A stretch of DNA of 64,000 bases from Maribacter arcticus. GTDB taxonomy: Bacteria; Bacteroidota; Bacteroidia; Flavobacteriales; Flavobacteriaceae. The position numbers were made by a program, and so were the translations under genes. Where the stretch lies: assembly GCF_900167935.1 (NCBI RefSeq), contig NZ_FUYL01000001.1, positions 310,001 through 374,000 of the forward strand. The letters run 5' to 3'. A model generated the notes under the pieces. The model searched no databases and was not told the DNA's origin. It was given only the letters and a program-made list of their open reading frames with translations. Positions 1 through 64,000 of the stretch are shown one piece after another (position 1 is the stretch's first letter; every line of letters begins with the position of its first letter).

Positions 1-395
1 CGCACCTACGACCAGAGCAGTTTGCCAATTTTATACAATTGCTCATTTTTCACAAGTCTACTTGGGATAATGATACGGAATATGATGGTTTGTTGGAAGG
101 ACAAAATGGGGCGGCCTTTGAAGCGATGCCGCAACCATTACATGGACTTGAAGGTCAGGCCTATGCTTGTATTTCTCATAATGTGGTGGATCAATTACCA
201 CGGATCGAATCTCCAAGTTTGGTGATCGGTGGTAAACAAGATCAGTTTATACCCGAATGGATGGCGCGGGAAGTCCACAACGGTATTCCCAATTGTGATT
301 TGCATTTGTATGATAATGCGGGTCATGCCTTTCATTGGGAACATTTGGAAGATTTTAACCCAAGGGTATTGGATTGGCTCAATAAAAATTATTGA
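1..395 (+). CDS. alpha/beta hydrolase, C-terminal part
   Basis: The frame is open from the window edge to the TGA at 393-395, so only about the last 130 residues are seen and the true start lies upstream. The segment SPSLVIGGKQDQFIP carries the likely acid residue and GHAFHWE the catalytic histidine of an alpha/beta hydrolase; the last helix ends in DWLNKNY. The nucleophile elbow is outside the window. It sits 36 bp upstream of a sugar isomerase on the same strand and probably belongs to the same catabolic operon. The substrate cannot be told. Confidence 0.8.
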   Translation, partial: HLRPEQFANFIQLLIFHKSTWDNDTEYDGLLEGQNGAAFEAMPQPLHGLEGQAYACISHNVVDQLPRIESPSLVIGGKQDQFIPEWMAREVHNGIPNCDLHLYDNAGHAFHWEHLEDFNPRVLDWLNKNY

Positions 396-431
396 TTTCA
401 TAATGCTTTCGTATTAAAATAGACTTGAAAA

Positions 432-1244
432 ATGGAAAAAATAAGAATTGGCTGCGAAACCTATACTTGGGCCATGTCAGGCGATGCTTATAAAAATAAG
501 TTGGAACACATACTTGGGGTCATGTCCAGATCAGGTTTTAAGAGTATTGAACCGGATACCGGATTCATGAATGGTTTCGAAGATCCGGGTGTATTTAAGG
601 AGGCCCTGCAGCGCAATAATATTGAACTATCAGTTTTGTGCCATGTTGAAGATTGGAGAAATCCGAAAGAGACCGATGCGGAAAAACGAAATGTGGATAA
701 ATGGATAGATTTTATGAAGCATTTTCCCGAGGCTATTCTTTTATTGGTACAAATGCCAGGGAAAGACCGCGAACATTTGCACGAGCGTCAACAAAACTTG
801 TTGACCTGTGTCAATGAAATAGCGAAAAGAGCTGCGGATAAAGGTATTGTTTGTTCGTATCATCCCAATTCGCCAATGGGGTCCATTTACAGAACCCATG
901 AAGATTATAAAATTTTACTCAATGGTCTAGATAGTAGCGTTATAAAGTATACTCCCGATGTGGGACACATCGCAAAAGGGGGAATGAACCCCTTAGAAGT
1001 TATCAAGGAATATCGTGATATCGTGAACTGCGTACACTATAAAGATATGTTCGAGGATGGGGGTTGGGCTCCAATGGGTGCCGGCATAATAGATTTTAAA
1101 GGCATTACCACCTACCTTAATGATAGTGGTTTTAAAGGTTGGATTATCGTTGAGGATGAGGCTGACGAAGCTATAACCGATCCAGATGCCGTAACTGCAA
1201 AAGATGGTATTTATATCGAAGAAGTTTTAAGGCCCTTATTATAA
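432..1244 (+). CDS. sugar phosphate isomerase/epimerase (xylose isomerase-like TIM barrel)
   Basis: 270 residues, the usual length for AP-endonuclease-2/xylose-isomerase-like barrels. Metal-ligand-type motifs appear in order: LCHVEDW near residue 70, CSYHPN near 140, TPDVGH near 175, VHYKD near 205 and WIIVEDE near 240. In this family such proteins isomerise or epimerise keto-sugars or inositol derivatives in the cytoplasm. The next genes are a Gfo/Idh/MocA oxidoreductase and a zinc dehydrogenase, the standard company of a sugar-oxidation pathway. Substrate unknown. Confidence 0.88.
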
Positions 1245-1279
1245 TTTTAGAATTCAATTTTAGATTAAAAAAAAGGAAA

Positions 1280-2428
1280 ATGGCAAATAAAAAAGAACTA
1301 CGAGTCGCAATGATCGGTACGGGTCTAATGGCCAGGACGCACACTAATGGATATAAGCGAATAGGTGATTTTTTCCCTGAGTTGGAATATCGTCCCATTT
1401 TAAAAACAGTTTGTGCACGAACTGAAGAAAAAGTGAAGGCATTTGCGGAACAATGGGGCTACGAATCCTACGAAACGGACTGGAAAGCCGTTATTGCTAG
1501 AGAAGACGTTGATGCAGTTGACATCTGTACGCCTAACCATATGCATGCAAATATTGCAATTGCCGCAGCAGAGGCAGGTAAAATGGTACTTTGTGAGAAG
1601 CCTTTGGCACGTTCTGTCGCTGAGGCCAAACCTATGGTAGACGCCATAAAAAAATCAGGTGTGCCCAACACCGTATTTTATAATTACCGTCGTATTCCAG
1701 CGGTCACTTTAATAAAACAAATCGTCGATTCAGGTAAACTTGGAAAGATATTCCATTACCGATCTAACTTTTTGCAAGATTGGACCATTAATCCGGAATT
1801 GCCTCAGGGTGGGGAAGCACTTTGGCGATTAGATATAGATGCTGCCGGATCGGGGGTTACTGGTGATCTCTTAGCACATTGTATCGATGGTGCCATGTGG
1901 TTGAACGGCCCAATTAAAGATGTTTCGGCAGTGACCGAAACTTTTATAAAAGAGCGGGTTCATCAAGATACCGGAGAAGTTAAGAAAGTGGGTATAGACG
2001 ATGCCTGTATTTTCCATTGCCATTTTGAGAACGGGTCATTGGGGCTATTCGAGGCTACGCGCTATGCTAGGGGACATAAAGCATTATACACGTTAGAAAT
2101 TAACGGTGAGCATGCGTCGCTAAGATGGGATCTTCATGAAATGAACTACGTAGAAATGTACGACCATGAAGACAATGCCGTTACCCGCGGCTGGAAAAGA
2201 ATATTGGTAACCGATGCTGACCAGCCTTATATGGATCGTTGGTGGATTCCTGGAACATCTATAGGCTATGAGCATTCATTTGTTCATCAAGTTGCCGATT
2301 TTCTGAAAAGTTTAGAAACTGGCGAGCCCTGCGAACCTACGTTTGAAAATGCCCTTATGACACAAAAGGTATGCGAAGCGGTCATTGACTCGGCGAATTC
2401 GAAAAGCTGGAAAGATACAGGACTATAA
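1280..2428 (+). CDS. Gfo/Idh/MocA family oxidoreductase
   Basis: 382 residues. The N-terminal Rossmann motif is GTGLMA (residues 11-16), followed by [10 protein letters not shown] and the family signature CEKPLA near residue 98, whose Lys is the usual catalytic/NAD-contact residue. The C-terminal half is the alpha/beta domain seen in NAD(P)-dependent sugar dehydrogenases. No signal peptide is seen, so it is cytoplasmic. It follows the isomerase by 35 bp, and an A-rich stretch with AGGAAAA precedes the ATG. It probably oxidises a sugar or inositol hydroxyl to a ketone for the neighbouring isomerase; the substrate is not deducible. Confidence 0.9.
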
Positions 2429-2470
2429 TAGAATTGAATAGTCTTAGTAAACAGTTTTTAAACCATTAAG

Positions 2471-2528
2471 CTGCCACTACCACTACCACTACCACTACCA
2501 CTACCACTGCCAATGCCAATGCCAATGC
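2471..2528. repeat. hexanucleotide tandem repeat (CCACTA)n / (CCAATG)n
   Basis: About six copies of CCACTA pass through one CCACTG into about three copies of CCAATG. The array lies between the oxidoreductase and the zinc dehydrogenase, ending 30 bp before the latter's ATG, in the likely 5' leader or inter-gene mRNA. A unit of 6 would not change a reading frame, so any effect of copy-number change would be on spacing or mRNA structure. Confidence 0.9.
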
Positions 2529-2558
2529 GTAGAGAACAACTGTAAAGAAACAAAAAAA

Positions 2559-3668
2559 ATGAGTGAAACAATAAAAGGCTTTTGCCTTCAAGGTAGAGAA
2601 AAAATCTATCCAAATTCTGATAATGTCACTAGAAACACGGCTGTGGTCAATATGGAACTACCTGAATTGAAAGAAGGTGAAATCCTGGCTAAGACATTGT
2701 ATACAGGGATCTGTGGTTCTGATAACAGTGCGGCTATTGGTAAATCGAATTTTGATTGGGTAGAACGCCCAAGGATAATCGGGCATGAATTTAGCGCAGA
2801 GGTTTTAGAATTGGGACCCGGGGATCATGGTGAACTAAAAGTGGGAGATATCTTTACGCCTCTTGCAATGTTGGGTTGTCAAGACGAAGAATGTCCGGAA
2901 TGTAGTGTTGCCAAATGGAATCTTTGTCCTCAAAAGAAAATTATTGGCTTTCATCGCAATGGTGGTTTTGGCCAGCGGGTTGTTCTTGAATCTGACCGTG
3001 TGGTTCCATTAATGAAGGGGTTAACTCCTGCCCAAGGTGCTCTTGTAGAGCCATTGTCGATTATCACTAATGCCCTTTTTAATAAATGCGATATCAAACC
3101 AGGTCAAGACGTGGTCATCACAGGTTGCGGAATCATTGGTTTGATGTCTGCGGAAGTGGCAAGGTCCGCCGGGGCAAGAGTTGCCGTCACCGGACTTGCA
3201 CAGGACCGTGATATCCGTCTAAAAAAAGCAAGGGAAAGAGGATTTATTACGGTGGAAGTTTCCCCAGAAAACTCTTTGATTTCCCAATTACAAAATGGAA
3301 TCACCGATGAAAATGGCGTTCCCTTTGGGACCAATGGAAAAATAGATTTATTGATTGAATGTTCAGGCGTTCCTGCGGTACTGACAGAAGCCATTGGAGT
3401 GGTCCGTCCTGAAGGTGCTATTTGTGTGATTGCCACGTATGGAAATGACGTGTCCATAAATGCTACACATGTGACTAGAACTTCCTTAAGTATTAGGGGT
3501 TCTATGGGCTCTTGCAGAGCAGATTATATGTCCGCAATGAAATTGATGGTCACAGGTGTCTTTCCAACGGAACACTATACGGATTTATATGATTTTAAAA
3601 ATGTGACCAAAGCATTTGAAGATTCTATAAAGGCACAAAATATGAAGGCAGTTGTAAAAATGAATTAA
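2559..3668 (+). CDS. zinc-dependent medium-chain dehydrogenase (threonine/sorbitol dehydrogenase type)
   Basis: 369 residues. The catalytic zinc site is visible as GICGSD (near 50) and GHEF (near 75). The structural zinc site is a cysteine cluster, CQDEECPECSVAKWNLC (near 107-123). The NAD-binding Rossmann motif GCGIIGLM is near 190. Such enzymes oxidise a polyol, sugar or amino alcohol in the cytoplasm. It lies between two sets of sugar oxidoreductases and is probably co-transcribed with them; the hexanucleotide array occupies its leader. Substrate specificity is not readable. Confidence 0.9.
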   Translation: MSETIKGFCLQGREKIYPNSDNVTRNTAVVNMELPELKEGEILAKTLYTGICGSDNSAAIGKSNFDWVERPRIIGHEFSAEVLELGPGDHGELKVGDIFTPLAMLGCQDEECPECSVAKWNLCPQKKIIGFHRNGGFGQRVVLESDRVVPLMKGLTPAQGALVEPLSIITNALFNKCDIKPGQDVVITGCGIIGLMSAEVARSAGARVAVTGLAQDRDIRLKKARERGFITVEVSPENSLISQLQNGITDENGVPFGTNGKIDLLIECSGVPAVLTEAIGVVRPEGAICVIATYGNDVSINATHVTRTSLSIRGSMGSCRADYMSAMKLMVTGVFPTEHYTDLYDFKNVTKAFEDSIKAQNMKAVVKMN

Positions 3669-3696
3669 ATGGAAGTTTTCCTAACAATAAGAAATA

Positions 3697-4716
3697 ATGC
3701 ATAAAATTTTCATAACTGGAGGGACAGGATGTATAGGTTCCGTTACCGTTTACAAATTATTACAGTCTAAGGAAGTGGATAGAATAGTTATCGCTTCTCG
3801 CTCAAACCAGATAGATCCATTAAAATTGTGGTTAGGGGAAGATTTGGATGCCAGACTGGAATTTGTAACCTTAGATGTTTCTAACTATGCTGAAATTGAG
3901 CGCGTTTTGCTTGAGGTCAATCCAACGCATATTATTCATTTGGGCGCCTATCAGAGCCCTGATTGTTCACGTGACCATATCGGTGGGATGGAAATCAATA
4001 TAGGAGGAACGATGGCACTTTTTGATGCTGCAGAAAAACTTCAAAATTTACAGCGTTTTGTATTTGCCAGTTCCGCAGCGGTATATGGAATGCGGTCATT
4101 ATATTCACAAGAAATCATCCCTGAAGATGTTCCATTAGCTCCGCCTAACCATTATGGAATATGGAAATTGGCAGGGGAACACTTGGCACGCCTGTTTTAT
4201 GACAATACCCATGTGCCAACCATTTGCTTACGAATCAATACAACCTATGGTAAGGGAAGGGATAAGGGAAAAACATCGGCACCAACCAATGCCTTAAAAG
4301 CAATAGCTATGGGTGCTTTTAAAGGAAAGTCAATAGCTTTTGAAATGCCTTATCAAGGTAGGGAAAACTATCATTTTGTTGAAGACGTAGGGGATCAATT
4401 CGCCGCCGTAACCTTACAATCTTATAAGGGTTTCGGGGCTTTTAACATTCAGGGTGAAACTATTCCGATAAACTCATTTTTAGAATTGATAAAACAGGAG
4501 GCTACGGCATTGGGTATGGGAGATTTTGTTGACCTTTCCATTATGGAAAATGCACCGCCTAATCTGTTCATATGCGATTTGGACCATTGCAAAATAGCGG
4601 GAACTTTTAAAGATTTACCACGTACCGATATTTCTCAAGGAATTCGAAAGTCTATTTTAGAATTCAAGAACATGGCGGAAAAAGGAACGCTTGAATATTC
4701 AAAACCAGCATCATGA
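3697..4716 (+). CDS. NAD-dependent epimerase/dehydratase (extended SDR)
   Basis: 339 residues of an extended short-chain dehydrogenase. The nucleotide-binding motif is GGTGCIG (residues 8-14). A catalytic serine lies in FASSAAVYG and the YxxxK pair appears as YGIWK near residue 152. These residues fit UDP-sugar or free-sugar epimerase/dehydrogenase chemistry. Its stop overlaps the start of the next gene by 4 bp (ATGA), so translation is probably coupled to the second Gfo/Idh/MocA enzyme. The operon context suggests a catabolic rather than cell-wall role; this is inference. Confidence 0.88.
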   Translation: MHKIFITGGTGCIGSVTVYKLLQSKEVDRIVIASRSNQIDPLKLWLGEDLDARLEFVTLDVSNYAEIERVLLEVNPTHIIHLGAYQSPDCSRDHIGGMEINIGGTMALFDAAEKLQNLQRFVFASSAAVYGMRSLYSQEIIPEDVPLAPPNHYGIWKLAGEHLARLFYDNTHVPTICLRINTTYGKGRDKGKTSAPTNALKAIAMGAFKGKSIAFEMPYQGRENYHFVEDVGDQFAAVTLQSYKGFGAFNIQGETIPINSFLELIKQEATALGMGDFVDLSIMENAPPNLFICDLDHCKIAGTFKDLPRTDISQGIRKSILEFKNMAEKGTLEYSKPAS

Positions 4717-5687
4717 AAACTATAGGAATTGGATTCATAGGAGCAGGGGATATTGCCAATTTACATGCAGAGGCAATACATGATTTGAAAGGAGCTAAGT
4801 TGATAGGGCTATGGAATCGTACACCGGAAAAGGCCAAATCCAAAGCCGAGCAATTTGGTTGTAGGACCTATGGTTCGGTCAAAGAACTACTCGCTGATGC
4901 TGATATTGATGCTGTTTTTGTATTGACCAATATGGAAACACATTGTGAATATACCATACAGGCCGCAAAAGCGGGAAAACATGTTTTAGTAGAAAAACCG
5001 GCTGCCTCCAATAGTGCCCAATTGGAGCAAATGCAAGCGGCTATTCAAAATGCGGGAGTGCAATGTATGCCCGTACACAATTATATTTACGAACCAGGAA
5101 TTGAACGTGCCAAGTCAATGATAGTAGATGGTAAACTTGGGGACATTGTACAGTTTTATATGATGTATAATATTCATCATGCCGATGAAATACGTGCACG
5201 ATATCCAGGAGTTATTCGGCAAATATTGACTCATCACAGCTATACGATGTTGTATCTTGCAGGAGAACCGAAAATGGTTAGTTGCTTTAAAAACACGGTG
5301 GATGATAGGATTGCTCCACAGGAAAACGTGGCCATGGCAAATATTCAAATGCAAAATGGTTCGTTAAGTCATCTTTGCGCAAGTTTTGCGAACGATGACC
5401 ATTCTGGTGATCCTTGGACCTGCATTATAAAGGTAATCGGCACTAATGGCAGTACCCGGTACAGTTATAGGGATTTTGTTATTAACCATAGAAATGGTGC
5501 GCACTCGCAAACCTATGAGAATTATCCTGAATCTATAAAAAATACAGCTACCTATTTTATAAATCGTGTGGTGCGCTTAGGAGAAAGGCCTCTTTCTAGT
5601 TTGCAGGATGCCATTACTTGTCAAAAGATTATAGAAGCCTGTGAACTATCCGCAGAAAAAGGGATTCATGTTAATTTAAGCAATTAG
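4713..5687 (+). CDS. Gfo/Idh/MocA family oxidoreductase (second copy)
   Basis: 324 residues, with the Rossmann motif GFIGAGDIA at residues 7-15 and the signature VEKPAA near residue 94. It is shorter than and clearly distinct from the 1280-2428 enzyme; the two are not a recent duplication. Its ATG overlaps the upstream stop and only 5 bp separate it from the following lipoprotein gene, so it is internal to the operon. It probably performs a second NAD-linked oxidation or reduction on the same sugar. Confidence 0.9.
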   Translation: MKTIGIGFIGAGDIANLHAEAIHDLKGAKLIGLWNRTPEKAKSKAEQFGCRTYGSVKELLADADIDAVFVLTNMETHCEYTIQAAKAGKHVLVEKPAASNSAQLEQMQAAIQNAGVQCMPVHNYIYEPGIERAKSMIVDGKLGDIVQFYMMYNIHHADEIRARYPGVIRQILTHHSYTMLYLAGEPKMVSCFKNTVDDRIAPQENVAMANIQMQNGSLSHLCASFANDDHSGDPWTCIIKVIGTNGSTRYSYRDFVINHRNGAHSQTYENYPESIKNTATYFINRVVRLGERPLSSLQDAITCQKIIEACELSAEKGIHVNLSN

Positions 5688-5692
5688 AAATT

Positions 5693-8600
5693 ATGCATAA
5701 AATTAGAAGAAAAATGAAAGGAAATATCGGAGCATTACTTTTGCTGACCATACTGTTTACAGCGTGTAGCGAAAAGAAAAAGGGTGTGGTTCAACTGCAT
5801 AAGAATGATCATATTGTCCTTATAGGAAATAATTTAGCATCGCGAATGCTGAATTTTGGACATTTTGAGACCGAGATGCATTTGCGTTATCCAGATAGTT
5901 CCTTGTTCATCCGCAATATGGCCGACCCGGGTAATACCCCTGGGTTTAGACCACATTCCTCTAGAAAGTCACCTTGGGCCTTTCCAGGTGCGGAGAAATT
6001 CCATCAAAATGAACTTGGAAATAAATCAGGAAGCATTGGCTTTTTTCCAACGGAAGATGAATGGTTGGTAAATTTAAAAGCGGATGTTATTCTTGCATTC
6101 TTTGGGTATAATGAATCATTTGAAGGAGAGGCGGGATTGGAAAACTTTAAGAATGAACTTGAGGCATTTATAGAACATTCGCAGAAACAAAAGTACAATG
6201 AAAATGGAGGTTCCGATTTGGTTTTGGTTTCGCCCATAGCTTTTGAAGATCTATCCTCGAAAATGGATTTACCGAATGGTATTGAAGAAAACAAAAATCT
6301 TAAATTGTACACAGAAGCCATTCGCGAGGTTGCAATTAAAAATAACGTCCCGTTTATAGACACCTTTACCCCCAGTAAAAAATGGATGAATCCAGAAAAC
6401 CCCATTACTGCAGATGGGTTTCAGTTGAATGATTTGGGATATAGAGAATTTGCTAACCTTCTAGCTGATGAAATTTTCGGAAAAGTATCTATTTCGAGCA
6501 AAGTTTCCCGGGACCTAGTGCACGATGCTGTTATGGAAAAAAACTGGTTTTGGCATAACGAAATAAAACTTCCCAATGGAGTCCATGCTTGGGGTCGGCG
6601 TTATGATCCTTTTGGCCCGGACAACTATCCTTTTGAGAAAGAAAAAATAAATCAAATGACCGCCATTCGTGATACGGCTATTTGGGAAACGGCTCAAGGT
6701 AAACGTTTTGATCTGGCTGCGGCAGATGCTAGAACAACCAAGCTTCCCACTGTAAAATCAAACTATGACCCTGGAATGGGCAATGTAGAAGAAGGGTATA
6801 AATATGGCCAAGAGGCATTAGATGAAATCAAGGTTGCTCCGGGATATAAAATAGAACTTTTTGCTTCGGAAGAGGAATTTCCTGATTTGGCGAATCCAAA
6901 CCAACTCTCTTTTGATAATGAAGGAAGGCTATGGGTGGGAGTGATGCCATCTTATCCCCATTACAAACCTGGCGATAGTAAACCCCAAGATAAACTGATT
7001 ATATTGGAGGATACGGACAAGGATGGTAAGGCAGATAAGCAAACCACTTTTGTTGATAATTTGAATTTAACCATTGGCTTTGAATTTGCTCCTGAGGGCG
7101 TTTATGTTTCCCAAGGAACCAATCTTGTATTGCTAAAGGATACTGATGGAGATGACAAAGCCGATGAAAGGGAAATTATCTTAAGTGGGTTTGATGACCA
7201 CGATACCCACCATACGGCGGGCGCTTTTGCTGCCGATCCCTCTGGCGCAATTTACATGGGTGAAGGTGTTTTTTTACATACCAATGTAGAAACTGCCTAT
7301 GGCCCTGTTCGCACCACCAATGGAGGTTTTTATCGCTATAGTCCTCAAAGGCATTATTTGGAACGAACCGCGCAACTTCCTATTCCCAATCCATGGGGTA
7401 TCGCTTTTGATGATTGGGGCCAACCTTTTTTTGCTCATACCTCTGGTCCTGACATGACTTGGATGACACCAGGAACTATTAAATCTCGTTATGGGCAAGC
7501 TAACCCGTTACCTAAGAATTTGATACAGGAAGAACATCGTGTAAGACCCACCTCGGGACTAGAATTTATTTCAAGTCGTCATTTTCCCGATGAAGTTCAA
7601 GGGGATCTAATTATAAATAACACCATTGGTTTTTTGGGTACAAAACAACATACCATGGCCGATGACCCTAATAGTTCAGGTTATGTAAGCAAACATCGAC
7701 TAGATTTGGTTACTTCAACGGATACTAATTTTAGGCCTGTGGATATGGAATTTGCTCCTGACGGTTCGTTATATTTAATTGATTGGCATAATGTTTTGGT
7801 TGGTCATATGCAGCACAATGCTAGAGATCCTTTACGTGACCATGTACATGGTAGAATATATAGAATCACGTACCCGTCACGACCTTTGGTTGAGCCTGCG
7901 AAAGTAGTTGATGCAAGTATAGAAGAATTGCTGGATAATTTGAAACTTCCCGAATTTAGGACCAGGTATCGAACCAAAAGAGAATTACGTGCTAGAGATT
8001 CTGAAACCGTATTATCAAAGCTTGGGGAATGGGTCAAATCTTTGGATAAGAATGATCCAGAATATGAACACCATCTTTTAGAAGGCCTTTGGGTGACTTG
8101 GGGTCTGGATAGGGTAGATGCCAATTTGTTAAGTCAACTTTTAAAAGCTAAGGACTTTAGGGCACGTGCCGCAGCTGTTAAAGTCTTACGGTATTCTGGT
8201 CATCAAATTAACGACCAAGCAGATTTGCTAATGACCGCTGCTGGGGATGAAAATCCACGGGTACGGCTAGAGGCATTTGTAGCCGCTTCCTGGCTTGGAA
8301 AGGAAAAAGGTTTGCCCATTTTAGAGGTCGCGGGAGATATGCCATTAGACAGTTGGATGGAAAAACCATTTGAAGCTGCATTGGCCCATTTACAGGATGT
8401 GAATTTCGGACAGGATCCTGAAGGTAGTACAAAAACTGATTTGGAAGGTACCTCGAAAAAATTGTTTGATAATGGTGAACAAATCTACAACCGTGAAGGC
8501 TTTTGCGTAACCTGCCATCAGCCCGATGGTAATGGATTGAGCGCTTCTCAATTTCCACCTTTGGCAAAATCACCATGGGTAACAGGTAGTGAAGAAAGGC

Positions 8601-8863
8601 TAATCAAATTGACATTGCATGGGCTAATGGGACCTATGGATTTAATGGGGAAGTCCTATCCTGGTCAAGTGCCAATGACCCCCTTTGGCGGTATGTTAAA
8701 TGATCAAGAGGTAGCATCTGTTTTAACATTTGTGCGTAATGCTTTTGGAAATAAAGCTGCCGTAATCACTCCTGAAATGGTTAAAAAAGTTAGGGAAAGC
8801 ACTAAAGACAAAGAAGGATTTTACAAACCTGCAGAATTATTGCTCCAACACCCAATGGAATAG
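5693..8863 (+). CDS. lipoprotein: SGNH-like + PVC-type membrane-bound dehydrogenase + cytochrome c
   Basis: 1056 residues. A second ATG at 5714 begins a cleaner lipoprotein signal (lipobox LFTAC), so secretion and lipidation are likely. Domains in order: a degenerate SGNH hydrolase (about 35-270), where the usual GDS block reads GNN and the late His of the DxxH motif reads Gln; a PVC-type membrane-bound dehydrogenase propeller (about 370-720); HEAT-like helices (about 740-890); and a cytochrome c with haem motif CVTCH near 938-942. This family oxidises sugars outside the cytoplasm, passing electrons to its own haem. It ends the sugar operon. Substrate unknown. Confidence 0.88.
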   Translation: MHKIRRKMKGNIGALLLLTILFTACSEKKKGVVQLHKNDHIVLIGNNLASRMLNFGHFETEMHLRYPDSSLFIRNMADPGNTPGFRPHSSRKSPWAFPGAEKFHQNELGNKSGSIGFFPTEDEWLVNLKADVILAFFGYNESFEGEAGLENFKNELEAFIEHSQKQKYNENGGSDLVLVSPIAFEDLSSKMDLPNGIEENKNLKLYTEAIREVAIKNNVPFIDTFTPSKKWMNPENPITADGFQLNDLGYREFANLLADEIFGKVSISSKVSRDLVHDAVMEKNWFWHNEIKLPNGVHAWGRRYDPFGPDNYPFEKEKINQMTAIRDTAIWETAQGKRFDLAAADARTTKLPTVKSNYDPGMGNVEEGYKYGQEALDEIKVAPGYKIELFASEEEFPDLANPNQLSFDNEGRLWVGVMPSYPHYKPGDSKPQDKLIILEDTDKDGKADKQTTFVDNLNLTIGFEFAPEGVYVSQGTNLVLLKDTDGDDKADEREIILSGFDDHDTHHTAGAFAADPSGAIYMGEGVFLHTNVETAYGPVRTTNGGFYRYSPQRHYLERTAQLPIPNPWGIAFDDWGQPFFAHTSGPDMTWMTPGTIKSRYGQANPLPKNLIQEEHRVRPTSGLEFISSRHFPDEVQGDLIINNTIGFLGTKQHTMADDPNSSGYVSKHRLDLVTSTDTNFRPVDMEFAPDGSLYLIDWHNVLVGHMQHNARDPLRDHVHGRIYRITYPSRPLVEPAKVVDASIEELLDNLKLPEFRTRYRTKRELRARDSETVLSKLGEWVKSLDKNDPEYEHHLLEGLWVTWGLDRVDANLLSQLLKAKDFRARAAAVKVLRYSGHQINDQADLLMTAAGDENPRVRLEAFVAASWLGKEKGLPILEVAGDMPLDSWMEKPFEAALAHLQDVNFGQDPEGSTKTDLEGTSKKLFDNGEQIYNREGFCVTCHQPDGNGLSASQFPPLAKSPWVTGSEERLIKLTLHGLMGPMDLMGKSYPGQVPMTPFGGMLNDQEVASVLTFVRNAFGNKAAVITPEMVKKVRESTKDKEGFYKPAELLLQHPME

Positions 8864-9048
8864 GGTTAAAGGTTTTTGAAATTCAATATTTTTATAGGAA
8901 TAAGCAGCTACCATCTATAAGAGGAAAAGTAAATGTGTAATGTACAAACGGGATAAGAGAAATAGCTATTGATCCGTTTAGGAATCTTTACTGGTCAATG
9001 GTCAAGAATATTTTACACTAACCTATAGTTTAACTAAAATAAAGATAA

Positions 9049-9384
9049 ATGAAAAGACATTGTTTAACCCTTGATTTAAAAGATGATGCCTCTTTAATTG
9101 CTAAATATGTAGAATACCACGAAAACGTTTGGCCTGAAGTTTTGGACAGTATTAGGGATTCAGGAATTATGGAAATGGAAATATACAGTATTGAGAATAG
9201 ACTATTTATGATCATTGAAGTAAATGAAGAGTTCTCCTTTGAAAAGAAAAGTGAAATGGATGCAAAAAATCATCGTGTTCAAGATTGGGAGGTGTTAATG
9301 TGGAATTATCAAAAAGCTTTGCCATTCGCTAAACCAGGTGAAAAATGGTTGCCCATGCATAAAATATTTAATTTCAGTGCCTGA
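9049..9384 (+). CDS. L-rhamnose mutarotase family protein
   Basis: 111 residues, the family length. The pattern YxxxHxxVWPEV near residues 22-33 and the WEVLMWNYQ/AKPGEKW ending match the L-rhamnose mutarotase (RhaM/DUF718) fold, which interconverts sugar anomers. It starts 185 bp after the large lipoprotein and is the last recognisable gene of the sugar cluster. It hints that the cluster's substrate is a deoxyhexose such as L-rhamnose or L-fucose, but no rhamnose kinase or aldolase is present. Confidence 0.85.
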   Translation: MKRHCLTLDLKDDASLIAKYVEYHENVWPEVLDSIRDSGIMEMEIYSIENRLFMIIEVNEEFSFEKKSEMDAKNHRVQDWEVLMWNYQKALPFAKPGEKWLPMHKIFNFSA

Positions 9385-9795
9385 TTTAAAATAGCGGGTA
9401 GGCTTATTTTTTAAAATAACATCACGTTTTTTCAGCAATACTTTTAGTTGATGTTTTCCAAATAAATTAGGGGCATACTTTGAAATTCGAAAATTTTAAA
9501 CTTCCTAAGTTTGAGGCAATTTTAGATAAATCAAAATGGCTAAAGTATTAGGCTGTTCAATTTTGTGTCTATTTTTTAGGAATTTATATTAAAATAGTAA
9601 TCTTTTCCAAGGTAAAAATCTCAAAGTTTTATTGTAAACATATTGCAAACAAACGGGGGAATACAGGAAGTCATCGGTGTTTGAACCTATTTGTTGATTC
9701 CGGCCAAAAATCTATCCTTGGATAAAATGGACATTGTGAAACCATACGGAATAGGGGTACTTGCCATCAGAAAGACAGTGTAGGAAAAGGGGAGG
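9385..9795. other. intergenic stretch, nothing recognised
   Basis: 411 AT-rich bases lie between the mutarotase and the converging SMP-30 remnant. I found no convincing ORF, operator or strong hairpin in it. Confidence 0.5.
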
Positions 9796-10530
9796 CTATA
9801 ATAAGTCAACGGCTAAAATATAATCATCGGCCGTCATGAACAACCTTTTTCCATCGTTGCTGAAGGCACAATTTGAGGTTAATTGCCCGGTGTGAATCCG
9901 TGCGATAGCTTTTGCAGAACTATTAAAAATCCATATGCCACCTGGCCCTGTAGCAAATAGATATCCTTTGCTATTGATTTTTAAACCGTCAGGTAATCCT
10001 TGTTGGCCTTCCTTGCCAATTAATGGGGTAACATCATAAAAAATTCTCTTATTGGTAACCTTTCCCGGTTTTACAATATCATACTGATACCAAACAGCAT
10101 GAGAAGGATCAGAAACAGCCACATATAAGGTACTTCCATCAGGTGATTGCCCAATTCCATTGGGTTTTGTGAATTTGTCAAGCAAGACTAGTTTACCAGA
10201 ATTCAACAAACAGTAAACCCCTTGAAAATCTAACTCCTTGTTGGGATCATCTTGTTTTAATGGGAGCCCATAGGGTGGATCGGTAAAATACAAATTACCT
10301 TCTTTGTCAAGAAAGCCATCATTAGGACTATTGAATTTCTGACCCTCGTAACTATCAGAAAGCGTTATAAATTCTGATTTTGGGTTGTCTAAAGAAGCAT
10401 TCATTTTTACAACTTTTCTGTCGCCATGTTGAAGTAAGATCAATTCACCTTGTTTGTTTAAATTTAAAAAGTTTGAATGGCTTGTCTCTTCAATTAAATA
10501 ATAAAAATAAAAAGCAATTATCGGCAGAAT
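9796..10530 (-). pseudogene. SMP-30/gluconolactonase family, 5'-truncated
   Basis: The frame is open from the TAA at 10531-10533 down to 9796. The only start is a TTG at 10441-10443, giving 215 residues, whereas homologues have about 290-330 with a signal peptide. Codons upstream of the TTG still read like family sequence (NFLNLNKQGELILLQHGDR), so the true N-terminus was lost. Conserved pieces include LYFTDPPYG and FTKPNGIGQSPDG, the latter providing the metal-ligand Asn region. Family members hydrolyse sugar lactones. It is probably inactive, a leftover from the adjacent sugar cluster. Confidence 0.65.
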
Positions 10531-10674
10531 TTAATACAGAATACACTTAGTTATGTTACCCATCGGTTATTTCTCAAGACCCAGAGGTTACTGCCGTTAC
10601 AACCAAGAAAAAGTACTTGTACAGGTCAATATTTGATAGTAAAAAGAATGTTTCTAAGTGACTCTCATAAACTA

Positions 10675-11682
10675 TTATGAGTTCATTAATTCCATCCCCA
10701 ATTCGTTCTTACTGATTTGGCCTTGAGACCAACTAACCAAATTTTCAAAAGTTATCTCCGCTATATTTGTCAAAGCTTCTTTAGTTATAAAAGCTTGATG
10801 TGGTGTTAGCAATACATTAGGAAGAGATAATAATTTTTTTAAACGTTCATCTTTTATTCCATTTTTAGAATGGTTTTTAAAGAAAATTTCTTTTTCTTTT
10901 TCGTAAACATCTGTACCATATCCGCCAATCTCTTTAGTTTCTAATGCTTCTATCAATGCGTTTGTGTCTACCAATTCACCTCTTGAGGTATTTATGATAA
11001 TTGTACTATTTTTCATTAAAGACAATTTTTCCTTATTGATAAAATAGTAGTTCTCATAATTCATTGGTATGTGAAGGCTAATGATATCAGATTCTTTACA
11101 TAACTCGTTTAGTGGAGTATAGGTTACATTGCAAAGCTCAATAAGGTCATAATCAGGTGCTTGGTCGTATGCCAGAATTTTACATCCAAAACCATGCATA
11201 ATCTTGGCCATAATACTACCTATTCTTCCGGTGCCCACAATACCCACAGTTTTACCATGCAAATTAAATCCCATCAAGTTATCTTGTATAAAATTGTAAT
11301 TATGAACCTGGGTATTTGCCAAAACAATTTTTCGATTCAACGCCAATAAGAGGGCTGTTGCATGTTCGGCAATAGCATGGGGTGAATAGTCTGGTGCATT
11401 AGCAACATGAAACCCAAAACGTTTTGCAGTTTTTATATGAAGGTTGTTATAACCACTAGAACGTAAGGTGATATAACGAACGCCAAAGTTCCAAAGTTTT
11501 TCTAGTACAATTGGTGAGGCATCGTCTCCAGAAAAAATGGAAATAGCATTAAAACCAACAGCCAGTAATGCCGTTTCACTGTCCAACGCATTTTTGGTAA
11601 AGGTTACCTCATATCGATTGTTGTTGGCGCTTTTTAAAAAAGGAATTTCAAATTCTTTTGCACTATAAACCAGTAATTTCAT
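10675..11682 (-). CDS. D-isomer-specific 2-hydroxyacid dehydrogenase (D-lactate dehydrogenase-like)
   Basis: The frame extends to 11715, but the ATG at 11682 (MKLLVYSAKEFE) matches the family N-terminus and has an A/G-rich RBS, so I choose it (335 residues). The NAD motif GTGRIGS is near 150, followed by the catalytic Arg block INTSRGELVD near 235 and the catalytic His in LTPHQAF near 295. Such enzymes reduce pyruvate to D-lactate, a fermentative NAD+ sink. It lies at the edge of the low-oxygen island but has no clear TGAYN4RTCA operator upstream. Confidence 0.88.
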   Translation of the reverse strand: MKLLVYSAKEFEIPFLKSANNNRYEVTFTKNALDSETALLAVGFNAISIFSGDDASPIVLEKLWNFGVRYITLRSSGYNNLHIKTAKRFGFHVANAPDYSPHAIAEHATALLLALNRKIVLANTQVHNYNFIQDNLMGFNLHGKTVGIVGTGRIGSIMAKIMHGFGCKILAYDQAPDYDLIELCNVTYTPLNELCKESDIISLHIPMNYENYYFINKEKLSLMKNSTIIINTSRGELVDTNALIEALETKEIGGYGTDVYEKEKEIFFKNHSKNGIKDERLKKLLSLPNVLLTPHQAFITKEALTNIAEITFENLVSWSQGQISKNELGMELMNS

Positions 11683-11787
11683 ATTATCGTTCTTTTCTAA
11701 ACATCTTCTAGTCATTGTGAATAAAATAAGTTTGATATAATCTTTCGCTAACTTTATTATGTTCTTGAGATATTGTTGAAAATATTC

Positions 11788-12264
11788 TCATGAATTAATT
11801 TTTTCTTTTTTGATAGTGCTAATTTGGTAATTGGGGTTGCCTAAAACTTTTTTCTGTTTTGTTGATTTAAGTATGGACGATAATTTCGCAAAACCTCTTT
11901 CTTTTACAGTTCTATAGTCCAAAAGAAATTGGTTTACCTTTTGGAAGAGTTTTTTGTGTGTCTTCCTATAGGCTTGTTCCATTTCTAATTGATTTACACC
12001 ATCTATCATAATCTCAAGCTGGTTCATATGTTTTTGAACTTGTTTTATGATAGGATTTAATCTTTTTTGGTTTTCTTCTATATCATTTCTGAAATCTTCT
12101 GTTTTCGAAAATTCATTTTTGTCTATTGGTTTAATCGCAAAAGAATGAATTAAGTTAATTAGAAAGCGTTGCTCATCTTTAATAAAAGAAAGTTCTGAAA
12201 ACCACTTTTTAGAATGCTCATGCATATCTTCGGCACTATACGAATCTATATAGGTATATTTCAT
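11788..12264 (-). CDS. helical coiled-coil protein, island family member
   Basis: 158 residues, mostly charged helix, with no signal or membrane segment. The N-terminal SKKWFSELSFIKDEQRFL resembles ESREWLENIAFWKDETKFF of the 43679-44080 protein. Both continue into long heptad-like helices, so they are probably paralogues with a four-helix-bundle-like fold. Function unknown. Its promoter is the operator at 12324 with exact 23-bp spacing to TAAATTAG, placing it in the island regulon. Confidence 0.75.
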   Translation of the reverse strand: MKYTYIDSYSAEDMHEHSKKWFSELSFIKDEQRFLINLIHSFAIKPIDKNEFSKTEDFRNDIEENQKRLNPIIKQVQKHMNQLEIMIDGVNQLEMEQAYRKTHKKLFQKVNQFLLDYRTVKERGFAKLSSILKSTKQKKVLGNPNYQISTIKKEKINS

Positions 12265-12292
12265 TTTCTTGGATTTTTTTTAAATACTGATT

Positions 12293-12335
12293 CTAATTTA
12301 TAGTAATACATGTAAATTGAAAATGACATTGGTCA
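12293..12335 (-). promoter_or_regulatory. CRP/FNR-type promoter for 11788-12264
   Basis: Operator TGACATTGGTCA at 12324-12335, then 23 bp, then TAAATTAG at 12293-12300 on the minus strand; the ATG is 59 bp from the box. Confidence 0.85.
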
Positions 12336-12377
12336 GTTTCTATTGACGTTTAATGGAAAATGTTGTTGTCGTTTAGG

Positions 12378-12791
12378 TTATGTATGTAAAATACCGTCAG
12401 TATAGTTGAAAATTTCTAATTTCAGTTTTTGAAAATTTTCAATACAAGAATCTACTTTGGTTCTTAATTTGTCATGGTTTCGGTAAAAGATTAATTTACA
12501 TTCATTATCGGTGCAGTCTAACATACCACCTAAATTATTCTCATGAATAGAAATATCGCTAAGAAGTTTTTTTTTGGTGCTTTAAATTTTCTTGATACGT
12601 ATTTTGTATTCCTGTTTGCGCTCAAAAAGATTTCGCGTTTTAGGTCGAAAAATTTGGTTATCTAAGAGACGATCTGCTAAAATCAGTTCATCGTCCATGC
12701 TTTGAAAGTGGAATTTCCATTGCTGTGTTTTCCAATGAAGTTCTTTTACTTTCTTGTTCTTTTGATTTGTTCTTATATGTTCTTTTTCCAT
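12378..12791 (-). pseudogene. helical island protein interrupted by one in-frame TAA
   Basis: The first ORF (12582-12791, 69 residues, starting MEKEHIRTNQ) ends at a TAA at 12582-12584. The same frame then continues open to a TAA at 12378-12380, giving STKKKLLSDISIHENN and later LRTKVDSCIENFQKLK. Total 137 codons, with no frameshift. It resembles the 133- and 158-residue helical proteins of this island: a short start, then LHWKTQQWKFHF, a DDEL block and long helices. A single nonsense change (for example GAA to TAA) explains the break. Its promoter is intact. Confidence 0.75.
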
Positions 12792-12810
12792 TATTGTGGA
12801 ATCTATTTAT

Positions 12811-12853
12811 TAAAATTACCAGCCAATAAAAATGCAAACAATGATATAGGTCA
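12811..12853 (-). promoter_or_regulatory. CRP/FNR-type promoter for 12378-12791
   Basis: Operator TGATATAGGTCA at 12842-12853, 23-bp spacer, TAATTTTA at 12811-12818; it stays intact although the gene behind it has a nonsense codon. Confidence 0.82.
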
Positions 12854-13175
12854 GAAACTAAGATTTAAGTAATAATCCTATGTTTCCTTTAATTGTAAAC
12901 TAATTATCTACATAGCAAATACATTTCTTAATTTACGCTACAATGCGCCTAAAGAGTAAACTTTGAATGATTAAGAAATACATTAATAGCGATGGTCAAT
13001 ATATAATTATAACATGGTTCTAATTCATTTAGGGCCACCTAGTACGGCAAATTTCACAACTATTATTTTAATAGTCAAATCAGAAATAGAGTTATAATTG
13101 TATTGACAATCAATAAATTCAATAAGGTTTTAATTCTATAATTCAAATTCCTTTAAACCTCATCATTTTCCATAA

Positions 13176-14015
13176 TTAATGTAAAGCTAAAATAGGAACG
13201 GTAGTATCATATCCTATTTCCTTAACCAAGGGTTTAGAAAAAATGCTGCTGAAGAAAAAGTGCTTACGATTAATAAACGCTATCATATCGCTGTCCCTAC
13301 TTTCGACAAAACCAGTTAAACCATCTGAAACATCTTTTTTAGAGAGTGTATGAAAACTATGGTTTAAGTTCCCCAATATATCTCTTAGTAATTTTTGGTT
13401 ATTCATTTGTTCATCACTCAATTCGGCATTTTTTGATATATATAATACCCGGATTGCAGTGTCGTGCATTTTTGAAATTTCAACTAGATAACCCAATTCT
13501 TTACGTTTAAAGACGGACTTATAATCTGTAGGGAATACGATTTCTTTGGGTAAAGAAAACCGAACATCTTCCGGAACGGCCAAAACAGGGCATTCTCTTA
13601 TTTTCTCCATGGTGTTGACCGTATTGCTACCGAAAATGATACCTTGGCTTTTCGTAGCACCTTGGGTACCCATGACTACTAAATCGATATCTTTTTCAGC
13701 GATGGTCTGCTTTAGGGCATCCGATAAAAAATTAAAGGTAGAAATGGTATGGTACGAATGCTTCGGATTGTCATGATGCAGTTTTAACATATCCAACAGT
13801 TTAACAAAACCTTCTTCCGATTTTGCTTTAGCTGCCTCATATTCCCCGCTACCAGGTTCAGGAATAAATAGGTTGTCGGTACTATAACTATCCAACTTAA
13901 AAACGTTTAAAAAATAAAACTCACAATTTAATTTACTATATAGGTCAAGGGCATACCTTGTGGCGTTAAGGGCATTTTTCGAAAAATCTGTAGGTATTAA
14001 TATTCGCTTATCCAT
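13176..14015 (-). CDS. universal stress protein, tandem UspA domains
   Basis: 279 residues: an N-terminal Usp domain (1-145) beginning DKRILIPTDFSKNA, and a second, degenerate domain (155-279). The first domain keeps the ATP-binding pattern GxxGx9GS (GTQGATKSQGIIFGS, near 115-129); the second lacks it. Cytoplasmic. USPs of this type are made in starvation or low oxygen and bind nucleotide. It is the first of a run of seven USPs down to 21.9 kb with its own operator at 14071. Confidence 0.92.
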   Translation of the reverse strand: MDKRILIPTDFSKNALNATRYALDLYSKLNCEFYFLNVFKLDSYSTDNLFIPEPGSGEYEAAKAKSEEGFVKLLDMLKLHHDNPKHSYHTISTFNFLSDALKQTIAEKDIDLVVMGTQGATKSQGIIFGSNTVNTMEKIRECPVLAVPEDVRFSLPKEIVFPTDYKSVFKRKELGYLVEISKMHDTAIRVLYISKNAELSDEQMNNQKLLRDILGNLNHSFHTLSKKDVSDGLTGFVESRDSDMIAFINRKHFFFSSIFSKPLVKEIGYDTTVPILALH

Positions 14016-14039
14016 ACTTTGTTTTTTAGGTTTCTCCGG

Positions 14040-14082
14040 TAAAAGTATTTGTCGATTTTCTTTTTAACAATGATAATTATCA
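14040..14082 (-). promoter_or_regulatory. CRP/FNR-type promoter for 13176-14015
   Basis: Perfect palindrome TGATAATTATCA at 14071-14082, 23 bp, TACTTTTA at 14040-14047. It overlaps the last codon of the upstream USP gene. Confidence 0.85.
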
Positions 14083-14928
14083 GTCTTGTGCAGGTAGAAT
14101 TAAAAACGGGGTTTCTGAATACATGCTTACATCTTTTATAACCGGCTCACGGGTCAATTTTTCAAAAAGGTTATGTTTTTGATTAACCATTGAATATAGG
14201 TCTACATTCAATTTTTCTAAAAATACTTGAATGACCTTCGCTTTGTCTTTAGACAATTGTCTCCAATGAAAAGTATGGTCGACATCCTTTAGGCAGATAT
14301 CCAACAATTTTCTGTTGGATTCTTGTTCGGTATTTAAAATTTCTTCTTCGGTAATATGCAATACTCTAATCTTAGCTTTAAATAAAGAGGTTATGAATAG
14401 TAAAGGTTCTATTGATTTTTTTGCACACCCTTTCTTGAAATCAGTGACAAAAGCTATTTCTTTAGGTTCCTTGAAATTCATTTCACCAGGAATAGCAAGA
14501 ATGGGACATTTGTTAATTATGTTAGCTACCTGTATCGTATTGCTCCCAAAGAAAATATCAGCTGCCTCGGTAATGCCTTTATTGCCCATAACAACTAAAT
14601 CTATATGCAGTTTATCAATTGTTTTAGTCAAAATCTTAGATAGAATTCCTTTTTCTGATATGGTCTGAAACTGATGTTTCGAGTTATCATTGTCCAATAC
14701 AATTTTATGCATTGTCTTTGTTAATTTTTCCTCAGATTCAATTTGTAGTTTTTTTAGCAGTTTTTCACTAACAAACAATTTTGGTTTTTTTCCTTGTAAA
14801 GGAGTTAGTTCATTGAAAACATTCAATAAATGGAAAGTACAAGGCTGTGATGCCAATAATTTTGTAACATAAAATAGTGCACAGTAGGCATTGTTAGAAA
14901 AATCTGTAGCGACCAGTATATTCTTCAT
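14080..14928 (-). CDS. universal stress protein, tandem UspA domains
   Basis: 282 residues, two Usp domains. Domain 1 starts MKNILVATDFSNNA and keeps an ATP-binding pattern, MGNKGITEAADIFFGS, near 115-130; domain 2 has no glycine motif. It is separated by only 6 bp from the upstream USP (14935-15771), so the two form an operon from the promoter at 15828. Its stop region contains the operator of the next USP downstream. Confidence 0.92.
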   Translation of the reverse strand: MKNILVATDFSNNAYCALFYVTKLLASQPCTFHLLNVFNELTPLQGKKPKLFVSEKLLKKLQIESEEKLTKTMHKIVLDNDNSKHQFQTISEKGILSKILTKTIDKLHIDLVVMGNKGITEAADIFFGSNTIQVANIINKCPILAIPGEMNFKEPKEIAFVTDFKKGCAKKSIEPLLFITSLFKAKIRVLHITEEEILNTEQESNRKLLDICLKDVDHTFHWRQLSKDKAKVIQVFLEKLNVDLYSMVNQKHNLFEKLTREPVIKDVSMYSETPFLILPAQD

Positions 14929-14934
14929 AATATT

Positions 14935-15771
14935 TTAAATTTGAGGTAGTACCATAAAAGGAACGGTAATGTGTAATCCTATTTTTTTAATAATAGGTTC
15001 AATAAACAAGCGTTCTAAAAAAGTGTGTTTATTCTTTACCATCACCAATAGGTTTATCTTTTGTTTTATCTGAAATTCATTGATGGCTTCTATGATACCG
15101 TTATCTGGTAGTTCATGAAACAATGCGTGGTTTCCTAATAATTTTTCAAGCTCTACTTTGTGCTTTTCTTGAATGTTGGTAAGGTCATACCCTGCTCGCA
15201 CGTGCATTACATTTATTCGTGATTTATGTTGTGTGGTAATTGCCAACAAAGTCTGCATATTCCCTTTTTTATATTCAATCTCATAATCGGTAGGGAATAA
15301 TATTTCTTTAGGAGCTTCATAGTCAAAATTTGGTGGAACGGCAATTACGGGGCACTTTGCTTTATTGATTACATGAACGGTATGTGTGCCGAATAAAATT
15401 TCAGTGGCACTGGTAACGCCCTTTGTTCCCATTACTATTACATCTATATTCTCAGCCGTAACCGTTTCTAAGACTTCACTTATTAGTGTATTAAAGGCAG
15501 AATGAACTATGATGGTGTGGTTAGGGTTTGGGAATTGATGCTCTAGCTCGCTTTTCAATTTTTCTAATTGAGTCATACTACTTTCCTGTAGAATATCTCC
15601 TAACCCTATTTGGCCAGGGCTACCAATGAGGTACTCGGTCTGATAAACGGGTGGGGTATAAGTATGAAGCAAATAGAAAGTAGTTTTAACGTCTTTGTAG
15701 ACCTTTAGCGCGTAACGAATTGCTTCTTTGGAGTTATTGGAAAAATCAGTAGGTAAGAGAATTCGTGGCAT
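14935..15771 (-). CDS. universal stress protein, tandem UspA domains
   Basis: 278 residues. Domain 1 begins MPRILLPTDFSNNS with GTKGVTSATEILFGT as the nucleotide-binding loop near 115-129; Thr replaces the usual Ser after the last Gly. Domain 2 is degenerate. It is the first gene of a two-USP operon and shares its operator with the divergent thioredoxin gene. Confidence 0.92.
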   Translation of the reverse strand: MPRILLPTDFSNNSKEAIRYALKVYKDVKTTFYLLHTYTPPVYQTEYLIGSPGQIGLGDILQESSMTQLEKLKSELEHQFPNPNHTIIVHSAFNTLISEVLETVTAENIDVIVMGTKGVTSATEILFGTHTVHVINKAKCPVIAVPPNFDYEAPKEILFPTDYEIEYKKGNMQTLLAITTQHKSRINVMHVRAGYDLTNIQEKHKVELEKLLGNHALFHELPDNGIIEAINEFQIKQKINLLVMVKNKHTFLERLFIEPIIKKIGLHITVPFMVLPQI

Positions 15772-15796
15772 GTCTATATAATTTTATTATTTCACA

Positions 15797-15870
15797 TAAA
15801 ATTAGGGCAGTGCAAATCCAATTACCATGACATTGGTCAGTTCGCCAAATTACATTTTAAGGTAATTTTA
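15797..15870. promoter_or_regulatory. bidirectional CRP/FNR-type promoter (USP operon / thioredoxin)
   Basis: One operator, TGACATTGGTCA at 15828-15839, serves both strands. Exactly 23 bp to each side lies TAATTTTA (minus strand 15797-15804, plus strand 15863-15870). The start codons are 56 and 52 bp from the box. The symmetry is good evidence that a dimer bound here activates both ways. Confidence 0.88.
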
Positions 15871-15891
15871 GATTTTTTAAATTACAAATGA

Positions 15892-16191
15892 ATGAAAAGC
15901 AGTTTTTCTAAAATTATAGATTCAGAAACTCCAGTTCTCGTAGGTTTTTATGCAGATTGGTGTGGACCCTGTAAAATGTTGGGCCCGATTTTAAAACAAG
16001 TAAAAGACGAAATGGGCGAAGCCGTCAAAATAGTCAAAATAGATGTAGATAAAAACCAATCGATAGCTGCAAAATATCAAGTTCGGGGAGTACCCACCAT
16101 GTTATTGTTTAAAAATGGGAAACAGTTATGGCGACAGTCTGGGGTATTGCAAAAGAACGATTTAATTCAAATCGTAAAATCGCATGCCTAA
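15892..16191 (+). CDS. trxA: thioredoxin
   Basis: 99 residues, a single thioredoxin fold. The redox motif WCGPC is near residues 23-27 with the Asp two before it, and the cis-proline loop is GVPTM near 66-70. It reduces protein disulfides in the cytoplasm, and here may feed electrons to the island's ribonucleotide reductase (inference). It is transcribed divergently from a USP operon under the shared operator. It is short at the N-terminus relative to E. coli TrxA but all core elements are present. Confidence 0.93.
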   Translation: MKSSFSKIIDSETPVLVGFYADWCGPCKMLGPILKQVKDEMGEAVKIVKIDVDKNQSIAAKYQVRGVPTMLLFKNGKQLWRQSGVLQKNDLIQIVKSHA

Positions 16192-16296
16192 ATTGTATTA
16201 TAGAATTTGTAGTTCATCTACAATTTTAGTGGATGGCCATTAATTCATTAATAAGGTAAATGGTCAAAGACTTAATCCTATTGTGTTTTGTAAATT

Positions 16297-17136
16297 TTAT
16301 TCATGAATTACCAGAAATGGAACAGAAGTATGATAACTAATTTTTTCAACCTTTGGTCTAAAAAGAATTCGCTCTAAGAAATTTAGGTTTTTTGCAACCA
16401 TTACAATCATATCCAAATTGCAACTTTCAACAAAATGTTGAACGGCAACGTCTAGTTTTTTTTCCTTTAGGGTATGAAATGAATAAGTTGTATCGGTAAA
16501 ATAGTCCTTTAAAAATTCACGGTTTTTTATTTGCTCCATACTTAGTTGATCTCCTTTAGAAGTAACATGCAAAAAACGTAGTGCCGATTTATGTAAAAAG
16601 ACAAGCTCTTTTATCCTTTTCATGACCTTGTCATCATACCCTAAAAGAAAATCTGTTGGAAAACCTATTTCTTTTGGGTCGCTATATTTTGCATTTTCTG
16701 GTACTGTTAATACAGCACACGGCACTTTGGTGATAACATTGCCAGTATTGCTGCCTAAAGAAACAGCTTTTATACCCGATGCCCCTTTGGTGCCCATAAT
16801 AATTAAATCAATTTTCTTATCTATTACCTCTTGTTTAATATAATCGGTGAAAAAGCCGGACATAGCTTTGGTTTCAAATGTATGCTTCGTATTAAGAGGT
16901 AATTTTTGAATCTTTTCCAGTAATAATTTTAATTTTTTTCTGCTCTTTTTTAAAATACTTTCTTCAAATATTTCTGGTGGTAAGAACATGGTGCCTTCAC
17001 TACCTGAATTAGGATTGATAGGGTTTACATGAATTAGATAAAAAGAACATTCATTTTTTTTGAATAATGATATTGCATAAACAATTGCATTCCAAGCATT
17101 TTCAGAGAAATCTGTTGGTATCAGTATGTTTTTCAT
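16297..17136 (-). CDS. universal stress protein, tandem UspA domains
   Basis: 279 residues. Domain 1 starts MKNILIPTDFSENA and has GTKGASGIKAVSLGS near 113-127; domain 2 is degenerate. The loop GASGIK and GSNTGNVITKV match the 21082-21918 USP closely, so these two form a subgroup. Own operator at 17188. Confidence 0.92.
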   Translation of the reverse strand: MKNILIPTDFSENAWNAIVYAISLFKKNECSFYLIHVNPINPNSGSEGTMFLPPEIFEESILKKSRKKLKLLLEKIQKLPLNTKHTFETKAMSGFFTDYIKQEVIDKKIDLIIMGTKGASGIKAVSLGSNTGNVITKVPCAVLTVPENAKYSDPKEIGFPTDFLLGYDDKVMKRIKELVFLHKSALRFLHVTSKGDQLSMEQIKNREFLKDYFTDTTYSFHTLKEKKLDVAVQHFVESCNLDMIVMVAKNLNFLERILFRPKVEKISYHTSVPFLVIHE

Positions 17137-17156
17137 AGTACGCAGTAATTTGTATT

Positions 17157-17199
17157 TAAAAATAACCGCACTTAATGTTTTTAAATATGATAATAATCA
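17157..17199 (-). promoter_or_regulatory. CRP/FNR-type promoter for 16297-17136
   Basis: TGATAATAATCA at 17188-17199, 23 bp, TATTTTTA at 17157-17164. The box overlaps the stop codon of the ROK kinase gene. Confidence 0.82.
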
Positions 17200-18168
17200 T
17201 TCAAGTGCCGTATTCTCTAATTCTAACCAGGCCAAAGCTGCAGGGCCTAACACCGCGTTGGAACTTGTAGCCGTTGACAATAGTACTTTTATTTTGCCCT
17301 TGTAGGCGTTAAATAGATGTTGCTGCATTCGGGTTCTTATAGGTCTTAATAGAATTTCACCTGCCTTGCTCAATCCACCCGATAGTATGAATGCTTCTGG
17401 GTCTAAATGGGCCACAGTATCGGCCATTTTACTTCCTAAGATTTCACCTGTTTTTTCAAAAGCCGTCAGAGCGATAAGATCGCCCTTTAACGCGGCATCC
17501 GAAATATCTGTTCCTCTCATATCCTTAAAACTAATACCACGAAGGGGGGAATCTATCTTCATATCTGCCAATAACTCAAAGACTGTTCTCTTAATTCCTG
17601 TTACCGATGCGTAGGTTTCCAGACAGCCATGTAACCCGCAATTACACTCTCTCCCATTAGGCTCCACATTAACATGACCTATTTCTCCGGCAGCACCGTG
17701 TTCTCCAATTAACAGTTTACCATCTACAATTATTCCACTTCCCAGTCCTGTGCCTAAGGTCAGAGCGACAAAATTTTTCATTCCCTTGGCTGCACCGAAA
17801 ACCATTTCACCTAGAGCGGCAGCATTGGCATCGTTCGCTAGTGAAACAGGTAGATTAAAAGTTTGGTTGATAATCTTTGCTATCGGGGTAGCCTTACCCC
17901 ATTTCAGGTTCGGGGGATTTTCAATTTGCCCTGTGTGCGGATTAGCATTGGGGGCTCCAACACCGATGGAACGTATTTGTATATCAACATCCCATTTTAA
18001 AATCAGTGTTTCCACCTCCAATTTTAGTTTTTCCATAAAGCTTGGAAACGGATTTTGAGCATTGGTTTTGAATATAGTTTTATCAATAATATTCCCTTCT
18101 CTGGTAACAAGACCAACCTTAGTAAGGCTGCCACCAATATCAATACCTAAAACTACCTCTTGTGCCAT
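17197..18168 (-). CDS. ROK family sugar kinase (glucokinase-like)
   Basis: 323 residues. The N-terminal phosphate-binding motif is GIDIGGSLTKVG (residues 7-18), the catalytic Asp lies in LANDANAAALGE near 108, and the ROK zinc cluster appears as CNCGLHGCLE near 178. Full family length. It probably phosphorylates glucose or a related hexose using ATP, feeding glycolysis when respiration is limited (inference). No operator lies in its 160-bp upstream gap, so it may be read from the USP operon at 20045-18328. Confidence 0.92.
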   Translation of the reverse strand: MAQEVVLGIDIGGSLTKVGLVTREGNIIDKTIFKTNAQNPFPSFMEKLKLEVETLILKWDVDIQIRSIGVGAPNANPHTGQIENPPNLKWGKATPIAKIINQTFNLPVSLANDANAAALGEMVFGAAKGMKNFVALTLGTGLGSGIIVDGKLLIGEHGAAGEIGHVNVEPNGRECNCGLHGCLETYASVTGIKRTVFELLADMKIDSPLRGISFKDMRGTDISDAALKGDLIALTAFEKTGEILGSKMADTVAHLDPEAFILSGGLSKAGEILLRPIRTRMQQHLFNAYKGKIKVLLSTATSSNAVLGPAALAWLELENTALE

Positions 18169-18327
18169 ATGTTTAAATTATTATACGAATTAAAAAATTA
18201 CAAGTTTATTTTAGAAAATTATGGCGCTGCTGAATTAATGCCATTTTTATGACTAGTGAATCATCCATTTGATTTTTAAAGGGTATGTGCTTCATTATTG
18301 TAAAGTTCGGCTGGTAAAAGAATATTT

Positions 18328-19182
18328 TTAAGGATGTTCTTCCCAAGTATCCGGTATTACCAAAAAAGGAATTTGGGTATGGTATCCAATAGATTCTACA
18401 TTTGGCTTTACCAAAAACCTATCTAAAAATGAGTGTTTTCTATTCATCATTACCAAAAATCCAGATTGGTGTTCTTCAATATATTCATGGATTGCTTCGG
18501 GCATCAATTTTCCTCTTTCCTCTACGAAAATGGGATTAAGCTTTTTAAAATAATCAGCTAACGCCTTTTTATTCACCTGCTGTTCATCGGCCAAATCATA
18601 CTCCTCCTTTACATGCAATATGGTTAATTTAGATTCAAAAGTATTTGAAAGGTTAAATAAGTATTGTAAATCTTCCTCTTTGTGTAATTGGCCATAATCC
18701 GTTGGAAAAACAATAGATTTTATTTCTTTAAACACATAGCTAACAGGCACGGCCAATACAGGAATTTTTGACTTTCTAATTACATGTACGGTATTTGTTC
18801 CCAAAAAAATCTCCTTGGCACCTGTGGCACCTTGTGTTCCCATTACGATATAATCAAAATTTTTAGCTTCGGTAAGCTCCAAGATTTCATTGGTTAAGGT
18901 GTTAAATGCGGAAAGGGTCTTGAATGTATGTTTTGGGTTTTTATATTTTAGCTTTATATCCACTAAAGTTTTATCGAGACCTGCCTGTGCAATATCTACA
19001 CCTTTATCAGGAAGGGCGCTAAACGTTGGCCCGCCCATCATATAATCTATGCGATAGAAGGTTGGAGTATAGGTATGAAGTATTTGAAATTCGCATTTCT
19101 CAGTTTTAAAAAATTCAAGGGCATAGCAAATGGCGTTCCATGCGTTATTAGAGAAATCGGTAGGCAAGAGAATCTTTTTCAT
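18328..19182 (-). CDS. universal stress protein, tandem UspA domains
   Basis: 284 residues. Domain 1 starts MKKILLPTDFSNNA with GTQGATGAKEIFLGT near 117-131; domain 2 is degenerate. Only 17 bp separate it from the upstream USP 19200-20045, so it is the second gene of that operon. It is most like the 14935-15771 USP (shared TYTP and INVMHV/LTILHV blocks). Confidence 0.92.
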   Translation of the reverse strand: MKKILLPTDFSNNAWNAICYALEFFKTEKCEFQILHTYTPTFYRIDYMMGGPTFSALPDKGVDIAQAGLDKTLVDIKLKYKNPKHTFKTLSAFNTLTNEILELTEAKNFDYIVMGTQGATGAKEIFLGTNTVHVIRKSKIPVLAVPVSYVFKEIKSIVFPTDYGQLHKEEDLQYLFNLSNTFESKLTILHVKEEYDLADEQQVNKKALADYFKKLNPIFVEERGKLMPEAIHEYIEEHQSGFLVMMNRKHSFLDRFLVKPNVESIGYHTQIPFLVIPDTWEEHP

Positions 19183-19199
19183 AGTAAAGGAGTTAAATA

Positions 19200-20045
19200 T
19201 TATCTGGGCAAGTTCTGCATGACCAAAAATGGAATTTTAGGATGTAACCCAATATCGTCTAACGTAGATCGGTATAGCATATCTTCTAAAAACGAGTGAC
19301 GAGCATTGACCATAACCAATAGATTAATATCCTTTTCTAAAATGTATTCCATAATAGCCTCGCCTTTATTTTTAACAGGCGAACGTTCATTAAATAGGTA
19401 GGTATCAGGTAAGGATTCTTGTAAAAAACGCTTGTTGTCAATTTGTCTATTAGTTAAATCTTCAAAATCTGAAATATAAAGACAATGTATTTCCGATTTA
19501 AATTCAGCGGCTAGTGTATTTAAGAGTTTAAGTTCTCTACGTTTATAAGGCAACATGTAGTCTGTGGGAAATAGTATCTTTTTAGGTTGTCGATATTCGT
19601 AGTTTTCAGGAATGGCCAAAACCGGACAAGAGACATATTTAAATACCTGTACGGTATGGCTGCCAAACGTAAGCTTTTTGTTTGCAGTCTGGCCTTGAGT
19701 ACCCATAATTAGAAGATCTACATTGATTTGGTTGGCAAAATCATTGACCGCATCGACCAAAGACTCAAAGGCAGATACGGCTTCAAAACTGTGTTTAGGA
19801 TTGTGATATTTTTTGGTAAGTTCGCTTATTGTATTTTTTAGCGACTGTTCCACTTTTATTCGGGTGATTTCTTTTTGCTCTTCTATTGACTTGCCACCGT
19901 TCTTTTTAAAAGGACCGTATATTTCGTCTGCATAGGCATGTAAAAAATAGAAATTAGTGCGTTCGCACTTGTAGAGCTGTATCGCATATTTTATAGCATG
20001 CATAGCATTATTCGAAAAATCGGTAGGAATCAAAACGGTGGTCAT
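19200..20045 (-). CDS. universal stress protein, tandem UspA domains
   Basis: 281 residues. Domain 1 starts MTTVLIPTDFSNNA; the ATP loop is GTQGQTANKKLTFGS. Domain 2 (from about 150, PKKILFPTDYMLP) lacks a loop. First gene of an operon with the USP at 18328 and possibly the ROK kinase, driven by the operator at 20099. Confidence 0.92.
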   Translation of the reverse strand: MTTVLIPTDFSNNAMHAIKYAIQLYKCERTNFYFLHAYADEIYGPFKKNGGKSIEEQKEITRIKVEQSLKNTISELTKKYHNPKHSFEAVSAFESLVDAVNDFANQINVDLLIMGTQGQTANKKLTFGSHTVQVFKYVSCPVLAIPENYEYRQPKKILFPTDYMLPYKRRELKLLNTLAAEFKSEIHCLYISDFEDLTNRQIDNKRFLQESLPDTYLFNERSPVKNKGEAIMEYILEKDINLLVMVNARHSFLEDMLYRSTLDDIGLHPKIPFLVMQNLPR

Positions 20046-20067
20046 ATAATTTCTTTTTACGATTATC

Positions 20068-20110
20068 TAAAAATATTTCTATCATAACTTAATTAAAATG
20101 ATATAAGTCA
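20068..20110 (-). promoter_or_regulatory. CRP/FNR-type promoter for 20045-18328 operon
   Basis: TGATATAAGTCA at 20099-20110, 23 bp, TATTTTTA at 20068-20075; ATG 54 bp from the box. Confidence 0.85.
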
Positions 20111-20146
20111 TCAGTGTTGAGAAAGAAAAAAAAGGAATATAGTATT

Positions 20147-20998
20147 TTACCCTTGAAGCGATAAAAGTGGAATGCTAGTGTCAAAGCTTACCTCTTCTAC
20201 CGTGGTATCTAAAAATAATTTCTGAAAGAGATTATAATCCTTTGAAATCATTATAATGAAATTGGCATTCAGGCCTTCTGCGAATGAATGAACACCGTCT
20301 TCTACCTTTCTAGATACTACCCTATGAAAACTGACAGTGTTCATTAATTTTTCCGATAGCCGCTGTGCTAAGTGTTTTTGAAGCACTTCTATTTCCTCTA
20401 AAAGTGGAATTGGAGATTTTGTAACATAAAGTAAGTTGATATGTGCCTTATCTGAAGTAATATAATTTGCTATTTTGTTTAAGGTGGCATCGTCATAGGC
20501 CATCTCAAAATCAACAGGTAGTATCACTTGTTTAAAGCCTTGGAACTTTGCTTTTTTGGGAACCACTAGGGTATCGCATTCCACTTTTGTAATTACATCT
20601 CCCGAACGGGTGCCGGTGAAAAATTCTTTAAGTTCAGAGGCGCCTTGCGTACCCATTATGATGAGATCTATTTCCTTTTCTTGAATATGTTTTCGTATAG
20701 ATGACAAAAAGTAACCTTGTTCGCGAATCGTCGTAAAATGATGATGTTCTTTTTTTGAGGAAATCGACGTTATAAATTTTTCTAAGTCATTTAACTTTTG
20801 ATTGATGGCTTTGGGCTCTAATTCTACTAGAATATTTGTGCCAAACTCATAAGCAGGTTTTTCTGTAAAGTTCGATCCTTCTACATTGACATAAAGGAGG
20901 AAAAAATGGCAAGGAGTTACTTGGAATAAATCCAGTGCATAACGAATGGAATTTTTAGAGTTCTTGGAAAAATCGGTAGGAATTAAAATATTTTTCAT
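20147..20998 (-). CDS. universal stress protein, tandem UspA domains
   Basis: The frame reaches a GTG at 21007, but the ATG at 20998 (MKNILIPTDFSKNS) aligns with every other USP here and is chosen. 283 residues. The nucleotide loop GTQGASELKEFFTGT is near 118-132; the residue after the final Gly is Thr. Domain 2 is degenerate. Own operator at 21053. Confidence 0.9.
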   Translation of the reverse strand: MKNILIPTDFSKNSKNSIRYALDLFQVTPCHFFLLYVNVEGSNFTEKPAYEFGTNILVELEPKAINQKLNDLEKFITSISSKKEHHHFTTIREQGYFLSSIRKHIQEKEIDLIIMGTQGASELKEFFTGTRSGDVITKVECDTLVVPKKAKFQGFKQVILPVDFEMAYDDATLNKIANYITSDKAHINLLYVTKSPIPLLEEIEVLQKHLAQRLSEKLMNTVSFHRVVSRKVEDGVHSFAEGLNANFIIMISKDYNLFQKLFLDTTVEEVSFDTSIPLLSLQG

Positions 20999-21021
20999 CG
21001 GTCTCACTTTTACATTTCAAG

Positions 21022-21064
21022 AAAAATAATGGTGATTTGATCTAAAAACTATGATTTTGATCAG
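21022..21064 (-). promoter_or_regulatory. CRP/FNR-type promoter for 20147-20998
   Basis: TGATTTTGATCA at 21053-21064, 23 bp, TATTTTTC at 21022-21029; the -7 element is one base off the majority form. Confidence 0.7.
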
Positions 21065-21081
21065 CTCAAGACAAAGACGAC

Positions 21082-21918
21082 CTATTCATGAAGTACAAAA
21101 AGAGGTATGGTGGTATGAAAACTTAACTTTTCAATAGTGGTATCGAATAATAACTGATGAAAATAGTTAAGGTTTTTGGCTACCATTGTTAACATTTCTA
21201 TTTTATTATCGGCTACAAAATTTAGAATGGCTTCCTTGACATTCTTATTGTCCACACTTTGGAAATTATGTAAGCAAGAGAATATTTCTTCCAAATAATC
21301 TTGTAAATACTCTTTGTTTTTTTTTTGAGCGTTTGTAAGATGACCGTTGGCTTGTGATACGTTTAAAACATTAAAATTGGCCTTCGAAATTCGCAGCTGT
21401 TCCGAAAGTGTATTTAATATGGGGTGGGTATAAAAGATATTGTAATCAGTAGCGAAAGTGATTTTCTTTGGCTTTTTAATAGGTGCCTTTTCCGGTATTA
21501 CCAATACATTACAGATTACTTTGGTTATTACATCTCCTGTGTTGCTGCCCACTATGGCGGTTTTAATACCTGATGCCCCCTTTGTACCCATAACTATAAG
21601 TTCTATTTTTTTATCATAGACCGTTTTTCTTATAAGATCTATAAAATTCCCATATTCATAAAGAACAATTAAATGGTGTTTTTTGTTGTCGAGTAATTGC
21701 TCGACACGCATAGAAAGAAGGTTGATTTTTTTATTAATGCTAGGTAAGGCTGTCTCTGTAGCAAAAGCAAAAGAATTGCTGTTTACATTAGAGTCCTTTA
21801 AATCGGCAATGTGTAAAATGTAGAAGATACAGTCTTCATTCTTAAAAAAGTGTACGGCATATTCCAGAGCGTTCCAAGAATTGGCTGAAAAACCTGTGGG
21901 GAATAAAATGTTTTTCAT
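21082..21918 (-). CDS. universal stress protein, tandem UspA domains
   Basis: 278 residues. The start MKNILFPTGFSANS has Gly in place of the nearly invariant Asp of the PTDFS block, a change in the ATP-contacting first strand. The loop GTKGASGIKTAIVGS is kept. Domain 2 is degenerate. Sister of the 16297-17136 protein. The Asp-to-Gly change may weaken nucleotide binding (inference). Confidence 0.9.
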   Translation of the reverse strand: MKNILFPTGFSANSWNALEYAVHFFKNEDCIFYILHIADLKDSNVNSNSFAFATETALPSINKKINLLSMRVEQLLDNKKHHLIVLYEYGNFIDLIRKTVYDKKIELIVMGTKGASGIKTAIVGSNTGDVITKVICNVLVIPEKAPIKKPKKITFATDYNIFYTHPILNTLSEQLRISKANFNVLNVSQANGHLTNAQKKNKEYLQDYLEEIFSCLHNFQSVDNKNVKEAILNFVADNKIEMLTMVAKNLNYFHQLLFDTTIEKLSFHTTIPLFVLHE

Positions 21919-21935
21919 TAATTAGTCTTGGGGAA

Positions 21936-21978
21936 CAAATATTATACTTGTTACAGAATTTAGATATGATATTTATCA
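21936..21978 (-). promoter_or_regulatory. CRP/FNR-type operator for 21082-21918
   Basis: Operator TGATATTTATCA at 21967-21978, 49 bp from the ATG. The -7 region at 23 bp reads AATATTTG, weaker than the others. Confidence 0.7.
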
Positions 21979-22012
21979 GTTTCATGATTTCTAATTTTGT
22001 GGCCTTCCATAG

Positions 22013-22329
22013 TTATAAGTCCCTCTTTCTAAAAACATGTAAGGGTATGAATGAGGCTTTCTGTAACAATTTAGGCCAACTATCTAAATCGTTATTTTTT
22101 ATTTTATTGGGTTCTTCCGTAATTGTGTTTAGGATATCGACAAATTGTAAAAGTGTTTTAGCCGTTTTCTTGCATGATAAAGTATAGACGATTTTCTAGT
22201 AATTGTGCCTTGATAATTGCATTATTATTTAGTAATAAGGTTTATCAATTTTAAGGAAATACTATTGTTTGTTTAAATATTCCTTCTAATTCAATAGACT
22301 CGATGGTAGTTATGTTTTCTAAGGTTAAT
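22013..22329 (-). pseudogene. degraded minus-strand coding fragments
   Basis: Short open stretches in different frames read like protein but never assemble. One, open to a TAA at 22013-22015, contains LLQFVDILNTITEE and WPKLLQKASFIPLHVF. A second, upstream, contains AQLLENRLYFIM and joins the first only by a frameshift near 22170. A third (22255-22330) contains ITTIESIELEGIFKQ. No family recognised. They follow the receiver-domain remnant and may be remains of the same or an adjoining regulator gene. Confidence 0.4.
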
Positions 22330-22446
22330 TTAGAGGCCTATCTTTTCTTTCGAAGCAGTTAGTACCGAATAACCTGATAGCTTTAAAAATTCTAAGTTGC
22401 TTTCACTTAAAGCTCCATCTTCGTTTGGTAGAGTAGTCTTCCTTTG
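22330..22446 (-). pseudogene. receiver-domain remnant behind the histidine kinase
   Basis: Directly downstream of the kinase stop, a minus-strand frame reads KTTLPNEDGALSESNLEFLK and then LSGYSVLTASKEKIGL before a TAA at 22330-22332. It lines up without gaps with residues 2-36 of the intact response regulator at 40582 (KKILLIEDNQDVRENTAEIL, then ELANYQVVTAENGIIGI). The start codon and the rest of the domain are gone. This kinase therefore once had a cognate receiver, probably of REC-CRP type as at 40582 (inference). Confidence 0.6.
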
Positions 22447-22448
22447 CT

Positions 22449-23960
22449 CTAGCTTTTATGTGTTAGAGGTATATTTACCGTAAAAATAGATCCTTTATTT
22501 TCCTCACTTGAAAATTCAAGGCTTGCACCTAAGTTTTCTAAATGTTGTTTTGCAATATTAAGGCCAATCCCAGTGCCTTGTGTCAATAGAGCATTTTCAG
22601 CTCTAAAATAACGGTTGAAAATATGTTTTTGTTCTTCCTCGGGAATACCAATTCCCTTATCGATTATTTTTAAGAGCAATTTGTTATCTTCTATTGCTAC
22701 TTGTACATCTATGATAGAGTCTTCTGGGGAATATTTAATGGCATTACGCACTAGATTCGATAGTACCAGCTCTAATGTTTTTTCATCGAATTCGATGGTA
22801 ATATCATCAATGTTTTCAGGATAGTTAATTTTTTGTCCCGCTTTGAGTAACATGTTGGCATCATAAATGACTTCGTTAACTATTTTACTGAGCGGAAAGG
22901 TTTCTATGCTATAATTAATCTTACCGGAATCTAATCGTTCTACGGAAAGAAAATCGGTAAGAATGGTATCAAGATATTTTACCTTTTTTTTAATCGTGTT
23001 CACATGCTTGTCACGCTTTTCTTGGTGTTCAGTCTGGGTGTATTTTCCCAACAGCGTAATTGAGGTCAATATACTGCTCAAAGGTGTTTTGAATTCATGT
23101 GATACTAAAGATAAAAAACGTGTCTTTAATTCATTCAGTTCCTTTTCTACAGCCAGTGCCTCTGTCAGTTGTTGTGTGCGTTCATCTACTGTTTTTTCGA
23201 GTTTTTTGGTATAGTTTTTTCGCTCGGTAATATCTAGTATTATGGCTACAAAAGCTCTATTTTCTCCCATAGCTGATAGTTGTAGATGCACTTCTACGGG
23301 GTAGGAAGATCCATCTTTTCTTCCATGAACGGTCTCAAACTTGAGCTTTTCTATATCGCCATTCAATAGAGGCTGTATCAATTCTCTAAATTTAAGTTTA
23401 CTTAATTCAGGTTTGATATGAGCAGGAGTCATTTTGAGAAGCTCTTCCATGGTATACCCTATGTTTCGCTGGGCTTCTTTGTTAACATTGATGAATTTGA
23501 AGGTATCTGCATCAAAAACAAAGATTTCGTTTAGCGATTCGTTAAAAATACGCGCCCAATGACTAAGTTCTTTTTCTTTTTTCTTACGCTCTGTAATATC
23601 AATAATCAAAGCCATGACATAGGTGGCGCCATCAAGTTCAAAAGGATTTAGACCAGCCTCTACCGGAAATTCTTTACTGTCTTTGCAAATGCCAAATAAA
23701 TCACGACCATGACCCATTTGACGTTTTCCGCTTTTTGCTATAAAGTTTTCAACGTGTGTATCATGGTTATGATGGTATCTTGAGGGAATAAGGGTATCGA
23801 GTGGTTTTCCAATAAGTTCATCTTTTTCATAGCCGAACATTTCCAATGCTGATGAATTGGTTGCAACGATGACCTGCTCAGTATTTACAACAATTATTCC
23901 TTCGGAAATCCCTTCTGAAAGAAGGTTGAAAATATTACTGTTTTTCTGGAAAATGCGCAT
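22449..23960 (-). CDS. soluble PAS-PAS sensor histidine kinase
   Basis: 503 residues, no membrane segment. PAS1 (about 8-125, NSSALEMFGYEKDELIGKPL) and PAS2 (about 130-250, with the PAC end FVAIILDITERK) precede a coiled linker. HisKA follows with phospho-acceptor His288 in VSHEFKTPLSS. The HATPase_c domain has NLVRNAIKYSP, DKGIGIPEEE and GTGIGLNIAKQ. All catalytic boxes are intact. PAS ligand unknown. Its partner receiver directly downstream is a remnant, so it is now an orphan that may signal to the REC-CRP protein at 40582. Confidence 0.9.
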   Translation of the reverse strand: MRIFQKNSNIFNLLSEGISEGIIVVNTEQVIVATNSSALEMFGYEKDELIGKPLDTLIPSRYHHNHDTHVENFIAKSGKRQMGHGRDLFGICKDSKEFPVEAGLNPFELDGATYVMALIIDITERKKKEKELSHWARIFNESLNEIFVFDADTFKFINVNKEAQRNIGYTMEELLKMTPAHIKPELSKLKFRELIQPLLNGDIEKLKFETVHGRKDGSSYPVEVHLQLSAMGENRAFVAIILDITERKNYTKKLEKTVDERTQQLTEALAVEKELNELKTRFLSLVSHEFKTPLSSILTSITLLGKYTQTEHQEKRDKHVNTIKKKVKYLDTILTDFLSVERLDSGKINYSIETFPLSKIVNEVIYDANMLLKAGQKINYPENIDDITIEFDEKTLELVLSNLVRNAIKYSPEDSIIDVQVAIEDNKLLLKIIDKGIGIPEEEQKHIFNRYFRAENALLTQGTGIGLNIAKQHLENLGASLEFSSEENKGSIFTVNIPLTHKS

Positions 23961-23984
23961 ATATCAAATATAAAAGATTACATC

Positions 23985-24027
23985 TGATTTTTATCATTGA
24001 ATTTCTAGCTTATGTATCATATTTTTA
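23985..24027 (+). promoter_or_regulatory. CRP/FNR-type promoter for 24054-24455
   Basis: TGATTTTTATCA at 23985-23996, 23 bp, TATTTTTA at 24020-24027 on the plus strand. The minus side, toward the kinase, has no -7 match and lies too close to its ATG. Confidence 0.82.
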
Positions 24028-24053
24028 AACTATACAACTTAAAGCCATTGAAA

Positions 24054-24455
24054 ATGAGAGATACAGATAAGACGATGAACCAACTTTATAAAAGCCTAGG
24101 TAAATTGTTTTATGCAGTTGCCATATGCGATGGTAGTGTACATATAAAAGAATGGGATAAAGTTGAGGAAATTGTAAAAGAAAAATGGCTATATGTAGAT
24201 GATTTTGCCGATAGATATGGTACCGATGCTGCAAACCAAATTGAAATTGTTTTCGACTGGCTTTTAGAATATGAAAAGACCAGCGAAGAGTGTTTTCAAG
24301 AGTTTAAAGAATTCTATGAAGAACATCCACACGCATTCTCAGAAGAAATCAAATCATTGACGAAGGAGACCACTAATGCAATTGCCAATTCCTTTTCAAA
24401 AAAAAATAAGTCAGAACTTATGCTTTTGGCCAAGATTGAATTACTATTGAAATAA
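24054..24455 (+). CDS. TerB-like small acidic helical protein
   Basis: The frame opens at 24012, but that ATG lies within the promoter's -7 region. The ATG at 24054, 57 bp from the operator, fits the island's usual spacing (133 residues). LGKLFYAVAICDGSVHIKEW resembles the TerB-type pattern (G-x-LF-YAVA-x-CDG) of tellurite-resistance/stress proteins; the rest is helical. Cytoplasmic. The role is unknown and the TerB relation is moderately supported. Confidence 0.7.
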   Translation: MRDTDKTMNQLYKSLGKLFYAVAICDGSVHIKEWDKVEEIVKEKWLYVDDFADRYGTDAANQIEIVFDWLLEYEKTSEECFQEFKEFYEEHPHAFSEEIKSLTKETTNAIANSFSKKNKSELMLLAKIELLLK

Positions 24456-24503
24456 ACTATTGAACAAAAGAAATTGGAAACTTGACGATACTTCTTTCTC
24501 TAC

Positions 24504-25334
24504 TTATATTTTAAACGTCAATACAGGTAGATTTGCATGGTTGGCCACATCTTCGCCAATGCTTCTACTACCTAATAGAAAATGTAACATAGGCTTTCTA
24601 CCTCGCGTGGGTATAGCTAGTATATCATAATTTCCCTTTTTAGAATAGTTCATAAGACCATGCTCTACACTATAATCATTGTAAATTGTAACCTCTTGTT
24701 CAATTGTACCTGCCTTATATAAGAACTTTGATATACGCTCTTCTATTTCGGTGTTACTGTTAAAATCGTAATGTGGCGTATTAATATAGACAAGGTTCAA
24801 CTTCGCAGAAAAATTAGCTGCGAATTCCCTAACATTTTTAAAGGCTAGAACCGAATCTTCTGTAAAATCGCAGGCAAATAATATATTTTCAACCTTAAAA
24901 TCTGGATTAGGCATTTTAACGACAAGAACTGGTACATCTGATGATCGTACCACTTTTTCGGTATTAGAACCCAATAAGAAATCACCTATGCCGCTGGTTC
25001 CATGTGACCCCATTACAATCAAATTAATATGCTGTTCTTGAGCTACTTTGTTCAATTCCTTAAAATCTTTATAGTTTTGAACTATTTCCCTGACTTTGAT
25101 ATGTTCTAGGTATGGTTGGTTCAAAAAAGGTTTGAAACGTTTTCTAGCAAGGTTCATATAATACTTCGCCTCTTCATATTCTTGGGCTTCATCTTTAGTA
25201 AGTACCGCTTCTGAAATTCCCATCATATGAAGCACTATAATTTCGGCTTGTAGTTGTTCTGCAATTCTTGCTGCAACATGTAATGCATGTGCAGAGGGCT
25301 TAGAAAAATCTACGGGGACTAATATTTTTTTCAT
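24504..25334 (-). CDS. universal stress protein, tandem UspA domains
   Basis: 276 residues from the ATG at 25334 (MKKILVPVDFSKPS); the longer frame to 25361 would overlap the upstream gene. It is closer to classical UspA than the others here. Domain 1 has GSHGTSGIGDFLLGS, and domain 2 (FKVENILFACDFTE onward) ends with a partial loop, GRKPMLHFLLGSRSIGED. Two bases separate it from the HPF gene, so the two are co-transcribed: stress sensing coupled to ribosome hibernation. Confidence 0.92.
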   Translation of the reverse strand: MKKILVPVDFSKPSAHALHVAARIAEQLQAEIIVLHMMGISEAVLTKDEAQEYEEAKYYMNLARKRFKPFLNQPYLEHIKVREIVQNYKDFKELNKVAQEQHINLIVMGSHGTSGIGDFLLGSNTEKVVRSSDVPVLVVKMPNPDFKVENILFACDFTEDSVLAFKNVREFAANFSAKLNLVYINTPHYDFNSNTEIEERISKFLYKAGTIEQEVTIYNDYSVEHGLMNYSKKGNYDILAIPTRGRKPMLHFLLGSRSIGEDVANHANLPVLTFKI

Positions 25335-25335
25335 T

Positions 25336-25647
25336 TTAAATGGCTTTTCTACTTCGTTCAAATTTTTCTTTACGTTTTCTTAATTGCCTTTCTAAGTCGC
25401 TTATAGTATTTGCAGCAGATTTTTCAAAATTATTTTCGTTGGATTTAGCAAAAATTCTTGGTCCTGGTGCGCTGAGTTGTATTTCACAGATTTTATCATT
25501 TCCATCAGTGCCGTTTCCCAATTTGAAGAAAACCTCGGCACGAATGATAAACTGATATTTGTTTCCTAATTTTTGAAGATTACGGGTTACGATTTCACTT
25601 AACGAACTACTTTCAGCCATTTGTATGTATTGAAAATTGATGGTCAT
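25336..25647 (-). CDS. hpf: HPF/RaiA-type ribosome hibernation factor
   Basis: The frame extends to 25683; the ATG at 25647 (MTINFQYIQMAESSSLSEIV) matches the family start and sits 55 bp from the operator. 103 residues, the short-HPF length. The beta-alpha-beta pattern with basic C-terminal helix RQLRKRKEKFERSRKAI fits the S30EA/sigma-54-modulation family that binds the 30S decoding site and silences ribosomes. First gene of an operon with a USP, divergent from DUF2267. Confidence 0.88.
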   Translation of the reverse strand: MTINFQYIQMAESSSLSEIVTRNLQKLGNKYQFIIRAEVFFKLGNGTDGNDKICEIQLSAPGPRIFAKSNENNFEKSAANTISDLERQLRKRKEKFERSRKAI

Positions 25648-25671
25648 AATATGTATGGTTTTGTTTCTTTT

Positions 25672-25744
25672 CAAAAATATCAATGCTATTCTTTTTATAA
25701 AATGACCTGTATCATTTCAAGTGTGGTCTTATATTTTAAATTTT
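25672..25744. promoter_or_regulatory. bidirectional CRP/FNR-type promoter (hpf-usp / DUF2267)
   Basis: Operator TGACCTGTATCA at 25703-25714. Minus side: 23 bp to a perfect TATTTTTG (25672-25679). Plus side: 22 bp to TAAATTTT (25737-25744). The start codons are 55 and 56 bp away. Confidence 0.85.
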
Positions 25745-25770
25745 ATACCTCATTATAAAAACAAAATATT

Positions 25771-26223
25771 ATGGCACTTAATTTTAATCAATATGCAACT
25801 GAAGGGAATACCTTTTTAAAGGATTATGCAAAAGAAATGAATATGCCCAATGACCGTAATAAGGCAGGGCGAGTTTTTACTTCTATTATGCACGCACTTA
25901 GAGATATAATTCCGACAGAAGAATCATTACAGTTAATTGCTCAACTACCCATGTTTCTTAAAGCTGTTTATGTTAATGGATGGTCAATTAAAAAGAATAA
26001 ACCTAAGATTAAACATATGGCTGAATTTTTAGATTTGGTTCGTGCCCATGACGGGTCAGCTGCGGTTAATGATTTCGAATATAGCGACGAAGTAGCTGAA
26101 CAATATGTAGACACAACTTTTATTTACCTTAGAAAATATATCTCTCTAGGTGAAATGGAAGATATACGTGACAGTTTACCTAAAGACCTTAAAAGTATGA
26201 TTTACTCTAATTTGATGTTTTAA
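25771..26223 (+). CDS. DUF2267 domain protein
   Basis: 150 residues. It begins LNFNQYATEGNTFLKDYAKE and has the helical pattern RAGRVFTSIMHALRDIIP-like (here KAGRVF) and AEQLPMFLKAVYVNGW-like (here IAQLPMF) typical of DUF2267, a cytoplasmic family of unknown function common in stress loci. Divergent from hpf under the shared operator. Confidence 0.85.
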   Translation: MALNFNQYATEGNTFLKDYAKEMNMPNDRNKAGRVFTSIMHALRDIIPTEESLQLIAQLPMFLKAVYVNGWSIKKNKPKIKHMAEFLDLVRAHDGSAAVNDFEYSDEVAEQYVDTTFIYLRKYISLGEMEDIRDSLPKDLKSMIYSNLMF

Positions 26224-26486
26224 ATTAGTGGATGGTTGGTAGTGTAGGCAAGCATATTAAAGAAATAGTGTATGCTTTATAAAAAAAGTATAGGCTGTTT
26301 CTTTTAAAATAAAAATCAACATGTCCAATCAATACTAGCCTTAAATAAAATATTATTACTCAATTCAATCATCTGTAAAGTGATATAGAGTTATTATCAA
26401 TAAGTTTCTAACTGCCAACTTTTAACTTTTTATCGTTTACTTTTTACGTTATTGATAACTCCTTCCTTTTCCAATTGTAGTACGAT

Positions 26487-27074
26487 TCAGTTTACATAGT
26501 CTTTGACTGTTGATGTTATATTATTTGGATCTACGATATCAAAGGTGCCCACCCATACTAATGATTTATCTTCATCAGCTTTTATATTGTATATGGAAGT
26601 TTCGATATGAAATACTTTATAGTCTGAATAATATTCTGGAGTGTAATAGACGTTTTGAAAGCGATAGTAATAACGACCAAAACGGTACCAATTATAACCA
26701 ATAGAATAGTGTCCAGAATTGTAGTCTCTCTTATCATCAACCCCAACAACCGCTGTGATTGCTATAGCATCAAATCCTTTGGCTATTAGCTGTTCTTTTA
26801 GGGCATCTATTTCTTCCTCGTTTTTTTGTGAATCGGTAAATGATTTTTCAAGTTCAGTACTACTATCATTAGCGTTGATACCTCTTAGGGTAAGGGCGTT
26901 TTTCATGTCCTCTTCGAAAATTTTACGCGCCGTAAGATTATTAGTAATACCAATGACTAAAAGTTTTTCGGGTTCGAAAGCAGTAATTTCCTTGTTTTTC
27001 CAACTATCTACAAATTGAGTTGAATAGCAAGAGGTTAACAGTAACGCCAGAGCGAAATAGAGTGCTTTTTTCAT
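26487..27074 (-). CDS. lipoprotein, function unknown (DUF4136-like)
   Basis: 195 residues. The signal MKKALYFALALLLTSC ends in a lipobox Cys at 16. The mature part has VDSWKNKE near the start and an aromatic-rich stretch (YNWYRFGRYYYRFQNVYY) before IETSIYNIKADEDKSLVWVG, a pattern of DUF4136-like envelope lipoproteins. It probably faces the periplasm. Its operator lies at 27130. Confidence 0.78.
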   Translation of the reverse strand: MKKALYFALALLLTSCYSTQFVDSWKNKEITAFEPEKLLVIGITNNLTARKIFEEDMKNALTLRGINANDSSTELEKSFTDSQKNEEEIDALKEQLIAKGFDAIAITAVVGVDDKRDYNSGHYSIGYNWYRFGRYYYRFQNVYYTPEYYSDYKVFHIETSIYNIKADEDKSLVWVGTFDIVDPNNITSTVKDYVN

Positions 27075-27098
27075 TATTTTAGATTATAATATTTCATC

Positions 27099-27141
27099 TA
27101 AAAGTAGATTGCCAGCTTATGATTCACAATGATATATGTCA
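27099..27141 (-). promoter_or_regulatory. CRP/FNR-type promoter for 26487-27074
   Basis: TGATATATGTCA at 27130-27141, 23 bp, TACTTTTA at 27099-27106; ATG at 55 bp. Confidence 0.85.
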
Positions 27142-27190
27142 GTCGATTTTTCTCAATCTTATGAAGAAGAATAAAGATTTAATGTGCATA

Positions 27191-27233
27191 TGACCAACAT
27201 CATTTCTAAATAGGTTCGAGGAGTATACTTTAG
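27191..27233 (+). promoter_or_regulatory. CRP/FNR-type promoter for 27256-27936
   Basis: TGACCAACATCA at 27191-27202, 23 bp, TACTTTAG at 27226-27233; ATG at 53 bp. A separate box for each divergent gene, 49 bp apart. Confidence 0.85.
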
Positions 27234-27255
27234 TATAAATTGAAAAAATATAGTT

Positions 27256-27936
27256 ATGAAACATGTTATCCCTAAAATTATATTTTTACTAGTTGTTCTA
27301 TTATTTTGGAACTGCAAACAAAAACCTGGTACTGAAAAACCAAAAGAGGTAGAAACTGTAAAGGAAGAAAAGGCAATAGTTCATGTTCCTGCTGCAATGA
27401 TTGAACTTGGTAAATTTGCCGATATTGTTATTTCTGACGAATCTGATATAAATCAATTCATCGACTTCAAACATATAGATACAAACCAATCGGTCACAGC
27501 TATTGATATGAATGAAGCAGTATCATTTTACAAAAAAATGATGAAGCGTGAAAAAGCAAACTCTTTACCAATTTTCGAAATTAAAAACACTGACGATGTA
27601 ATTCTTCTAATTCAAGGCGTAGGCTTTGGAGGTCCTATTTGGGCAAAGGTTTTAGTGGATAAAAATACATTGGAAATTAAAAAAATAGCTTTCGAACATT
27701 TTGCTGAAACCGATGGCTACGGGGCGGCTATGACCCAGTCACCTTTTGCGGATAAGTTTATAGGAACAAAAATAAATTTAGATAAAAATACTTTTACGCT
27801 TCAAAAAAACATGGAAAGCAGAATAGATGATGGGGTTATTGTAGATGGTATTTCTGGGGCAACCATGACTAGTGAAGCGGCAATAGAAATGGTCAACGAA
27901 GGATTGAAAAAATATAAGGGATATTTAAGGCCTTAA
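27256..27936 (+). CDS. FMN-binding lipoprotein (NqrC/RnfG-like)
   Basis: 226 residues with a lipoprotein signal (FWNC near 20). The C-terminal FMN-bind domain has VGFGGPIWAKVLVD and the flavinylation motif DGISGATMTS, whose Thr is the expected covalent FMN attachment site. NqrC/RnfG proteins carry FMN in membrane electron transfer, but no Nqr or Rnf genes are near and it has a lipobox rather than a TM helix. It needs an ApbE flavin transferase elsewhere. Probably a low-oxygen envelope electron carrier (inference). Confidence 0.85.
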   Translation: MKHVIPKIIFLLVVLLFWNCKQKPGTEKPKEVETVKEEKAIVHVPAAMIELGKFADIVISDESDINQFIDFKHIDTNQSVTAIDMNEAVSFYKKMMKREKANSLPIFEIKNTDDVILLIQGVGFGGPIWAKVLVDKNTLEIKKIAFEHFAETDGYGAAMTQSPFADKFIGTKINLDKNTFTLQKNMESRIDDGVIVDGISGATMTSEAAIEMVNEGLKKYKGYLRP

Positions 27937-27939
27937 AAG

Positions 27940-28047
27940 GTGAATATAAAATCACAACTATTGCTTGAACTTTGGATTAAGCGTTTGGGTGAACCCTATC
28001 ACATGCTAACCATAATGCTGTATAAGCGTCAAATCGATTACATATGA
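27940..28047 (+). CDS. possible small ORF after the FMN lipoprotein
   Basis: GTG start 3 bp after the FMN lipoprotein stop, 35 codons ending in a TGA at 28045-28047. The peptide (LLLELWIKRLGEPYHMLTIM in its middle) looks protein-like but I recognise no family. It could be a translationally coupled small protein or the remnant of a longer gene. Confidence 0.35.
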   Translation: MNIKSQLLLELWIKRLGEPYHMLTIMLYKRQIDYI

Positions 28048-28085
28048 AACTTGATTTGGAATTTAAAGAGTCATTATTTCTACCG

Positions 28086-28364
28086 CTAATCTAAAGGTTT
28101 TAGACCCTTCCACCTTCTAAGATTGGGAAGTGTGCTGTGGGCCAAGATTGTTGCTTCTTCCCTAGGCATTCCCTTTTTCTCAGCAAAGGCGATATTCTTC
28201 TCGATTTTCTGTTCTAATGTTATTCCATGATCTACAAATGCTCCTTTTACATAGCAAAAATGACAATAATCGGAATTGACGGTGCCATTTTTATTGGTGC
28301 CGAAATCTGATAAATGGTGCATGGGCATACCACAACTTTGACAAATATTTAATGAAGGTTTCAT
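28086..28364 (-). CDS. small zinc-ribbon protein
   Basis: 92 residues. Two cysteine pairs, CQSCGMPM near 9 and YCHFCYVKG near 33, form a zinc ribbon of the putative zinc-ribbon family (PF12674 type). The rest is helical and ends PNLRRWKGLKPLD. Cytoplasmic, function unknown. It has its own regulon promoter. Confidence 0.82.
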   Translation of the reverse strand: MKPSLNICQSCGMPMHHLSDFGTNKNGTVNSDYCHFCYVKGAFVDHGITLEQKIEKNIAFAEKKGMPREEATILAHSTLPNLRRWKGLKPLD

Positions 28365-28399
28365 TTGTTTAAATTTTAGAATTCTAAAGCTATTGGGGT

Positions 28400-28442
28400 A
28401 TAAGGTAGAGCTCTACTGAAAAAATTAAAATGATTTTGGTCA
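28400..28442 (-). promoter_or_regulatory. CRP/FNR-type promoter for 28086-28364
   Basis: TGATTTTGGTCA at 28431-28442, 23 bp, TACCTTAT at 28400-28407; ATG 66 bp from the box. Confidence 0.75.
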
Positions 28443-28596
28443 GTTGTACTTTTTTCCTCGAAACATCACCGTCGCAAATATTCCTAATCCATCAAACTTG
28501 AAATTATAAGCAGTATACTACATACAAAAAGAAATGACAACCGTATTATTTTTAAATGTATGGCCTATGATAGTTGTTATTATTGAAATTGATATT

Positions 28597-30309
28597 TTAA
28601 CTGCATTCGTCTTCCAAGTTAACCCCACAGGGTTGTAGTATTTGATTGGCTCGGCTACCATTTCGATATATGGTTATCCCTTTTAGACCATACTTCCATG
28701 CAGTTTTATAGATTTCAGAGACCTCATTGGCTGTTGTGTTACTTGCAAGATTAATGGTTTTAGAAACAGCATTGTCCGTATACTTTTGAAAGGCCCTTTG
28801 ATGTAGCAAGTGGTATTTCCATGGAATTTCTAAACTTGTCTCAAATAGTTTTTTTATATTTTTCGGAATATGTTTTATATTTTGAATGCTTCCATTGGCG
28901 ATTACTTCATTCTGTATTTCCTCAGTCCAAAACCCTAAGGATTTCATTTTTTCAACGAAAATGGAATTGATTTCTATTTGGGTCTTATCATTTAAAATTT
29001 CGGTTCTTTTATAAGCAAGAGCATAGAGTGGTTCAATGGAATATGAGGCATCGGCAATGACCGAAATACTTCCAGTAGGTGCAATGCTATTACAGGTGGC
29101 ATTACGTAATAGTGTGTTGGGTGCATATCGACTTTCTTTCCATGAAGGGAAACACCCTCTTATTTGTGCCAAGTTGCCCGATGCTGCATAGCTTTTTTCT
29201 TGAATAAATTTCATGAGCACTTCGGCAAGGTCCACAGCCTTTTCTGAGGCATAGGGTATGCTCAGCATAATCAAAAGCTCGGCCCAGCCCATAACACCTA
29301 ATCCTATTTTACGGTTGGCCAATGTTATATGCTTGATATTGGGTAATAAGTAGTGGTTAGAACTGATGACGTTGTCTAAAAATCGAATAGCTATCGAAAT
29401 AGTTTTATCGAGTTTATTCCAATCTATTTCATTTTTTTTTCCATCATGAACTACCATTTTGGTTAAATTGATAGAACCTAGATTACAGCTTTCAAAATCG
29501 AATAACGGTACTTCTCCACAAGGATTGGTGCAATTAATTTTTCCCTGTTTAGGTAACCGATTATCTTGGTTAATGGTATCTAAAAAAATAAGTCCCGGTT
29601 CTCCGGTTTTTAGAGCTTCATCTACAATCAAATCCCAAAGCATTTTGGCACGAATCGTCTTTGATACTTTTTTCGTTCTTGGATTGACCAATTGCCATTC
29701 TAGGTTATTTTTTACAGCATTCATAAAATCATTCGTGATGCCCACAGAAATATTAAAGTTTTGCAAACTCTCCCGATCAGATTTTGAGGTTACGAAAGCT
29801 TCGATGTCAGAATGTGTTACATTCAAGATTCCCATGTTGGCACCTCGTCGTTTGCCTGCCTGTTTCACATACTCGGTGGCGGTATCATATATTTTCATAA
29901 AAGCAATTGCCCCTGCAGAGGAACCTTCAGATGAGGTAATGATATCATCTTTGGGTCGAAGTTTTGAGAAATTATAGCCTGTACCACCACCACTATTATG
30001 AATAAGTGCTGCATTTTTAAGGGTTGTGAAAATGGCCTCTAGATTATCTTCAACAGGAAGTACGAAACAAGCACTTAATTGACCTTTAGGTAAACCGGCA
30101 TTCATTAGGGTAGGGCTATTGGGTAAAAATTCGAGATGACGCATGACTCCATAAAAACGGTCGAACCAGAATTCGTGGTCTTCATCCTCTACGGTAATGA
30201 GATGCTTTGCCACCCGTTGAAAAAGTTCATCGGGCGTTTCGGTAACTTCGGTTCTGCGTAAGTAACGGGCTTGAAGAATTTGTAGCCCATTGGGGCTTAG
30301 ATTCGTCAT
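28597..30309 (-). CDS. nrdJ: adenosylcobalamin-dependent (class II) ribonucleotide reductase
   Basis: 570 residues. Barrel motifs: LSACFVLPVEDN near 80, NSGGGTGYNFSKL near 103, the active-site NPCGEVPLFDFESCNLGSINL near 265-285, and NSIAPTGSISVIAD near 405. The sequence ends CGVNLEDECS, a plausible reducing Cys pair. It converts ribonucleotides to deoxyribonucleotides with B12, hence without oxygen, unlike class Ia. It is on the short side for NrdJ. Its start overlaps the DUF302 gene by 4 bp. It allows dNTP supply during hypoxia. Confidence 0.92.
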   Translation of the reverse strand: MTNLSPNGLQILQARYLRRTEVTETPDELFQRVAKHLITVEDEDHEFWFDRFYGVMRHLEFLPNSPTLMNAGLPKGQLSACFVLPVEDNLEAIFTTLKNAALIHNSGGGTGYNFSKLRPKDDIITSSEGSSAGAIAFMKIYDTATEYVKQAGKRRGANMGILNVTHSDIEAFVTSKSDRESLQNFNISVGITNDFMNAVKNNLEWQLVNPRTKKVSKTIRAKMLWDLIVDEALKTGEPGLIFLDTINQDNRLPKQGKINCTNPCGEVPLFDFESCNLGSINLTKMVVHDGKKNEIDWNKLDKTISIAIRFLDNVISSNHYLLPNIKHITLANRKIGLGVMGWAELLIMLSIPYASEKAVDLAEVLMKFIQEKSYAASGNLAQIRGCFPSWKESRYAPNTLLRNATCNSIAPTGSISVIADASYSIEPLYALAYKRTEILNDKTQIEINSIFVEKMKSLGFWTEEIQNEVIANGSIQNIKHIPKNIKKLFETSLEIPWKYHLLHQRAFQKYTDNAVSKTINLASNTTANEVSEIYKTAWKYGLKGITIYRNGSRANQILQPCGVNLEDECS

Positions 30310-30701
30310 TTAGTTATATTCTGAATTACTTTTTTAAGTTTTTCACGAACGGTTTCTGCAACCGTAATCAGCGCATCATTTTTTACGGCCTGCATCGAGG
30401 CAGCTGGGTCTACCGCGGCAATTTCTATGGTATTTTGCTCTCTCTCTTGCAGAATTACATTACAGGGTAGCATAGTGCCGATTTTGTCTTCGGCTTTAAG
30501 TGCCTCATAAGCTAATGGAGGATTACAAGCCCCTAAAATTATATAATTATGAAAGTGTACATCTAACTTTTTTTTCAAGGTAGCTTTCATGTCTATTTCT
30601 GTAAGTACTCCAAAACCTTCTGATTTTAAAGCCTCTTTAGTTTTTGATACTGCATCATCGAAGGTTGAATCTTTTAACTGAGTTGAAAAATAGTAGTCCA
30701 T
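30306..30701 (-). CDS. DUF302 domain protein
   Basis: 131 residues. It has the DUF302 pattern: SKTKEALKSEGFGVLTEIDM, then YIILGACNPPLAYEAL, then GTMLPCNVILQE. The conserved Cys pair (GAC, LPC) may bind metal or a thiol. The stop overlaps the nrdJ start by 4 bp, so the two are co-translated. No TGAYN4RTCA box was found within 150 bp upstream, unlike most island units. Function unknown. Confidence 0.85.
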   Translation of the reverse strand: MDYYFSTQLKDSTFDDAVSKTKEALKSEGFGVLTEIDMKATLKKKLDVHFHNYIILGACNPPLAYEALKAEDKIGTMLPCNVILQEREQNTIEIAAVDPAASMQAVKNDALITVAETVREKLKKVIQNITK

Positions 30702-31153
30702 GACATGATTATTTTTGATGTAAGTGTTTTATGTTAGGCAATTATTCCAATTTTTTTGTGGTTTCTGAATTCGAAATAATCCATTTATTCAGTTGAACCA
30801 CCGCTTTTATTTTACACAGTCGAGAGCCTTTTGTTATTGTTGAGGCGGTACCACAAGTTATGCCATATTGTGACCTTAATCTGCTAAGGATTTTCTTCTG
30901 GCTATTGCATATACAATTCTGGTAACCATAATGTCCAACGGCATCAATAGGCCTTTTTTGATAGATAAGTGTTCTAGCAGTATTATCTAACCCCTCTAAT
31001 AACTACGTATATCGGTACTTCGCATTATAACTTGCAGTCATGCTTTGTTACTGCTTCGGTATTGCTTGGATTGACCATATGAGCAAATACCTTTTTTTTT
31101 GTTCGTTTTAAGCCCAAAGAATCAAATGTAATGGTAAGCCTTAAAGTTTCATA
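30702..31153. other. gene-free stretch with a degraded minus-strand frame
   Basis: No intact gene. On the minus strand, 30985 to 30834 reads LSIKKGLLMPLDIMVTRIVY, AIARRKSLAD, stop, GHNMA, stop, LVVPPQQ in one frame. It could be a small gene with two nonsense codons or chance. I recognise no family. Confidence 0.3.
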
Positions 31154-31165
31154 TGATTTATATCA
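31154..31165 (+). promoter_or_regulatory. CRP/FNR-type operator ahead of an M50 remnant
   Basis: Near-perfect palindrome TGATTTATATCA, 43 bp before the remnant's ATG. No good -7 element remains at 23 bp (sequence ATCTTAAT), so the promoter looks decayed. Confidence 0.6.
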
Positions 31166-31208
31166 TTGTTGAACAGGGACTTATAAAAATCTTAATGAAA
31201 TTTTTAAT

Positions 31209-31428
31209 ATGAATATTTTTTTAAAATTGGTTCATGTAGATGGTATTTCAATAGAGGTACATTGGACTTTTGTGTTAATGATAATATGGATAAGATTTTT
31301 GGAATTCCAAAAAAAATAAAGGTAATCTCAAAAATATCGCCAATAGCCAAGGTCTGATATTGGTACACATGGTTTGTGTAATACTTTACGAATTAAGTCA
31401 TGTCCTTAGCGCAAGAAAGTTCAATTAA
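31209..31428 (+). pseudogene. M50 (site-2) protease remnant
   Basis: The ATG at 31209 opens 36 codons with LVHVDGISIEVHWTFVLMII, the first transmembrane segment typical of site-2-protease zinc peptidases. After a TAA at 31317-31319 the similarity resumes in another frame (31321-31428) as LVHMVCVILYELSHVLSARK. In active enzymes this stretch contains HExxH; here the first His is Tyr. The 3' end is cut off and overlaps the convergent phosphoesterase gene. Frameshift, lost catalytic His and truncation together show it is dead. Confidence 0.7.
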
Positions 31429-32622
31429 CGTGATTTCGGGTCTCATGCCTAACCTGCCAGGAAATCCCATCCAGCCTAAGCCTCGGGTCACATATAGGTA
31501 TTGACCACCTTCTTTATATAAACCCGCCCAATGCTTGTATTTATACTTTATTGGGCTCCACTTTTTATTTCTAAAACTAATACCGGCTTGCATGCCATGG
31601 GTATGACCCGAAAGTGTCAGTGCAATATCTGTATGGTGCGCCACTTCTTCAGGCCAATGCGAAGGGTCGTGTGATAATAAAATTTTGAAATTGGAGTCAT
31701 CCACTTTTTCTAAAGCTTTTTCCAAATCACCATATTTTTTAAAACCACCATTTCCCCAGTTTTCTACACCGATGATGGCTATCTGTGTATCAGAATTTTC
31801 AAAAACTTTTGCTTCGTTCATTAACAGTTTAAAATCAATTTTTTTATAAAATTCTTGAATACCCTTAAAATTTATTTGTTTATCGTGTGGTGTAGGCCAT
31901 TGACTGTAATCTCCGTAATCGTGGTTTCCCAATACGGCGATTTTTCCTTGCTTAGCCGATAATTGATTTAAAACAGAATCCCAACCTAGTAGTTCCCAAG
32001 CAAAATTATTGACCAAATCTCCTGTAAAGAAGATGAAATCAGGCTTTAATTGATTTATTTTTTTGATGGCCTTTTGCAGGTTATGATACTTGAAATTAAA
32101 AGAGCCCAAATGAAGGTCTGAAATGTGTACGATTCGTAAGCCATTATACCTCATTGGCAAGGCGTCGAAATTTAATTTTATGTGATGCACCTTAAAACGA
32201 TAAACCGCACTAAAGATGGCATAAAGTATCACGAAAAAAGGAAGAAAACCAGAAAAAACACCGACCAGCGGTATTATAATAAGAGATTCCTGTTCAGAAA
32301 ATACGAAATTAGAAAAGTAGAGAATGCTGATTACCACAACAAAAATAAATTTGGGGATAAATGACGATACTGTTAGGCCGTAAAGTCTAGATATAATAAG
32401 TTGTTGTCGTTCAGGCGCTACTAATTCCAATTTTATTTTCAGAAGTAAAATTGAGGTTATTAGGCCAATAGTGAAAATCCAAAAGGCGATATAGATACTA
32501 TTTTTTAGTAGTATTGATGTAATTGGGCGGGTAATAGATAATAACCAATAAAAGGCCAAAGCATCAATTAATAATATTGCCAGACATAAAAGAACAATGG
32601 TGAAAAAAGAATAGGAGCGCAT
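31393..32622 (-). CDS. membrane-anchored metallophosphoesterase
   Basis: 409 residues. About four transmembrane segments fill residues 1-145. A calcineurin-like domain follows with the metal motifs DLHLGSF, GDLVNN, GNHDYG and LSGHTHGM. Such proteins hydrolyse phosphodiesters or lipid-linked phosphates at the membrane, with UDP-diacylglucosamine hydrolase-like and YkuE-like members known. Nine bp separate it from the phosphatidyltransferase gene, so they share a promoter and possibly a role in lipid remodelling (inference). Confidence 0.9.
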   Translation of the reverse strand: MRSYSFFTIVLLCLAILLIDALAFYWLLSITRPITSILLKNSIYIAFWIFTIGLITSILLLKIKLELVAPERQQLIISRLYGLTVSSFIPKFIFVVVISILYFSNFVFSEQESLIIIPLVGVFSGFLPFFVILYAIFSAVYRFKVHHIKLNFDALPMRYNGLRIVHISDLHLGSFNFKYHNLQKAIKKINQLKPDFIFFTGDLVNNFAWELLGWDSVLNQLSAKQGKIAVLGNHDYGDYSQWPTPHDKQINFKGIQEFYKKIDFKLLMNEAKVFENSDTQIAIIGVENWGNGGFKKYGDLEKALEKVDDSNFKILLSHDPSHWPEEVAHHTDIALTLSGHTHGMQAGISFRNKKWSPIKYKYKHWAGLYKEGGQYLYVTRGLGWMGFPGRLGMRPEITLIELSCAKDMT

Positions 32623-32630
32623 GCTGTAAT

Positions 32631-33245
32631 TTATTGCTTTGTGGCATTAGTGCCATTTAATCTTCTTTTATCCTTTAGAGCGAAAAGAAAACCTTTAACA
32701 TCCGCCACCCAAGAATCGTACATAAAGATGAGTATAATTTCTTCTATTGTTTCTAAAAGCCCTACTATAATCATAAAATAGAACAACCAATATACGGGGC
32801 CAAAAAATAGCAGCCATAGTATAAAAACCCCTTGAACAACAGCAGATACTTTGGCCAAATAGGTATGAAAAGATGTTGCCTTACCATATTTAACGAATGC
32901 TATAACCATTTGAAGCAGATAAGGCACAAATGCAATTAAGATGAGTATTATATTCGATTTTATAAAGTCGTTCTCGAAAACTACTAGACCGATAAGACCC
33001 ATTGTAAATGTCAATTGATCTCCGATTGAATCTAATTGAGACCCTCGGGCACTAGTTATTTTTAATTTTCTTGCCAAATACCCGTCAATTGCATCGGTAC
33101 TATAACTAATAAGTAAAAACCAAGTAAAAAGCTCTCGTTCTCCAAACCATAAGAGCATTGATAGTAACGGAACTGCTGCAATCCGATAAAATGAAAACCA
33201 GTCAGCTAAGTTAAAATTTTTGAATGTCCACATAGGTTGTTTCAA
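32631..33245 (-). CDS. CDP-alcohol phosphatidyltransferase
   Basis: 204 residues with about five membrane helices. The signature D-x2-DG-x2-AR-x8-G-x3-D-x3-D is intact, from DAIDGYLAR to GSQLDSIGD, near residues 52-75. It joins a CDP-linked diacylglycerol or similar donor to an alcohol to make phospholipids. The alcohol is unknown. First gene of an operon with the phosphoesterase. Confidence 0.9.
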   Translation of the reverse strand: MKQPMWTFKNFNLADWFSFYRIAAVPLLSMLLWFGERELFTWFLLISYSTDAIDGYLARKLKITSARGSQLDSIGDQLTFTMGLIGLVVFENDFIKSNIILILIAFVPYLLQMVIAFVKYGKATSFHTYLAKVSAVVQGVFILWLLFFGPVYWLFYFMIIVGLLETIEEIILIFMYDSWVADVKGFLFALKDKRRLNGTNATKQ

Positions 33246-33303
33246 GCTTTTTAAATTGGTGTCATTAGTCTTTATTCAAGAAAAGAAAATAAATTAGAAA
33301 AAC

Positions 33304-33346
33304 TAAAACTAGTTGATAATAAGGGCTTTCTAAATGATATTTATCA
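33304..33346 (-). promoter_or_regulatory. CRP/FNR-type promoter for 33245-31393 operon
   Basis: TGATATTTATCA at 33335-33346, 23 bp, TAGTTTTA at 33304-33311; the leader to the ATG is longer than usual (box to ATG 89 bp). Confidence 0.78.
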
Positions 33347-33446
33347 TAGTTGAACGTATAGGAAACCAGAATAGAGAGCTAAATAAATACTATGGACAGC
33401 TGTTGGTATCCTTTTTTTTAAAATAATCTCAAAAAAAAATCAGTAC

Positions 33447-33489
33447 TGACCTGCGTCATTTTATACCCTTTAAGTTGAATGTAATTTTG
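33447..33489 (+). promoter_or_regulatory. CRP/FNR-type promoter for hsp20
   Basis: TGACCTGCGTCA at 33447-33458, 23 bp, and a perfect TAATTTTG at 33482-33489. Confidence 0.87.
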
Positions 33490-33526
33490 AGATATAGTTA
33501 AATGTATAACCTTAAATCAAAATATT

Positions 33527-33991
33527 ATGTCATTAGTAAAATTTAATAGAAGACCTTTTGGAAATTTGATTACCCAAGACTTTTTTGACATGGACGATTT
33601 TTTCGAAAATCGCGGATGGGTCAGAAATATGGTGTCTGAAAATTTTTGGAATGGTAAAAGATCTGAGCCCGCATTGAACATAAAGGAAACCGATGATAAG
33701 TTCGAAATCGAGCTTGCTGCTCCTGGCTTTGGTAAAAAGGATTTTGAGGTTACCATTGAAGATGGTTGCCTAAACATTAAGGCAGAAAAGTCGTCCTCAG
33801 AAGAAGAAACCGATGATAACTATACACGTAGAGAGTTTAGTTATAATGCTTTCGAGCGTTCTTTGCAACTACCAGATAGTGTAAAACAAGAAGCCATTAA
33901 AGCTAAATATAACGATGGTATTTTAAGTTTTAATCTTGCGAAAAAGGAAGAAGCAAAAAAACTACCACCTAAAAAGGTTCAGATTGCCTAG
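33527..33991 (+). CDS. Hsp20/alpha-crystallin small heat shock protein
   Basis: 154 residues. The alpha-crystallin domain spans about 45-140 (EPALNIKETDDKFEIELAAP, NIKAEKS, FERSLQLPDSV, ILSFNLAKKE). The N-terminal arm carries RPFGNLITQDFFDMDDFF. It acts as an ATP-independent holdase, keeping proteins soluble during dormancy. It is the counterpart of mycobacterial HspX in the DosR regulon, though that parallel is by family, not orthology. Confidence 0.95.
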   Translation: MSLVKFNRRPFGNLITQDFFDMDDFFENRGWVRNMVSENFWNGKRSEPALNIKETDDKFEIELAAPGFGKKDFEVTIEDGCLNIKAEKSSSEEETDDNYTRREFSYNAFERSLQLPDSVKQEAIKAKYNDGILSFNLAKKEEAKKLPPKKVQIA

Positions 33992-34014
33992 TTAATTTAA
34001 CCCCGCTTTTTATA

Positions 34015-34076
34015 TAATACCCTCCGGCCAAAACCTAAACGCGTAAATGTATATAGGTAAGGTTCGGAGGGTATTA
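34015..34076. other. perfect 12-bp inverted repeat between hsp20 and the P-type ATPase
   Basis: TAATACCCTCCG (34015-34026) and CGGAGGGTATTA (34065-34076) are exact reverse complements. The 38-nt loop holds a further imperfect pairing (AACCTA/TAGGT). No T-run follows on either side, so it is not a simple terminator. It could be an mRNA structure that controls the ATPase, whose ATG is 34 bp on, or an mRNA-processing element. Confidence 0.6.
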
Positions 34077-34110
34077 CATTATATCATAACTTCATTGCAA
34101 AATTTTTATA

Positions 34111-36771
34111 ATGGTCGAAAAACCGTTTGCAATATCCTTAGACAAAGTTGTAGCCAGTTTAGATAGCCATGCCGAATTAGGATTGGATAGGGAAGTGATT
34201 CAAGAACGCATGAATCAATATGGCCCCAATCAAATACCACAGTATGCCCCAAAAAAAAGATGGCGCATCCTTACCGATCAGTTATTGAACCCTATACTAT
34301 ATATCCTTTTCGCTGCTTCCATACTTGCATTTATTTTCAATGATATTTTAGAGGGCATCGCTATTCTTATCGTTATTTTAATTTCTGCGGGTATTGGGTT
34401 TTTTATGGAACTTCAGGCCGTGCGTTCGTTGGAAGAACTTCGAAAAATGGGTCAGTCAAAAATATTCGTTATCAGATCGGGGAAAAGTATACAAATTAAG
34501 TCGTTTGAAGTTGTGCCTGGTGATATCGTCTTATTGAGAACGGGCGATATTGTACCGGCCGATGCACGTTTGATGGCAGTTGACAACTTACTGGTAAAGG
34601 AATCGGCCTTGACTGGGGAAAGTGTTCCTGTAACAAAACAAACCAGAACCTTACCCCAGCATTCACCAATTACCGACCAACATAATATGGTATTTAGGGG
34701 TACTATGGTAACGGCAGGGTCAGGAAAAGCAATTGTAACGGCCACGGCTAAGCATACGCAATTGGGTCATATACAACAACTAGGTATCGATGCCATTGAG
34801 GAGCGTACCCCTTTAGAAAAAAAGTTAAACCAATTGAGCAGATGGCTAATCTGGTTAACTTTATTTTTTGCCATATTCGTCATTATTGTAGGATATATTA
34901 GGGGAAACGATTTTTTATTAATGGTAGAAACGGGAGTAGCTCTGGCCGTTGCCGCAATACCAGAAGGTCTACCTATCGTGGCGACCATTGCCTTGGCACA
35001 AGGTATGTTACGGTTATCGAAACGCCAAGTGATTATAAAAGAACTGGAAGCCGTGCAAACCTTGGGGGCAACTGACATTATCTGCACAGACAAGACAGGT
35101 ACCTTGACTGAAGATCGTATGAAAGTACATGCTATACTTTATGGAGATGAATCGGTAGATGATGCGTATTCTATAGAAGTATCTTCTTCAGTCAAAGAAC
35201 ATCCGGTTTTTAATAAAATGATGCTTGCTGGTGTTCTTTGCAATAACGAAGATCCAAATGCTATTAAAGGACAAGGTGATTCTATTGAATTGTCCCTTAT
35301 GGAATTTGCAAAATATTTAGGATATAATCCAGTATCCATCAAAGAAAACAATCCTGAGCTATTGGAGTTGCCTTTTGATGCAACCCGTAAATTTATGGCA
35401 ACCGCGCATAGCCATGGGGAGCGTTTTCACGTTTACACCAAAGGGGCTTTTGAAAGTCTAATAATCCATTGCGATTTTATCATGAATGCCACCGGCATTA
35501 TATCTTTTGATACTAAAAGTGAATGGCATGCAAAGGTGAACACTCTGGCCGACCAAGGTTTACGAACCTTGGCGTTTGCCTATAAAGAGACGCAAAAGTT
35601 GCCAACTTCTAAATCGATAATTGAGGGACTTACTTTTTTAGGAATTATAGGGTTTCTTGATCCGGCACGTAATGATGTAAAGGCGACCATTGATATTTAT
35701 AAGAAAGCAGGGATAAAAGTAGTTATGGTTACTGGAGACCACCCTGGCACATCTAAAAAAATTGCACAGGAAGTAGGTCTGTTGGAAATGGATGCCTCTC
35801 CAGATAAAGTAATAATAGCCAAAGACTTTGTGATAGGGGATAATCCAGATGCAACGGTAATCAAAAGGTTGTTGAATGCTTCGGTTTTTGCACGTGTTAC
35901 CCCTGAGCAGAAGCTAGATATTGTCAAATTCTATCAAAAGAATAACCATATCGTAGGCATGATTGGTGACGGTATAAACGATGTTCCTGCCTTAAAAAAA
36001 GCCGATATTGGTATAGCTATGGGCATTCGGGGTACTGAGGCCGCTCGTGAAGCTGCCGATGTTATCTTGAAGAACGATGGATTTACTGCAATAGAATTAG
36101 CAATCAGACAGGGTAGGGTGATTTTTGAGAATATTCGTCAGTTTGTGGTATATCTACTATCATGTAATCTGGCTGAAATACTATCGGTTGGTATCGCCGC
36201 ATCATTGAACTTTCCGTCGCCTTTGTTGCCCATGCAAATATTGTTCTTGAACTTGATAACAGATGTATTTCCGGCACTAGCACTGGGGTTGGGAAAAGGA
36301 GAAAAAGACATTATGGAACGTCCGCCAAATAACCCCAAGGCACCCATCATTAATAGAAAAGATTGGTATAATATAATTTTATATGGGCTGTGTATAAGCT
36401 TAGCAGTTTTAGGTATTGTTGCCTATGCATACCTTGTATTAGAACTACCTACTGAAACTATTAATAATATGGCTTTTTATACTTTGGTAATGGCACAATT
36501 ATTCAATGTTTTCAATTTGCCAAAACATACAGAATCTTTTTGGATTAATGAGGTAACTACAAATATTTGGGTTTGGGGAGCAATAGTTTTATCCCTTGGA
36601 ATAACGTTTGGGGCGTATCTAATTACTCCAGTAGCTGAGGCATTATCATTAGACCCCGTTTCTATGCACCAATTGATATTGGTAATACTGTTTGCGTTGG
36701 GTTCTTTGGTACTGGCACAATTGACAAAACGTTCGATAAAATATTGTTTTGGTAAAACACCAAATGGCTAA
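34111..36771 (+). CDS. P2-type cation-translocating ATPase
   Basis: 886 residues. A cation-ATPase N-terminal domain precedes TM1-2. The actuator domain has TGES near 168. TM4 has the P2 motif AAIPEGLP. The phosphorylation motif DKTGTLT has Asp327. The hinge is MVTGDHPGT and later MIGDGINDVPALKKADIGIAMG; the six C-terminal TMs include LITDVFPALALG. This layout is that of Ca2+ or Na+ pumps such as mycobacterial CtpF, a DosR-regulon member. It has no operator of its own, so it is presumably read through from hsp20. Confidence 0.93.
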   Translation: MVEKPFAISLDKVVASLDSHAELGLDREVIQERMNQYGPNQIPQYAPKKRWRILTDQLLNPILYILFAASILAFIFNDILEGIAILIVILISAGIGFFMELQAVRSLEELRKMGQSKIFVIRSGKSIQIKSFEVVPGDIVLLRTGDIVPADARLMAVDNLLVKESALTGESVPVTKQTRTLPQHSPITDQHNMVFRGTMVTAGSGKAIVTATAKHTQLGHIQQLGIDAIEERTPLEKKLNQLSRWLIWLTLFFAIFVIIVGYIRGNDFLLMVETGVALAVAAIPEGLPIVATIALAQGMLRLSKRQVIIKELEAVQTLGATDIICTDKTGTLTEDRMKVHAILYGDESVDDAYSIEVSSSVKEHPVFNKMMLAGVLCNNEDPNAIKGQGDSIELSLMEFAKYLGYNPVSIKENNPELLELPFDATRKFMATAHSHGERFHVYTKGAFESLIIHCDFIMNATGIISFDTKSEWHAKVNTLADQGLRTLAFAYKETQKLPTSKSIIEGLTFLGIIGFLDPARNDVKATIDIYKKAGIKVVMVTGDHPGTSKKIAQEVGLLEMDASPDKVIIAKDFVIGDNPDATVIKRLLNASVFARVTPEQKLDIVKFYQKNNHIVGMIGDGINDVPALKKADIGIAMGIRGTEAAREAADVILKNDGFTAIELAIRQGRVIFENIRQFVVYLLSCNLAEILSVGIAASLNFPSPLLPMQILFLNLITDVFPALALGLGKGEKDIMERPPNNPKAPIINRKDWYNIILYGLCISLAVLGIVAYAYLVLELPTETINNMAFYTLVMAQLFNVFNLPKHTESFWINEVTTNIWVWGAIVLSLGITFGAYLITPVAEALSLDPVSMHQLILVILFALGSLVLAQLTKRSIKYCFGKTPNG

Positions 36772-36860
36772 TGTAATAGGGAGTCAGCTCAAAGAGGGGT
36801 TTTTAAAACTACTATAACATTGAATCAAAGTTATGACCCCTATCCGCACCCATAAATAAT

Positions 36861-37049
36861 TCATAAGACCCGTTGATTTAAATCGTTTATTGCCTCTGAT
36901 ACTAGTGCTTCAATTTGGGACGGATAGAAGCCATATTCTTCATGGGTTTTTAAAGCGCAAATTTATGCAACACCGCGTTCGCCACCATCAGAAAGTACAA
37001 AACCTGTTTTATAATTACGTAAGTCCTTTACTGTTCGGTAATCTGCCAT
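36861..37049 (-). pseudogene. small protein gene with an in-frame TAA
   Basis: The ATG at 37049 opens MADYRTVKDLRNYKTGFVLS up to GVA, then a TAA at codon 29. The frame continues open (ICALKTHEEYGFYPSQIEAL and onward) to a TGA at 36861-36863: 63 codons in all. Both halves look like coding sequence, so a single nonsense change most likely broke a 62-residue protein. The family is not recognised. An operator lies 53 bp upstream of the ATG. Confidence 0.6.
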
Positions 37050-37102
37050 CTTTTAATTCAATAAAATAATTTTTATCATTTTTATTTTTCAAATGTGATT
37101 GA

Positions 37103-37114
37103 TGACTAATATCA
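37103..37114 (-). promoter_or_regulatory. CRP/FNR-type operator ahead of the broken small gene
   Basis: TGACTAATATCA, 53 bp from the ATG at 37049. No -7 match at 23 bp, so activity is doubtful. Confidence 0.5.
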
Positions 37115-37463
37115 TTTTTATCCTTGCCTATCAATGATATATTTGATAAAATTCAATACATGAAATCCTTTTTTAGGAATAGTCAGAAAAAACTCATTGT
37201 TGAATTTTTATTTAGACTTAGCGTCATTTTAAAAGGCTGATGAAAAAGTGGTTAGGGTTAATTTGCACTACAGGATTAAAGACGGAAAATGGATGGGGCA
37301 GCTCATTTTTAGGATGAGTATCACCATTTAGGCTACTAGATTGATTTTACTACAAAATCTGAGAAAAATTTATTGGTTTTGTTCAAAACAATCATTTAGA
37401 TGCATTGCCAAAAATGCATAATAAAGGATACGATATGGAAGAAGTATAATTTGACCTACCGCT
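37115..37463. other. gene-free stretch before the LOV kinase
   Basis: Short stop-ridden stretches only. I see no island operator in the 340 bp before the kinase, so the regulator pair seems not to be under its own box. Confidence 0.4.
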
Positions 37464-40400
37464 ATGAACCGATTTAAAGAACAATATGAAAGGAAACCAA
37501 AAGTAACGGAAACTGCGATATATCAGGTCGTTTTCGATTCCTCTTTGGCAGGCTTGTTCGTGCTCGATTCAGAGGGTACTATTCTTAAAGTAAACGCCCA
37601 GAGTGAGCGTATGTTCGGTTACGAAAAGAAGGCGTTAATCAATAAAAAAATCGATATCATCTTTTCAAAGAGATATAAAAAAGAGATAGAGCTCTTTATG
37701 AATAAACCAACCTCTGAGCCAATTCAGCTCATAGGGTTACATTTTAACGGGATGGAATTTTCCATGGATATTAGAATAGTTAAATCGGTTGTCGAAGGAC
37801 AAACAATTTCGGCTGTTTACTGTAAAAAAGCTGACCATGCTGTTTTTGAAAGCGACAGGAAACTCCGCACCCTAATCAGAAATGTACCTGGTATAGTCTA
37901 CCGATGCAAAACCGATAAGCACTGGACTATGGAATTTCTTAGCAATGCCTGTGAAACTATCAGTGGGTATTTACCCGAACTATTTTATGCTAATGGTACT
38001 TTAAATTGGGTAGCCCTTATTCATCCAGATGATAGAAATAGAGTCGAAAAGGAAAGAAGGAAAGCTATTTTGAAAAAAGATTCTTATGAATTTACCTATC
38101 GAATCACAACAGCTGTCAATAAAACAAAATGGATATGGGAAATAGGGTCTTGTGTTATAGACCAAACAGGGGAAATCATGCATTTAGAGGGGTTCATGCA
38201 AGATGTTACAGAACGTACGGTAGCGAAAATCTCACTTACCAAAGAGAAGGAATTACTTTATAAATATTTAGAAACTGCCGCATCCATTTTTTTGGTCATT
38301 AATAGAGATCATACCATTGCCATGGTCAATAGAAAAGCATGTGAAGTTATGGGCTATGACGCGCAAGAGATGGAAGGTAAGAATTGGTTTGACCATTATA
38401 TTCCCAAAAATGATAGAAAAAATTTGACACAATTTTTCGATTATATAATTGAAGGTGAGTTAGAACTACCTAATGAGAAAGAGAACTGGGTGATTGCTAA
38501 AGGAAATAAAAGAAAGTTGATTCGTTGGCAAAATGCACTTTCTAAAGATGAAAATGGGAAGGTTACGGGTTTAATCAGTTCTGGTATTGACGTGACCCAA
38601 CAAGTTAAGGCGGAAAATAAATTACGTGAAAGTATGGAGAAAAACAGGGCTATTCTTGAGGCAATACCCGATGTTATGACCATACACAATAAAAACGGAA
38701 CTGTATTAGAAATACAAGTTCCAGACGAGTCATATCTTTTTGCAGAAAAAGAGAATCTCAAAGGAAAAAATCTAAATGATTTGTTCCCAAAAGAGGTCGC
38801 AGATAGGCTTAATAAGACAATATCAACAGTTCTGGGTAGCCAAAAAATGGAAATATTGGAAGTAACGGTACAGGTGGCAAATAGAATGATCGATTACGAA
38901 TGTCGGTTCGTACCATTGAACAAAAATCAAGTATTGGCAATTGCTCGAGATATTTCAAAAACAAAGGAAATTCATAACACTTTACATTTAAGAAACAAAG
39001 CATTAGATGCCGCCGGAAACGGAATCGTAATCGTCGATGCCCAACAGCCTAATTTGCCTATAATCTATTGTAATTTTGCTTTTACCGAGATTACAGGCTA
39101 CAGTCGCGAAGAGGTTATAGGTGAAAATTGTCAGTTTTTACAGAACGACGATAGAGACCAAGAAGCCATTGTTACGATGGGAAAAGCCATTAAGAAAGGG
39201 GAGGAGTGTAGGGTGTTTTTACGAAATTACCGTAAAGACGGTACCCTGTTTTGGAACGATTTAAGTATTACTCCGTTATTCAATGAAAATCAAAGATTAA
39301 CCCATTTTATTGGGGTGCAGAATGATGTTACCGAAATGCATAATGCAAAAAATCAGTTAGAACAATATGCGAATAAGCTTGAAGAGAAGGTAGCAGATCG
39401 TACTAAAGCAATTGAATCGACGGTACAAAAACTAGTCGAGAACAATCTCATTCTTGAAGATCAAATTCAAGAGACTAAACTAGCAGAAAGTAAGGCACAA
39501 CGTAGCCAAGCTCAGTTTAACGCAATTGCCGAAAATTTTCCAAATGGGTTTATTGTGGTCTTCAATGCTGATTATGAACTCCTCTACCTAGAAGGAGAAG
39601 AATTGAAACGGATGAACCTTAATAAAATCAATTTTGAGGGGAAACATATTGATGATATTCCAATTTTTTCAAAAAGACAGATTAATCAGGTTAAACAAGA
39701 TCTTTTTAAAACGATAGCGGGCAAAAGTCTTTCCTTTGAGGTCGAGTTCGGTGATTTTTGTTATGCCGTAAATACCACTCCATTAAAGTCTGAAGAAGAA
39801 AGTATTGTTTGGGCACTTTTTGTATATAACAATATCACAGAACAAAAAAAAGTGCAAGAAAAATTAGCCAAGGCACTAAAGGAAGAACAAGAACTAAATG
39901 AACTAAAATCGCGCTTTATCTCAATGGCCTCTCATGAGTTTCGCACTCCATTAAGCGCTATTCTGTCTTCCGCAATCTTAATTGGAAAACAAAATGAACC
40001 TGATATGGCAGAACGACGTGAAAAACATGTTTCCCGTATTCGTAGCCATGTAAAACATTTGGTCGTTATATTAAATGATTTTCTATCGTTGAGCAAATTG
40101 GAAGAAGGTAAGGTAGAGGCAAAGCCCCAGTATTTTGAATTAATGGAGTACTGTAAAATTGTTATCGATGAAATGGAGTCGACAAAAAAGGAAGGTCAGG
40201 TTATTCAATTTAAATATACATCTGCGGAAATACCTGTTTTTTTAGATCCAAAGCTATTGAGCCATATCTTAATCAATCTCTTGTCAAACGCTTTAAAATA
40301 TTCCGAAGAAGGCAAGGAGGTGGTAATGGAAATTCAACAGGCCAATGAAGCGGTATTATTTAATATCACCGACAATGGAATCGGCATACCAGAAAAGGAC

Positions 40401-40604
40401 CAAAAGAGTTTGTTTGAACGTTTTTTTCGTGCCGAGAACGTAACGAATATAAGTGGTACTGGTCTAGGGCTGCATATAGTCAAACACTATGCAGAGTTGA
40501 TGGGAGGTACTGTACGTTTTAAAAGTAAAACTGGTATTGGAAGCACCTTTACCGTTCAACTTCCCCAAAATTTATATGAACATGAAAAAAATATTATTAA
40601 TTGA
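37464..40604 (+). CDS. multi-PAS histidine kinase with a LOV-like domain
   Basis: 1046 residues, no membrane segment. Order: PAS1 (about 15-125), PAS2 of PAS_3 type (130-255), PAS3 (265-385), PAS4 (395-505), a LOV-like PAS (510-630), a coiled coil, PAS6 (680-800), HisKA with His824 (SHEFRTPLSA), and HATPase with NLLSNALKYS, DNGIGIPEKD and GTGLGLHIV. The LOV block GENCQFLQ holds Cys556 where flavin adducts form (consensus GxNCRFLQ, Arg to Gln here), followed by NYRKDGTLFWNDLSI and HFIGVQNDVT. It thus may sense blue light or redox. It overlaps the REC-CRP gene by 23 bp. Confidence 0.9.
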   Translation: MNRFKEQYERKPKVTETAIYQVVFDSSLAGLFVLDSEGTILKVNAQSERMFGYEKKALINKKIDIIFSKRYKKEIELFMNKPTSEPIQLIGLHFNGMEFSMDIRIVKSVVEGQTISAVYCKKADHAVFESDRKLRTLIRNVPGIVYRCKTDKHWTMEFLSNACETISGYLPELFYANGTLNWVALIHPDDRNRVEKERRKAILKKDSYEFTYRITTAVNKTKWIWEIGSCVIDQTGEIMHLEGFMQDVTERTVAKISLTKEKELLYKYLETAASIFLVINRDHTIAMVNRKACEVMGYDAQEMEGKNWFDHYIPKNDRKNLTQFFDYIIEGELELPNEKENWVIAKGNKRKLIRWQNALSKDENGKVTGLISSGIDVTQQVKAENKLRESMEKNRAILEAIPDVMTIHNKNGTVLEIQVPDESYLFAEKENLKGKNLNDLFPKEVADRLNKTISTVLGSQKMEILEVTVQVANRMIDYECRFVPLNKNQVLAIARDISKTKEIHNTLHLRNKALDAAGNGIVIVDAQQPNLPIIYCNFAFTEITGYSREEVIGENCQFLQNDDRDQEAIVTMGKAIKKGEECRVFLRNYRKDGTLFWNDLSITPLFNENQRLTHFIGVQNDVTEMHNAKNQLEQYANKLEEKVADRTKAIESTVQKLVENNLILEDQIQETKLAESKAQRSQAQFNAIAENFPNGFIVVFNADYELLYLEGEELKRMNLNKINFEGKHIDDIPIFSKRQINQVKQDLFKTIAGKSLSFEVEFGDFCYAVNTTPLKSEEESIVWALFVYNNITEQKKVQEKLAKALKEEQELNELKSRFISMASHEFRTPLSAILSSAILIGKQNEPDMAERREKHVSRIRSHVKHLVVILNDFLSLSKLEEGKVEAKPQYFELMEYCKIVIDEMESTKKEGQVIQFKYTSAEIPVFLDPKLLSHILINLLSNALKYSEEGKEVVMEIQQANEAVLFNITDNGIGIPEKDQKSLFERFFRAENVTNISGTGLGLHIVKHYAELMGGTVRFKSKTGIGSTFTVQLPQNLYEHEKNIIN

Positions 40605-41649
40605 GGACAATCAAGATGTTCGTGAGAATACGGCAGAAATATTAGAACTAGCCAACTACCAAGTAGTTACTGCTGAAAATGGTATAATAGGTATAGAAAA
40701 AACAAAGGAATTTAAACCCGATCTAGTGCTCTGTGATATTATGATGCCACTAATGGATGGTTTTCAAGTATTACGAACTTTTGAAAAAGATAGTAGTATG
40801 GTCAGTACTCCCTTTATTTTTCTTACCGCAAAGACAGATAGGTCTGACATGCGTATGGGCATGAATCTAGGCGCCGATGATTATCTAACAAAACCTTATG
40901 AGGAACATGAACTGTTAGAAGCAATTGCCTGTCGCTTAAATAAACACGATAACTTAAAAAATGAAATCAAGAAAAACTTGGAAGGTCTCAATAGATTTTT
41001 GGGCGAAGTTTCTGAATATGAAGATATGGAAGGCCTCTCTAAGAGTCATAGCCTGAAGTCTTATAAAAAAAAGGAAATTATCTTTTGGGAAGGAGAAAAT
41101 GCACATTCACTTTTTTTCATAGAAAGTGGAAATGTCAAGACCTATAAAGGTATTGAGTCTGGCAAAGAACTGGTTACGGGGCTTTATGGGCCTGGCGATT
41201 TTGTAGGACAATTATCACTATTACACGCTGCCGGTACATATGTAGAGAACGCCGTTATTTTGCATGATGCAGAACTTTGTGCTATACCTAAGGCCGATTT
41301 TATAAAATTGCTTTATGGTAACCCAATGGTCTCTCAAAAATTTATTTCAATGATTTCTAATAACTTAATAAACGTTCAGGCACATCTAGTAGATATGGCC
41401 TTTGCTACGGTACGACAACGAGTGGCCAAAGCTCTTTTGGAACTATATGAAAAAGGTCATATTAAAGATAAGCCGGGTGAGGGTATGTCTATTCCTCGTG
41501 AAGATTTTGCAGGTATGATCGGTACGGCTACCGAAACTGCCATCCGAACACTTTCCGATTTTAAAGATGAAGGTTTGATTACGACAGACAGTGGTCGAAG
41601 GATCATTATTTTAGATAAAGAAGAATTACTGAATATTGCAGATTTCTAA
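40582..41649 (+). CDS. response regulator fused to CRP/FNR-type transcription factor
   Basis: The frame extends to 40537, but the ATG at 40582 (MKKILLIEDNQ) is the receiver start. 355 residues: a receiver (1-122) with Asp52 in LCDIMMPLMDG and Lys in KPYEE; a linker; a cyclic-nucleotide-binding-like barrel (about 150-260); and a CRP-type HTH (about 275-350). The recognition helix GTATETAIRTL keeps Glu318 and Arg322, the CRP/FNR pair that reads TGA half sites, matching TGAYN4RTCA. It lacks FNR-type Fe-S cysteines at the N-terminus. Candidate master regulator of the island. Confidence 0.92.
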   Translation: MKKILLIEDNQDVRENTAEILELANYQVVTAENGIIGIEKTKEFKPDLVLCDIMMPLMDGFQVLRTFEKDSSMVSTPFIFLTAKTDRSDMRMGMNLGADDYLTKPYEEHELLEAIACRLNKHDNLKNEIKKNLEGLNRFLGEVSEYEDMEGLSKSHSLKSYKKKEIIFWEGENAHSLFFIESGNVKTYKGIESGKELVTGLYGPGDFVGQLSLLHAAGTYVENAVILHDAELCAIPKADFIKLLYGNPMVSQKFISMISNNLINVQAHLVDMAFATVRQRVAKALLELYEKGHIKDKPGEGMSIPREDFAGMIGTATETAIRTLSDFKDEGLITTDSGRRIIILDKEELLNIADF

Positions 41650-41719
41650 ATAGACGGTAATACTATTACTTAATCATTTTTAATTTCTACAAAAAAATTT
41701 CGTAAAAATGATTTTGAAA

Positions 41720-41762
41720 TGACTTGAATCATAACTAAAAGGTTTGGACTTGTTTAAATTAG
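41720..41762 (+). promoter_or_regulatory. CRP/FNR-type promoter for 41811-42293
   Basis: TGACTTGAATCA at 41720-41731, 23 bp, TAAATTAG at 41755-41762; it lies just behind the regulator gene. Confidence 0.82.
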
Positions 41763-41810
41763 TAATTGTGGAATGTGTTTATCTACATCTAATACAAACC
41801 TTCTTAAGTC

Positions 41811-42293
41811 ATGAAAACAATTCATTTAAAACAAGAACAACGGCGCTTTTTGATTATAAGTTATCGAAATTTGGAGCAGCTTAAAGAAGTAATTCTAGAA
41901 TTAGGTAATACTACTTCAGTGAAACCAAATATGTCCGTTTTAGGAAAATTGGGACAAGATTGTGTAGTAAACAATAAAGAAACCCAACTAGCCAAAACTG
42001 AATTAAAGCATTATTTCAAAGGGGTATTGGGAGCAAAAACTGATTTTGCGATTTTCTGTAATCCTGAAATAGGTACATTATTTATAACCGGTTCTCTAGT
42101 TTCTCAATTTATACACGATATGCATGGAACAGTTTTAGGAGAAATGACTTCTGGGCCATATGGGATTCTAAGGGGTCTTGGCATAACCGAAAATAACGCA
42201 TCCAAATATTTAAAAGATTTGAACGAGAAGTGTTTTCTTCTCATATTAAGGGGTTATGATCAAGAATTGAAAATCATAGAAGAGTTGCTCTAA
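41811..42293 (+). CDS. uncharacterised soluble alpha/beta protein
   Basis: 160 residues with no signal or TM. The central GEMTSGPYGILRGLGI is glycine-rich, followed by a short beta segment, CFLLILRG. This looks distantly like stress proteins of the general-stress-17M/YflT type, but the similarity is weak and I assign no function. Regulon promoter at 41720. Confidence 0.65.
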   Translation: MKTIHLKQEQRRFLIISYRNLEQLKEVILELGNTTSVKPNMSVLGKLGQDCVVNNKETQLAKTELKHYFKGVLGAKTDFAIFCNPEIGTLFITGSLVSQFIHDMHGTVLGEMTSGPYGILRGLGITENNASKYLKDLNEKCFLLILRGYDQELKIIEELL

Positions 42294-42364
42294 CAACTAA
42301 ACTAACAGTATGATACATTTTATCGGAAGTTTCTTATCGCTTATATTTTAATATAGGACAAAAA

Positions 42365-42545
42365 AAACAGGAGACCGAGGCCTCCTGTTTCACACGAAAC
42401 GTATGAATTCGTTTATGATTTAAATCGAACTTTTATATCATTTTATCTCTAAATCGATTCAAAAGTTGATTTTGACACTTACGGTATCATCCGAAACGCT
42501 ATGGTTTCTATCTCTATACAGAACTAAAAACCAATTTCGTATTTT
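42365..42545 (-). ncRNA. hairpin-ended RNA unit 2 of locus A
   Basis: Second unit downstream (minus strand) of the operator at 42799. It ends in a hairpin at 42365-42390 (AAACAGGAG pairs with CTCCTGTTT), then eight T on the minus strand, a good intrinsic terminator. No ORF of note. The hairpin stem is nearly the same as those of units at 61209 and 61594. Confidence 0.55.
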
Positions 42546-42550
42546 AAAAA

Positions 42551-42762
42551 GAAACCGAAGTACCGAAGGTACCTCGGTTTCCTAGGAGATGTTCTTCAGC
42601 CCAATCGTCTACTAGTTATAACCCTACTAGAATATATTGCTATAACCGTTCGAGATACACAAAGTATTGAATTGGTTTTCGTAACCTCTTCTTTTCTTAC
42701 AATTTAGTACTCTACGCGAATACTAAATCTATATGTGATTTTTTTCAATGAACTTTTAATGA
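42551..42762 (-). ncRNA. hairpin-ended RNA unit 1 of locus A
   Basis: Predicted start near 42762, 5-6 bp after TAAATTAG. It ends in a hairpin, GAAACCGAAGTACC-GAAG-GTACCTCGGTTTC (14 pairs, one G-U), at 42551-42581, followed by CTTTTT. It shares blocks with unit 1 of locus B: GGTT(A)TAGCAATA, AGAAG(A)GGTT before AACCA-like sequence, and CATCTYCTNGAAACC leading into the hairpin. There is no conserved ORF, so I call it non-coding. Confidence 0.55.
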
Positions 42763-42767
42763 TACAG

Positions 42768-42810
42768 CTAATTTACATTGTTGTTCTTATATCTAAAATG
42801 ACCTAGGTCA
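42768..42810 (-). promoter_or_regulatory. CRP/FNR-type promoter of RNA locus A
   Basis: TGACCTAGGTCA at 42799-42810 (perfect palindrome), 23 bp, TAAATTAG at 42768-42775, pointing into gene-free DNA. The same 12-mer and geometry recur at 62036, with TTTT after the box and GC after the -7 in both. Confidence 0.85.
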
Positions 42811-42832
42811 GTTTGTCTGATTTTTTTATATA

Positions 42833-43501
42833 TTAAACGAACTCAGGGTAAGATTGTACCACAATATCATTTTGTACATGTCGAACACCATTAGCTTTAT
42901 AGGCTGTTTTTTCAATCAATTCACGTTCCTTTAAAGAATGAACCCTTCCCTTAAGCTGTACAGTATCATCATGAACTTGAACTCGAATACCTTTGGCCAT
43001 TAAATTGGTATAACGTTCTAAGGCCTTGGTAATTTGCTCTTCAATATTCTTGGCTTTTTCCACTGGCTTTATCTCGATGTTGTTGACGACCCCTTTTACT
43101 CCTAATAGGTTTTGTAAACTGTGTTCGGCGGCTTTTCGTTGAAAGTCCCAAGCTACATTACCCGATAAATATATATAACCATCTTCAACAAAAACCATGA
43201 TGTTTTCTTCGGGTATTTTGGCGTTCCATTCCAAAGCATTTACTGCTGCTTTTGCAATTTCTTTATCGGTTTTTTTAAAATCTTCACCATATTTTACCTC
43301 TATATCTTCAGCAACTGCTTTGACTCCGACGACACGCTTCGCAACTTTATTGGCCAAGGCTTTTTTGTGGTATTCATTTACAACGCCACTTAGCGTTACA
43401 ATACCATCTTCAACTATGACTCCTATTTGGGTCTCGTCTATATTGGGTTCGAATACGAGTTCATCTAATATATCTTGTTTGATTTGTGCATCCGATTTCA
43501 T
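42833..43501 (-). CDS. three-BON-domain protein
   Basis: 222 residues made of three BON repeats (about 1-70, 75-145, 150-220), each with a pattern like VEDGIVTLSGVV / VEDGYIYLSGNV / VHDDTVQLKGRV and a following A-x-GV-KAV-type strand. There is no signal peptide, so it is cytoplasmic, unlike OsmY. BON domains bind phospholipid or membranes in osmotic stress. Its own promoter is at 43550. Confidence 0.9.
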   Translation of the reverse strand: MKSDAQIKQDILDELVFEPNIDETQIGVIVEDGIVTLSGVVNEYHKKALANKVAKRVVGVKAVAEDIEVKYGEDFKKTDKEIAKAAVNALEWNAKIPEENIMVFVEDGYIYLSGNVAWDFQRKAAEHSLQNLLGVKGVVNNIEIKPVEKAKNIEEQITKALERYTNLMAKGIRVQVHDDTVQLKGRVHSLKERELIEKTAYKANGVRHVQNDIVVQSYPEFV

Positions 43502-43518
43502 GTGATTTTTATTTTTAT

Positions 43519-43561
43519 TAAAAATACATGTCTTGGTTGGCCTACAAAATGATATTCGTCA
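43519..43561 (-). promoter_or_regulatory. CRP/FNR-type promoter for the BON gene
   Basis: TGATATTCGTCA at 43550-43561, 23 bp, TATTTTTA at 43519-43526; ATG 49 bp from the box. Confidence 0.82.
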
Positions 43562-43606
43562 GGCCTAAACATTGTTGATTACTTATTTTCTCTAGAAGGT
43601 TGATAC

Positions 43607-43618
43607 TGACCTAAGTCA
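43607..43618 (+). promoter_or_regulatory. CRP/FNR-type operator for 43679-44457
   Basis: TGACCTAAGTCA, 61 bp from the ATG at 43679. At about 23 bp the sequence is AATTTTGA, a weaker -7. Confidence 0.75.
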
Positions 43619-43678
43619 TTTGGCGCTTTAAAACTATTTTGAAATTTTGAATAGTAATAAAATCAAAATAAAATTCAA

Positions 43679-44080
43679 ATGAAAACAGCAACTTCAAATA
43701 CCAAAGCGGCATTATTGTTATTGGGTGCGAGCCTTGATGTTCTGCACCAAGAAAGTAGAGAGTGGCTAGAAAACATTGCCTTCTGGAAAGACGAAACCAA
43801 ATTCTTCGCTAATTTGTTGAATAAAGATGAAAATAAGACATCTGAGTATTCCGAAATGTTGAAGAATTTAGACAAAATACATGAAAATCTTTTTGATTAT
43901 TTAGAAGACGATATTAAACAGCATGAGCGCTTTTTATCACGTTTACTTAAAGGCCAAAAAGGATTATCTGATGGGGACTACCGTGAAAAACATCGCAGTC
44001 TTGGTGAGCGAATGGATTTGTTTACCAATAATTTCAGGGAATTTAAAAAAATGGTTTTCGGCTATGTCAAGAAGTTTTAA
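43679..44080 (+). CDS. helical coiled-coil protein, island family member
   Basis: 133 residues. ESREWLENIAFWKDETKFFA near the start, then HENLFDYLEDDIKQHERFLS, suggests a four-helix bundle. It is the intact relative of the 158-residue protein at 11788 and the stop-interrupted gene at 12378. Function unknown. It is followed 18 bp later by 44098, presumably one operon. Confidence 0.75.
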   Translation: MKTATSNTKAALLLLGASLDVLHQESREWLENIAFWKDETKFFANLLNKDENKTSEYSEMLKNLDKIHENLFDYLEDDIKQHERFLSRLLKGQKGLSDGDYREKHRSLGERMDLFTNNFREFKKMVFGYVKKF

Positions 44081-44097
44081 CCGTTAAAACTATAGCT

Positions 44098-44457
44098 ATG
44101 GAAATGACCATATTTATTAAGGATATTAGACCAGTGGATAGTATTGCCCGTTTCATGGACTTTTACCATAGTTTGCAAATGAACTATTTGGCGAGTGATT
44201 TATTAGACCAGGGTTTGTCACCTCAACAGATTTCAGATGCCGTAATTAAGGCGATTAACATTGGCAAGGCCTCAGGGTTGGTATTGAACCAACATTTTAA
44301 ACCTATTTTCAGTAGCTTTAATAAGGAAATTATCAACGACTGTAAACTATCTCACTTGGCCTATGGTCTAGTAATGATTAATGCAGATGTAGAACTTTCG
44401 GTCGTAGGCGATTTTCAGGTAAGTTTGTTACAGTCATATTTAATTAATCATAGTTGA
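44098..44457 (+). CDS. uncharacterised small protein
   Basis: 119 residues, soluble, mixed helix. NYLASDLLDQGLSPQQISDA resembles helical modules in stress-induced proteins, but I assign no family. It is co-transcribed with 43679. Confidence 0.65.
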   Translation: MEMTIFIKDIRPVDSIARFMDFYHSLQMNYLASDLLDQGLSPQQISDAVIKAINIGKASGLVLNQHFKPIFSSFNKEIINDCKLSHLAYGLVMINADVELSVVGDFQVSLLQSYLINHS

Positions 44458-44696
44458 TTTAAATATCGATTTCCAAGCCTTTTCAATAATTGTATATTAC
44501 TTAAAAATAGTGGTGTCGAGTTTCCTTTTTTTTTGCGGAATTTAAATTGAATTGGTATACGACCACAGGTGATAAAACTTTTAGACATTAGCATCTAAAC
44601 TTTTTTAAACTTGAAAGGATGCTATTAGTAAGATAATGGAATAAAATAGTCATCCCAGTTCTTCTGAAATATAACATTGGTGTGCTAAATAATTTT

Positions 44697-45638
44697 TTAG
44701 AAAGAATCTTTCGATGTCATCCATTTATATATCCTCTCCACATCTTCTATTTGACAAAGCTGGGCTCCCTGTCGTAGGGTTGCAGCCGCTCCAGAGGCGA
44801 CTCCATATTGTATCATGATTTTGGGAGTATGTCCTGTCTGAGCTTTCAATAGCATGCCTGCTAACATGCTGTCACCGGCACCGATAGTATTCTTTTCATG
44901 GACTATGGGGGCAGGAATATATTCGAGAACATCTGAAGTAACCAATAAAGCACCACGACGCCCCAATGACACGGCCAAAATCTCACATTTATGGGTTGCC
45001 ATAAAATCTTTAGCCGATTCTTCTAGCATCTTGTTAGACAAGGTCTCTTTACCATAAAGACTCGCAAGTTCAGAAAGGTTTGGTTTAAATAAAAAGATGT
45101 CCGTTTTTATCGCATGCTTTAAGGCGCCTTCTTTTGTATCTAAAACAAATTTCGCTTTTTTTCGCTTGGCTATCTCTCCCACCATCATATAATAATCATC
45201 GGGGATACCTGAAGTCAACTTTCCACTGACAACTAAAAAATCATTTTCGCTTAAAGACCTTTCGACAATGTCCAACCCTGCTTGCCATTCATTTTCGTTT
45301 ACTTGCGGCCCTGGGAGTCCGAAACGATATTGTAAATCTGTTGCGGTATCGAATACCGAAAGATTTTCTCGGGTTGTTCCCACCAAGTCAATTTCGTGAT
45401 GCTCAATTCCTTCTTTAGACAATAACTCTTGAAGATGTGCCCCAATACGCCCCCCAGAGAAATGGATGGCAATTGAATTACCTTTCAAATTATTGATTGC
45501 CCTAGAAACATTGACGCCTCCTCCGCCAGAATAATATACAGGTTCTGAGCAACGTAATTTTTTGTTAGGTACCAAGCTTGATATGGTCGTGTTTTTATCA
45601 ACCACCGGGTTTACGGTAAGGGTGAAGATTCGGTTCAA
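44697..45638 (-). CDS. pfkB: PfkB-family phosphofructokinase
   Basis: 313 residues. The N-terminal LTVNPVVDK and GGGGVNVSRA (PfkB signature 1) lead to the C-terminal catalytic motif NTIGAGDSMLAGML, Asp near 256. This is the phosphosugar branch (6-phosphofructokinase 2, 1-phosphofructokinase or tagatose-6-phosphate kinase). It lies 27 bp after the PEP synthase gene, so opposing glycolytic steps share one operon. Confidence 0.9.
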   Translation of the reverse strand: MNRIFTLTVNPVVDKNTTISSLVPNKKLRCSEPVYYSGGGGVNVSRAINNLKGNSIAIHFSGGRIGAHLQELLSKEGIEHHEIDLVGTTRENLSVFDTATDLQYRFGLPGPQVNENEWQAGLDIVERSLSENDFLVVSGKLTSGIPDDYYMMVGEIAKRKKAKFVLDTKEGALKHAIKTDIFLFKPNLSELASLYGKETLSNKMLEESAKDFMATHKCEILAVSLGRRGALLVTSDVLEYIPAPIVHEKNTIGAGDSMLAGMLLKAQTGHTPKIMIQYGVASGAAATLRQGAQLCQIEDVERIYKWMTSKDSF

Positions 45639-45665
45639 TTGGCTATACTTTTTTAAATTAAATTT

Positions 45666-48062
45666 TTAGTTACTGCTTTTGGCCATCTTGGAAGCCGCAC
45701 GTATTTTTTCACCTTTGTTGATGTTCTCGATGCCTTGTAGCAAGGCATCGGGGTTAAATGAAATACTGTCTATGCCCTCATCAACCAGAAATTGGGCAAA
45801 TTCGGGAAAATCGCTAGGTGCTTGTCCGCATAATCCGATTTTTGTTTTGGTTAATTTAGCAGATTTGATTGCCATAGAAATCATTCGTTTCGATGCTAAA
45901 TCGTTTTCATCGAAGAGTTGACCCATAATTTCGGAGTCTCTGTCTATACCTAATGTTAGCTGTGTAAGGTCATTAGAACCAATAGAAAAACCGTCGAATA
46001 TCTGTGAAAATTCTCTTGCCAGAATTACATTACTGGGTATTTCGACCATCGTATATATTTCTAAACCATTTTCACCTCTTTTCAATCCATTTTCTGCCAA
46101 AACTGATACTACTTTTTCACCCTCTTTGATAGTTCTACAAAATGGCACCATAACTTTTAAATTGGTTAAACCCATATCTTCTCGTACCCTTTTAATAGAT
46201 GCGCATTCTAAAGCAAAACCATCCTTATAAAGTTCGTTGTAATACCTAGATGCTCCCCTAAAACCTAACATAGGATTTTCTTCACTGGGTTCAAAATCGG
46301 CACCACCGATGAGGTTGGCATATTCGTTAGTTTTAAAGTCACTCAAGCGCACAATGACCTCTTTTGGATAAAATGCGGCAGCAATGGTAGCTATGCCTTG
46401 AGAGAGTTGGTCAATAAAATAAGCAGATTTGTTAGCGTAATTTTTAGTTAGATTCTCTATTTCTTTGCGGGTATCAGCATCTTTGACCGCATCGAATTTG
46501 ACCAAGGCCATTGGGTGTATTTTAACTTTATGGGTAATAATAAATTCCATTCGAAGCAGACCAACCCCATTATTCGGATAAAAAGAAAGTTGAAAGGCAT
46601 TTTCGGGATCGGCCAGAATCAATTTAGCTTCTGTACGAGGCATCTGTATTCCTGAAAAATCGATTTCTTTCTTTTCAAAAGGTAGTTTTCCCTTATACAC
46701 ATATCCTGTTTTTCCTTGGGCGCAAGACATAGTTATCGTCTCACCGTTCATAATACTTTCGGTAGCATTGCCACAACCTACAATTGCGGGTACACCTAGC
46801 TCACGGGCTACGATAGCGGCATGGCTAGTTCGACCACCTTTGTTCGTGATAATCCCACCCACTTTTTTAAGTAACGGATCCCAATCTGGGGTAATGGTAT
46901 CAGTAATTATAATTGAATCTAACGTCAATTCTTTTGCATCGTTTGGGGAGTTTAAAAGAACACCTTGGCCAACTTTTATTTTAGAACCTACTGCATTGCC
47001 CTGGGCACAAACTTTTCCTTTTTCTAATAATTGATATTCAACATGTATGTGCTTGTTTTTATTCTGATGAACGGTTTCAGGTCGGGCTTGGGTAATAAAT
47101 AGCTCATTGGTAAGTCCGTCTTTTGCCCACTCAATGTCCATTGGCTTTTTATAGTGCTTTTCAATTAATAGTGCCCAATTGCCTAAGGTGGTAATTTCCT
47201 CATCAGACAAAACGTATTGTTCCTGTTTATCTTGGTGGGTGTCTATATTTAAGGTAGTAGCTTTTTCTGCTTCGGCAGCATATATCATTGTAAGCCTCTT
47301 ATCTCCTAATTTTTTTTGGATTATGGGATATTTACCATTTAGAAGACTAGGTTTGAATACATAAAATTCATCAGGGTTTATTGTACCCTGCACAATATTC
47401 TCGCCTAAGCCCCATACGCCCGAAAGTAAAATAACATTCTCGAAACCCGATTCTGGCTCAATGGTAAAACCTACCCCAGAGCAACCTTTGTCTGAACGCA
47501 CCATTAATTGAACACCTACAGAAAGGGCAATATCTTTGTGCAGAAATCCTTTGTCCTCTCGATATTTGATGGCACGGTTGGTATATAGAGAAGCGAAGCA
47601 TTGCTTGACCGCTTGCAAAAGAGCGGTCTCTCCTTTAATATTTAAAAACGTGTCGTGCTGACCAGCAAAACTGGCATCGGGTAAATCTTCTGCAGTAGCA
47701 CTACTGCGAACTGCAACAGCTACTTGATTATCGTCACATAAATAGTTGTAAGAACTGATAATGGCTTGGGAAAAAGCGGTAGACATTTCACTTTTTAGAA
47801 TTAGACTTCTTGCTCGTTCGCCAATCAATGCCAAATTAGAATATTCAATTCGGTCCAAGCCAGACATGATGTTCTCAAGTGCTTCTTGTATGTCATTTTC
47901 TTTTAGGAATTTCCAAAAGGCGATTGACGTTGTCGCAAAACCATTAGGTATAGACACTCCCTTAGAAGTCAATTGATTGTACATTTCTCCAAGAGAAGCA
48001 TTTTTGCCTCCTACCGATGCAATATCGGAGATACTGATATGCGTAAATTTTTTAATAAGCAT
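45666..48062 (-). CDS. ppsA: phosphoenolpyruvate synthase
   Basis: 798 residues, full length. The N-terminal ATP-grasp part has VGGKNASLGEMY and AVRSSATAEDLPDASFAGQ. The phosphohistidine swivel motif GGRTSHAAIVARELGVPA has its His near 429. The PEP/pyruvate barrel ends with GLCGQAPSD. It converts pyruvate, ATP and water to PEP, AMP and Pi. Its pairing with PfkB suggests control of lower glycolysis at low energy charge. First gene of the operon under the 48120 operator. Confidence 0.94.
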   Translation of the reverse strand: MLIKKFTHISISDIASVGGKNASLGEMYNQLTSKGVSIPNGFATTSIAFWKFLKENDIQEALENIMSGLDRIEYSNLALIGERARSLILKSEMSTAFSQAIISSYNYLCDDNQVAVAVRSSATAEDLPDASFAGQHDTFLNIKGETALLQAVKQCFASLYTNRAIKYREDKGFLHKDIALSVGVQLMVRSDKGCSGVGFTIEPESGFENVILLSGVWGLGENIVQGTINPDEFYVFKPSLLNGKYPIIQKKLGDKRLTMIYAAEAEKATTLNIDTHQDKQEQYVLSDEEITTLGNWALLIEKHYKKPMDIEWAKDGLTNELFITQARPETVHQNKNKHIHVEYQLLEKGKVCAQGNAVGSKIKVGQGVLLNSPNDAKELTLDSIIITDTITPDWDPLLKKVGGIITNKGGRTSHAAIVARELGVPAIVGCGNATESIMNGETITMSCAQGKTGYVYKGKLPFEKKEIDFSGIQMPRTEAKLILADPENAFQLSFYPNNGVGLLRMEFIITHKVKIHPMALVKFDAVKDADTRKEIENLTKNYANKSAYFIDQLSQGIATIAAAFYPKEVIVRLSDFKTNEYANLIGGADFEPSEENPMLGFRGASRYYNELYKDGFALECASIKRVREDMGLTNLKVMVPFCRTIKEGEKVVSVLAENGLKRGENGLEIYTMVEIPSNVILAREFSQIFDGFSIGSNDLTQLTLGIDRDSEIMGQLFDENDLASKRMISMAIKSAKLTKTKIGLCGQAPSDFPEFAQFLVDEGIDSISFNPDALLQGIENINKGEKIRAASKMAKSSN

Positions 48063-48088
48063 AGTGCAATGGTTTTAAATTTATGATT

Positions 48089-48131
48089 CAAAATTACCTA
48101 TCATAGGTTTGGGTTGGCATGATCTAAATCA
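48089..48131 (-). promoter_or_regulatory. CRP/FNR-type promoter for ppsA-pfkB
   Basis: TGATCTAAATCA at 48120-48131, 23 bp, and a perfect TAATTTTG at 48089-48096; ATG at 58 bp. Confidence 0.87.
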
Positions 48132-48251
48132 TTTGCCAGTTTATCGCCCCCTTTTCTTTCCAGTAATATAATTGATACTAATTAGGAAAAACAATGGTCT
48201 TTTGTCTGTTTCTGTTTTCTCAAAACTAAAACTTACAAGATGTAAAACTTA

Positions 48252-48263
48252 TGATTTTGGTCA
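48252..48263 (+). promoter_or_regulatory. additional CRP/FNR-type box
   Basis: TGATTTTGGTCA, exactly 60 bp upstream of the next box at 48312 with no -7 at 23 bp. It may be an auxiliary site for 48421. Confidence 0.55.
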
Positions 48264-48311
48264 GTACCTGTTAATTGGATGATTAAGCAGTTTATTTAAA
48301 AATTCTCCTAC

Positions 48312-48354
48312 TGATGCAGGTCATTGTAGTCAAGGGTATTCTTCAATAATTTAG
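48312..48354 (+). promoter_or_regulatory. CRP/FNR-type promoter for 48421-48930
   Basis: TGATGCAGGTCA at 48312-48323, 23 bp, TAATTTAG at 48347-48354. Confidence 0.83.
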
Positions 48355-48420
48355 CCAATAACAATAAGAGAAGATATAGGTAAACACGAGCATTTAAGTA
48401 TGAACTAAAAATTAAAAATC

Positions 48421-48930
48421 ATGAAAAAAGTAGTATTAGGTTTATTAGCTATTGGGTTAAGCTCTCAAATGTATTCTCAAATTATTAAGACAGAACAGTT
48501 ATCTGAGGTATCTGTGTATGCGACGAACTACAAGTATTTGAACGAATTAAATACGAGTGAAGAAGTTTCGGTTCCTGTAGAATTATTACATCGTAAAGTG
48601 GCTGGGTTCAACGTAAAGGATTCTGAGTTTTACCAAGATGACTATGATTTGTATCAAGTTAATTTTTTTATCCCCGAGGGTACTATTTTGGCCGCCTATG
48701 ATGCAAACGGAAAACTTATACGTACCGCAGAAAAGTTTAAAAACATCAATCTTCCTAAAGCGGTAAAGGAATCTATTGATAATCGTTTTCCAGAATGGAC
48801 AATTACTAAAGATATCTATTTGGTGAATTATCAAGATACTAAAGGCGCTAGTTTGAAGTATAAGGTGAAACTCGAAAACGGCGATAAAGTTTTAAGGGTG
48901 AAATTAGATGAAATGGGAAACTTTCTTTAG
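48421..48930 (+). CDS. secreted PepSY-like (DUF2874-type) protein
   Basis: 169 residues with a cleavable signal (MKKVVLGLLAIGLSSQMYSQ). The mature C-terminal half has LPKAVKESIDNRFPEWTITK and KYKVKLENGDKVLRVKLDEM, the pattern of beta-lactamase-inhibitor-like PepSY domains. Periplasmic. Such proteins may bind ligands or inhibit proteases; the exact role is unknown. Two operators precede it. Confidence 0.78.
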   Translation: MKKVVLGLLAIGLSSQMYSQIIKTEQLSEVSVYATNYKYLNELNTSEEVSVPVELLHRKVAGFNVKDSEFYQDDYDLYQVNFFIPEGTILAAYDANGKLIRTAEKFKNINLPKAVKESIDNRFPEWTITKDIYLVNYQDTKGASLKYKVKLENGDKVLRVKLDEMGNFL

Positions 48931-48956
48931 AAGTATAAACTATTGATTATAAAATT

Positions 48957-49013
48957 GAGAGCGTTGTTTTATAAACATCCATTCAAATTCTGGATGTTAA
49001 AGGCAACCTCTCA
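48957..49013 (+). terminator. nested hairpin after the PepSY-like gene
   Basis: An inner stem ACATCCA/TGGATGT (48975-48981 and 48991-48997) is nested in GAGAG..GTTG/CAAC.CTCTC. Only a weak T-stretch follows. Terminator or attenuator before 49059. Confidence 0.45.
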
Positions 49014-49058
49014 TTTTGCAACTAAATTTTTTAAGTAGAAGACAAAAAAAATAATACT

Positions 49059-49535
49059 ATGGAAACTCAAATTTTAAACAAGCAACACCGGCATTTTAAT
49101 AAGAATATGGATAGGATTGACATAGTTAAACCGCAAGTGACTATTCAAATAGAAGCGAACAGTTTACGTGAACTTTTTAAAAAGAGCTTAAGAAGCTTGG
49201 CCAATAAGTTGAAATATAAAATTTACAATCCTACGCGACACGCTGATTGTACTATGAAAATAGAAGTTGATGCAATGAATAGTAAGAAATTATTGAAGAA
49301 ATTCTTAAACCAAGTCTTAGAATTGACCTATACACATCACACCATTTTTTGCACTATGTACATTGAAGAACTTAATGAGAATAGATTGAATGCACAATTA
49401 TTTGGTAATTGGTTTGATAAGTTTGATAATAAGATAAAATATGTTCCTGAAAATGGCATACTTATGAGTAGTGAAACAGATCCGTTAAAACCTTTTAATA
49501 GCTCAATTATTTTTAAGTGTGAAGAGGATTTTTAA
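49059..49535 (+). CDS. archease-like protein
   Basis: 158 residues. From about 27: VTIQIEANSLRELFKKSLRS, a helix, then MKIEVDAMNSKKLLKKFLNQ, then IFCTMYIEELNENRLNAQLF. This follows the archease order (A-x-SLxELF, D-x-LL-x-FLNxxL, L-x-A-x-xxG). Archease helps RtcB RNA ligase and works as a chaperone. The typical acidic metal ligand after the initial HT-D is not clear here, so the role may differ. No operator lies directly upstream. Confidence 0.65.
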   Translation: METQILNKQHRHFNKNMDRIDIVKPQVTIQIEANSLRELFKKSLRSLANKLKYKIYNPTRHADCTMKIEVDAMNSKKLLKKFLNQVLELTYTHHTIFCTMYIEELNENRLNAQLFGNWFDKFDNKIKYVPENGILMSSETDPLKPFNSSIIFKCEEDF

Positions 49536-49782
49536 AATTCTGTATTCGACCCTATTTTTTAAACGAATAGGCTTGTTTCAATTGATAATATCATACTCAT
49601 TGTAAAATTCAATGATGCTATAAATTAGCGTTTGTACATATAACCAAATTATCTTTTGCTCAAGCCGAATTATTCGAATGGTAGATGATGATTTAATTAG
49701 TTAGGCTAAAATTGTTTTTAGCCTTAGACTTATGGGATTTTTTGTAATGGGTATTTTCTTTTATCTCCGCCTAAAAAGAAGT

Positions 49783-49998
49783 TTATTTAGCTTTTTTATG
49801 GGTTTCTAAATGGTGTTTCAATAATTGCTTTAAACTTTCCAGATAATCCTGCATAACTTCCTTATCAATATGTGGATTTTGCTTAGTGGGAATAGTCAAT
49901 GGGTTTTCATCCAAAGAACGATAAAGTTCTGGATAATTTGTCTCGATATTCGTCGTAAGCTTTTCGATTTCGACTACTACCCTCCTTAAATCCTTCAT
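49783..49998 (-). CDS. small helical protein, unknown
   Basis: 71 residues, very charged. RRVVVEIEKLTTNIETNYPE, then LDENP and a basic tail. Not recognised. It is expressed divergently from a USP from the shared operator at 50056, which supports it being a real gene. Confidence 0.65.
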   Translation of the reverse strand: MKDLRRVVVEIEKLTTNIETNYPELYRSLDENPLTIPTKQNPHIDKEVMQDYLESLKQLLKHHLETHKKAK

Positions 49999-50024
49999 AA
50001 CACTATTGCATTCGTTGTGAGGTG

Positions 50025-50098
50025 TAAATATATTCTACATTTTATATGAAGAGTATGATATAGGTCATTTGATTGCGTATTATAGGTTAATAGTTTTA
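50025..50098. promoter_or_regulatory. bidirectional CRP/FNR-type promoter (49783-49998 / USP)
   Basis: TGATATAGGTCA at 50056-50067. Minus side 23 bp to TATATTTA (50025-50032); plus side 23 bp to TAGTTTTA (50091-50098). Confidence 0.87.
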
Positions 50099-50121
50099 AA
50101 CTCAAATTAAAAGAGAACAAA

Positions 50122-50982
50122 TTGAAAACTATTTTATACGCCACAGATTATTCCGAGAATTCAGTAGCAGCTTTGAAATATGCTTATGCTTTGAATACGC
50201 AGTTAGGTACTCGTTTGGTAATAACACATGTGTTCGATTACCCGGCTGTTCTGGGTACTGAGGTGCTTTCAGAACCTTTTCCGAATCTAGAGAAAGATAA
50301 TTTTAAAATGCACCGTTCCAACTTAGATAAGTTTTGCAACGAACATTTGGGTAAGGATTGGAATGCCCCGAACATACAGTTAGAGATTGTAGAAAATAAA
50401 TCTGTTATACAAGGTATAAATACAATAGCCAACGAATGGCACGCCAATATAATTCTTGTTGGTATGAAGGGTGGTAGTGGTATACGAGAATTGATTATGG
50501 GTAGCACAACCAAACAACTCATAGAAAATGCACCTTGTCCAATACTGGCAATACCTGCTGATATGAGCCATGTTGAGATAAAAACTATTGTGTATGCCAC
50601 AGATTTTGAGGAAGAAGATATTCATACTATCAATAGACTCGTCGAAATTGCAAAACCTTTAAATGCGAAGATCAATGTCGTGCATATTTCCACAAAGAAA
50701 GAATATAAAGGAGATATGCAAATGGAGTGGTTCAAAGACGCGCTTAAAGAAAGGGTAACGTATAAAAACATTGAATTTAAACTGTTTATTTCTGATGATA
50801 TTTTTAATTCACTTCGAATTTATTTAGGAGATGTTGACGCCGATTTGGTGGTTATGCTTGAAAGGGAAAAGAAGGGCTTGAAAAAATGGCTTCATCAGGA
50901 TCTGGTTAAGAAAATGGAGTCTTACGGCAGGGTGCCTCTAATGAGTTTTAATGAACATAATCATCAAACCCTTAAATATTAA
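50122..50982 (+). CDS. universal stress protein, tandem UspA domains (TTG start)
   Basis: 286 residues. The start is a TTG at 50122-50124 behind AAAAGAGAAC, 55 bp from the operator; no ATG fits. MKTILYATDYSENSVAALKY, the loop GMKGGSGIRELIMGS and a domain 2 starting IKTIVYATDFEEED place it in a subgroup with the 53595 USP (shared ATDYSENSV and QMEWFK blocks). Domain 2 lacks the glycine loop. Confidence 0.9.
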   Translation: MKTILYATDYSENSVAALKYAYALNTQLGTRLVITHVFDYPAVLGTEVLSEPFPNLEKDNFKMHRSNLDKFCNEHLGKDWNAPNIQLEIVENKSVIQGINTIANEWHANIILVGMKGGSGIRELIMGSTTKQLIENAPCPILAIPADMSHVEIKTIVYATDFEEEDIHTINRLVEIAKPLNAKINVVHISTKKEYKGDMQMEWFKDALKERVTYKNIEFKLFISDDIFNSLRIYLGDVDADLVVMLEREKKGLKKWLHQDLVKKMESYGRVPLMSFNEHNHQTLKY

Positions 50983-51119
50983 TTGTACTACTTAAAATAA
51001 AAACCTATTAAGGCCAGAAGAATATTTAGAATAGTTATTGTAATTTCAATAGTATTGGCAATTTATTTGCCTTAATAAATAACCACACGTAAAGCTTTCT
51101 CATAGTTACTTCTAGGCTT

Positions 51120-51299
51120 GTGTTTCTGATATTTAGTTTTGGAATACACGGAATAATAGCATACTCACTACTACCTAATTCTAAGGGAAATATAATCGTA
51201 TATCCTATATTGATGTGGGCTCTTTGGGCTGTTCTATTTTTACTGTTTGTGTTTTTTGTAATACCTATTTACTTTACGAACTTTTTAATTGATGTCTAG
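51120..51299 (+). CDS. possible two-helix membrane protein
   Basis: A plus-strand frame, open from about 51093, has a GTG at 51120 and ends with a TAG at 51297-51299. It reads VFLIFSFGIHGIIAYSLLPN then LMWALWAVLFLLFVFFVIPI: two hydrophobic helices. No ATG and no clear RBS, so it may be a real GTG-started small protein or a truncated gene. It ends 2 bp before the convergent DUF2807 gene. Confidence 0.45.
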   Translation: MFLIFSFGIHGIIAYSLLPNSKGNIIVYPILMWALWAVLFLLFVFFVIPIYFTNFLIDV

Positions 51300-51300
51300 T

Positions 51301-52110
51301 TTATTGTAAACGGTAAAAAATCTTTGTCTTTCTATTTAAATTGATGGTATCTATTTGCTTCGGACTTCCTGTAACATAAATCTTACCACTGCCTTGACCA
51401 TTTATTTTAAGACGATCTTCTGCAAATACCTGAATATCCTCAGAGTTTGATGAGAAAAGATACACGTCTTTTGCTAAGAGTGCCCAAGCATATAATTGTG
51501 CTTTGTTGTCTACTGTTGCACTTAATGATTGTGTCTTTCCATTTAGGCTTACGATACTTTTGTCCGATTGTTTCACATTAACTTTATTAGATTTTAGTTT
51601 CATTGATGTGTTTGAGGCTCCTTTCGCATCTATATATACATTTTTTGCTTCTACAGATATATTTCCTGTACTCGAACCATCTATAATCAAATTAAAATTC
51701 TGACAATCGACAAGTAAGTTGTAATAGGATTCACCTAAAGAATACACGGTAAAACTGTCTGTAACTAATTTTTCATTGGTGTCTATTGAAGCCGTGTCTG
51801 ACAATTTTATTTCTTTCAGATCATTTACATAAAGAATAATTTCGGCATCACTGGCCAAGGTGTTTTCTTGAACAGTATAAAGTTTTAGAGTTGAATTTTT
51901 AAATTCCCATTTGATGATATCTTTTAGACTACGATTTCCCTTAATCTGTACACCATAAAAATATGAGGGGTATAGACTTACACAAAGATTGTTATGTATT
52001 TCGATGGTCTTAACACCTTCAAGGGTTGCGTATGAATTGAATGTTTTGGCTTCTTGTGCGAATAGATAATTGAAAGATAAGATTACGATAATACACCATG
52101 CTTTTTTCAT
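51301..52110 (-). CDS. DUF2807 secreted/envelope protein
   Basis: 269 residues with signal MKKAWCIIVILSFNYLFAQ. The rest is a beta-helix-like array (IEIHNNLCVSLYPS, then VNDLKEIKLSDTAS, LIIDGSSTGNISVEAKNV, VNVKQSDKSIVSLNGK) of the DUF2807 head-GIN type. It is thought to be envelope-located, function unknown. Divergent from the MDR enzyme under the 52168 operator. Confidence 0.85.
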   Translation of the reverse strand: MKKAWCIIVILSFNYLFAQEAKTFNSYATLEGVKTIEIHNNLCVSLYPSYFYGVQIKGNRSLKDIIKWEFKNSTLKLYTVQENTLASDAEIILYVNDLKEIKLSDTASIDTNEKLVTDSFTVYSLGESYYNLLVDCQNFNLIIDGSSTGNISVEAKNVYIDAKGASNTSMKLKSNKVNVKQSDKSIVSLNGKTQSLSATVDNKAQLYAWALLAKDVYLFSSNSEDIQVFAEDRLKINGQGSGKIYVTGSPKQIDTINLNRKTKIFYRLQ

Positions 52111-52136
52111 AATAGAAAGATTGACAATTTAAGTGT

Positions 52137-52210
52137 GAAATTTATTTACTAAAAGATGATTTTAAAATGATATTGGTCATTACAGGTAATAACAAAGGGT
52201 TATACCTTAC
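52137..52210. promoter_or_regulatory. bidirectional CRP/FNR-type promoter (DUF2807 / MDR)
   Basis: TGATATTGGTCA at 52168-52179. Plus side 23 bp to TACCTTAC (52203-52210); minus side 23 bp to TAAATTTC (52137-52144). The start codons are 56 and 58 bp away. Confidence 0.82.
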
Positions 52211-52234
52211 CATCTTAAATAAATAAATTAATTT

Positions 52235-53254
52235 ATGAATGCTGCATATCTTATAAAGTACGGAAATGCAGAGAAAGCTTTTGAAATTAGGGAAGCAGAT
52301 AAACCCCAACCAAATCCAAATCAGGTTTTGATAAAGGTTGAAGCCTTTGGATTGAATTTTGCCGATGTTATGGCACGATTGGGACTTTATAAAGCAGCTC
52401 CTTCATTGCCTGCAATTTTGGGTTACGATGTGGTGGGTAAAATAGAGGCGATTGGCGCCCAGGTAAATCATGTGAAATTAGGAGATAGAGTCATTGCACT
52501 GACCAAGTTCGGTGGCTATGCCGAATTTGCTTTGGCCGACAATGAGGTAGTCTATAAAATACCGACTTCATTCTCTGCAGGTGTTGCAGTTGCTTTGGCA
52601 ACCCAATACAGCACTGCCTATTTTTTAAGTCATAATATGGCCAATTTACAAGAAAATGATACTGTACTTATACATGCGGCAGCAGGGGGAGTGGGTACAG
52701 CTCTAGTTCAAATGGCACTGTATAAAAAGTGTATCGTTTTTGGTACGTGTGGTTCTCAAGAAAAGGTAGCATATCTCAAAAAGAACGGCGTGCAATATCC
52801 AATAAATTATCGAAAAAATGATTTTGAAGAAGTTGTACGGAAGCTTATTAAAAAAAAGGGCTTGGATGCAGTTTTTGATCCAGTTGGTGGAAAATCGGTC
52901 AAAAAAGACTTCCGTTTGCTCGGGGCGGGAGGAAGAGTATTCTCTTTTGGTGTTTCGAGTATGAACCAGACCAAAACCATATTTGGAAAGCTAAGAGTGC
53001 TTTGGCAGTTCGGGCTTTATCACCCATTACAATTTTTGACTGCTTCAAAGGGAATGATAGGTATTAATATGTTGAAAGTTGCAGAAGAAAACCCAGAGAA
53101 AATATCAAAGGTCATGCAAGAGGTCATTCGCTTGACGGAAGAAAGTATTCTTACCCCACATGTTGGTGGTGAATATCAAGTAGAGCAACTGGCAGAGGCC
53201 CATGCTTTATTGGAATCTCGAAAATCGATGGGAAAAATCGTCGTAAATTGGTAA
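52235..53254 (+). CDS. quinone oxidoreductase-like MDR enzyme (VAT-1 type)
   Basis: 339 residues. There is no zinc-ligand set (no GHE), so it belongs to the non-zinc quinone-reductase/VAT-1 branch. Features: FGLNFADVMARLGLYKAAP near 40, GYDVVGKIEAIG near 68, the NADPH motif HAAAGGVGTALVQMA near 147. It probably reduces quinones or enals with NADPH in the cytoplasm. Substrate unknown. Confidence 0.9.
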   Translation: MNAAYLIKYGNAEKAFEIREADKPQPNPNQVLIKVEAFGLNFADVMARLGLYKAAPSLPAILGYDVVGKIEAIGAQVNHVKLGDRVIALTKFGGYAEFALADNEVVYKIPTSFSAGVAVALATQYSTAYFLSHNMANLQENDTVLIHAAAGGVGTALVQMALYKKCIVFGTCGSQEKVAYLKKNGVQYPINYRKNDFEEVVRKLIKKKGLDAVFDPVGGKSVKKDFRLLGAGGRVFSFGVSSMNQTKTIFGKLRVLWQFGLYHPLQFLTASKGMIGINMLKVAEENPEKISKVMQEVIRLTEESILTPHVGGEYQVEQLAEAHALLESRKSMGKIVVNW

Positions 53255-53265
53255 TGGATTGAAGA

Positions 53266-53614
53266 ATTACTTGAAAAATAAAGTGGTTTTGGTAACCGGT
53301 TCTAGTTACCCAAAAGTACGAACAAGCAATTGGCAACTCCATAATCTGTTGCCCAAAGTATCCGTAAAATGATTGGAAAAAGAACAAAGAGAATAAACTT
53401 AACAGGATTAGGGAATTTGGCCAATTTCACTATCCTTTATCTTCCTGCATTTAGCAGCTGGTTGTTTTGGCTCAATCGAGAAAAAATAAAAAACCAGTAT
53501 ACGATGATCGGTGGGCTAACTGTAGATAAAAGCGCTCAGGTAACTAGTGTATATCAAGAAATCATTACTGATTCAGACGTTGAGGTAGAGGTAGTTAAAG
53601 TCCCCCGACATTAA
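53266..53614 (+). pseudogene. short-chain dehydrogenase remnant, internally deleted
   Basis: Just after the MDR gene a frame reads NYLKNKVVLVTGSS, the SDR N-terminal strand and glycine start, then loses similarity and stops at 53370. From 53369 another frame (81 codons) contains LTGLGNLANFTILYLPAFSS, like the C-terminal membrane-facing tail of some SDRs, ending in VEVEVVKVPRH. The middle (cofactor and YxxxK region) is missing. The C-terminal assignment is tentative. Confidence 0.45.
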
Positions 53615-54440
53615 AACAAAGTAAAGGCAGAGTACTATTTTTCACCATCTGTTTCACCAAGTCGGGTTGAAAGTATCTTTGATAAAAAGTACTGTCTTTA
53701 CGCTCCAGCATCACTAAAAGGTCAGCTTGGGCATTTTCAATATACCATAGTAAATCCTCAAAAACTGTTTCTGAAAAAACAAGGTCAAATTCCATTTTTG
53801 CATAGCCTACTTTTTCTTTTAGTGTTTCCTTAAACCATTCCATTTGTCCCTCACCATCATATTCATTTCGTGTTGTAATATGTACCACCCTTATTTGTGC
53901 ATCAAATTTTTGTGCGATTTTTGCTAGTTTGGTAATTGCAAAAATATCTGCCTGCTCAAAATCTGTGGCATAGACCATTTTATTCAGTTCTGTCTTTTCT
54001 CCACCTGCAGGTACGACCAATAAAGCACATGGAGATTTTTTTAGGAGTGTTTTCGCTGTGCTACCCAATAATAATTCCTTTAAAACACTTGTACCTTTGG
54101 CGCCGACACATATTAGATCTGCATTAAATTTGATAGCTTTTTCCAAGATACTACTTGAAACAGAAGTACCTTCATATACTACGAAATTCAAATCCATGTA
54201 CATTTCTACAGTATCGAGGTTATGGTCAAAAAAGTTTTTCAATTTGGCCCTGTTTTCAATATATAGTTTTTTCTCCTTTTTTAAATAGCTTACTGTAACT
54301 GTACTTGCCAAAGTAATAGGCATATCAAAAACATGCATGACAATTAGTTTTGCACTGAATTTCTTTGCTAAAGAATATGCAAGTCGTAATGCGGAAACCG
54401 AATTTTCAGAGTAATCAGTGGCGTATAAAATAGTTTTCAT
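53595..54440 (-). CDS. universal stress protein, tandem UspA domains
   Basis: 281 residues. MKTILYATDYSENSVSALRL, the loop GAKGTSVLKELLLGS, and a domain 2 from KMVYATDFEQADIF. Sister of the 50122 USP. Its 3' end overlaps the SDR remnant by 20 bp. Promoter at 54497. Confidence 0.92.
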   Translation of the reverse strand: MKTILYATDYSENSVSALRLAYSLAKKFSAKLIVMHVFDMPITLASTVTVSYLKKEKKLYIENRAKLKNFFDHNLDTVEMYMDLNFVVYEGTSVSSSILEKAIKFNADLICVGAKGTSVLKELLLGSTAKTLLKKSPCALLVVPAGGEKTELNKMVYATDFEQADIFAITKLAKIAQKFDAQIRVVHITTRNEYDGEGQMEWFKETLKEKVGYAKMEFDLVFSETVFEDLLWYIENAQADLLVMLERKDSTFYQRYFQPDLVKQMVKNSTLPLLCFNVGGL

Positions 54441-54465
54441 AGCTATTGGTTTAATTATGATACTG

Positions 54466-54508
54466 TAAATCTACAGCTACCTCATATTAATGAAAATGAC
54501 TAACGTCA
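54466..54508 (-). promoter_or_regulatory. CRP/FNR-type promoter for 53595-54440
   Basis: TGACTAACGTCA at 54497-54508, 23 bp, TAGATTTA at 54466-54473; ATG at 57 bp. Confidence 0.85.
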
Positions 54509-54528
54509 TAAGAAATATGACTTACTCA

Positions 54529-54571
54529 TGATTTGGGTCATTTGGATTAAGAAGGCACTCCATTACATTTA
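54529..54571 (+). promoter_or_regulatory. CRP/FNR-type promoter for 54707-55225
   Basis: TGATTTGGGTCA at 54529-54540, 23 bp, TACATTTA at 54564-54571. The leader is long (about 130 nt) before the ATG at 54707. Confidence 0.75.
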
Positions 54572-54706
54572 AATCACAAAAGTAAAACTGAGTATCATAT
54601 TTAATTTAAAATAAAGTCAATACATCGAATTCTTAAAGGATGGTTCATATAACGAACACTATGTGTTGACAAAACATCATTTATCAACTCATAAAACCAT
54701 AATAAG

Positions 54707-55225
54707 ATGAAGCTTTTCAAAAAAATTCTATTAATATTTTTAGCTGTAATAATTGCCTTTTTCCTCTTTCTTTTGTGGTACCAAAACAACTATTCGATGG
54801 ATGTTGTTGCGCCTTATGTTGTCAACACTCCTAGCTTTGAAAAAAAGCTATTGATTGCTACTCAGGGTAGTGATTTTAAAAATAAGGTGACTAGTGGAAT
54901 TGTGGATTATTTTAAAGCTGATTCTGTCTATATCGAAGTTGTTGATATTTCAACACTACCGACTATTAATCCAAGAAAATATAACGCTTTAGTTATTATA
55001 CATACTTGGGAGAATTGGAAACCGCCCATAACTGTACAAACTTTTATTGAGAAATACCCTGAGCATAAAAATAAAATTGTTGTGCTCACAACCTCTGGTG
55101 AAGGCAGCTATAAAATGGAAGGAATAGATGCTATAACGGGCGAATCAATACTTGCTGATGCTCCGATTTTTATTGATACGATAGTTGCGAGATTGAATAG
55201 GTTGTTAATTTCAAAAGAAAATTAA
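54707..55225 (+). CDS. membrane-anchored flavodoxin-like protein
   Basis: 172 residues. One TM helix (about 6-24: KILLIFLAVIIAFFLFLLWY), then a flavodoxin-like domain: KLLIATQGSDFKNKVTSGIV (phosphate-loop region), YNALVIIHTWENWKPP, KIVVLTTSGEGSYKM. The phosphate loop is TQGSDF rather than the classical T-x-T-G-x-T, so FMN binding is uncertain. It probably carries electrons at the membrane. Confidence 0.7.
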   Translation: MKLFKKILLIFLAVIIAFFLFLLWYQNNYSMDVVAPYVVNTPSFEKKLLIATQGSDFKNKVTSGIVDYFKADSVYIEVVDISTLPTINPRKYNALVIIHTWENWKPPITVQTFIEKYPEHKNKIVVLTTSGEGSYKMEGIDAITGESILADAPIFIDTIVARLNRLLISKEN

Positions 55226-55247
55226 TGAGCGAATTGGGTATGTGAAA

Positions 55248-55373
55248 ATGAAACGTAAAAAAATTATAATATTTAATACGGAAATGAATAAAACCTGGTT
55301 ACTTATCCTTGCAATTTTATTGGTCATTGACCTTATAATTGGAATTTTGGTGTTTTTTGATACTAGCATATAA
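55248..55373 (+). CDS. 41-residue single-TM protein
   Basis: ATG at 55248, TAA at 55371. MKRKKIIIFNTEMNKTWLLI leads into a single hydrophobic helix (LAILLVIDLIIGILVFF). An internal ATG at 55284 could instead give a 29-residue form. It follows the flavodoxin-like gene by 22 bp and is likely its co-transcribed membrane partner. Confidence 0.55.
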   Translation: MKRKKIIIFNTEMNKTWLLILAILLVIDLIIGILVFFDTSI

Positions 55374-55503
55374 AGCACTGGTATTTCGTTTTTTTAGATA
55401 ATAGTTAAGAGGTATTTAGGAATGCATGATAGGATAAAAGGGGAAAATGAATAATTGGTTAAGATTTATTGTCCGCTTGCTAACTAACAAATTCTAATAC
55501 TAC

Positions 55504-55546
55504 TGATTTTTATCATTTTATAAATTTATCATAATCCTTAGTTTTA
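55504..55546 (+). promoter_or_regulatory. CRP/FNR-type promoter for 55586-56275
   Basis: TGATTTTTATCA at 55504-55515, 23 bp, TAGTTTTA at 55539-55546. Confidence 0.83.
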
Positions 55547-55585
55547 AAGTGTAGGCATCAGTGCCTTTATGTAAAACATAAAAAA

Positions 55586-56275
55586 ATGAAATTGATTAAG
55601 ATTCTTAGAACAGTTATTGTGGTATTGCTCTTGGCTTCATGTCAACCTTCAGTGGTTTTTGGGGAGCCACAACCTGTAGATGTTAAACCACTTTCAACTA
55701 TTCCGAATATTTACAAGGGTATTTACTGGTGCAAGATAGATAGTGCATCTTTGTATGTTGATGATAAGGCCTTTATTAGGCGCAAAGAGTTCTTGATAAA
55801 AACTACCAAGGAAGAAATAGTGGCAGACCCTGATCTTGAACTAGTAAACGGGCAGCTGTATGTAAAGGATTGGGAGGGTTATTTTCCTATTACCGAAAAA
55901 GGAGACACCATAATTTCCCAAATTATCATACGCGATACTATTTTTGCAATTAATGGTACACAGATTGTAAAACCCTTTAAAGGGCATCTTGTTTTAAATC
56001 TAAAATTGGACGAAGATGCTTGGGAAATCTTAGTGGTTTCTCAACGAAGGGGTGAATTGCTGACTATTGCTCGGGCAGATATGCCAGAAAACTTAGCAAG
56101 ATTAGATTCCATTACCACAGTGAGTACGCTTAAAGGAACTGATAGTATTCGAACTCAAATTTACTTGAAACCTACGGCTAAGGAGTTTGAACGTATTTAT
56201 GATGAAGGATTACTTTTCCATAGATCGTGTACGGAATACGAAAGAATTTTTCCTTTAAAAGAAGTCATTGATTAA
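55586..56275 (+). CDS. lipoprotein, unknown
   Basis: 229 residues. The lipobox LLLASC is near residue 19. The mature part has PNIYKGIYWCKIDSASLYVD and repeated short beta motifs. Periplasmic face of a membrane; function not recognised. Confidence 0.72.
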   Translation: MKLIKILRTVIVVLLLASCQPSVVFGEPQPVDVKPLSTIPNIYKGIYWCKIDSASLYVDDKAFIRRKEFLIKTTKEEIVADPDLELVNGQLYVKDWEGYFPITEKGDTIISQIIIRDTIFAINGTQIVKPFKGHLVLNLKLDEDAWEILVVSQRRGELLTIARADMPENLARLDSITTVSTLKGTDSIRTQIYLKPTAKEFERIYDEGLLFHRSCTEYERIFPLKEVID

Positions 56276-56655
56276 ATATCATTGAACTACTCATCAATAA
56301 TAAGCCATTTCAAAGTTATAGACTATTAAGTATTTCGTTGACTTCTATGTTTATGAGATAATAGTATTGAAAACCGGTGGGTGGATTTCGGCTAATTGTA
56401 TTGTAAATGCATTGCCCTTGCTCAATGGCCGAACTACCTATTTCTTGTATTTGGGTGGGATTATTATAGATTAGGTAAAAAATGAACGTATTATAAAAGG
56501 ATGATATAGAGCAAACTCAATTGGGGGCGAATTTTCCCCGTTTTATATTATGTGCTTTTTTCATCATCACCGTTTGAATTTTTCATTCTCTACGGAATAC
56601 AGGGTTACTTATCTATTAGGGTTTCAAAACAATTTCAATAGAATTGGTCTTAACA
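56276..56655. other. gene-free stretch with an unassigned minus-strand frame
   Basis: A minus-strand frame without ATG, open from about 56522 to a TAA near 56325, reads like protein (IQEIGSSAIEQGQCIYNTIS is part of it), but I recognise no family and see no start. It may be a gene fragment. Nothing else found apart from the operator at 56656. Confidence 0.3.
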
Positions 56656-56667
56656 TGATGCAGGTCA
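56656..56667 (+). promoter_or_regulatory. CRP/FNR-type operator for 56718-57122
   Basis: TGATGCAGGTCA, 51 bp from the ATG at 56718, with TATTTTG at 24 bp. Its position inside the longer upstream frame shows that the earlier ATGs are not used. Confidence 0.78.
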
Positions 56668-56717
56668 TTTCAAATTTCTTCATCATACTTTTATTTTGTT
56701 ATTTAAATTTTAAAGTG

Positions 56718-57122
56718 ATGGAAAGCAGAAACTTATACAAATCCTATGTTCTATTTATAACAGTAATAGTTTTATTGTTTTTAGCTAGCTGTGGTCCCAT
56801 AGTTGTTTCATCTAGAATCGGTCAACCACCACCGCCATGGTTCTATCCAAATCGTTTAGAAGTAGTTAGGTATGTCTATTTTCCCGAATATAGCTTCTAT
56901 TATGATCTTTCAGCGCGAACCTATGTCTATCTAGATGGTGGGGTATGGGTAAGGCGAAACGTATTGCCATCGAGATACCAAAATATCGATTTAAGGCGAT
57001 CGAAATATGAACGAATTCGTAACTATAGTGATGAGAACATTCGTCGTTATCATGAAAATAATAATGCAAATAGAGGAAGAAGTAATAGAACGACACCACG
57101 TTCGAATACTAGAAGAAATTAA
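56718..57122 (+). CDS. basic lipoprotein, unknown
   Basis: The frame opens at 56550, but the operator at 56656 lies inside it, so the ATG at 56718 is chosen (134 residues). Signal ending LFLASC with the lipid Cys near residue 25; then aromatic and proline-rich mature sequence (PPPPWFYPNRLEVVRYVYFP) and a highly basic Arg/Asn tail. Secreted. Function unknown. Confidence 0.7.
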   Translation: MESRNLYKSYVLFITVIVLLFLASCGPIVVSSRIGQPPPPWFYPNRLEVVRYVYFPEYSFYYDLSARTYVYLDGGVWVRRNVLPSRYQNIDLRRSKYERIRNYSDENIRRYHENNNANRGRSNRTTPRSNTRRN

Positions 57123-57603
57123 ATAATTTAAAGACTCTACTATTAATAGTAGTACTTGTACTGCTTTTTACAGCATGTAAAGTTCAAGTAAAATAGCCGT
57201 TGACTAGATAAACAGAGAAGGATTCAAATATTGAACCCAAAGGTTCTTGGAAGGTTAACAAAGAATATAACGAACTTGGTAATCTTATAAAGTACGATTC
57301 TGTTTATTCATATCTGTATACTAACATTAAAGGCGATTCGATAAAAGTAAACCTAGATAGTATTATAGCATCTTCTCGAAAATATATCAGGAAAGCGCTC
57401 TTTTTCAGTAGTAAGACAATCTCTCATTTTTTCTAAAAATGATTTCCTTTTTATGAGAGAGTTTTTGGGACGATTATTTCTTTGACAAATGGGGAGGAAA
57501 ATCTATGGAAATGGAAGAGATGATGAGCAGAACGGACTCGACCCGTAATGCCTTCTTAAAACGATATAATTCTGGGCCAATGGAATCCAACAAGAAAGAT
57601 TAG
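57123..57603 (+). pseudogene. degraded lipoprotein gene
   Basis: NNLKTLLLIVVLVLLFTACK is an intact lipoprotein signal, lacking a start codon, and runs into a TAG and TAA. Downstream, SNIEPKGSWKVNKEYNELGN through SIIASSRKYIRK is open in one frame. The end is readable only in another frame: DKWGGKSMEMEEMMSRTDST to a TAG at 57601-57603. At least two stops and two frameshifts. A former relative of the lipoproteins upstream. Confidence 0.65.
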
Positions 57604-57662
57604 CAATACTTTCTAAAAGATATTAAGGAAACATATTCATGATTCTTTAGAATTCATTGACC

Positions 57663-58469
57663 TTATTGATTTTCAGGAAGTACCAAGAGTGGTACGCGGG
57701 TCATAAAAGTCATATTTTTAATAATTGGTTCGCGTACCATTTTTTCAAAAAATCCATGTTTGGTTTTTAGAAAGGTGACCATGCCGATGTTCTTATATTG
57801 TTTTTCTAAATCTTTTAGTGTTGACGACACCGAATTCTTTTTTTTAACCTGTATAAATCGATGCTTAGTGTCGTTTAGGTGATTTTGAAGCAATTCTTTG
57901 TTTGATTTTTGAATGTTTTCAAGTTCGTTTTTTGAATTGATGTATACAATGTTTATGATTGAATCCCAAAGGGAGGATATCTTAATCAGCGGTGTTAATT
58001 CAAGAGGAGTGAATGCATGTTTATAATCGCTTGCAAAAAGAATATCATCAGGTATGTCATAATCATATTCGCCGGGTACGGCAATGATAGGGCAATTATC
58101 AATATATTTTATAACACTGGTAGTAACGCTTCCCATAAAGATTTCCTTTAATGCTGAAGACCCCTTCGTACCCATAAAAACATAATCGATTTCTTTTTCA
58201 GCTATAGTTTTTTCTATACCACCCAAAGCTGTATCGGTCAACAATACGTTTTCAAACGTATGTTTTGCATTCTTCATTGCCTCTAGTCTTTTTTGTAGTA
58301 GTTCTAAAGCGTTACCTGCATCTACTTTAGTACCTGTTTCAGAGGGTACAATGTAATAGGCATGTAATAGGTAAAAAGTACACGGCTCCCGCTCAAATAG
58401 ATAAGCAGCATATTCGATAGCATTTTGTGCTATTTCTGAAAAATCGGTGGGTAGCAATATTTTGTACAT
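57663..58469 (-). CDS. universal stress protein, tandem UspA domains
   Basis: 268 residues, the shortest of the twelve. MYKILLPTDFSEIAQNAIEY, loop GTKGSSALKEIFMGS near 100-114, domain 2 from DIPDDILFASDYKH. Closest to the 13176/14080 type by overall pattern. Own promoter at 58515. Confidence 0.92.
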   Translation of the reverse strand: MYKILLPTDFSEIAQNAIEYAAYLFEREPCTFYLLHAYYIVPSETGTKVDAGNALELLQKRLEAMKNAKHTFENVLLTDTALGGIEKTIAEKEIDYVFMGTKGSSALKEIFMGSVTTSVIKYIDNCPIIAVPGEYDYDIPDDILFASDYKHAFTPLELTPLIKISSLWDSIINIVYINSKNELENIQKSNKELLQNHLNDTKHRFIQVKKKNSVSSTLKDLEKQYKNIGMVTFLKTKHGFFEKMVREPIIKNMTFMTRVPLLVLPENQ

Positions 58470-58483
58470 GGTGTATTTTTTTT

Positions 58484-58526
58484 TAAAAGTACTGTTGGCA
58501 ATTATGCAAAACCATGATATTGGTCA
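58484..58526 (-). promoter_or_regulatory. CRP/FNR-type promoter for 57663-58469
   Basis: TGATATTGGTCA at 58515-58526, 23 bp, TACTTTTA at 58484-58491; ATG 46 bp from the box. Confidence 0.85.
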
Positions 58527-58675
58527 GTCAGCTAAAAGGGATGATGATTTGGTTTTAAGGTTTACATGATGTTGCCTAATAAGATAAAGTGAACCTCCTC
58601 ATTTTGGGTAAGGTGAAAAATCATTAAGTTTATGATTATGTTATTTTTTTTTCAACATGACTAAAAAATTAAATA

Positions 58676-59041
58676 ATGGCTTCAATTATACATTTTGATA
58701 TTTCTTCAGATGATGTTCTTAGGGCCAAGAGTTTTATAAAAACTTATTTGGATGGAAAATAGAGAAATTCCCCAATGGTCTTGCGGAATACTACCTTATT
58801 GAAACATTGGTAAGGCAGGAGAAAAAGGTATTGGTGGAGGAATAGCCAAAAGAAAAAGTCTAGTCAGCACATTACTAATTTTATTAAAGTAAATTCTATG
58901 GATGAAGCTATGGACAAAGTGAGGGAACTAGAAGGGGAAATCGTTGAACCTAAATCTATTATTTCAAATATCGGGCACATCGTAGGTTGTAAGGATAATG
59001 AAGGGAATAGCTTTGGACTCGTGGGGGTCACTGAAAAATAA
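58676..59041 (+). pseudogene. VOC/glyoxalase family gene with several frameshifts
   Basis: The ATG at 58676 opens MASIIHFDISSDDVLRAKSF. The next expected segment FYKNLFGWKIEKFPNGLAEY appears one frame on, then KAGEKGIGGGIAKR, then MDEAMDKVRELEGEIVEPKS to the TAA at 59039-59041. In frame these form a typical single-domain VOC protein (strand-helix, FGWKIEKF, GGGI, helix DEAMDKV, GNSFGLV). At least three frameshifts make it inactive. Confidence 0.75.
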
Positions 59042-59091
59042 AACTACTTATAGTATCTATCACCAACATTTTTTAAAATTAAATCATGGAC

Positions 59092-59135
59092 TGACCAATG
59101 TCATTTTTATACTTTTTATTTAGGGGTAGATTTAT
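59092..59135 (+). promoter_or_regulatory. CRP/FNR-type promoter ahead of the AI-2E transporter
   Basis: TGACCAATGTCA at 59092-59103, 24 bp, TAGATTTA at 59128-59135. The leader to 59338 is long. It contains only a 22-codon frame at 59213 (MTITKDLNERKKANDF) whose reality is unclear. Confidence 0.68.
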
Positions 59136-59337
59136 CCTGATAGTTTAGTTGGCAATATCAACACTGAATACAAAAAGCAGTAGGCTGTAACTTACCCTTT
59201 TTGATCGCGATTATGACAATAACCAAAGATTTAAACGAGCGTAAGAAAGCAAACGACTTTACCCAATTTTATAAGAAATAGGAGTTTTGTCCAAGGTCAA
59301 AGAAAAATTTAAATTGATATAATTTTTTAAAATACGA

Positions 59338-60466
59338 TGCGAAAATACACCCTCAATTTAGCAAATACTTTTTATTTCATTTTTACGCTTACCCTAGTTA
59401 TCTGGATTCTTCTTGCGGCCAAAGTGGTAATTATTCCGCTAGTATTCAGTTTTTTTTTGCCTTAATGTTAAAACCCATAGTAACCTTTTTTGAACTAAAA
59501 TTTCATAATCGAATTTTGGCAATATTTACGGCATATGTTCTAGCCGTTGCTCCACTTTTTATTTTAATTTTCTTCTTTTTCAATCAAACCAGAATTCTCT
59601 TTAGTGATTTACCCTCGGTTCGAGACCGCTTGGCAGAAATGATGATGATTATTTCCGATTGGTCTGACCAAAAACTTAGTTTAAAGGCCGATACAACCGC
59701 TAGTTGGGTATCTGAAAATGTGCTGGCGGCATCTGATTTTTCAATAGACATTATTAAGGGAAGTCTGCAATCGACCACTACTGTATTGGCCCATTTGGTG
59801 CTTATTGTTGTGATTACCTATTTTATGCTATTATACAGTACGGCATTCAAAAGTTTTCTATTGGCACAAGCAAATCTTGAAAACAGAAAAAGACTTGAAC
59901 AATTTTTTAAGAAGTTACAATATCTTGCAAAACGTTATTTGTTGGGACAGGGCTTGGTCATAATAATTTTAGGCCTCTTAATTGGGTCAGGGTTGTGGCT
60001 CATTGGTGTTCCTTATCCTTTCTTTTGGGGTTTTTTGGCAGGTTTTCTTGAAATTATCCCCTATATCGGTACTTCTATCGGTGGAATTTTGCCCGTTTTA
60101 TACATGTTTATGATAGCCGATAATTATTGGCAACCTATTGCTGTAGTTGGTCTTTATATAGTTGTGCAACAATTGGAGGGTAATTTAATTTCGCCGAACA
60201 TCATGGGTACGAGCATTAGAATTAACCCCTTGTTTGTAATTCTAGGACTTTTTATTGGGGGTATTTTATGGGGAATTCCAGGTATGATTTTGGCTTTACC
60301 GATTTTGGCGATGACAAAAGAAATATTTAGAAGTTTTGATATGTTTAAACCATTGAGTTACCTAATGGAAGATGGTCTAGCCCGTAAAAAGAATGTTTTT
60401 CTAGAACTTTTCGATGATGAAAAATACAGGTTCTTTAATTTTTTTTTCCAAGAAAGACAAGAATAA
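59338..60466 (+). pseudogene. AI-2E family transporter with a homopolymer frameshift
   Basis: The ATG at 59338 opens MRKYTLNLANTFYFIFTLTL, first TM, up to PLVFSFFLP and a TAA at 59464. From the overlapping ATG at 59465 (MLKPIVTFFELK) 333 codons continue as the rest of an AI-2E/PerM permease with about seven TMs, GLWLIGVPYPFFWGFLAGFL and PYIGTSIGGILPV. The run of nine T at 59450-59458 sits at the switch: a tenth T would give SFFFALMLKPIV in frame. Either a real frameshift, slippage-regulated expression, or a base-call error. The larger part alone starts at a possible ATG. Confidence 0.75.
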
Positions 60467-60479
60467 CACATAGTTACAC

Positions 60480-61157
60480 TCAAATCAACTCACTTGATTT
60501 TTGATTTTCAATATGCAAGGATTGTTTCACTATTCTGTACAAGGCCATGTCTAGGCCAATGAACCAAATAATAAATAATGCAAACGTAAATTTTTGTATG
60601 ACAGGAAGCGCCTTTATACATATGCCGGTTTCGTAAATATAATAATTGGAAAGAAAGGTGATAATACAGACTACACCTAACAGAAAAAGTTTTTTATAGT
60701 TGGTTTTATAAAGTTCTACACAACAACCAATAAAGGCGACAACGCCAAATACCCCCGCTATACGTACAATTACATCATGATTGCCGATTGCTAAAAATAG
60801 AATGGACAATAACGATAAGTACCCCGAAGTACTCATAATCTTTTGAATGTTATTTTTTGTTTTGAATAATTTCGGAAGCAAAGACCATAAAAAAAATATA
60901 CCGGCACAAAGTAGGAATAAAGCCGTAATTGCATATGTTCGACCTTTGTTTGGTTCCCCGTTGATAGCATTGATATCTAATAAGTCGCAAAGATAATTGT
61001 GCCAAAAACTAAAACCATTTGTATCTGTGACTATCCAAGATCCCCCAGGATAATGTTTAGCAGCCATAAAATAAAAAAGAATGAATGAGCCAATGCCAAT
61101 TAATGGTAGCGACAATAGAAAAAGCTCGTAAGAATCTAATACTGGCTTAGTTTTCAT
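60480..61157 (-). CDS. integral membrane protein (DUF998-like)
   Basis: 225 residues, about six TM helices. The order SFILFYFMAAKHYPGGSW, FWHNYLCDLLD, AIGNHDVIVRIAGVFGVVAF resembles DUF998-type membrane proteins of unknown function. No operator is adjacent; it lies 50 bp downstream of the last hairpin of RNA locus B and might be reached by read-through. Confidence 0.7.
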   Translation of the reverse strand: MKTKPVLDSYELFLLSLPLIGIGSFILFYFMAAKHYPGGSWIVTDTNGFSFWHNYLCDLLDINAINGEPNKGRTYAITALFLLCAGIFFLWSLLPKLFKTKNNIQKIMSTSGYLSLLSILFLAIGNHDVIVRIAGVFGVVAFIGCCVELYKTNYKKLFLLGVVCIITFLSNYYIYETGICIKALPVIQKFTFALFIIWFIGLDMALYRIVKQSLHIENQKSSELI

Positions 61158-61208
61158 GAGCAGGTATTTGTATATGTTCTATTGATACAGTTGAAAGGTA
61201 TAAAAACA

Positions 61209-61388
61209 GAAACAGGAGGCCTATGGTCTCCTGTTTCTTTTGAAGTGTTCGTTTTATTCTTTGCGTTACATCTAACCTTAATTCATCTTATCACTAAAAT
61301 GAAATAGGGGCGATTTTGTCAATAAATAATTCGAACACTTTTCGACCTTTATAATCTTGCGATAATATTGGTCTTTCCCTAAATGCTT
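61209..61388 (-). ncRNA. hairpin-ended RNA unit 4 of locus B
   Basis: Terminal hairpin 61209-61237: GAAACAGGAG/CTCCTGTTTC (10 perfect pairs), followed by TGTTTTTA on the minus strand. It shares ATCGCAAGAT with unit 2. The stem closely matches that of locus A unit 2 (AAACAGGAG). Confidence 0.5.
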
Positions 61389-61391
61389 TTT

Positions 61392-61590
61392 AAAAAGGAC
61401 CAGAATACCAGAATATCCGGTCCTTTTTTTGGTATCGCATTTCTATGAATTTTGAACGCAGATCAAGTTACAATGTACTAGCTACAATTTCACTTGCTTT
61501 TTTCAATAAAAGAAATGGATGCAATACCAAATATATGGCCGCTAAGGCATTGTTGCTTAGAAGCCCTAATTTTTTACTTATAATTTTAAA
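61392..61590 (-). ncRNA. hairpin-ended RNA unit 3 of locus B
   Basis: Terminal hairpin 61392-61428 (AAAAAGGACC.GAATA pairs with TATCCGGTCCTTTTT), followed by TTTTTAAAA. About 200 nt from the previous hairpin; no ORF. Confidence 0.5.
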
Positions 61591-61593
61591 GAA

Positions 61594-61780
61594 GAAACAG
61601 GAAGCCTAAACTTCCTGTTTTCCGTAAAGAATTTAATTAGTTGTTACCTTTTATCAATTTTTTAAACCAACTTATTGCTAAGATTATTTAACGTATCGAT
61701 TTGGGTAGCGACAGCATTTTCTTCTTTACTATGACTTGTACCATCTTGCGATTATACAAATCAATTCCTTTTTATTTTAA
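61594..61780 (-). ncRNA. hairpin-ended RNA unit 2 of locus B
   Basis: Terminal hairpin 61594-61622: GAAACAGGAAG/CTTCCTGTTTTC. The body contains TTAGCAATAAG (also in unit 1) and ATCGCAAGAT (also in unit 4). Confidence 0.5.
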
Positions 61781-61782
61781 AA

Positions 61783-61999
61783 GAAACCAAGTCACCGCAG
61801 TAACCTGGTTTCTAAGAAGATGATATTTCACCAATTTACGCTTACACTGACTCTTATTTGTGCTTATTGCTAAACCAAAATAGAATTCAAACGGTCTAAA
61901 TGGTTACGTGCAACCTTCTTCTTTTTAAATTGAACCCTGGTTCCCCCGAACAAGATTCAAATGACTATTAATTTCAAAGAACATTATTATTGTTGATGA
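61783..61999 (-). ncRNA. hairpin-ended RNA unit 1 of locus B
   Basis: Predicted start near 61999, after TAATTTAG. Terminal hairpin 61783-61812 (GAAACCA.GT pairs with ACCTGGTTTC) preceded by CATCTTCTTAGAAACC, as in locus A unit 1. It contains GGTTTAGCAATAAG and AGAAGAAGGTT. A 19-codon ORF at its 5' end (MFFEINSHLN) is not conserved in locus A. Confidence 0.55.
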
Positions 62000-62004
62000 T
62001 GATG

Positions 62005-62047
62005 CTAAATTAAGGCAAGCATGACATCTTCAAAATGACCTAGGTCA
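62005..62047 (-). promoter_or_regulatory. CRP/FNR-type promoter of RNA locus B
   Basis: TGACCTAGGTCA at 62036-62047, 23 bp, TAATTTAG at 62005-62012; the same 12-mer as locus A. The box contains the stop codon (TGA, 62045-62047 on the minus strand) of the PDZ frame. Confidence 0.87.
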
Positions 62048-62362
62048 GTTTGGTGAAAATTTTTCAGTTTTAGGAATTTTTAGAGCCAAATTCATGATTT
62101 TTCCCTTTCTTAAAATGATGGCTTTTAAGGTGTCACCGAATTTAAGGTTATGTATAACTGACCAAGCCTTTGTAAGATTTTTTTCATTCGTTAATGGTAT
62201 ATTGTTAAAAGTTAATAAAACAACGCCACCAACATCTAATTGATTTCCCTCAATATTTAGTTGATAGAATGCCCCCCCCCCCCTTAAGCCTAGGTTATCT
62301 CCTGAATATTTTGGTGAAAGGTCTTTTGTTGTTGTAAAAACTACTAAAAAATAGAGGGTAAT
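62045..62362 (-). pseudogene. PDZ-domain fragment with a 12-G tract
   Basis: Open minus-strand frame of 106 codons without a usable start, bounded upstream by a TGA at 62363-62365. It reads KYSGDNLGLR-GGG-AFYQLNI, then VGGVVLLTFNNIPLTNEKNL and LKFGDTLKAIILRKGK: an HtrA-type PDZ (GLR.., VLLTFNN.., FGDTLK..ILRKGK). A run of 12 G (62272-62283) encodes the RGGG; in this sequence it keeps the frame. The protease or membrane part is missing. A truncated relic or, less likely, the end of a slippage-controlled gene. Confidence 0.6.
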
Positions 62363-62418
62363 TCATGAATATCTACAAGTTGGTAAAACGAATTTTATAG
62401 ACTAATATTTTTTCTTAC

Positions 62419-63060
62419 TTAAAGATCAAGTGTCTTTTTAGAATTGGTTTTCTCTAGTATTTGTATGGCTTTTTGATCGGTAACTTGTTCGAAATTTTTG
62501 TAAAACTGACCAACTGCCCTAAAATTATCAGGTATTAATATACAGATGACTTCATCTACATTTTCGGTATTCGATATTTTATAGATTGCAGAAGCAGGAG
62601 CAACAGGTATGGCTATTATAATTTTAGATGGATTTTGTTTGTATACTAGTTCTATAGTCGCCAACAAGGTATTTCCGGTCGCGACACCGTCATCTACTAT
62701 AATTATCGTCTTGTTCTTCAGGTTGGCTGGAGATTGATGCTTGTAGTATTGATTGTACCGCTCTCTCAGTGTTTTTCGAATACGAGCGGTCTCTTGGTCA
62801 ATATAACTTTTTTCTATTCCCATGGCATTGGTCAAGACGATGCTTTCTAGACTAATGGCACCAATAGCATATTCTTTATTAGTAGGGTAACCTATTTTTT
62901 TAGTTAACACTACATCTAAAGGGGCTTGTAAGCTCTTTGCTACTTGTGCTCCTACAGGTAATCCGCCTCTGGGTATTGCTAAAACCACTACATTTTCTTC
63001 TTTGAATTTAGTTAATTTCTTAGCCAGTTGTGTTCCTGCATCATTTCTATCTTCAAACAT
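62419..63060 (-). CDS. phosphoribosyltransferase
   Basis: 213 residues. PRGGLPVGAQVA near 29, the basic block LTKKIGYPTNKEYAIGA near 52, and the PRPP-binding loop IIIVDDGVATGNTLL near 120. Type I PRTase fold, base substrate unknown. Six bp after the hydrolase gene, same operon. In Mycobacterium Rv0571c, a DosR gene, the two domains form one polypeptide. Confidence 0.9.
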   Translation of the reverse strand: MFEDRNDAGTQLAKKLTKFKEENVVVLAIPRGGLPVGAQVAKSLQAPLDVVLTKKIGYPTNKEYAIGAISLESIVLTNAMGIEKSYIDQETARIRKTLRERYNQYYKHQSPANLKNKTIIIVDDGVATGNTLLATIELVYKQNPSKIIIAIPVAPASAIYKISNTENVDEVICILIPDNFRAVGQFYKNFEQVTDQKAIQILEKTNSKKTLDL

Positions 63061-63066
63061 GGGTTT

Positions 63067-63720
63067 TCATTTTTTGTTCATCATATGTTTAGTGAACCAC
63101 GATGCCGATATTCGCGCAACCGCCTCCAATTTTCCAGGTTCCTCGAACAAATGGGTTGCATTTGGTATAATTTCCAATTTCTTTTCACATTGTAGTTTTT
63201 GATAAGCCTTTTCATTGAGTTCGATGACAACATCGTCCCAACCTCCAACGATTAACAAGGTAGGAGCGGTTACTTTATCCAAATCTTTGAGTACAAGGTC
63301 AGGTCGACCGCCTCTTGAAATAATACTTTTTATGTCGGCATCAAAGAATGCCGCAGCCTTCAAAGCAGATGCGGCTCCAGTACTTGCTCCAAAATATGCT
63401 ATTGGTAAGTTTTGAATTTCTTTTGTATGTTGAGCCCATTGCGTTACATCTATAAGACGAAGTGTGAGTAAATCGATATTGAATCGATTTTCGTAGATTT
63501 TGTCTTCATCTTCCGTTAATAGGTCAAAGAGCAAAGTGGCCAAGTGATTTTTTTGTAAAACCTCGGCAACATAGTTATTACGGGGACTAAGGCGACTGCT
63601 ACCACTTCCATGCGAAAAAACGACTAAACCAATTGGATTTTGGGGTACAACCAGATTTCCTTTAAGTATCACCCCGTTTATCTGTATGCTTACGGTTCTA
63701 TGGTTAAACTCGTTTTTCAT
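63067..63720 (-). CDS. dienelactone hydrolase-like alpha/beta hydrolase
   Basis: 217 residues. It starts around MKNEFNHRTVSIQINGVILK. FSHGSGSSRLSPRNNYVAEV forms the oxyanion loop; the nucleophile Ser lies in YFGASTGAASAL near 113 (GASTG). The acid is in GGWDDVVIE and the His in NATHLF near 191. Family members hydrolyse small esters or lactones. First gene of the operon with the PRTase, promoter at 63777. Confidence 0.88.
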   Translation of the reverse strand: MKNEFNHRTVSIQINGVILKGNLVVPQNPIGLVVFSHGSGSSRLSPRNNYVAEVLQKNHLATLLFDLLTEDEDKIYENRFNIDLLTLRLIDVTQWAQHTKEIQNLPIAYFGASTGAASALKAAAFFDADIKSIISRGGRPDLVLKDLDKVTAPTLLIVGGWDDVVIELNEKAYQKLQCEKKLEIIPNATHLFEEPGKLEAVARISASWFTKHMMNKK

Positions 63721-63745
63721 TTTTTATTTTCTCTTCACTAAGAAT

Positions 63746-63788
63746 TAAAATTAAGGGATGGTTATGGTGTATGAAATGATACAGGTCA
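63746..63788 (-). promoter_or_regulatory. CRP/FNR-type promoter for 63720-62419
   Basis: TGATACAGGTCA at 63777-63788, 23 bp, TAATTTTA at 63746-63753; ATG 57 bp from the box. Confidence 0.87.
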
Positions 63789-64000
63789 TGAATATAGATT
63801 TGTAAGAATTTAGCATTTTCGTGTTTACCGGCAGGCGTTTCTTGACCTTTCTGCTCAAAGATCGCCTGAGCGACTTATTTACAAGATGGTTCCATTTGTT
63901 TTTCAATGGCTTTACTTCGTTAACTAAACGCTCACGAACAATTCAAAAGACCATTGTTGCCCCAGAGCAAGGGTTGCATAAAAGGTTCTAGTTTTTCTCA

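Follow-up and report, generated by a model that had tools for sequence, protein, structure and literature searches.

In rhizobia and other bacteria the FixL-FixJ-FixK pathway joins a heme-PAS kinase, a receiver and a CRP output to cbb3 oxidase and HemN targets, while in Proteobacteria the Anr/FNR regulons place USP, HemN and cbb3 genes under a CRP/FNR activator whose operator, TTGAT/ATCAA, has a TGA...TCA half-site core. DosR has a LuxR/NarL-type HTH output and controls genes scattered over the chromosome. Published gene tables for the mycobacterial DosR regulon list hspX, USPs, pfkB, nrdZ, ctpF and Rv0571c (PMC4090907, PMC3095998), together with narX, narK2, tgs1, acg and hrp1 (PMC4090907). 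The low-oxygen-activated lxa locus of Burkholderia cenocepacia comprises 50 clustered genes, six of them for USPs and others for a heat-shock/alpha-crystallin protein, a BON protein and a phosphofructokinase. It has already been compared with DosR in print, with the CRP-family protein BCAM0049/FixK as potential regulator, and the same paper mentions USPs under Anr control (PMC6127331). Myxococcus NmpRSTU is described as a two-component oxygen regulon of seven promoters, with an NtrC-like regulator, sigma-54 sites, a heme-dependent sensor kinase and USP, P-type ATPase, cbb3 and HemN genes (PMC11841059).

Here we analyse a 64,000-nucleotide stretch of Maribacter arcticus DNA (the window), in which Hsp20, twelve USPs, PfkB, a class II ribonucleotide reductase (RNR), a P-type ATPase, a PRTase, a hydrolase, HPF, thioredoxin and PEP synthase are clustered within 52 kb (Table 1). 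Families were called with Pfam and NCBIfam profile models, the Pfam scan taking in 40 of the 57 called window genes, and every stress or survival family named in a preliminary description of this island is present. The RNR is class II, as had been proposed, by its match to NrdJ_Z (655.7 bits, NCBIfam cut-off 399.95). The "twelve tandem USPs" of that description are indeed twelve in number, yet no more than eight sit together (13176-21918, broken by thioredoxin and a ROK kinase) while the other four are scattered; its phosphoribosyltransferase and dienelactone hydrolase adjoin without being fused, the alpha/beta hydrolase matching the DLH model weakly (19.6 bits, Pfam cut-off 21). Its HPF lies above the Pfam cut-off (55.4 versus 23.7) but below that of NCBIfam (37 versus 40.9), and the best-scoring models for the P-type cation ATPase are calcium-type, all below their cut-offs.

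Table 1. Features of the island by window position. Unless stated otherwise, -7 boxes stand 22 nt from the operator.
Feature	Position	Strand	Remarks
Operator + -7 box	12323..12336	-	for orf158
Operator + -7 box	12841..12854	-	
USP1	13176..14015	-	
Operator + -7 box	14070..14083	-	for USP1
USP2	14080..14928	-	
USP3	14935..15771	-	
Operator, -7 boxes both directions	15827..15840	.	USP3/USP2 and Trx
Thioredoxin	15892..16191	+	Pfam
USP4	16297..17136	-	
Operator + -7 box	17187..17200	-	for USP4
ROK-family kinase	17197..18168	-	Pfam
USP5	18328..19182	-	
USP6	19200..20045	-	
Operator + -7 box	20098..20111	-	for USP6/USP5
USP7	20147..21007	-	incl. Pfam
Operator + -7 box	21051..21064	-	for USP7
USP8	21082..21918	-	
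Operator without -7 box at 22 nt	21966..21979	-	before USP8
Decayed REC-CRP remnant	21977..22431	-	in pieces (C-terminal and N-terminal parts); tblastn, best E 2e-13
HK1, histidine kinase with FixL-type heme PAS	22449..23960	-	Pfam; PDB sequence matches
Operator + -7 box	23984..23997	+	between HK1 and orf147, box pointing to orf147
USP9	24504..25361	-	overlaps HPF on same strand; incl. Pfam
HPF-type ribosome hibernation factor	25336..25683	-	Pfam
Operator + -7 box	25702..25715	-	for HPF/USP9
DUF2267 protein	25771..26223	+	Pfam
Operator + -7 box	27129..27142	-	for orf195
Operator + -7 box	27190..27203	+	for FMN_bind gene
FMN-binding domain protein	27256..27936	+	Pfam
Operator + -7 box	28430..28443	-	for zinc-ribbon gene
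Class II (B12) ribonucleotide reductase	28597..30309	-	Pfam, NCBIfam
DUF302 protein	30306..30701	-	overlaps RNR gene; Pfam
Operator + -7 box	31153..31166	-	458 bp before DUF302/RNR
Operator + -7 box	33334..33347	-	for CDP-OH transferase/phosphoesterase
Operator + -7 box	33446..33459	+	for Hsp20/P-ATPase
Hsp20/alpha-crystallin	33527..33991	+	Pfam
P-type cation ATPase	34111..36771	+	Pfam, NCBIfam
Operator + -7 box	37102..37115	+	355 bp before HK2/REC-CRP; possible autoregulation
HK2, multi-PAS histidine kinase	37464..40604	+	Pfam
REC-CRP response regulator (P0001)	40576..41649	+	Pfam Response_reg + cNMP_binding + HTH_Crp_2
Operator + -7 box	41719..41732	+	for orf160
orf160	41811..42293	+	beside window-type REC-CRP in 13/40 regulator loci
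Operator + -7 box	42798..42811	-	next called gene that side on opposite strand
Three-BON-domain protein	42833..43501	-	Pfam
Operator + -7 box	43549..43562	-	for BON gene
Operator without -7 box at 22 nt	43606..43619	.	
PfkB	44697..45638	-	Pfam, NCBIfam
PEP synthase	45666..48062	-	Pfam, NCBIfam
Operator + -7 box	48119..48132	-	for PEP synthase/PfkB
Operator + -7 box	48251..48264	-	second, for PEP synthase
Operator + -7 box	48311..48324	+	for orf169
Operator, -7 boxes both directions	50055..50068	.	USP10; other direction without gene
USP10	50122..50982	+	incl. Pfam
Operator, -7 boxes both directions	52167..52180	.	DUF2807 and oxidoreductase
Zn-type alcohol/quinone oxidoreductase	52235..53254	+	Pfam
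USP11	53595..54440	-	
Operator + -7 box	54496..54509	-	for USP11
Operator + -7 box	54528..54541	+	before 54707 gene
Operator + -7 box	55503..55516	+	for orf229
Operator without -7 box	56655..56668	.	within orf190 call, near 5' end
USP12	57663..58469	-	
Operator + -7 box	58514..58527	-	for USP12
Operator + -7 box	59091..59104	+	367 bp before AI-2E-type transporter gene
Operator + -7 box	62035..62048	-	884 bp before orf225
Phosphoribosyltransferase	62419..63060	-	Pfam
Alpha/beta hydrolase (DLH-like)	63067..63720	-	Pfam
Operator + -7 box	63776..63789	-	for hydrolase/PRTase

Like lxa, the island clusters USPs, Hsp20, BON and PFK and matches it in gene content; unlike lxa as published, it encodes a REC-CRP fusion regulator inside, with LOV- and FixL-type kinases, holds twelve USPs, a B12 RNR and HPF, belongs to another phylum and has its own operator/-7 geometry (PMC6127331). 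The families of hspX, USPs, pfkB, nrdZ, ctpF and Rv0571c found in it make up part of the published DosR table (PMC4090907, PMC3095998), and two-component control appears common to both. The Pfam scan of 40 of the 57 window genes showed no counterpart, by name or by family, of narX, narK2, tgs1, acg or hrp1. Unlike the DosR genes, those of the island are clustered and under a REC-CRP, and the PRTase and hydrolase are two genes. Membership of the DosR regulon fails on the regulator, P0001 being composed of REC, cNMP_binding and HTH_Crp_2 rather than a LuxR/NarL-type HTH. Because the gene sets overlap in part and the regulator family differs, the likeness to DosR is functional and not one of membership.

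The operator, MTGAY-N4-RTCAK, occurs at 34 sites in the window, all 34 at or after position 11788 and none in 1-11787. This count is far beyond chance (mean 0.985, maximum 6 in 200 Markov-1 simulations; one match for the backward pattern). The proposal that one CRP-type operator serves a gene set like that of DosR is supported. In 31 of the 34 sites a -7 box, TAnnTT, lies exactly 22 nt downstream of the operator, and its A and TT stand at fixed positions in all 23 sites located 45-80 bp before a start codon. Across the window and 40 regulator loci the 22-nt spacer to TA..TT was found in 261 of 580 operator-strand pairs, whereas no other spacing between 10 and 40 nt occurred more than 15 times. 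Class II CRP/FNR activator promoters carry their operator centred near -41.5, a geometry that the fixed spacing would fit. The composite promoter (operator, 22 nt and -7 box) has 72 matches genome-wide, 34 of them in the window, compared with two for the backward pattern. As in the Anr/FNR regulons, the activator type is CRP/FNR, the core is TGA...TCA and the putative targets include USP, HemN and cbb3 genes, whereas the operator here is ATGAY/RTCAT, the regulators are receiver-fused and the -7 box is that of Bacteroidetes. The code is not general, because the 22-nt spacing was not seen (2/52) when 16 loci of the class outside this family were examined. The operator at 63776-63789 sits just beyond the island end originally drawn (63720).

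Recurrence across genomes bears on whether these stress genes were merely grouped by chance in one strain, a reading to which we assign almost no probability. Exact gene order around the regulators does vary between genomes, and RNR, PEP synthase and PfkB are found at just 2 to 4 of the 40 regulator loci; against this, USPs occur in 23/40 regulator loci versus 3/20 control stretches drawn from genomes of the same set, Hsp20 in 19/40 versus 0/20 and P-ATPase in 16/40 versus 0/20, and operators number 256 in the regulator loci (793 kb; two loci have none and two have one) versus 9 in the controls (400 kb). For the core set, operator enrichment and gene recurrence contradict chance grouping. Since kinase/REC-CRP/operator/USP neighbourhoods recur and the families co-occur across genomes, the island is not an accident of one strain.

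The CRP/FNR family is marked by a cNMP-binding fold and an HTH_Crp with an ExxxR recognition helix, all of which the REC-CRP possesses, and the acceptor Asp of its receiver is kept in 59/59 aligned rows. The CRP-type regulator foreseen in the preliminary description is present in its cNMP-binding and HTH_Crp parts, but it is no plain CRP, REC being fused to it; the "different class of regulator" holds in that CRP replaces a LuxR output, although the whole still looks like a two-component system. The genome encodes three REC-CRPs and one stand-alone FNR-like protein, and a comparison of four CRP-type regulators shows similar recognition helices throughout. The REC-CRP encoded beside the LOV-domain kinase is the likely island regulator; any of the three REC-CRPs or the FNR-like protein may act at a given promoter. 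It is conceivable, if unlikely, that overall command lies with the FNR-like protein and that the REC-CRPs are minor modulators competing for the same sites: it shares their recognition helix, the composite promoter precedes its own gene and those for cbb3, and the median number of composite promoters is 10 in sampled genomes that have the FNR-like protein but no REC-CRP (n=88), versus 1 with neither regulator (n=48, four of which still have 11 to 28). These medians, which ignore kinship, nevertheless reach 16 with REC-CRP only (n=45) and 28.5 with both (n=68), and REC-CRP genomes, 113 of the 249 sampled in Flavobacteriaceae, also carry more USPs. The enrichment of USPs at regulator loci and the two further USP islands of the M. 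arcticus genome, each with its own kinase/REC-CRP pair, likewise argue for the REC-CRPs.

FixL-type oxygen kinases are marked by a heme-PAS with a ligand His and a distal Arg. HK1, whose PAS has FixL and DosP as best PDB sequence matches, carries both and is predicted to be a FixL-type kinase with heme binding and oxygen control; no intact regulator gene lies beside it. LOV photoreceptors are marked by the adduct Cys of GxNCxFLQ and by flavin-contact residues. HK2, the kinase next to the intact regulator of the window, lacks the heme His and has a LOV domain, the PAS at about residues 509-632, which matches many LOV domains of blue-light receptors among the PDB sequences; the adduct and flavin-contact positions carry C, Q, R, N, N and Q, with Gln rather than Arg after the Cys, and a LOV-type sensor with a flavin photocycle is predicted. 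The regulon could then respond to blue light, flavin redox or general stress instead of oxygen, with the LOV kinase as main input, given that 14 of the 17 window-type kinases, among them HK2, have a LOV domain with the adduct Cys (manual count), and that in the FixL-type clade the distal Arg (17/24 overall) is lost in 5/5 LOV-bearing kinases and kept in 17/19 without LOV. We consider this improbable, more so than an FNR-like master: the heme-ligand His is kept in 24/24 kinases of the FixL-type clade, and the same composite promoter precedes cbb3 oxidase (ccoNO) and HemN, oxygen-limitation genes elsewhere in the genome. At one locus of another genome, a kinase/REC-CRP pair directly adjoins a cbb3 cluster, and the ccoNO there shares 83% identity with that of M. 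arcticus.

We favour, at a probability of nearly 0.8, the reading that a regulon for survival at low oxygen, running from kinases through REC-CRP to a class II operator, is laid out in three physical clusters, of which the island is one. Histidine kinases would sense oxygen through FixL-type heme PAS domains, and some light or flavin redox through LOV, and would phosphorylate REC-CRPs that bind near -41.5 as class II activators, the FNR-like protein using the same operator. The pathway would resemble FixL-FixJ-FixK in its heme-PAS kinase, receiver, CRP output and cbb3 and HemN targets, but with the FixJ receiver and FixK CRP output fused in one protein and with some of the kinases bearing LOV domains. 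Its targets (USPs, Hsp20, HPF, PEP synthase/PfkB, B12-dependent RNR and the cation ATPase) may save energy and protect the cell once oxygen runs out, with cbb3 oxidase and HemN as further targets at oxygen depletion. Low-oxygen control of the island is well supported on these sequence grounds; a dormancy role and oxygen induction we infer.

The preliminary description proposed convergent assembly of the toolkit, which is one possible origin of the shared parts. Stress-toolkit parts of this kind belong to widely distributed families, which would suit horizontal transfer or common descent, rather than convergence, as the source of what DosR and lxa share with the island. The same kind of set in Burkholderia points the same way (PMC6127331), and we judge this origin possible, though less likely than not. 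As far as the published account of lxa goes, a cluster resembling DosR for which a CRP-type regulator had been proposed was already known, so that this part of the idea is not new (PMC6127331); what is new is the operator code and the wiring, which leads from FixL/LOV to REC-CRP in one step. Among the matches listed in the open-access literature we found none that treats such REC-CRP regulators in Bacteroidetes. Judged from sequence, the Maribacter system resembles NmpRSTU as a two-component oxygen regulon with USP, P-type ATPase, cbb3 and HemN, but has a CRP-output regulator in place of an NtrC-like one with sigma-54 and seven promoters (PMC11841059). More tentatively, and at somewhat less than even odds, the one-step wiring may be Flavobacteriaceae-wide, with interchangeable, repeatedly swapped heme-PAS/LOV kinases acting through one class II operator on a DosR-like regulon of tens of promoters.

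These findings offer a concrete regulatory code (operator, spacing, regulators and sensors) by which a large group of marine bacteria would survive low oxygen. The group includes the genus of Maribacter halichondriae, a species reported to be strictly aerobic, and a title cited in the same paper calls M. thermophilus facultatively anaerobic (PMC10942906). The unusual fused REC-CRP also occurs in many related bacteria, with kinases that apparently sense oxygen and possibly blue light, which suggests that light and oxygen may feed one pathway.

Searching the window for palindromic half-sites revealed that ATGA-N6-TCAT is enriched between genes, with 14 intergenic occurrences against 0.8 expected from its coding density. 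The operator pattern MTGAY-N4-RTCAK occurs 34 times in the window, all 34 sites lying at or after position 11788 and none in the preceding 11.8 kb, whereas 200 Markov-1 simulations averaged 0.985 sites, with at most 6. Because this pattern was derived from the window, we tested it on other genomes, around genes for REC-CRP proteins, which join a receiver to cNMP-binding and HTH_Crp domains. The 40 REC-CRP loci of relatives contained 256 operator sites in 793 kb versus 4 for the backward pattern, with two of the 40 loci having no operator, and 20 control stretches from other parts of genomes in this set, hand-picked rather than random and drawn from 20 of the 36 genomes that supplied the loci, contained 9 sites in 400 kb. 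Eight contigs (L024-L031) served for titles and matches only. A simple genome-wide count of ATGAYN4RTCAT returned 55 forward and 30 control sites, and given the high background of such simple counts, including ATGAYN4RTCAK in 249 genomes, a composite promoter pattern (operator plus TAnnTT -7 box) was used instead.

The composite pattern is defined by a strict geometry. When aligned on the operator, all 23 window operators situated 45-80 bp before a start codon carry an A and a TT at fixed downstream positions, and among 190 sites in that range taken from relatives and the genome's other islands, TAnnTTTG occupies exactly this offset 48 times and no other offset more than once. Of the 580 operator-strand pairs in the window plus the 40 loci, 261 have TA..TT at a 22-nt spacer, and no other spacer from 10 to 40 has more than 15. 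A -7 box at the 22-nt spacing is present for 31 of the 34 window operators, three having boxes in both directions, and the downstream operator edge is T-rich at the place expected for a -33 element. If -12 is assigned to the initial T of the -7 box, the operator centre would fall at -41.5, where class II CRP/FNR activators sit. Genome-wide (4.2 Mb), the composite pattern was found 72 times versus 2 backward, with 34 of the 72 inside the 64-kb window (310001-374000 of contig C8).

Pfam and NCBIfam matches bear out the non-USP families named for the island in the preliminary description, namely Hsp20, PfkB, class II RNR, a P-type cation ATPase, PRTase, an alpha/beta hydrolase, HPF, thioredoxin and PEP synthase. 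The twelve USP genes proposed to lie in tandem are indeed twelve, but a single cluster holds eight, with thioredoxin and a ROK kinase within it, and the other four are scattered. Simple ORF calls were used, so gene starts may be off; no tRNA was found in the window and no Rfam family reached its gathering score there. The window promoters precede USPs, thioredoxin, HPF/USP9, Hsp20/P-ATPase, PEP synthase/PfkB, hydrolase/PRTase, BON and other genes, and an operator lies 458 bp before the RNR unit. Outside the window, the promoter precedes USP islands on contigs C16 and C20, ccoNO of the cbb3 oxidase, HemN, the stand-alone FNR-like gene and lone USPs. The cbb3 oxidase and HemN are classical oxygen-limitation genes. 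A passage of PMC11841059 likewise places both among oxygen-limitation genes. At L084, a locus in another genome, a kinase/REC-CRP pair directly adjoins a cbb3 cluster whose ccoNO is 83% identical to that of the Maribacter genome. The island also encodes an Archease-family protein, and genes resembling sugar metabolism, named by reading their translations, lie just outside it without operators.

Coordinates of features discussed in the text
Feature	Sequence	Coordinates	Strand	Description
Sugar-metabolism-like genes	Window	432-9384		Outside island
Decayed REC-CRP	Window	21977-22431	-	In pieces
HK1	Window	22449-23960	-	FixL-type heme-PAS kinase
orf147	Window	24054-24455		Helical protein
HK2	Window	37464-40604	+	LOV-bearing histidine kinase
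P0001	Window	40576-41649	+	REC-CRP response regulator
orf160	Window	41811-42293		Neighbour of REC-CRP
Archease-family gene	Window	49059-49535		Within island
Genes beside USP cluster	L013	4681-8284		Four gene types

Within the family, taken as Flavobacteriaceae, REC-CRP matches (E 1e-40) were found in 113 of 249 sampled genomes, a count that takes in G071 and G101, whose sole listed match has an internal stop, and G194, with a partial match. Ignoring kinship, as these statistics do, the median number of composite promoters per genome was 28.5 where REC-CRP and an FNR-like protein (E 1e-45) occur together (n=68), 16 where REC-CRP occurs alone (n=45), 10 where the FNR-like protein does (n=88) and 1 where both are missing (n=48, including four genomes with 11 to 28). 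USPs co-occurred with REC-CRP, with a median of at least 14 matches in the 113 REC-CRP genomes versus 5 in the 136 others, kinship again ignored and counts near 15 being lower bounds; exceptions were 10 of the 113 with five or fewer and 12 of the 136 with ten or more. Among the 40 regulator loci (20-kb stretches), RNR, PEP synthase and PfkB recur in only 2, 3 and 4, respectively, so the window's gene set as a whole does not form a fixed package. Beside the USP cluster of L013 lie genes for a beta-CASP RNase-like protein, an ATP-cone/Mrr-like protein, an MscS-type channel and a small protein, and other loci contain counterparts as judged by size.

P0001, a CRP module joined to a receiver according to Pfam, has its closest named relative in Maribacter orientalis (92% identity). 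The genome encodes three REC-CRPs, each adjoining a USP island, and one FNR-like protein, and the recognition helix is nearly identical in all four. All 59 alignment rows preserve the phospho-acceptor Asp and the conserved Lys; one of these rows is probably not a REC-CRP. Row L018_2, unaligned in the recognition helix, was removed before the tree was built (58 rows). That tree unites 17 window-type regulators (100/100) and places the C16 and C20 copies in a separate group. The window-type REC-CRP has a conserved neighbour, orf160, whose structure model (pLDDT 90) matched no PDB fold at E 0.001 and whose sequence matched no Pfam family.

HK2, adjoining P0001, contains a LOV domain in which both the adduct Cys and the flavin-contact residues are found, and 14 of 17 window-type kinases have this Cys (hand count from a table). 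For the first PAS domain of HK1, the best PDB sequence matches are the heme domains of FixL and DosP. In the clade of FixL-type pairs, all 24 kinases retain what we take, from FixL, to be the heme-ligand His, and 17 of the 24 retain the presumed distal Arg. The Arg is lost in all five LOV-bearing kinases (L011, L082, L085, L090, L091) and kept in 17 of 19 without LOV (Fisher p = 0.0005, uncorrected for kinship), which suggests that oxygen sensing may have been swapped for light or redox sensing in these kinases. A decayed REC-CRP occupies the gap between USP8 and HK1, and in L053, L055 and L057 an intact REC-CRP gene adjoins the kinase; HK1 has evidently lost its REC-CRP partner. Another conserved neighbour is orf147, a helical protein encoded divergently from FixL-type kinases in a number of genomes; its model matched no PDB fold at E 0.001 and showed only a weak resemblance to 2h5n (E 1.1).

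Across the phylum, 35 of 218 sampled genomes had a REC-CRP match, all 35 from the same class or closer. Sixteen loci from other families of the class (L112-L127; L119 gave no REC-CRP call in the ORF scan) contained 26 operator sites in 320 kb versus 2 backward. A class-wide operator code is unsupported by these loci, the 22-nt spacing occurring in 2 of 52 operator-strand pairs. REC-CRP adjoins PAS kinases in these families too, and in L116 and L123-L126 the kinase motif is very near that of FixL itself.

The closest known system is the Burkholderia low-oxygen locus lxa, which a section of PMC6127331 likens to DosR and for which it proposes a CRP-family regulator. Portions of PMC4090907 and PMC3095998 indicate that the mycobacterial DosR regulon has several families in common with the island but a different regulator family, and PMC11841059 describes, for Myxococcus NmpR, a smaller oxygen regulon under yet another regulator class. 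The suggestion of a DosR-like toolkit under a different class of regulator stands in part: several families are shared, and the regulator family differs. From these comparisons, the broad notion that several regulator classes can control related toolkits is already in print. The fused REC-CRP regulator, its sensors and its operator code in Flavobacteriaceae were not found among the open-access literature matches listed.

From the observed operator, spacing, gene content, domain make-up and co-occurrence we infer a signaling route with putative heme and light sensors. Low oxygen probably raises kinase activity, as light or flavin redox state would in some kinases; the kinase would then phosphorylate REC-CRP, and the phosphorylated regulator probably acts as a class II activator, binding the operator and recruiting RNA polymerase.
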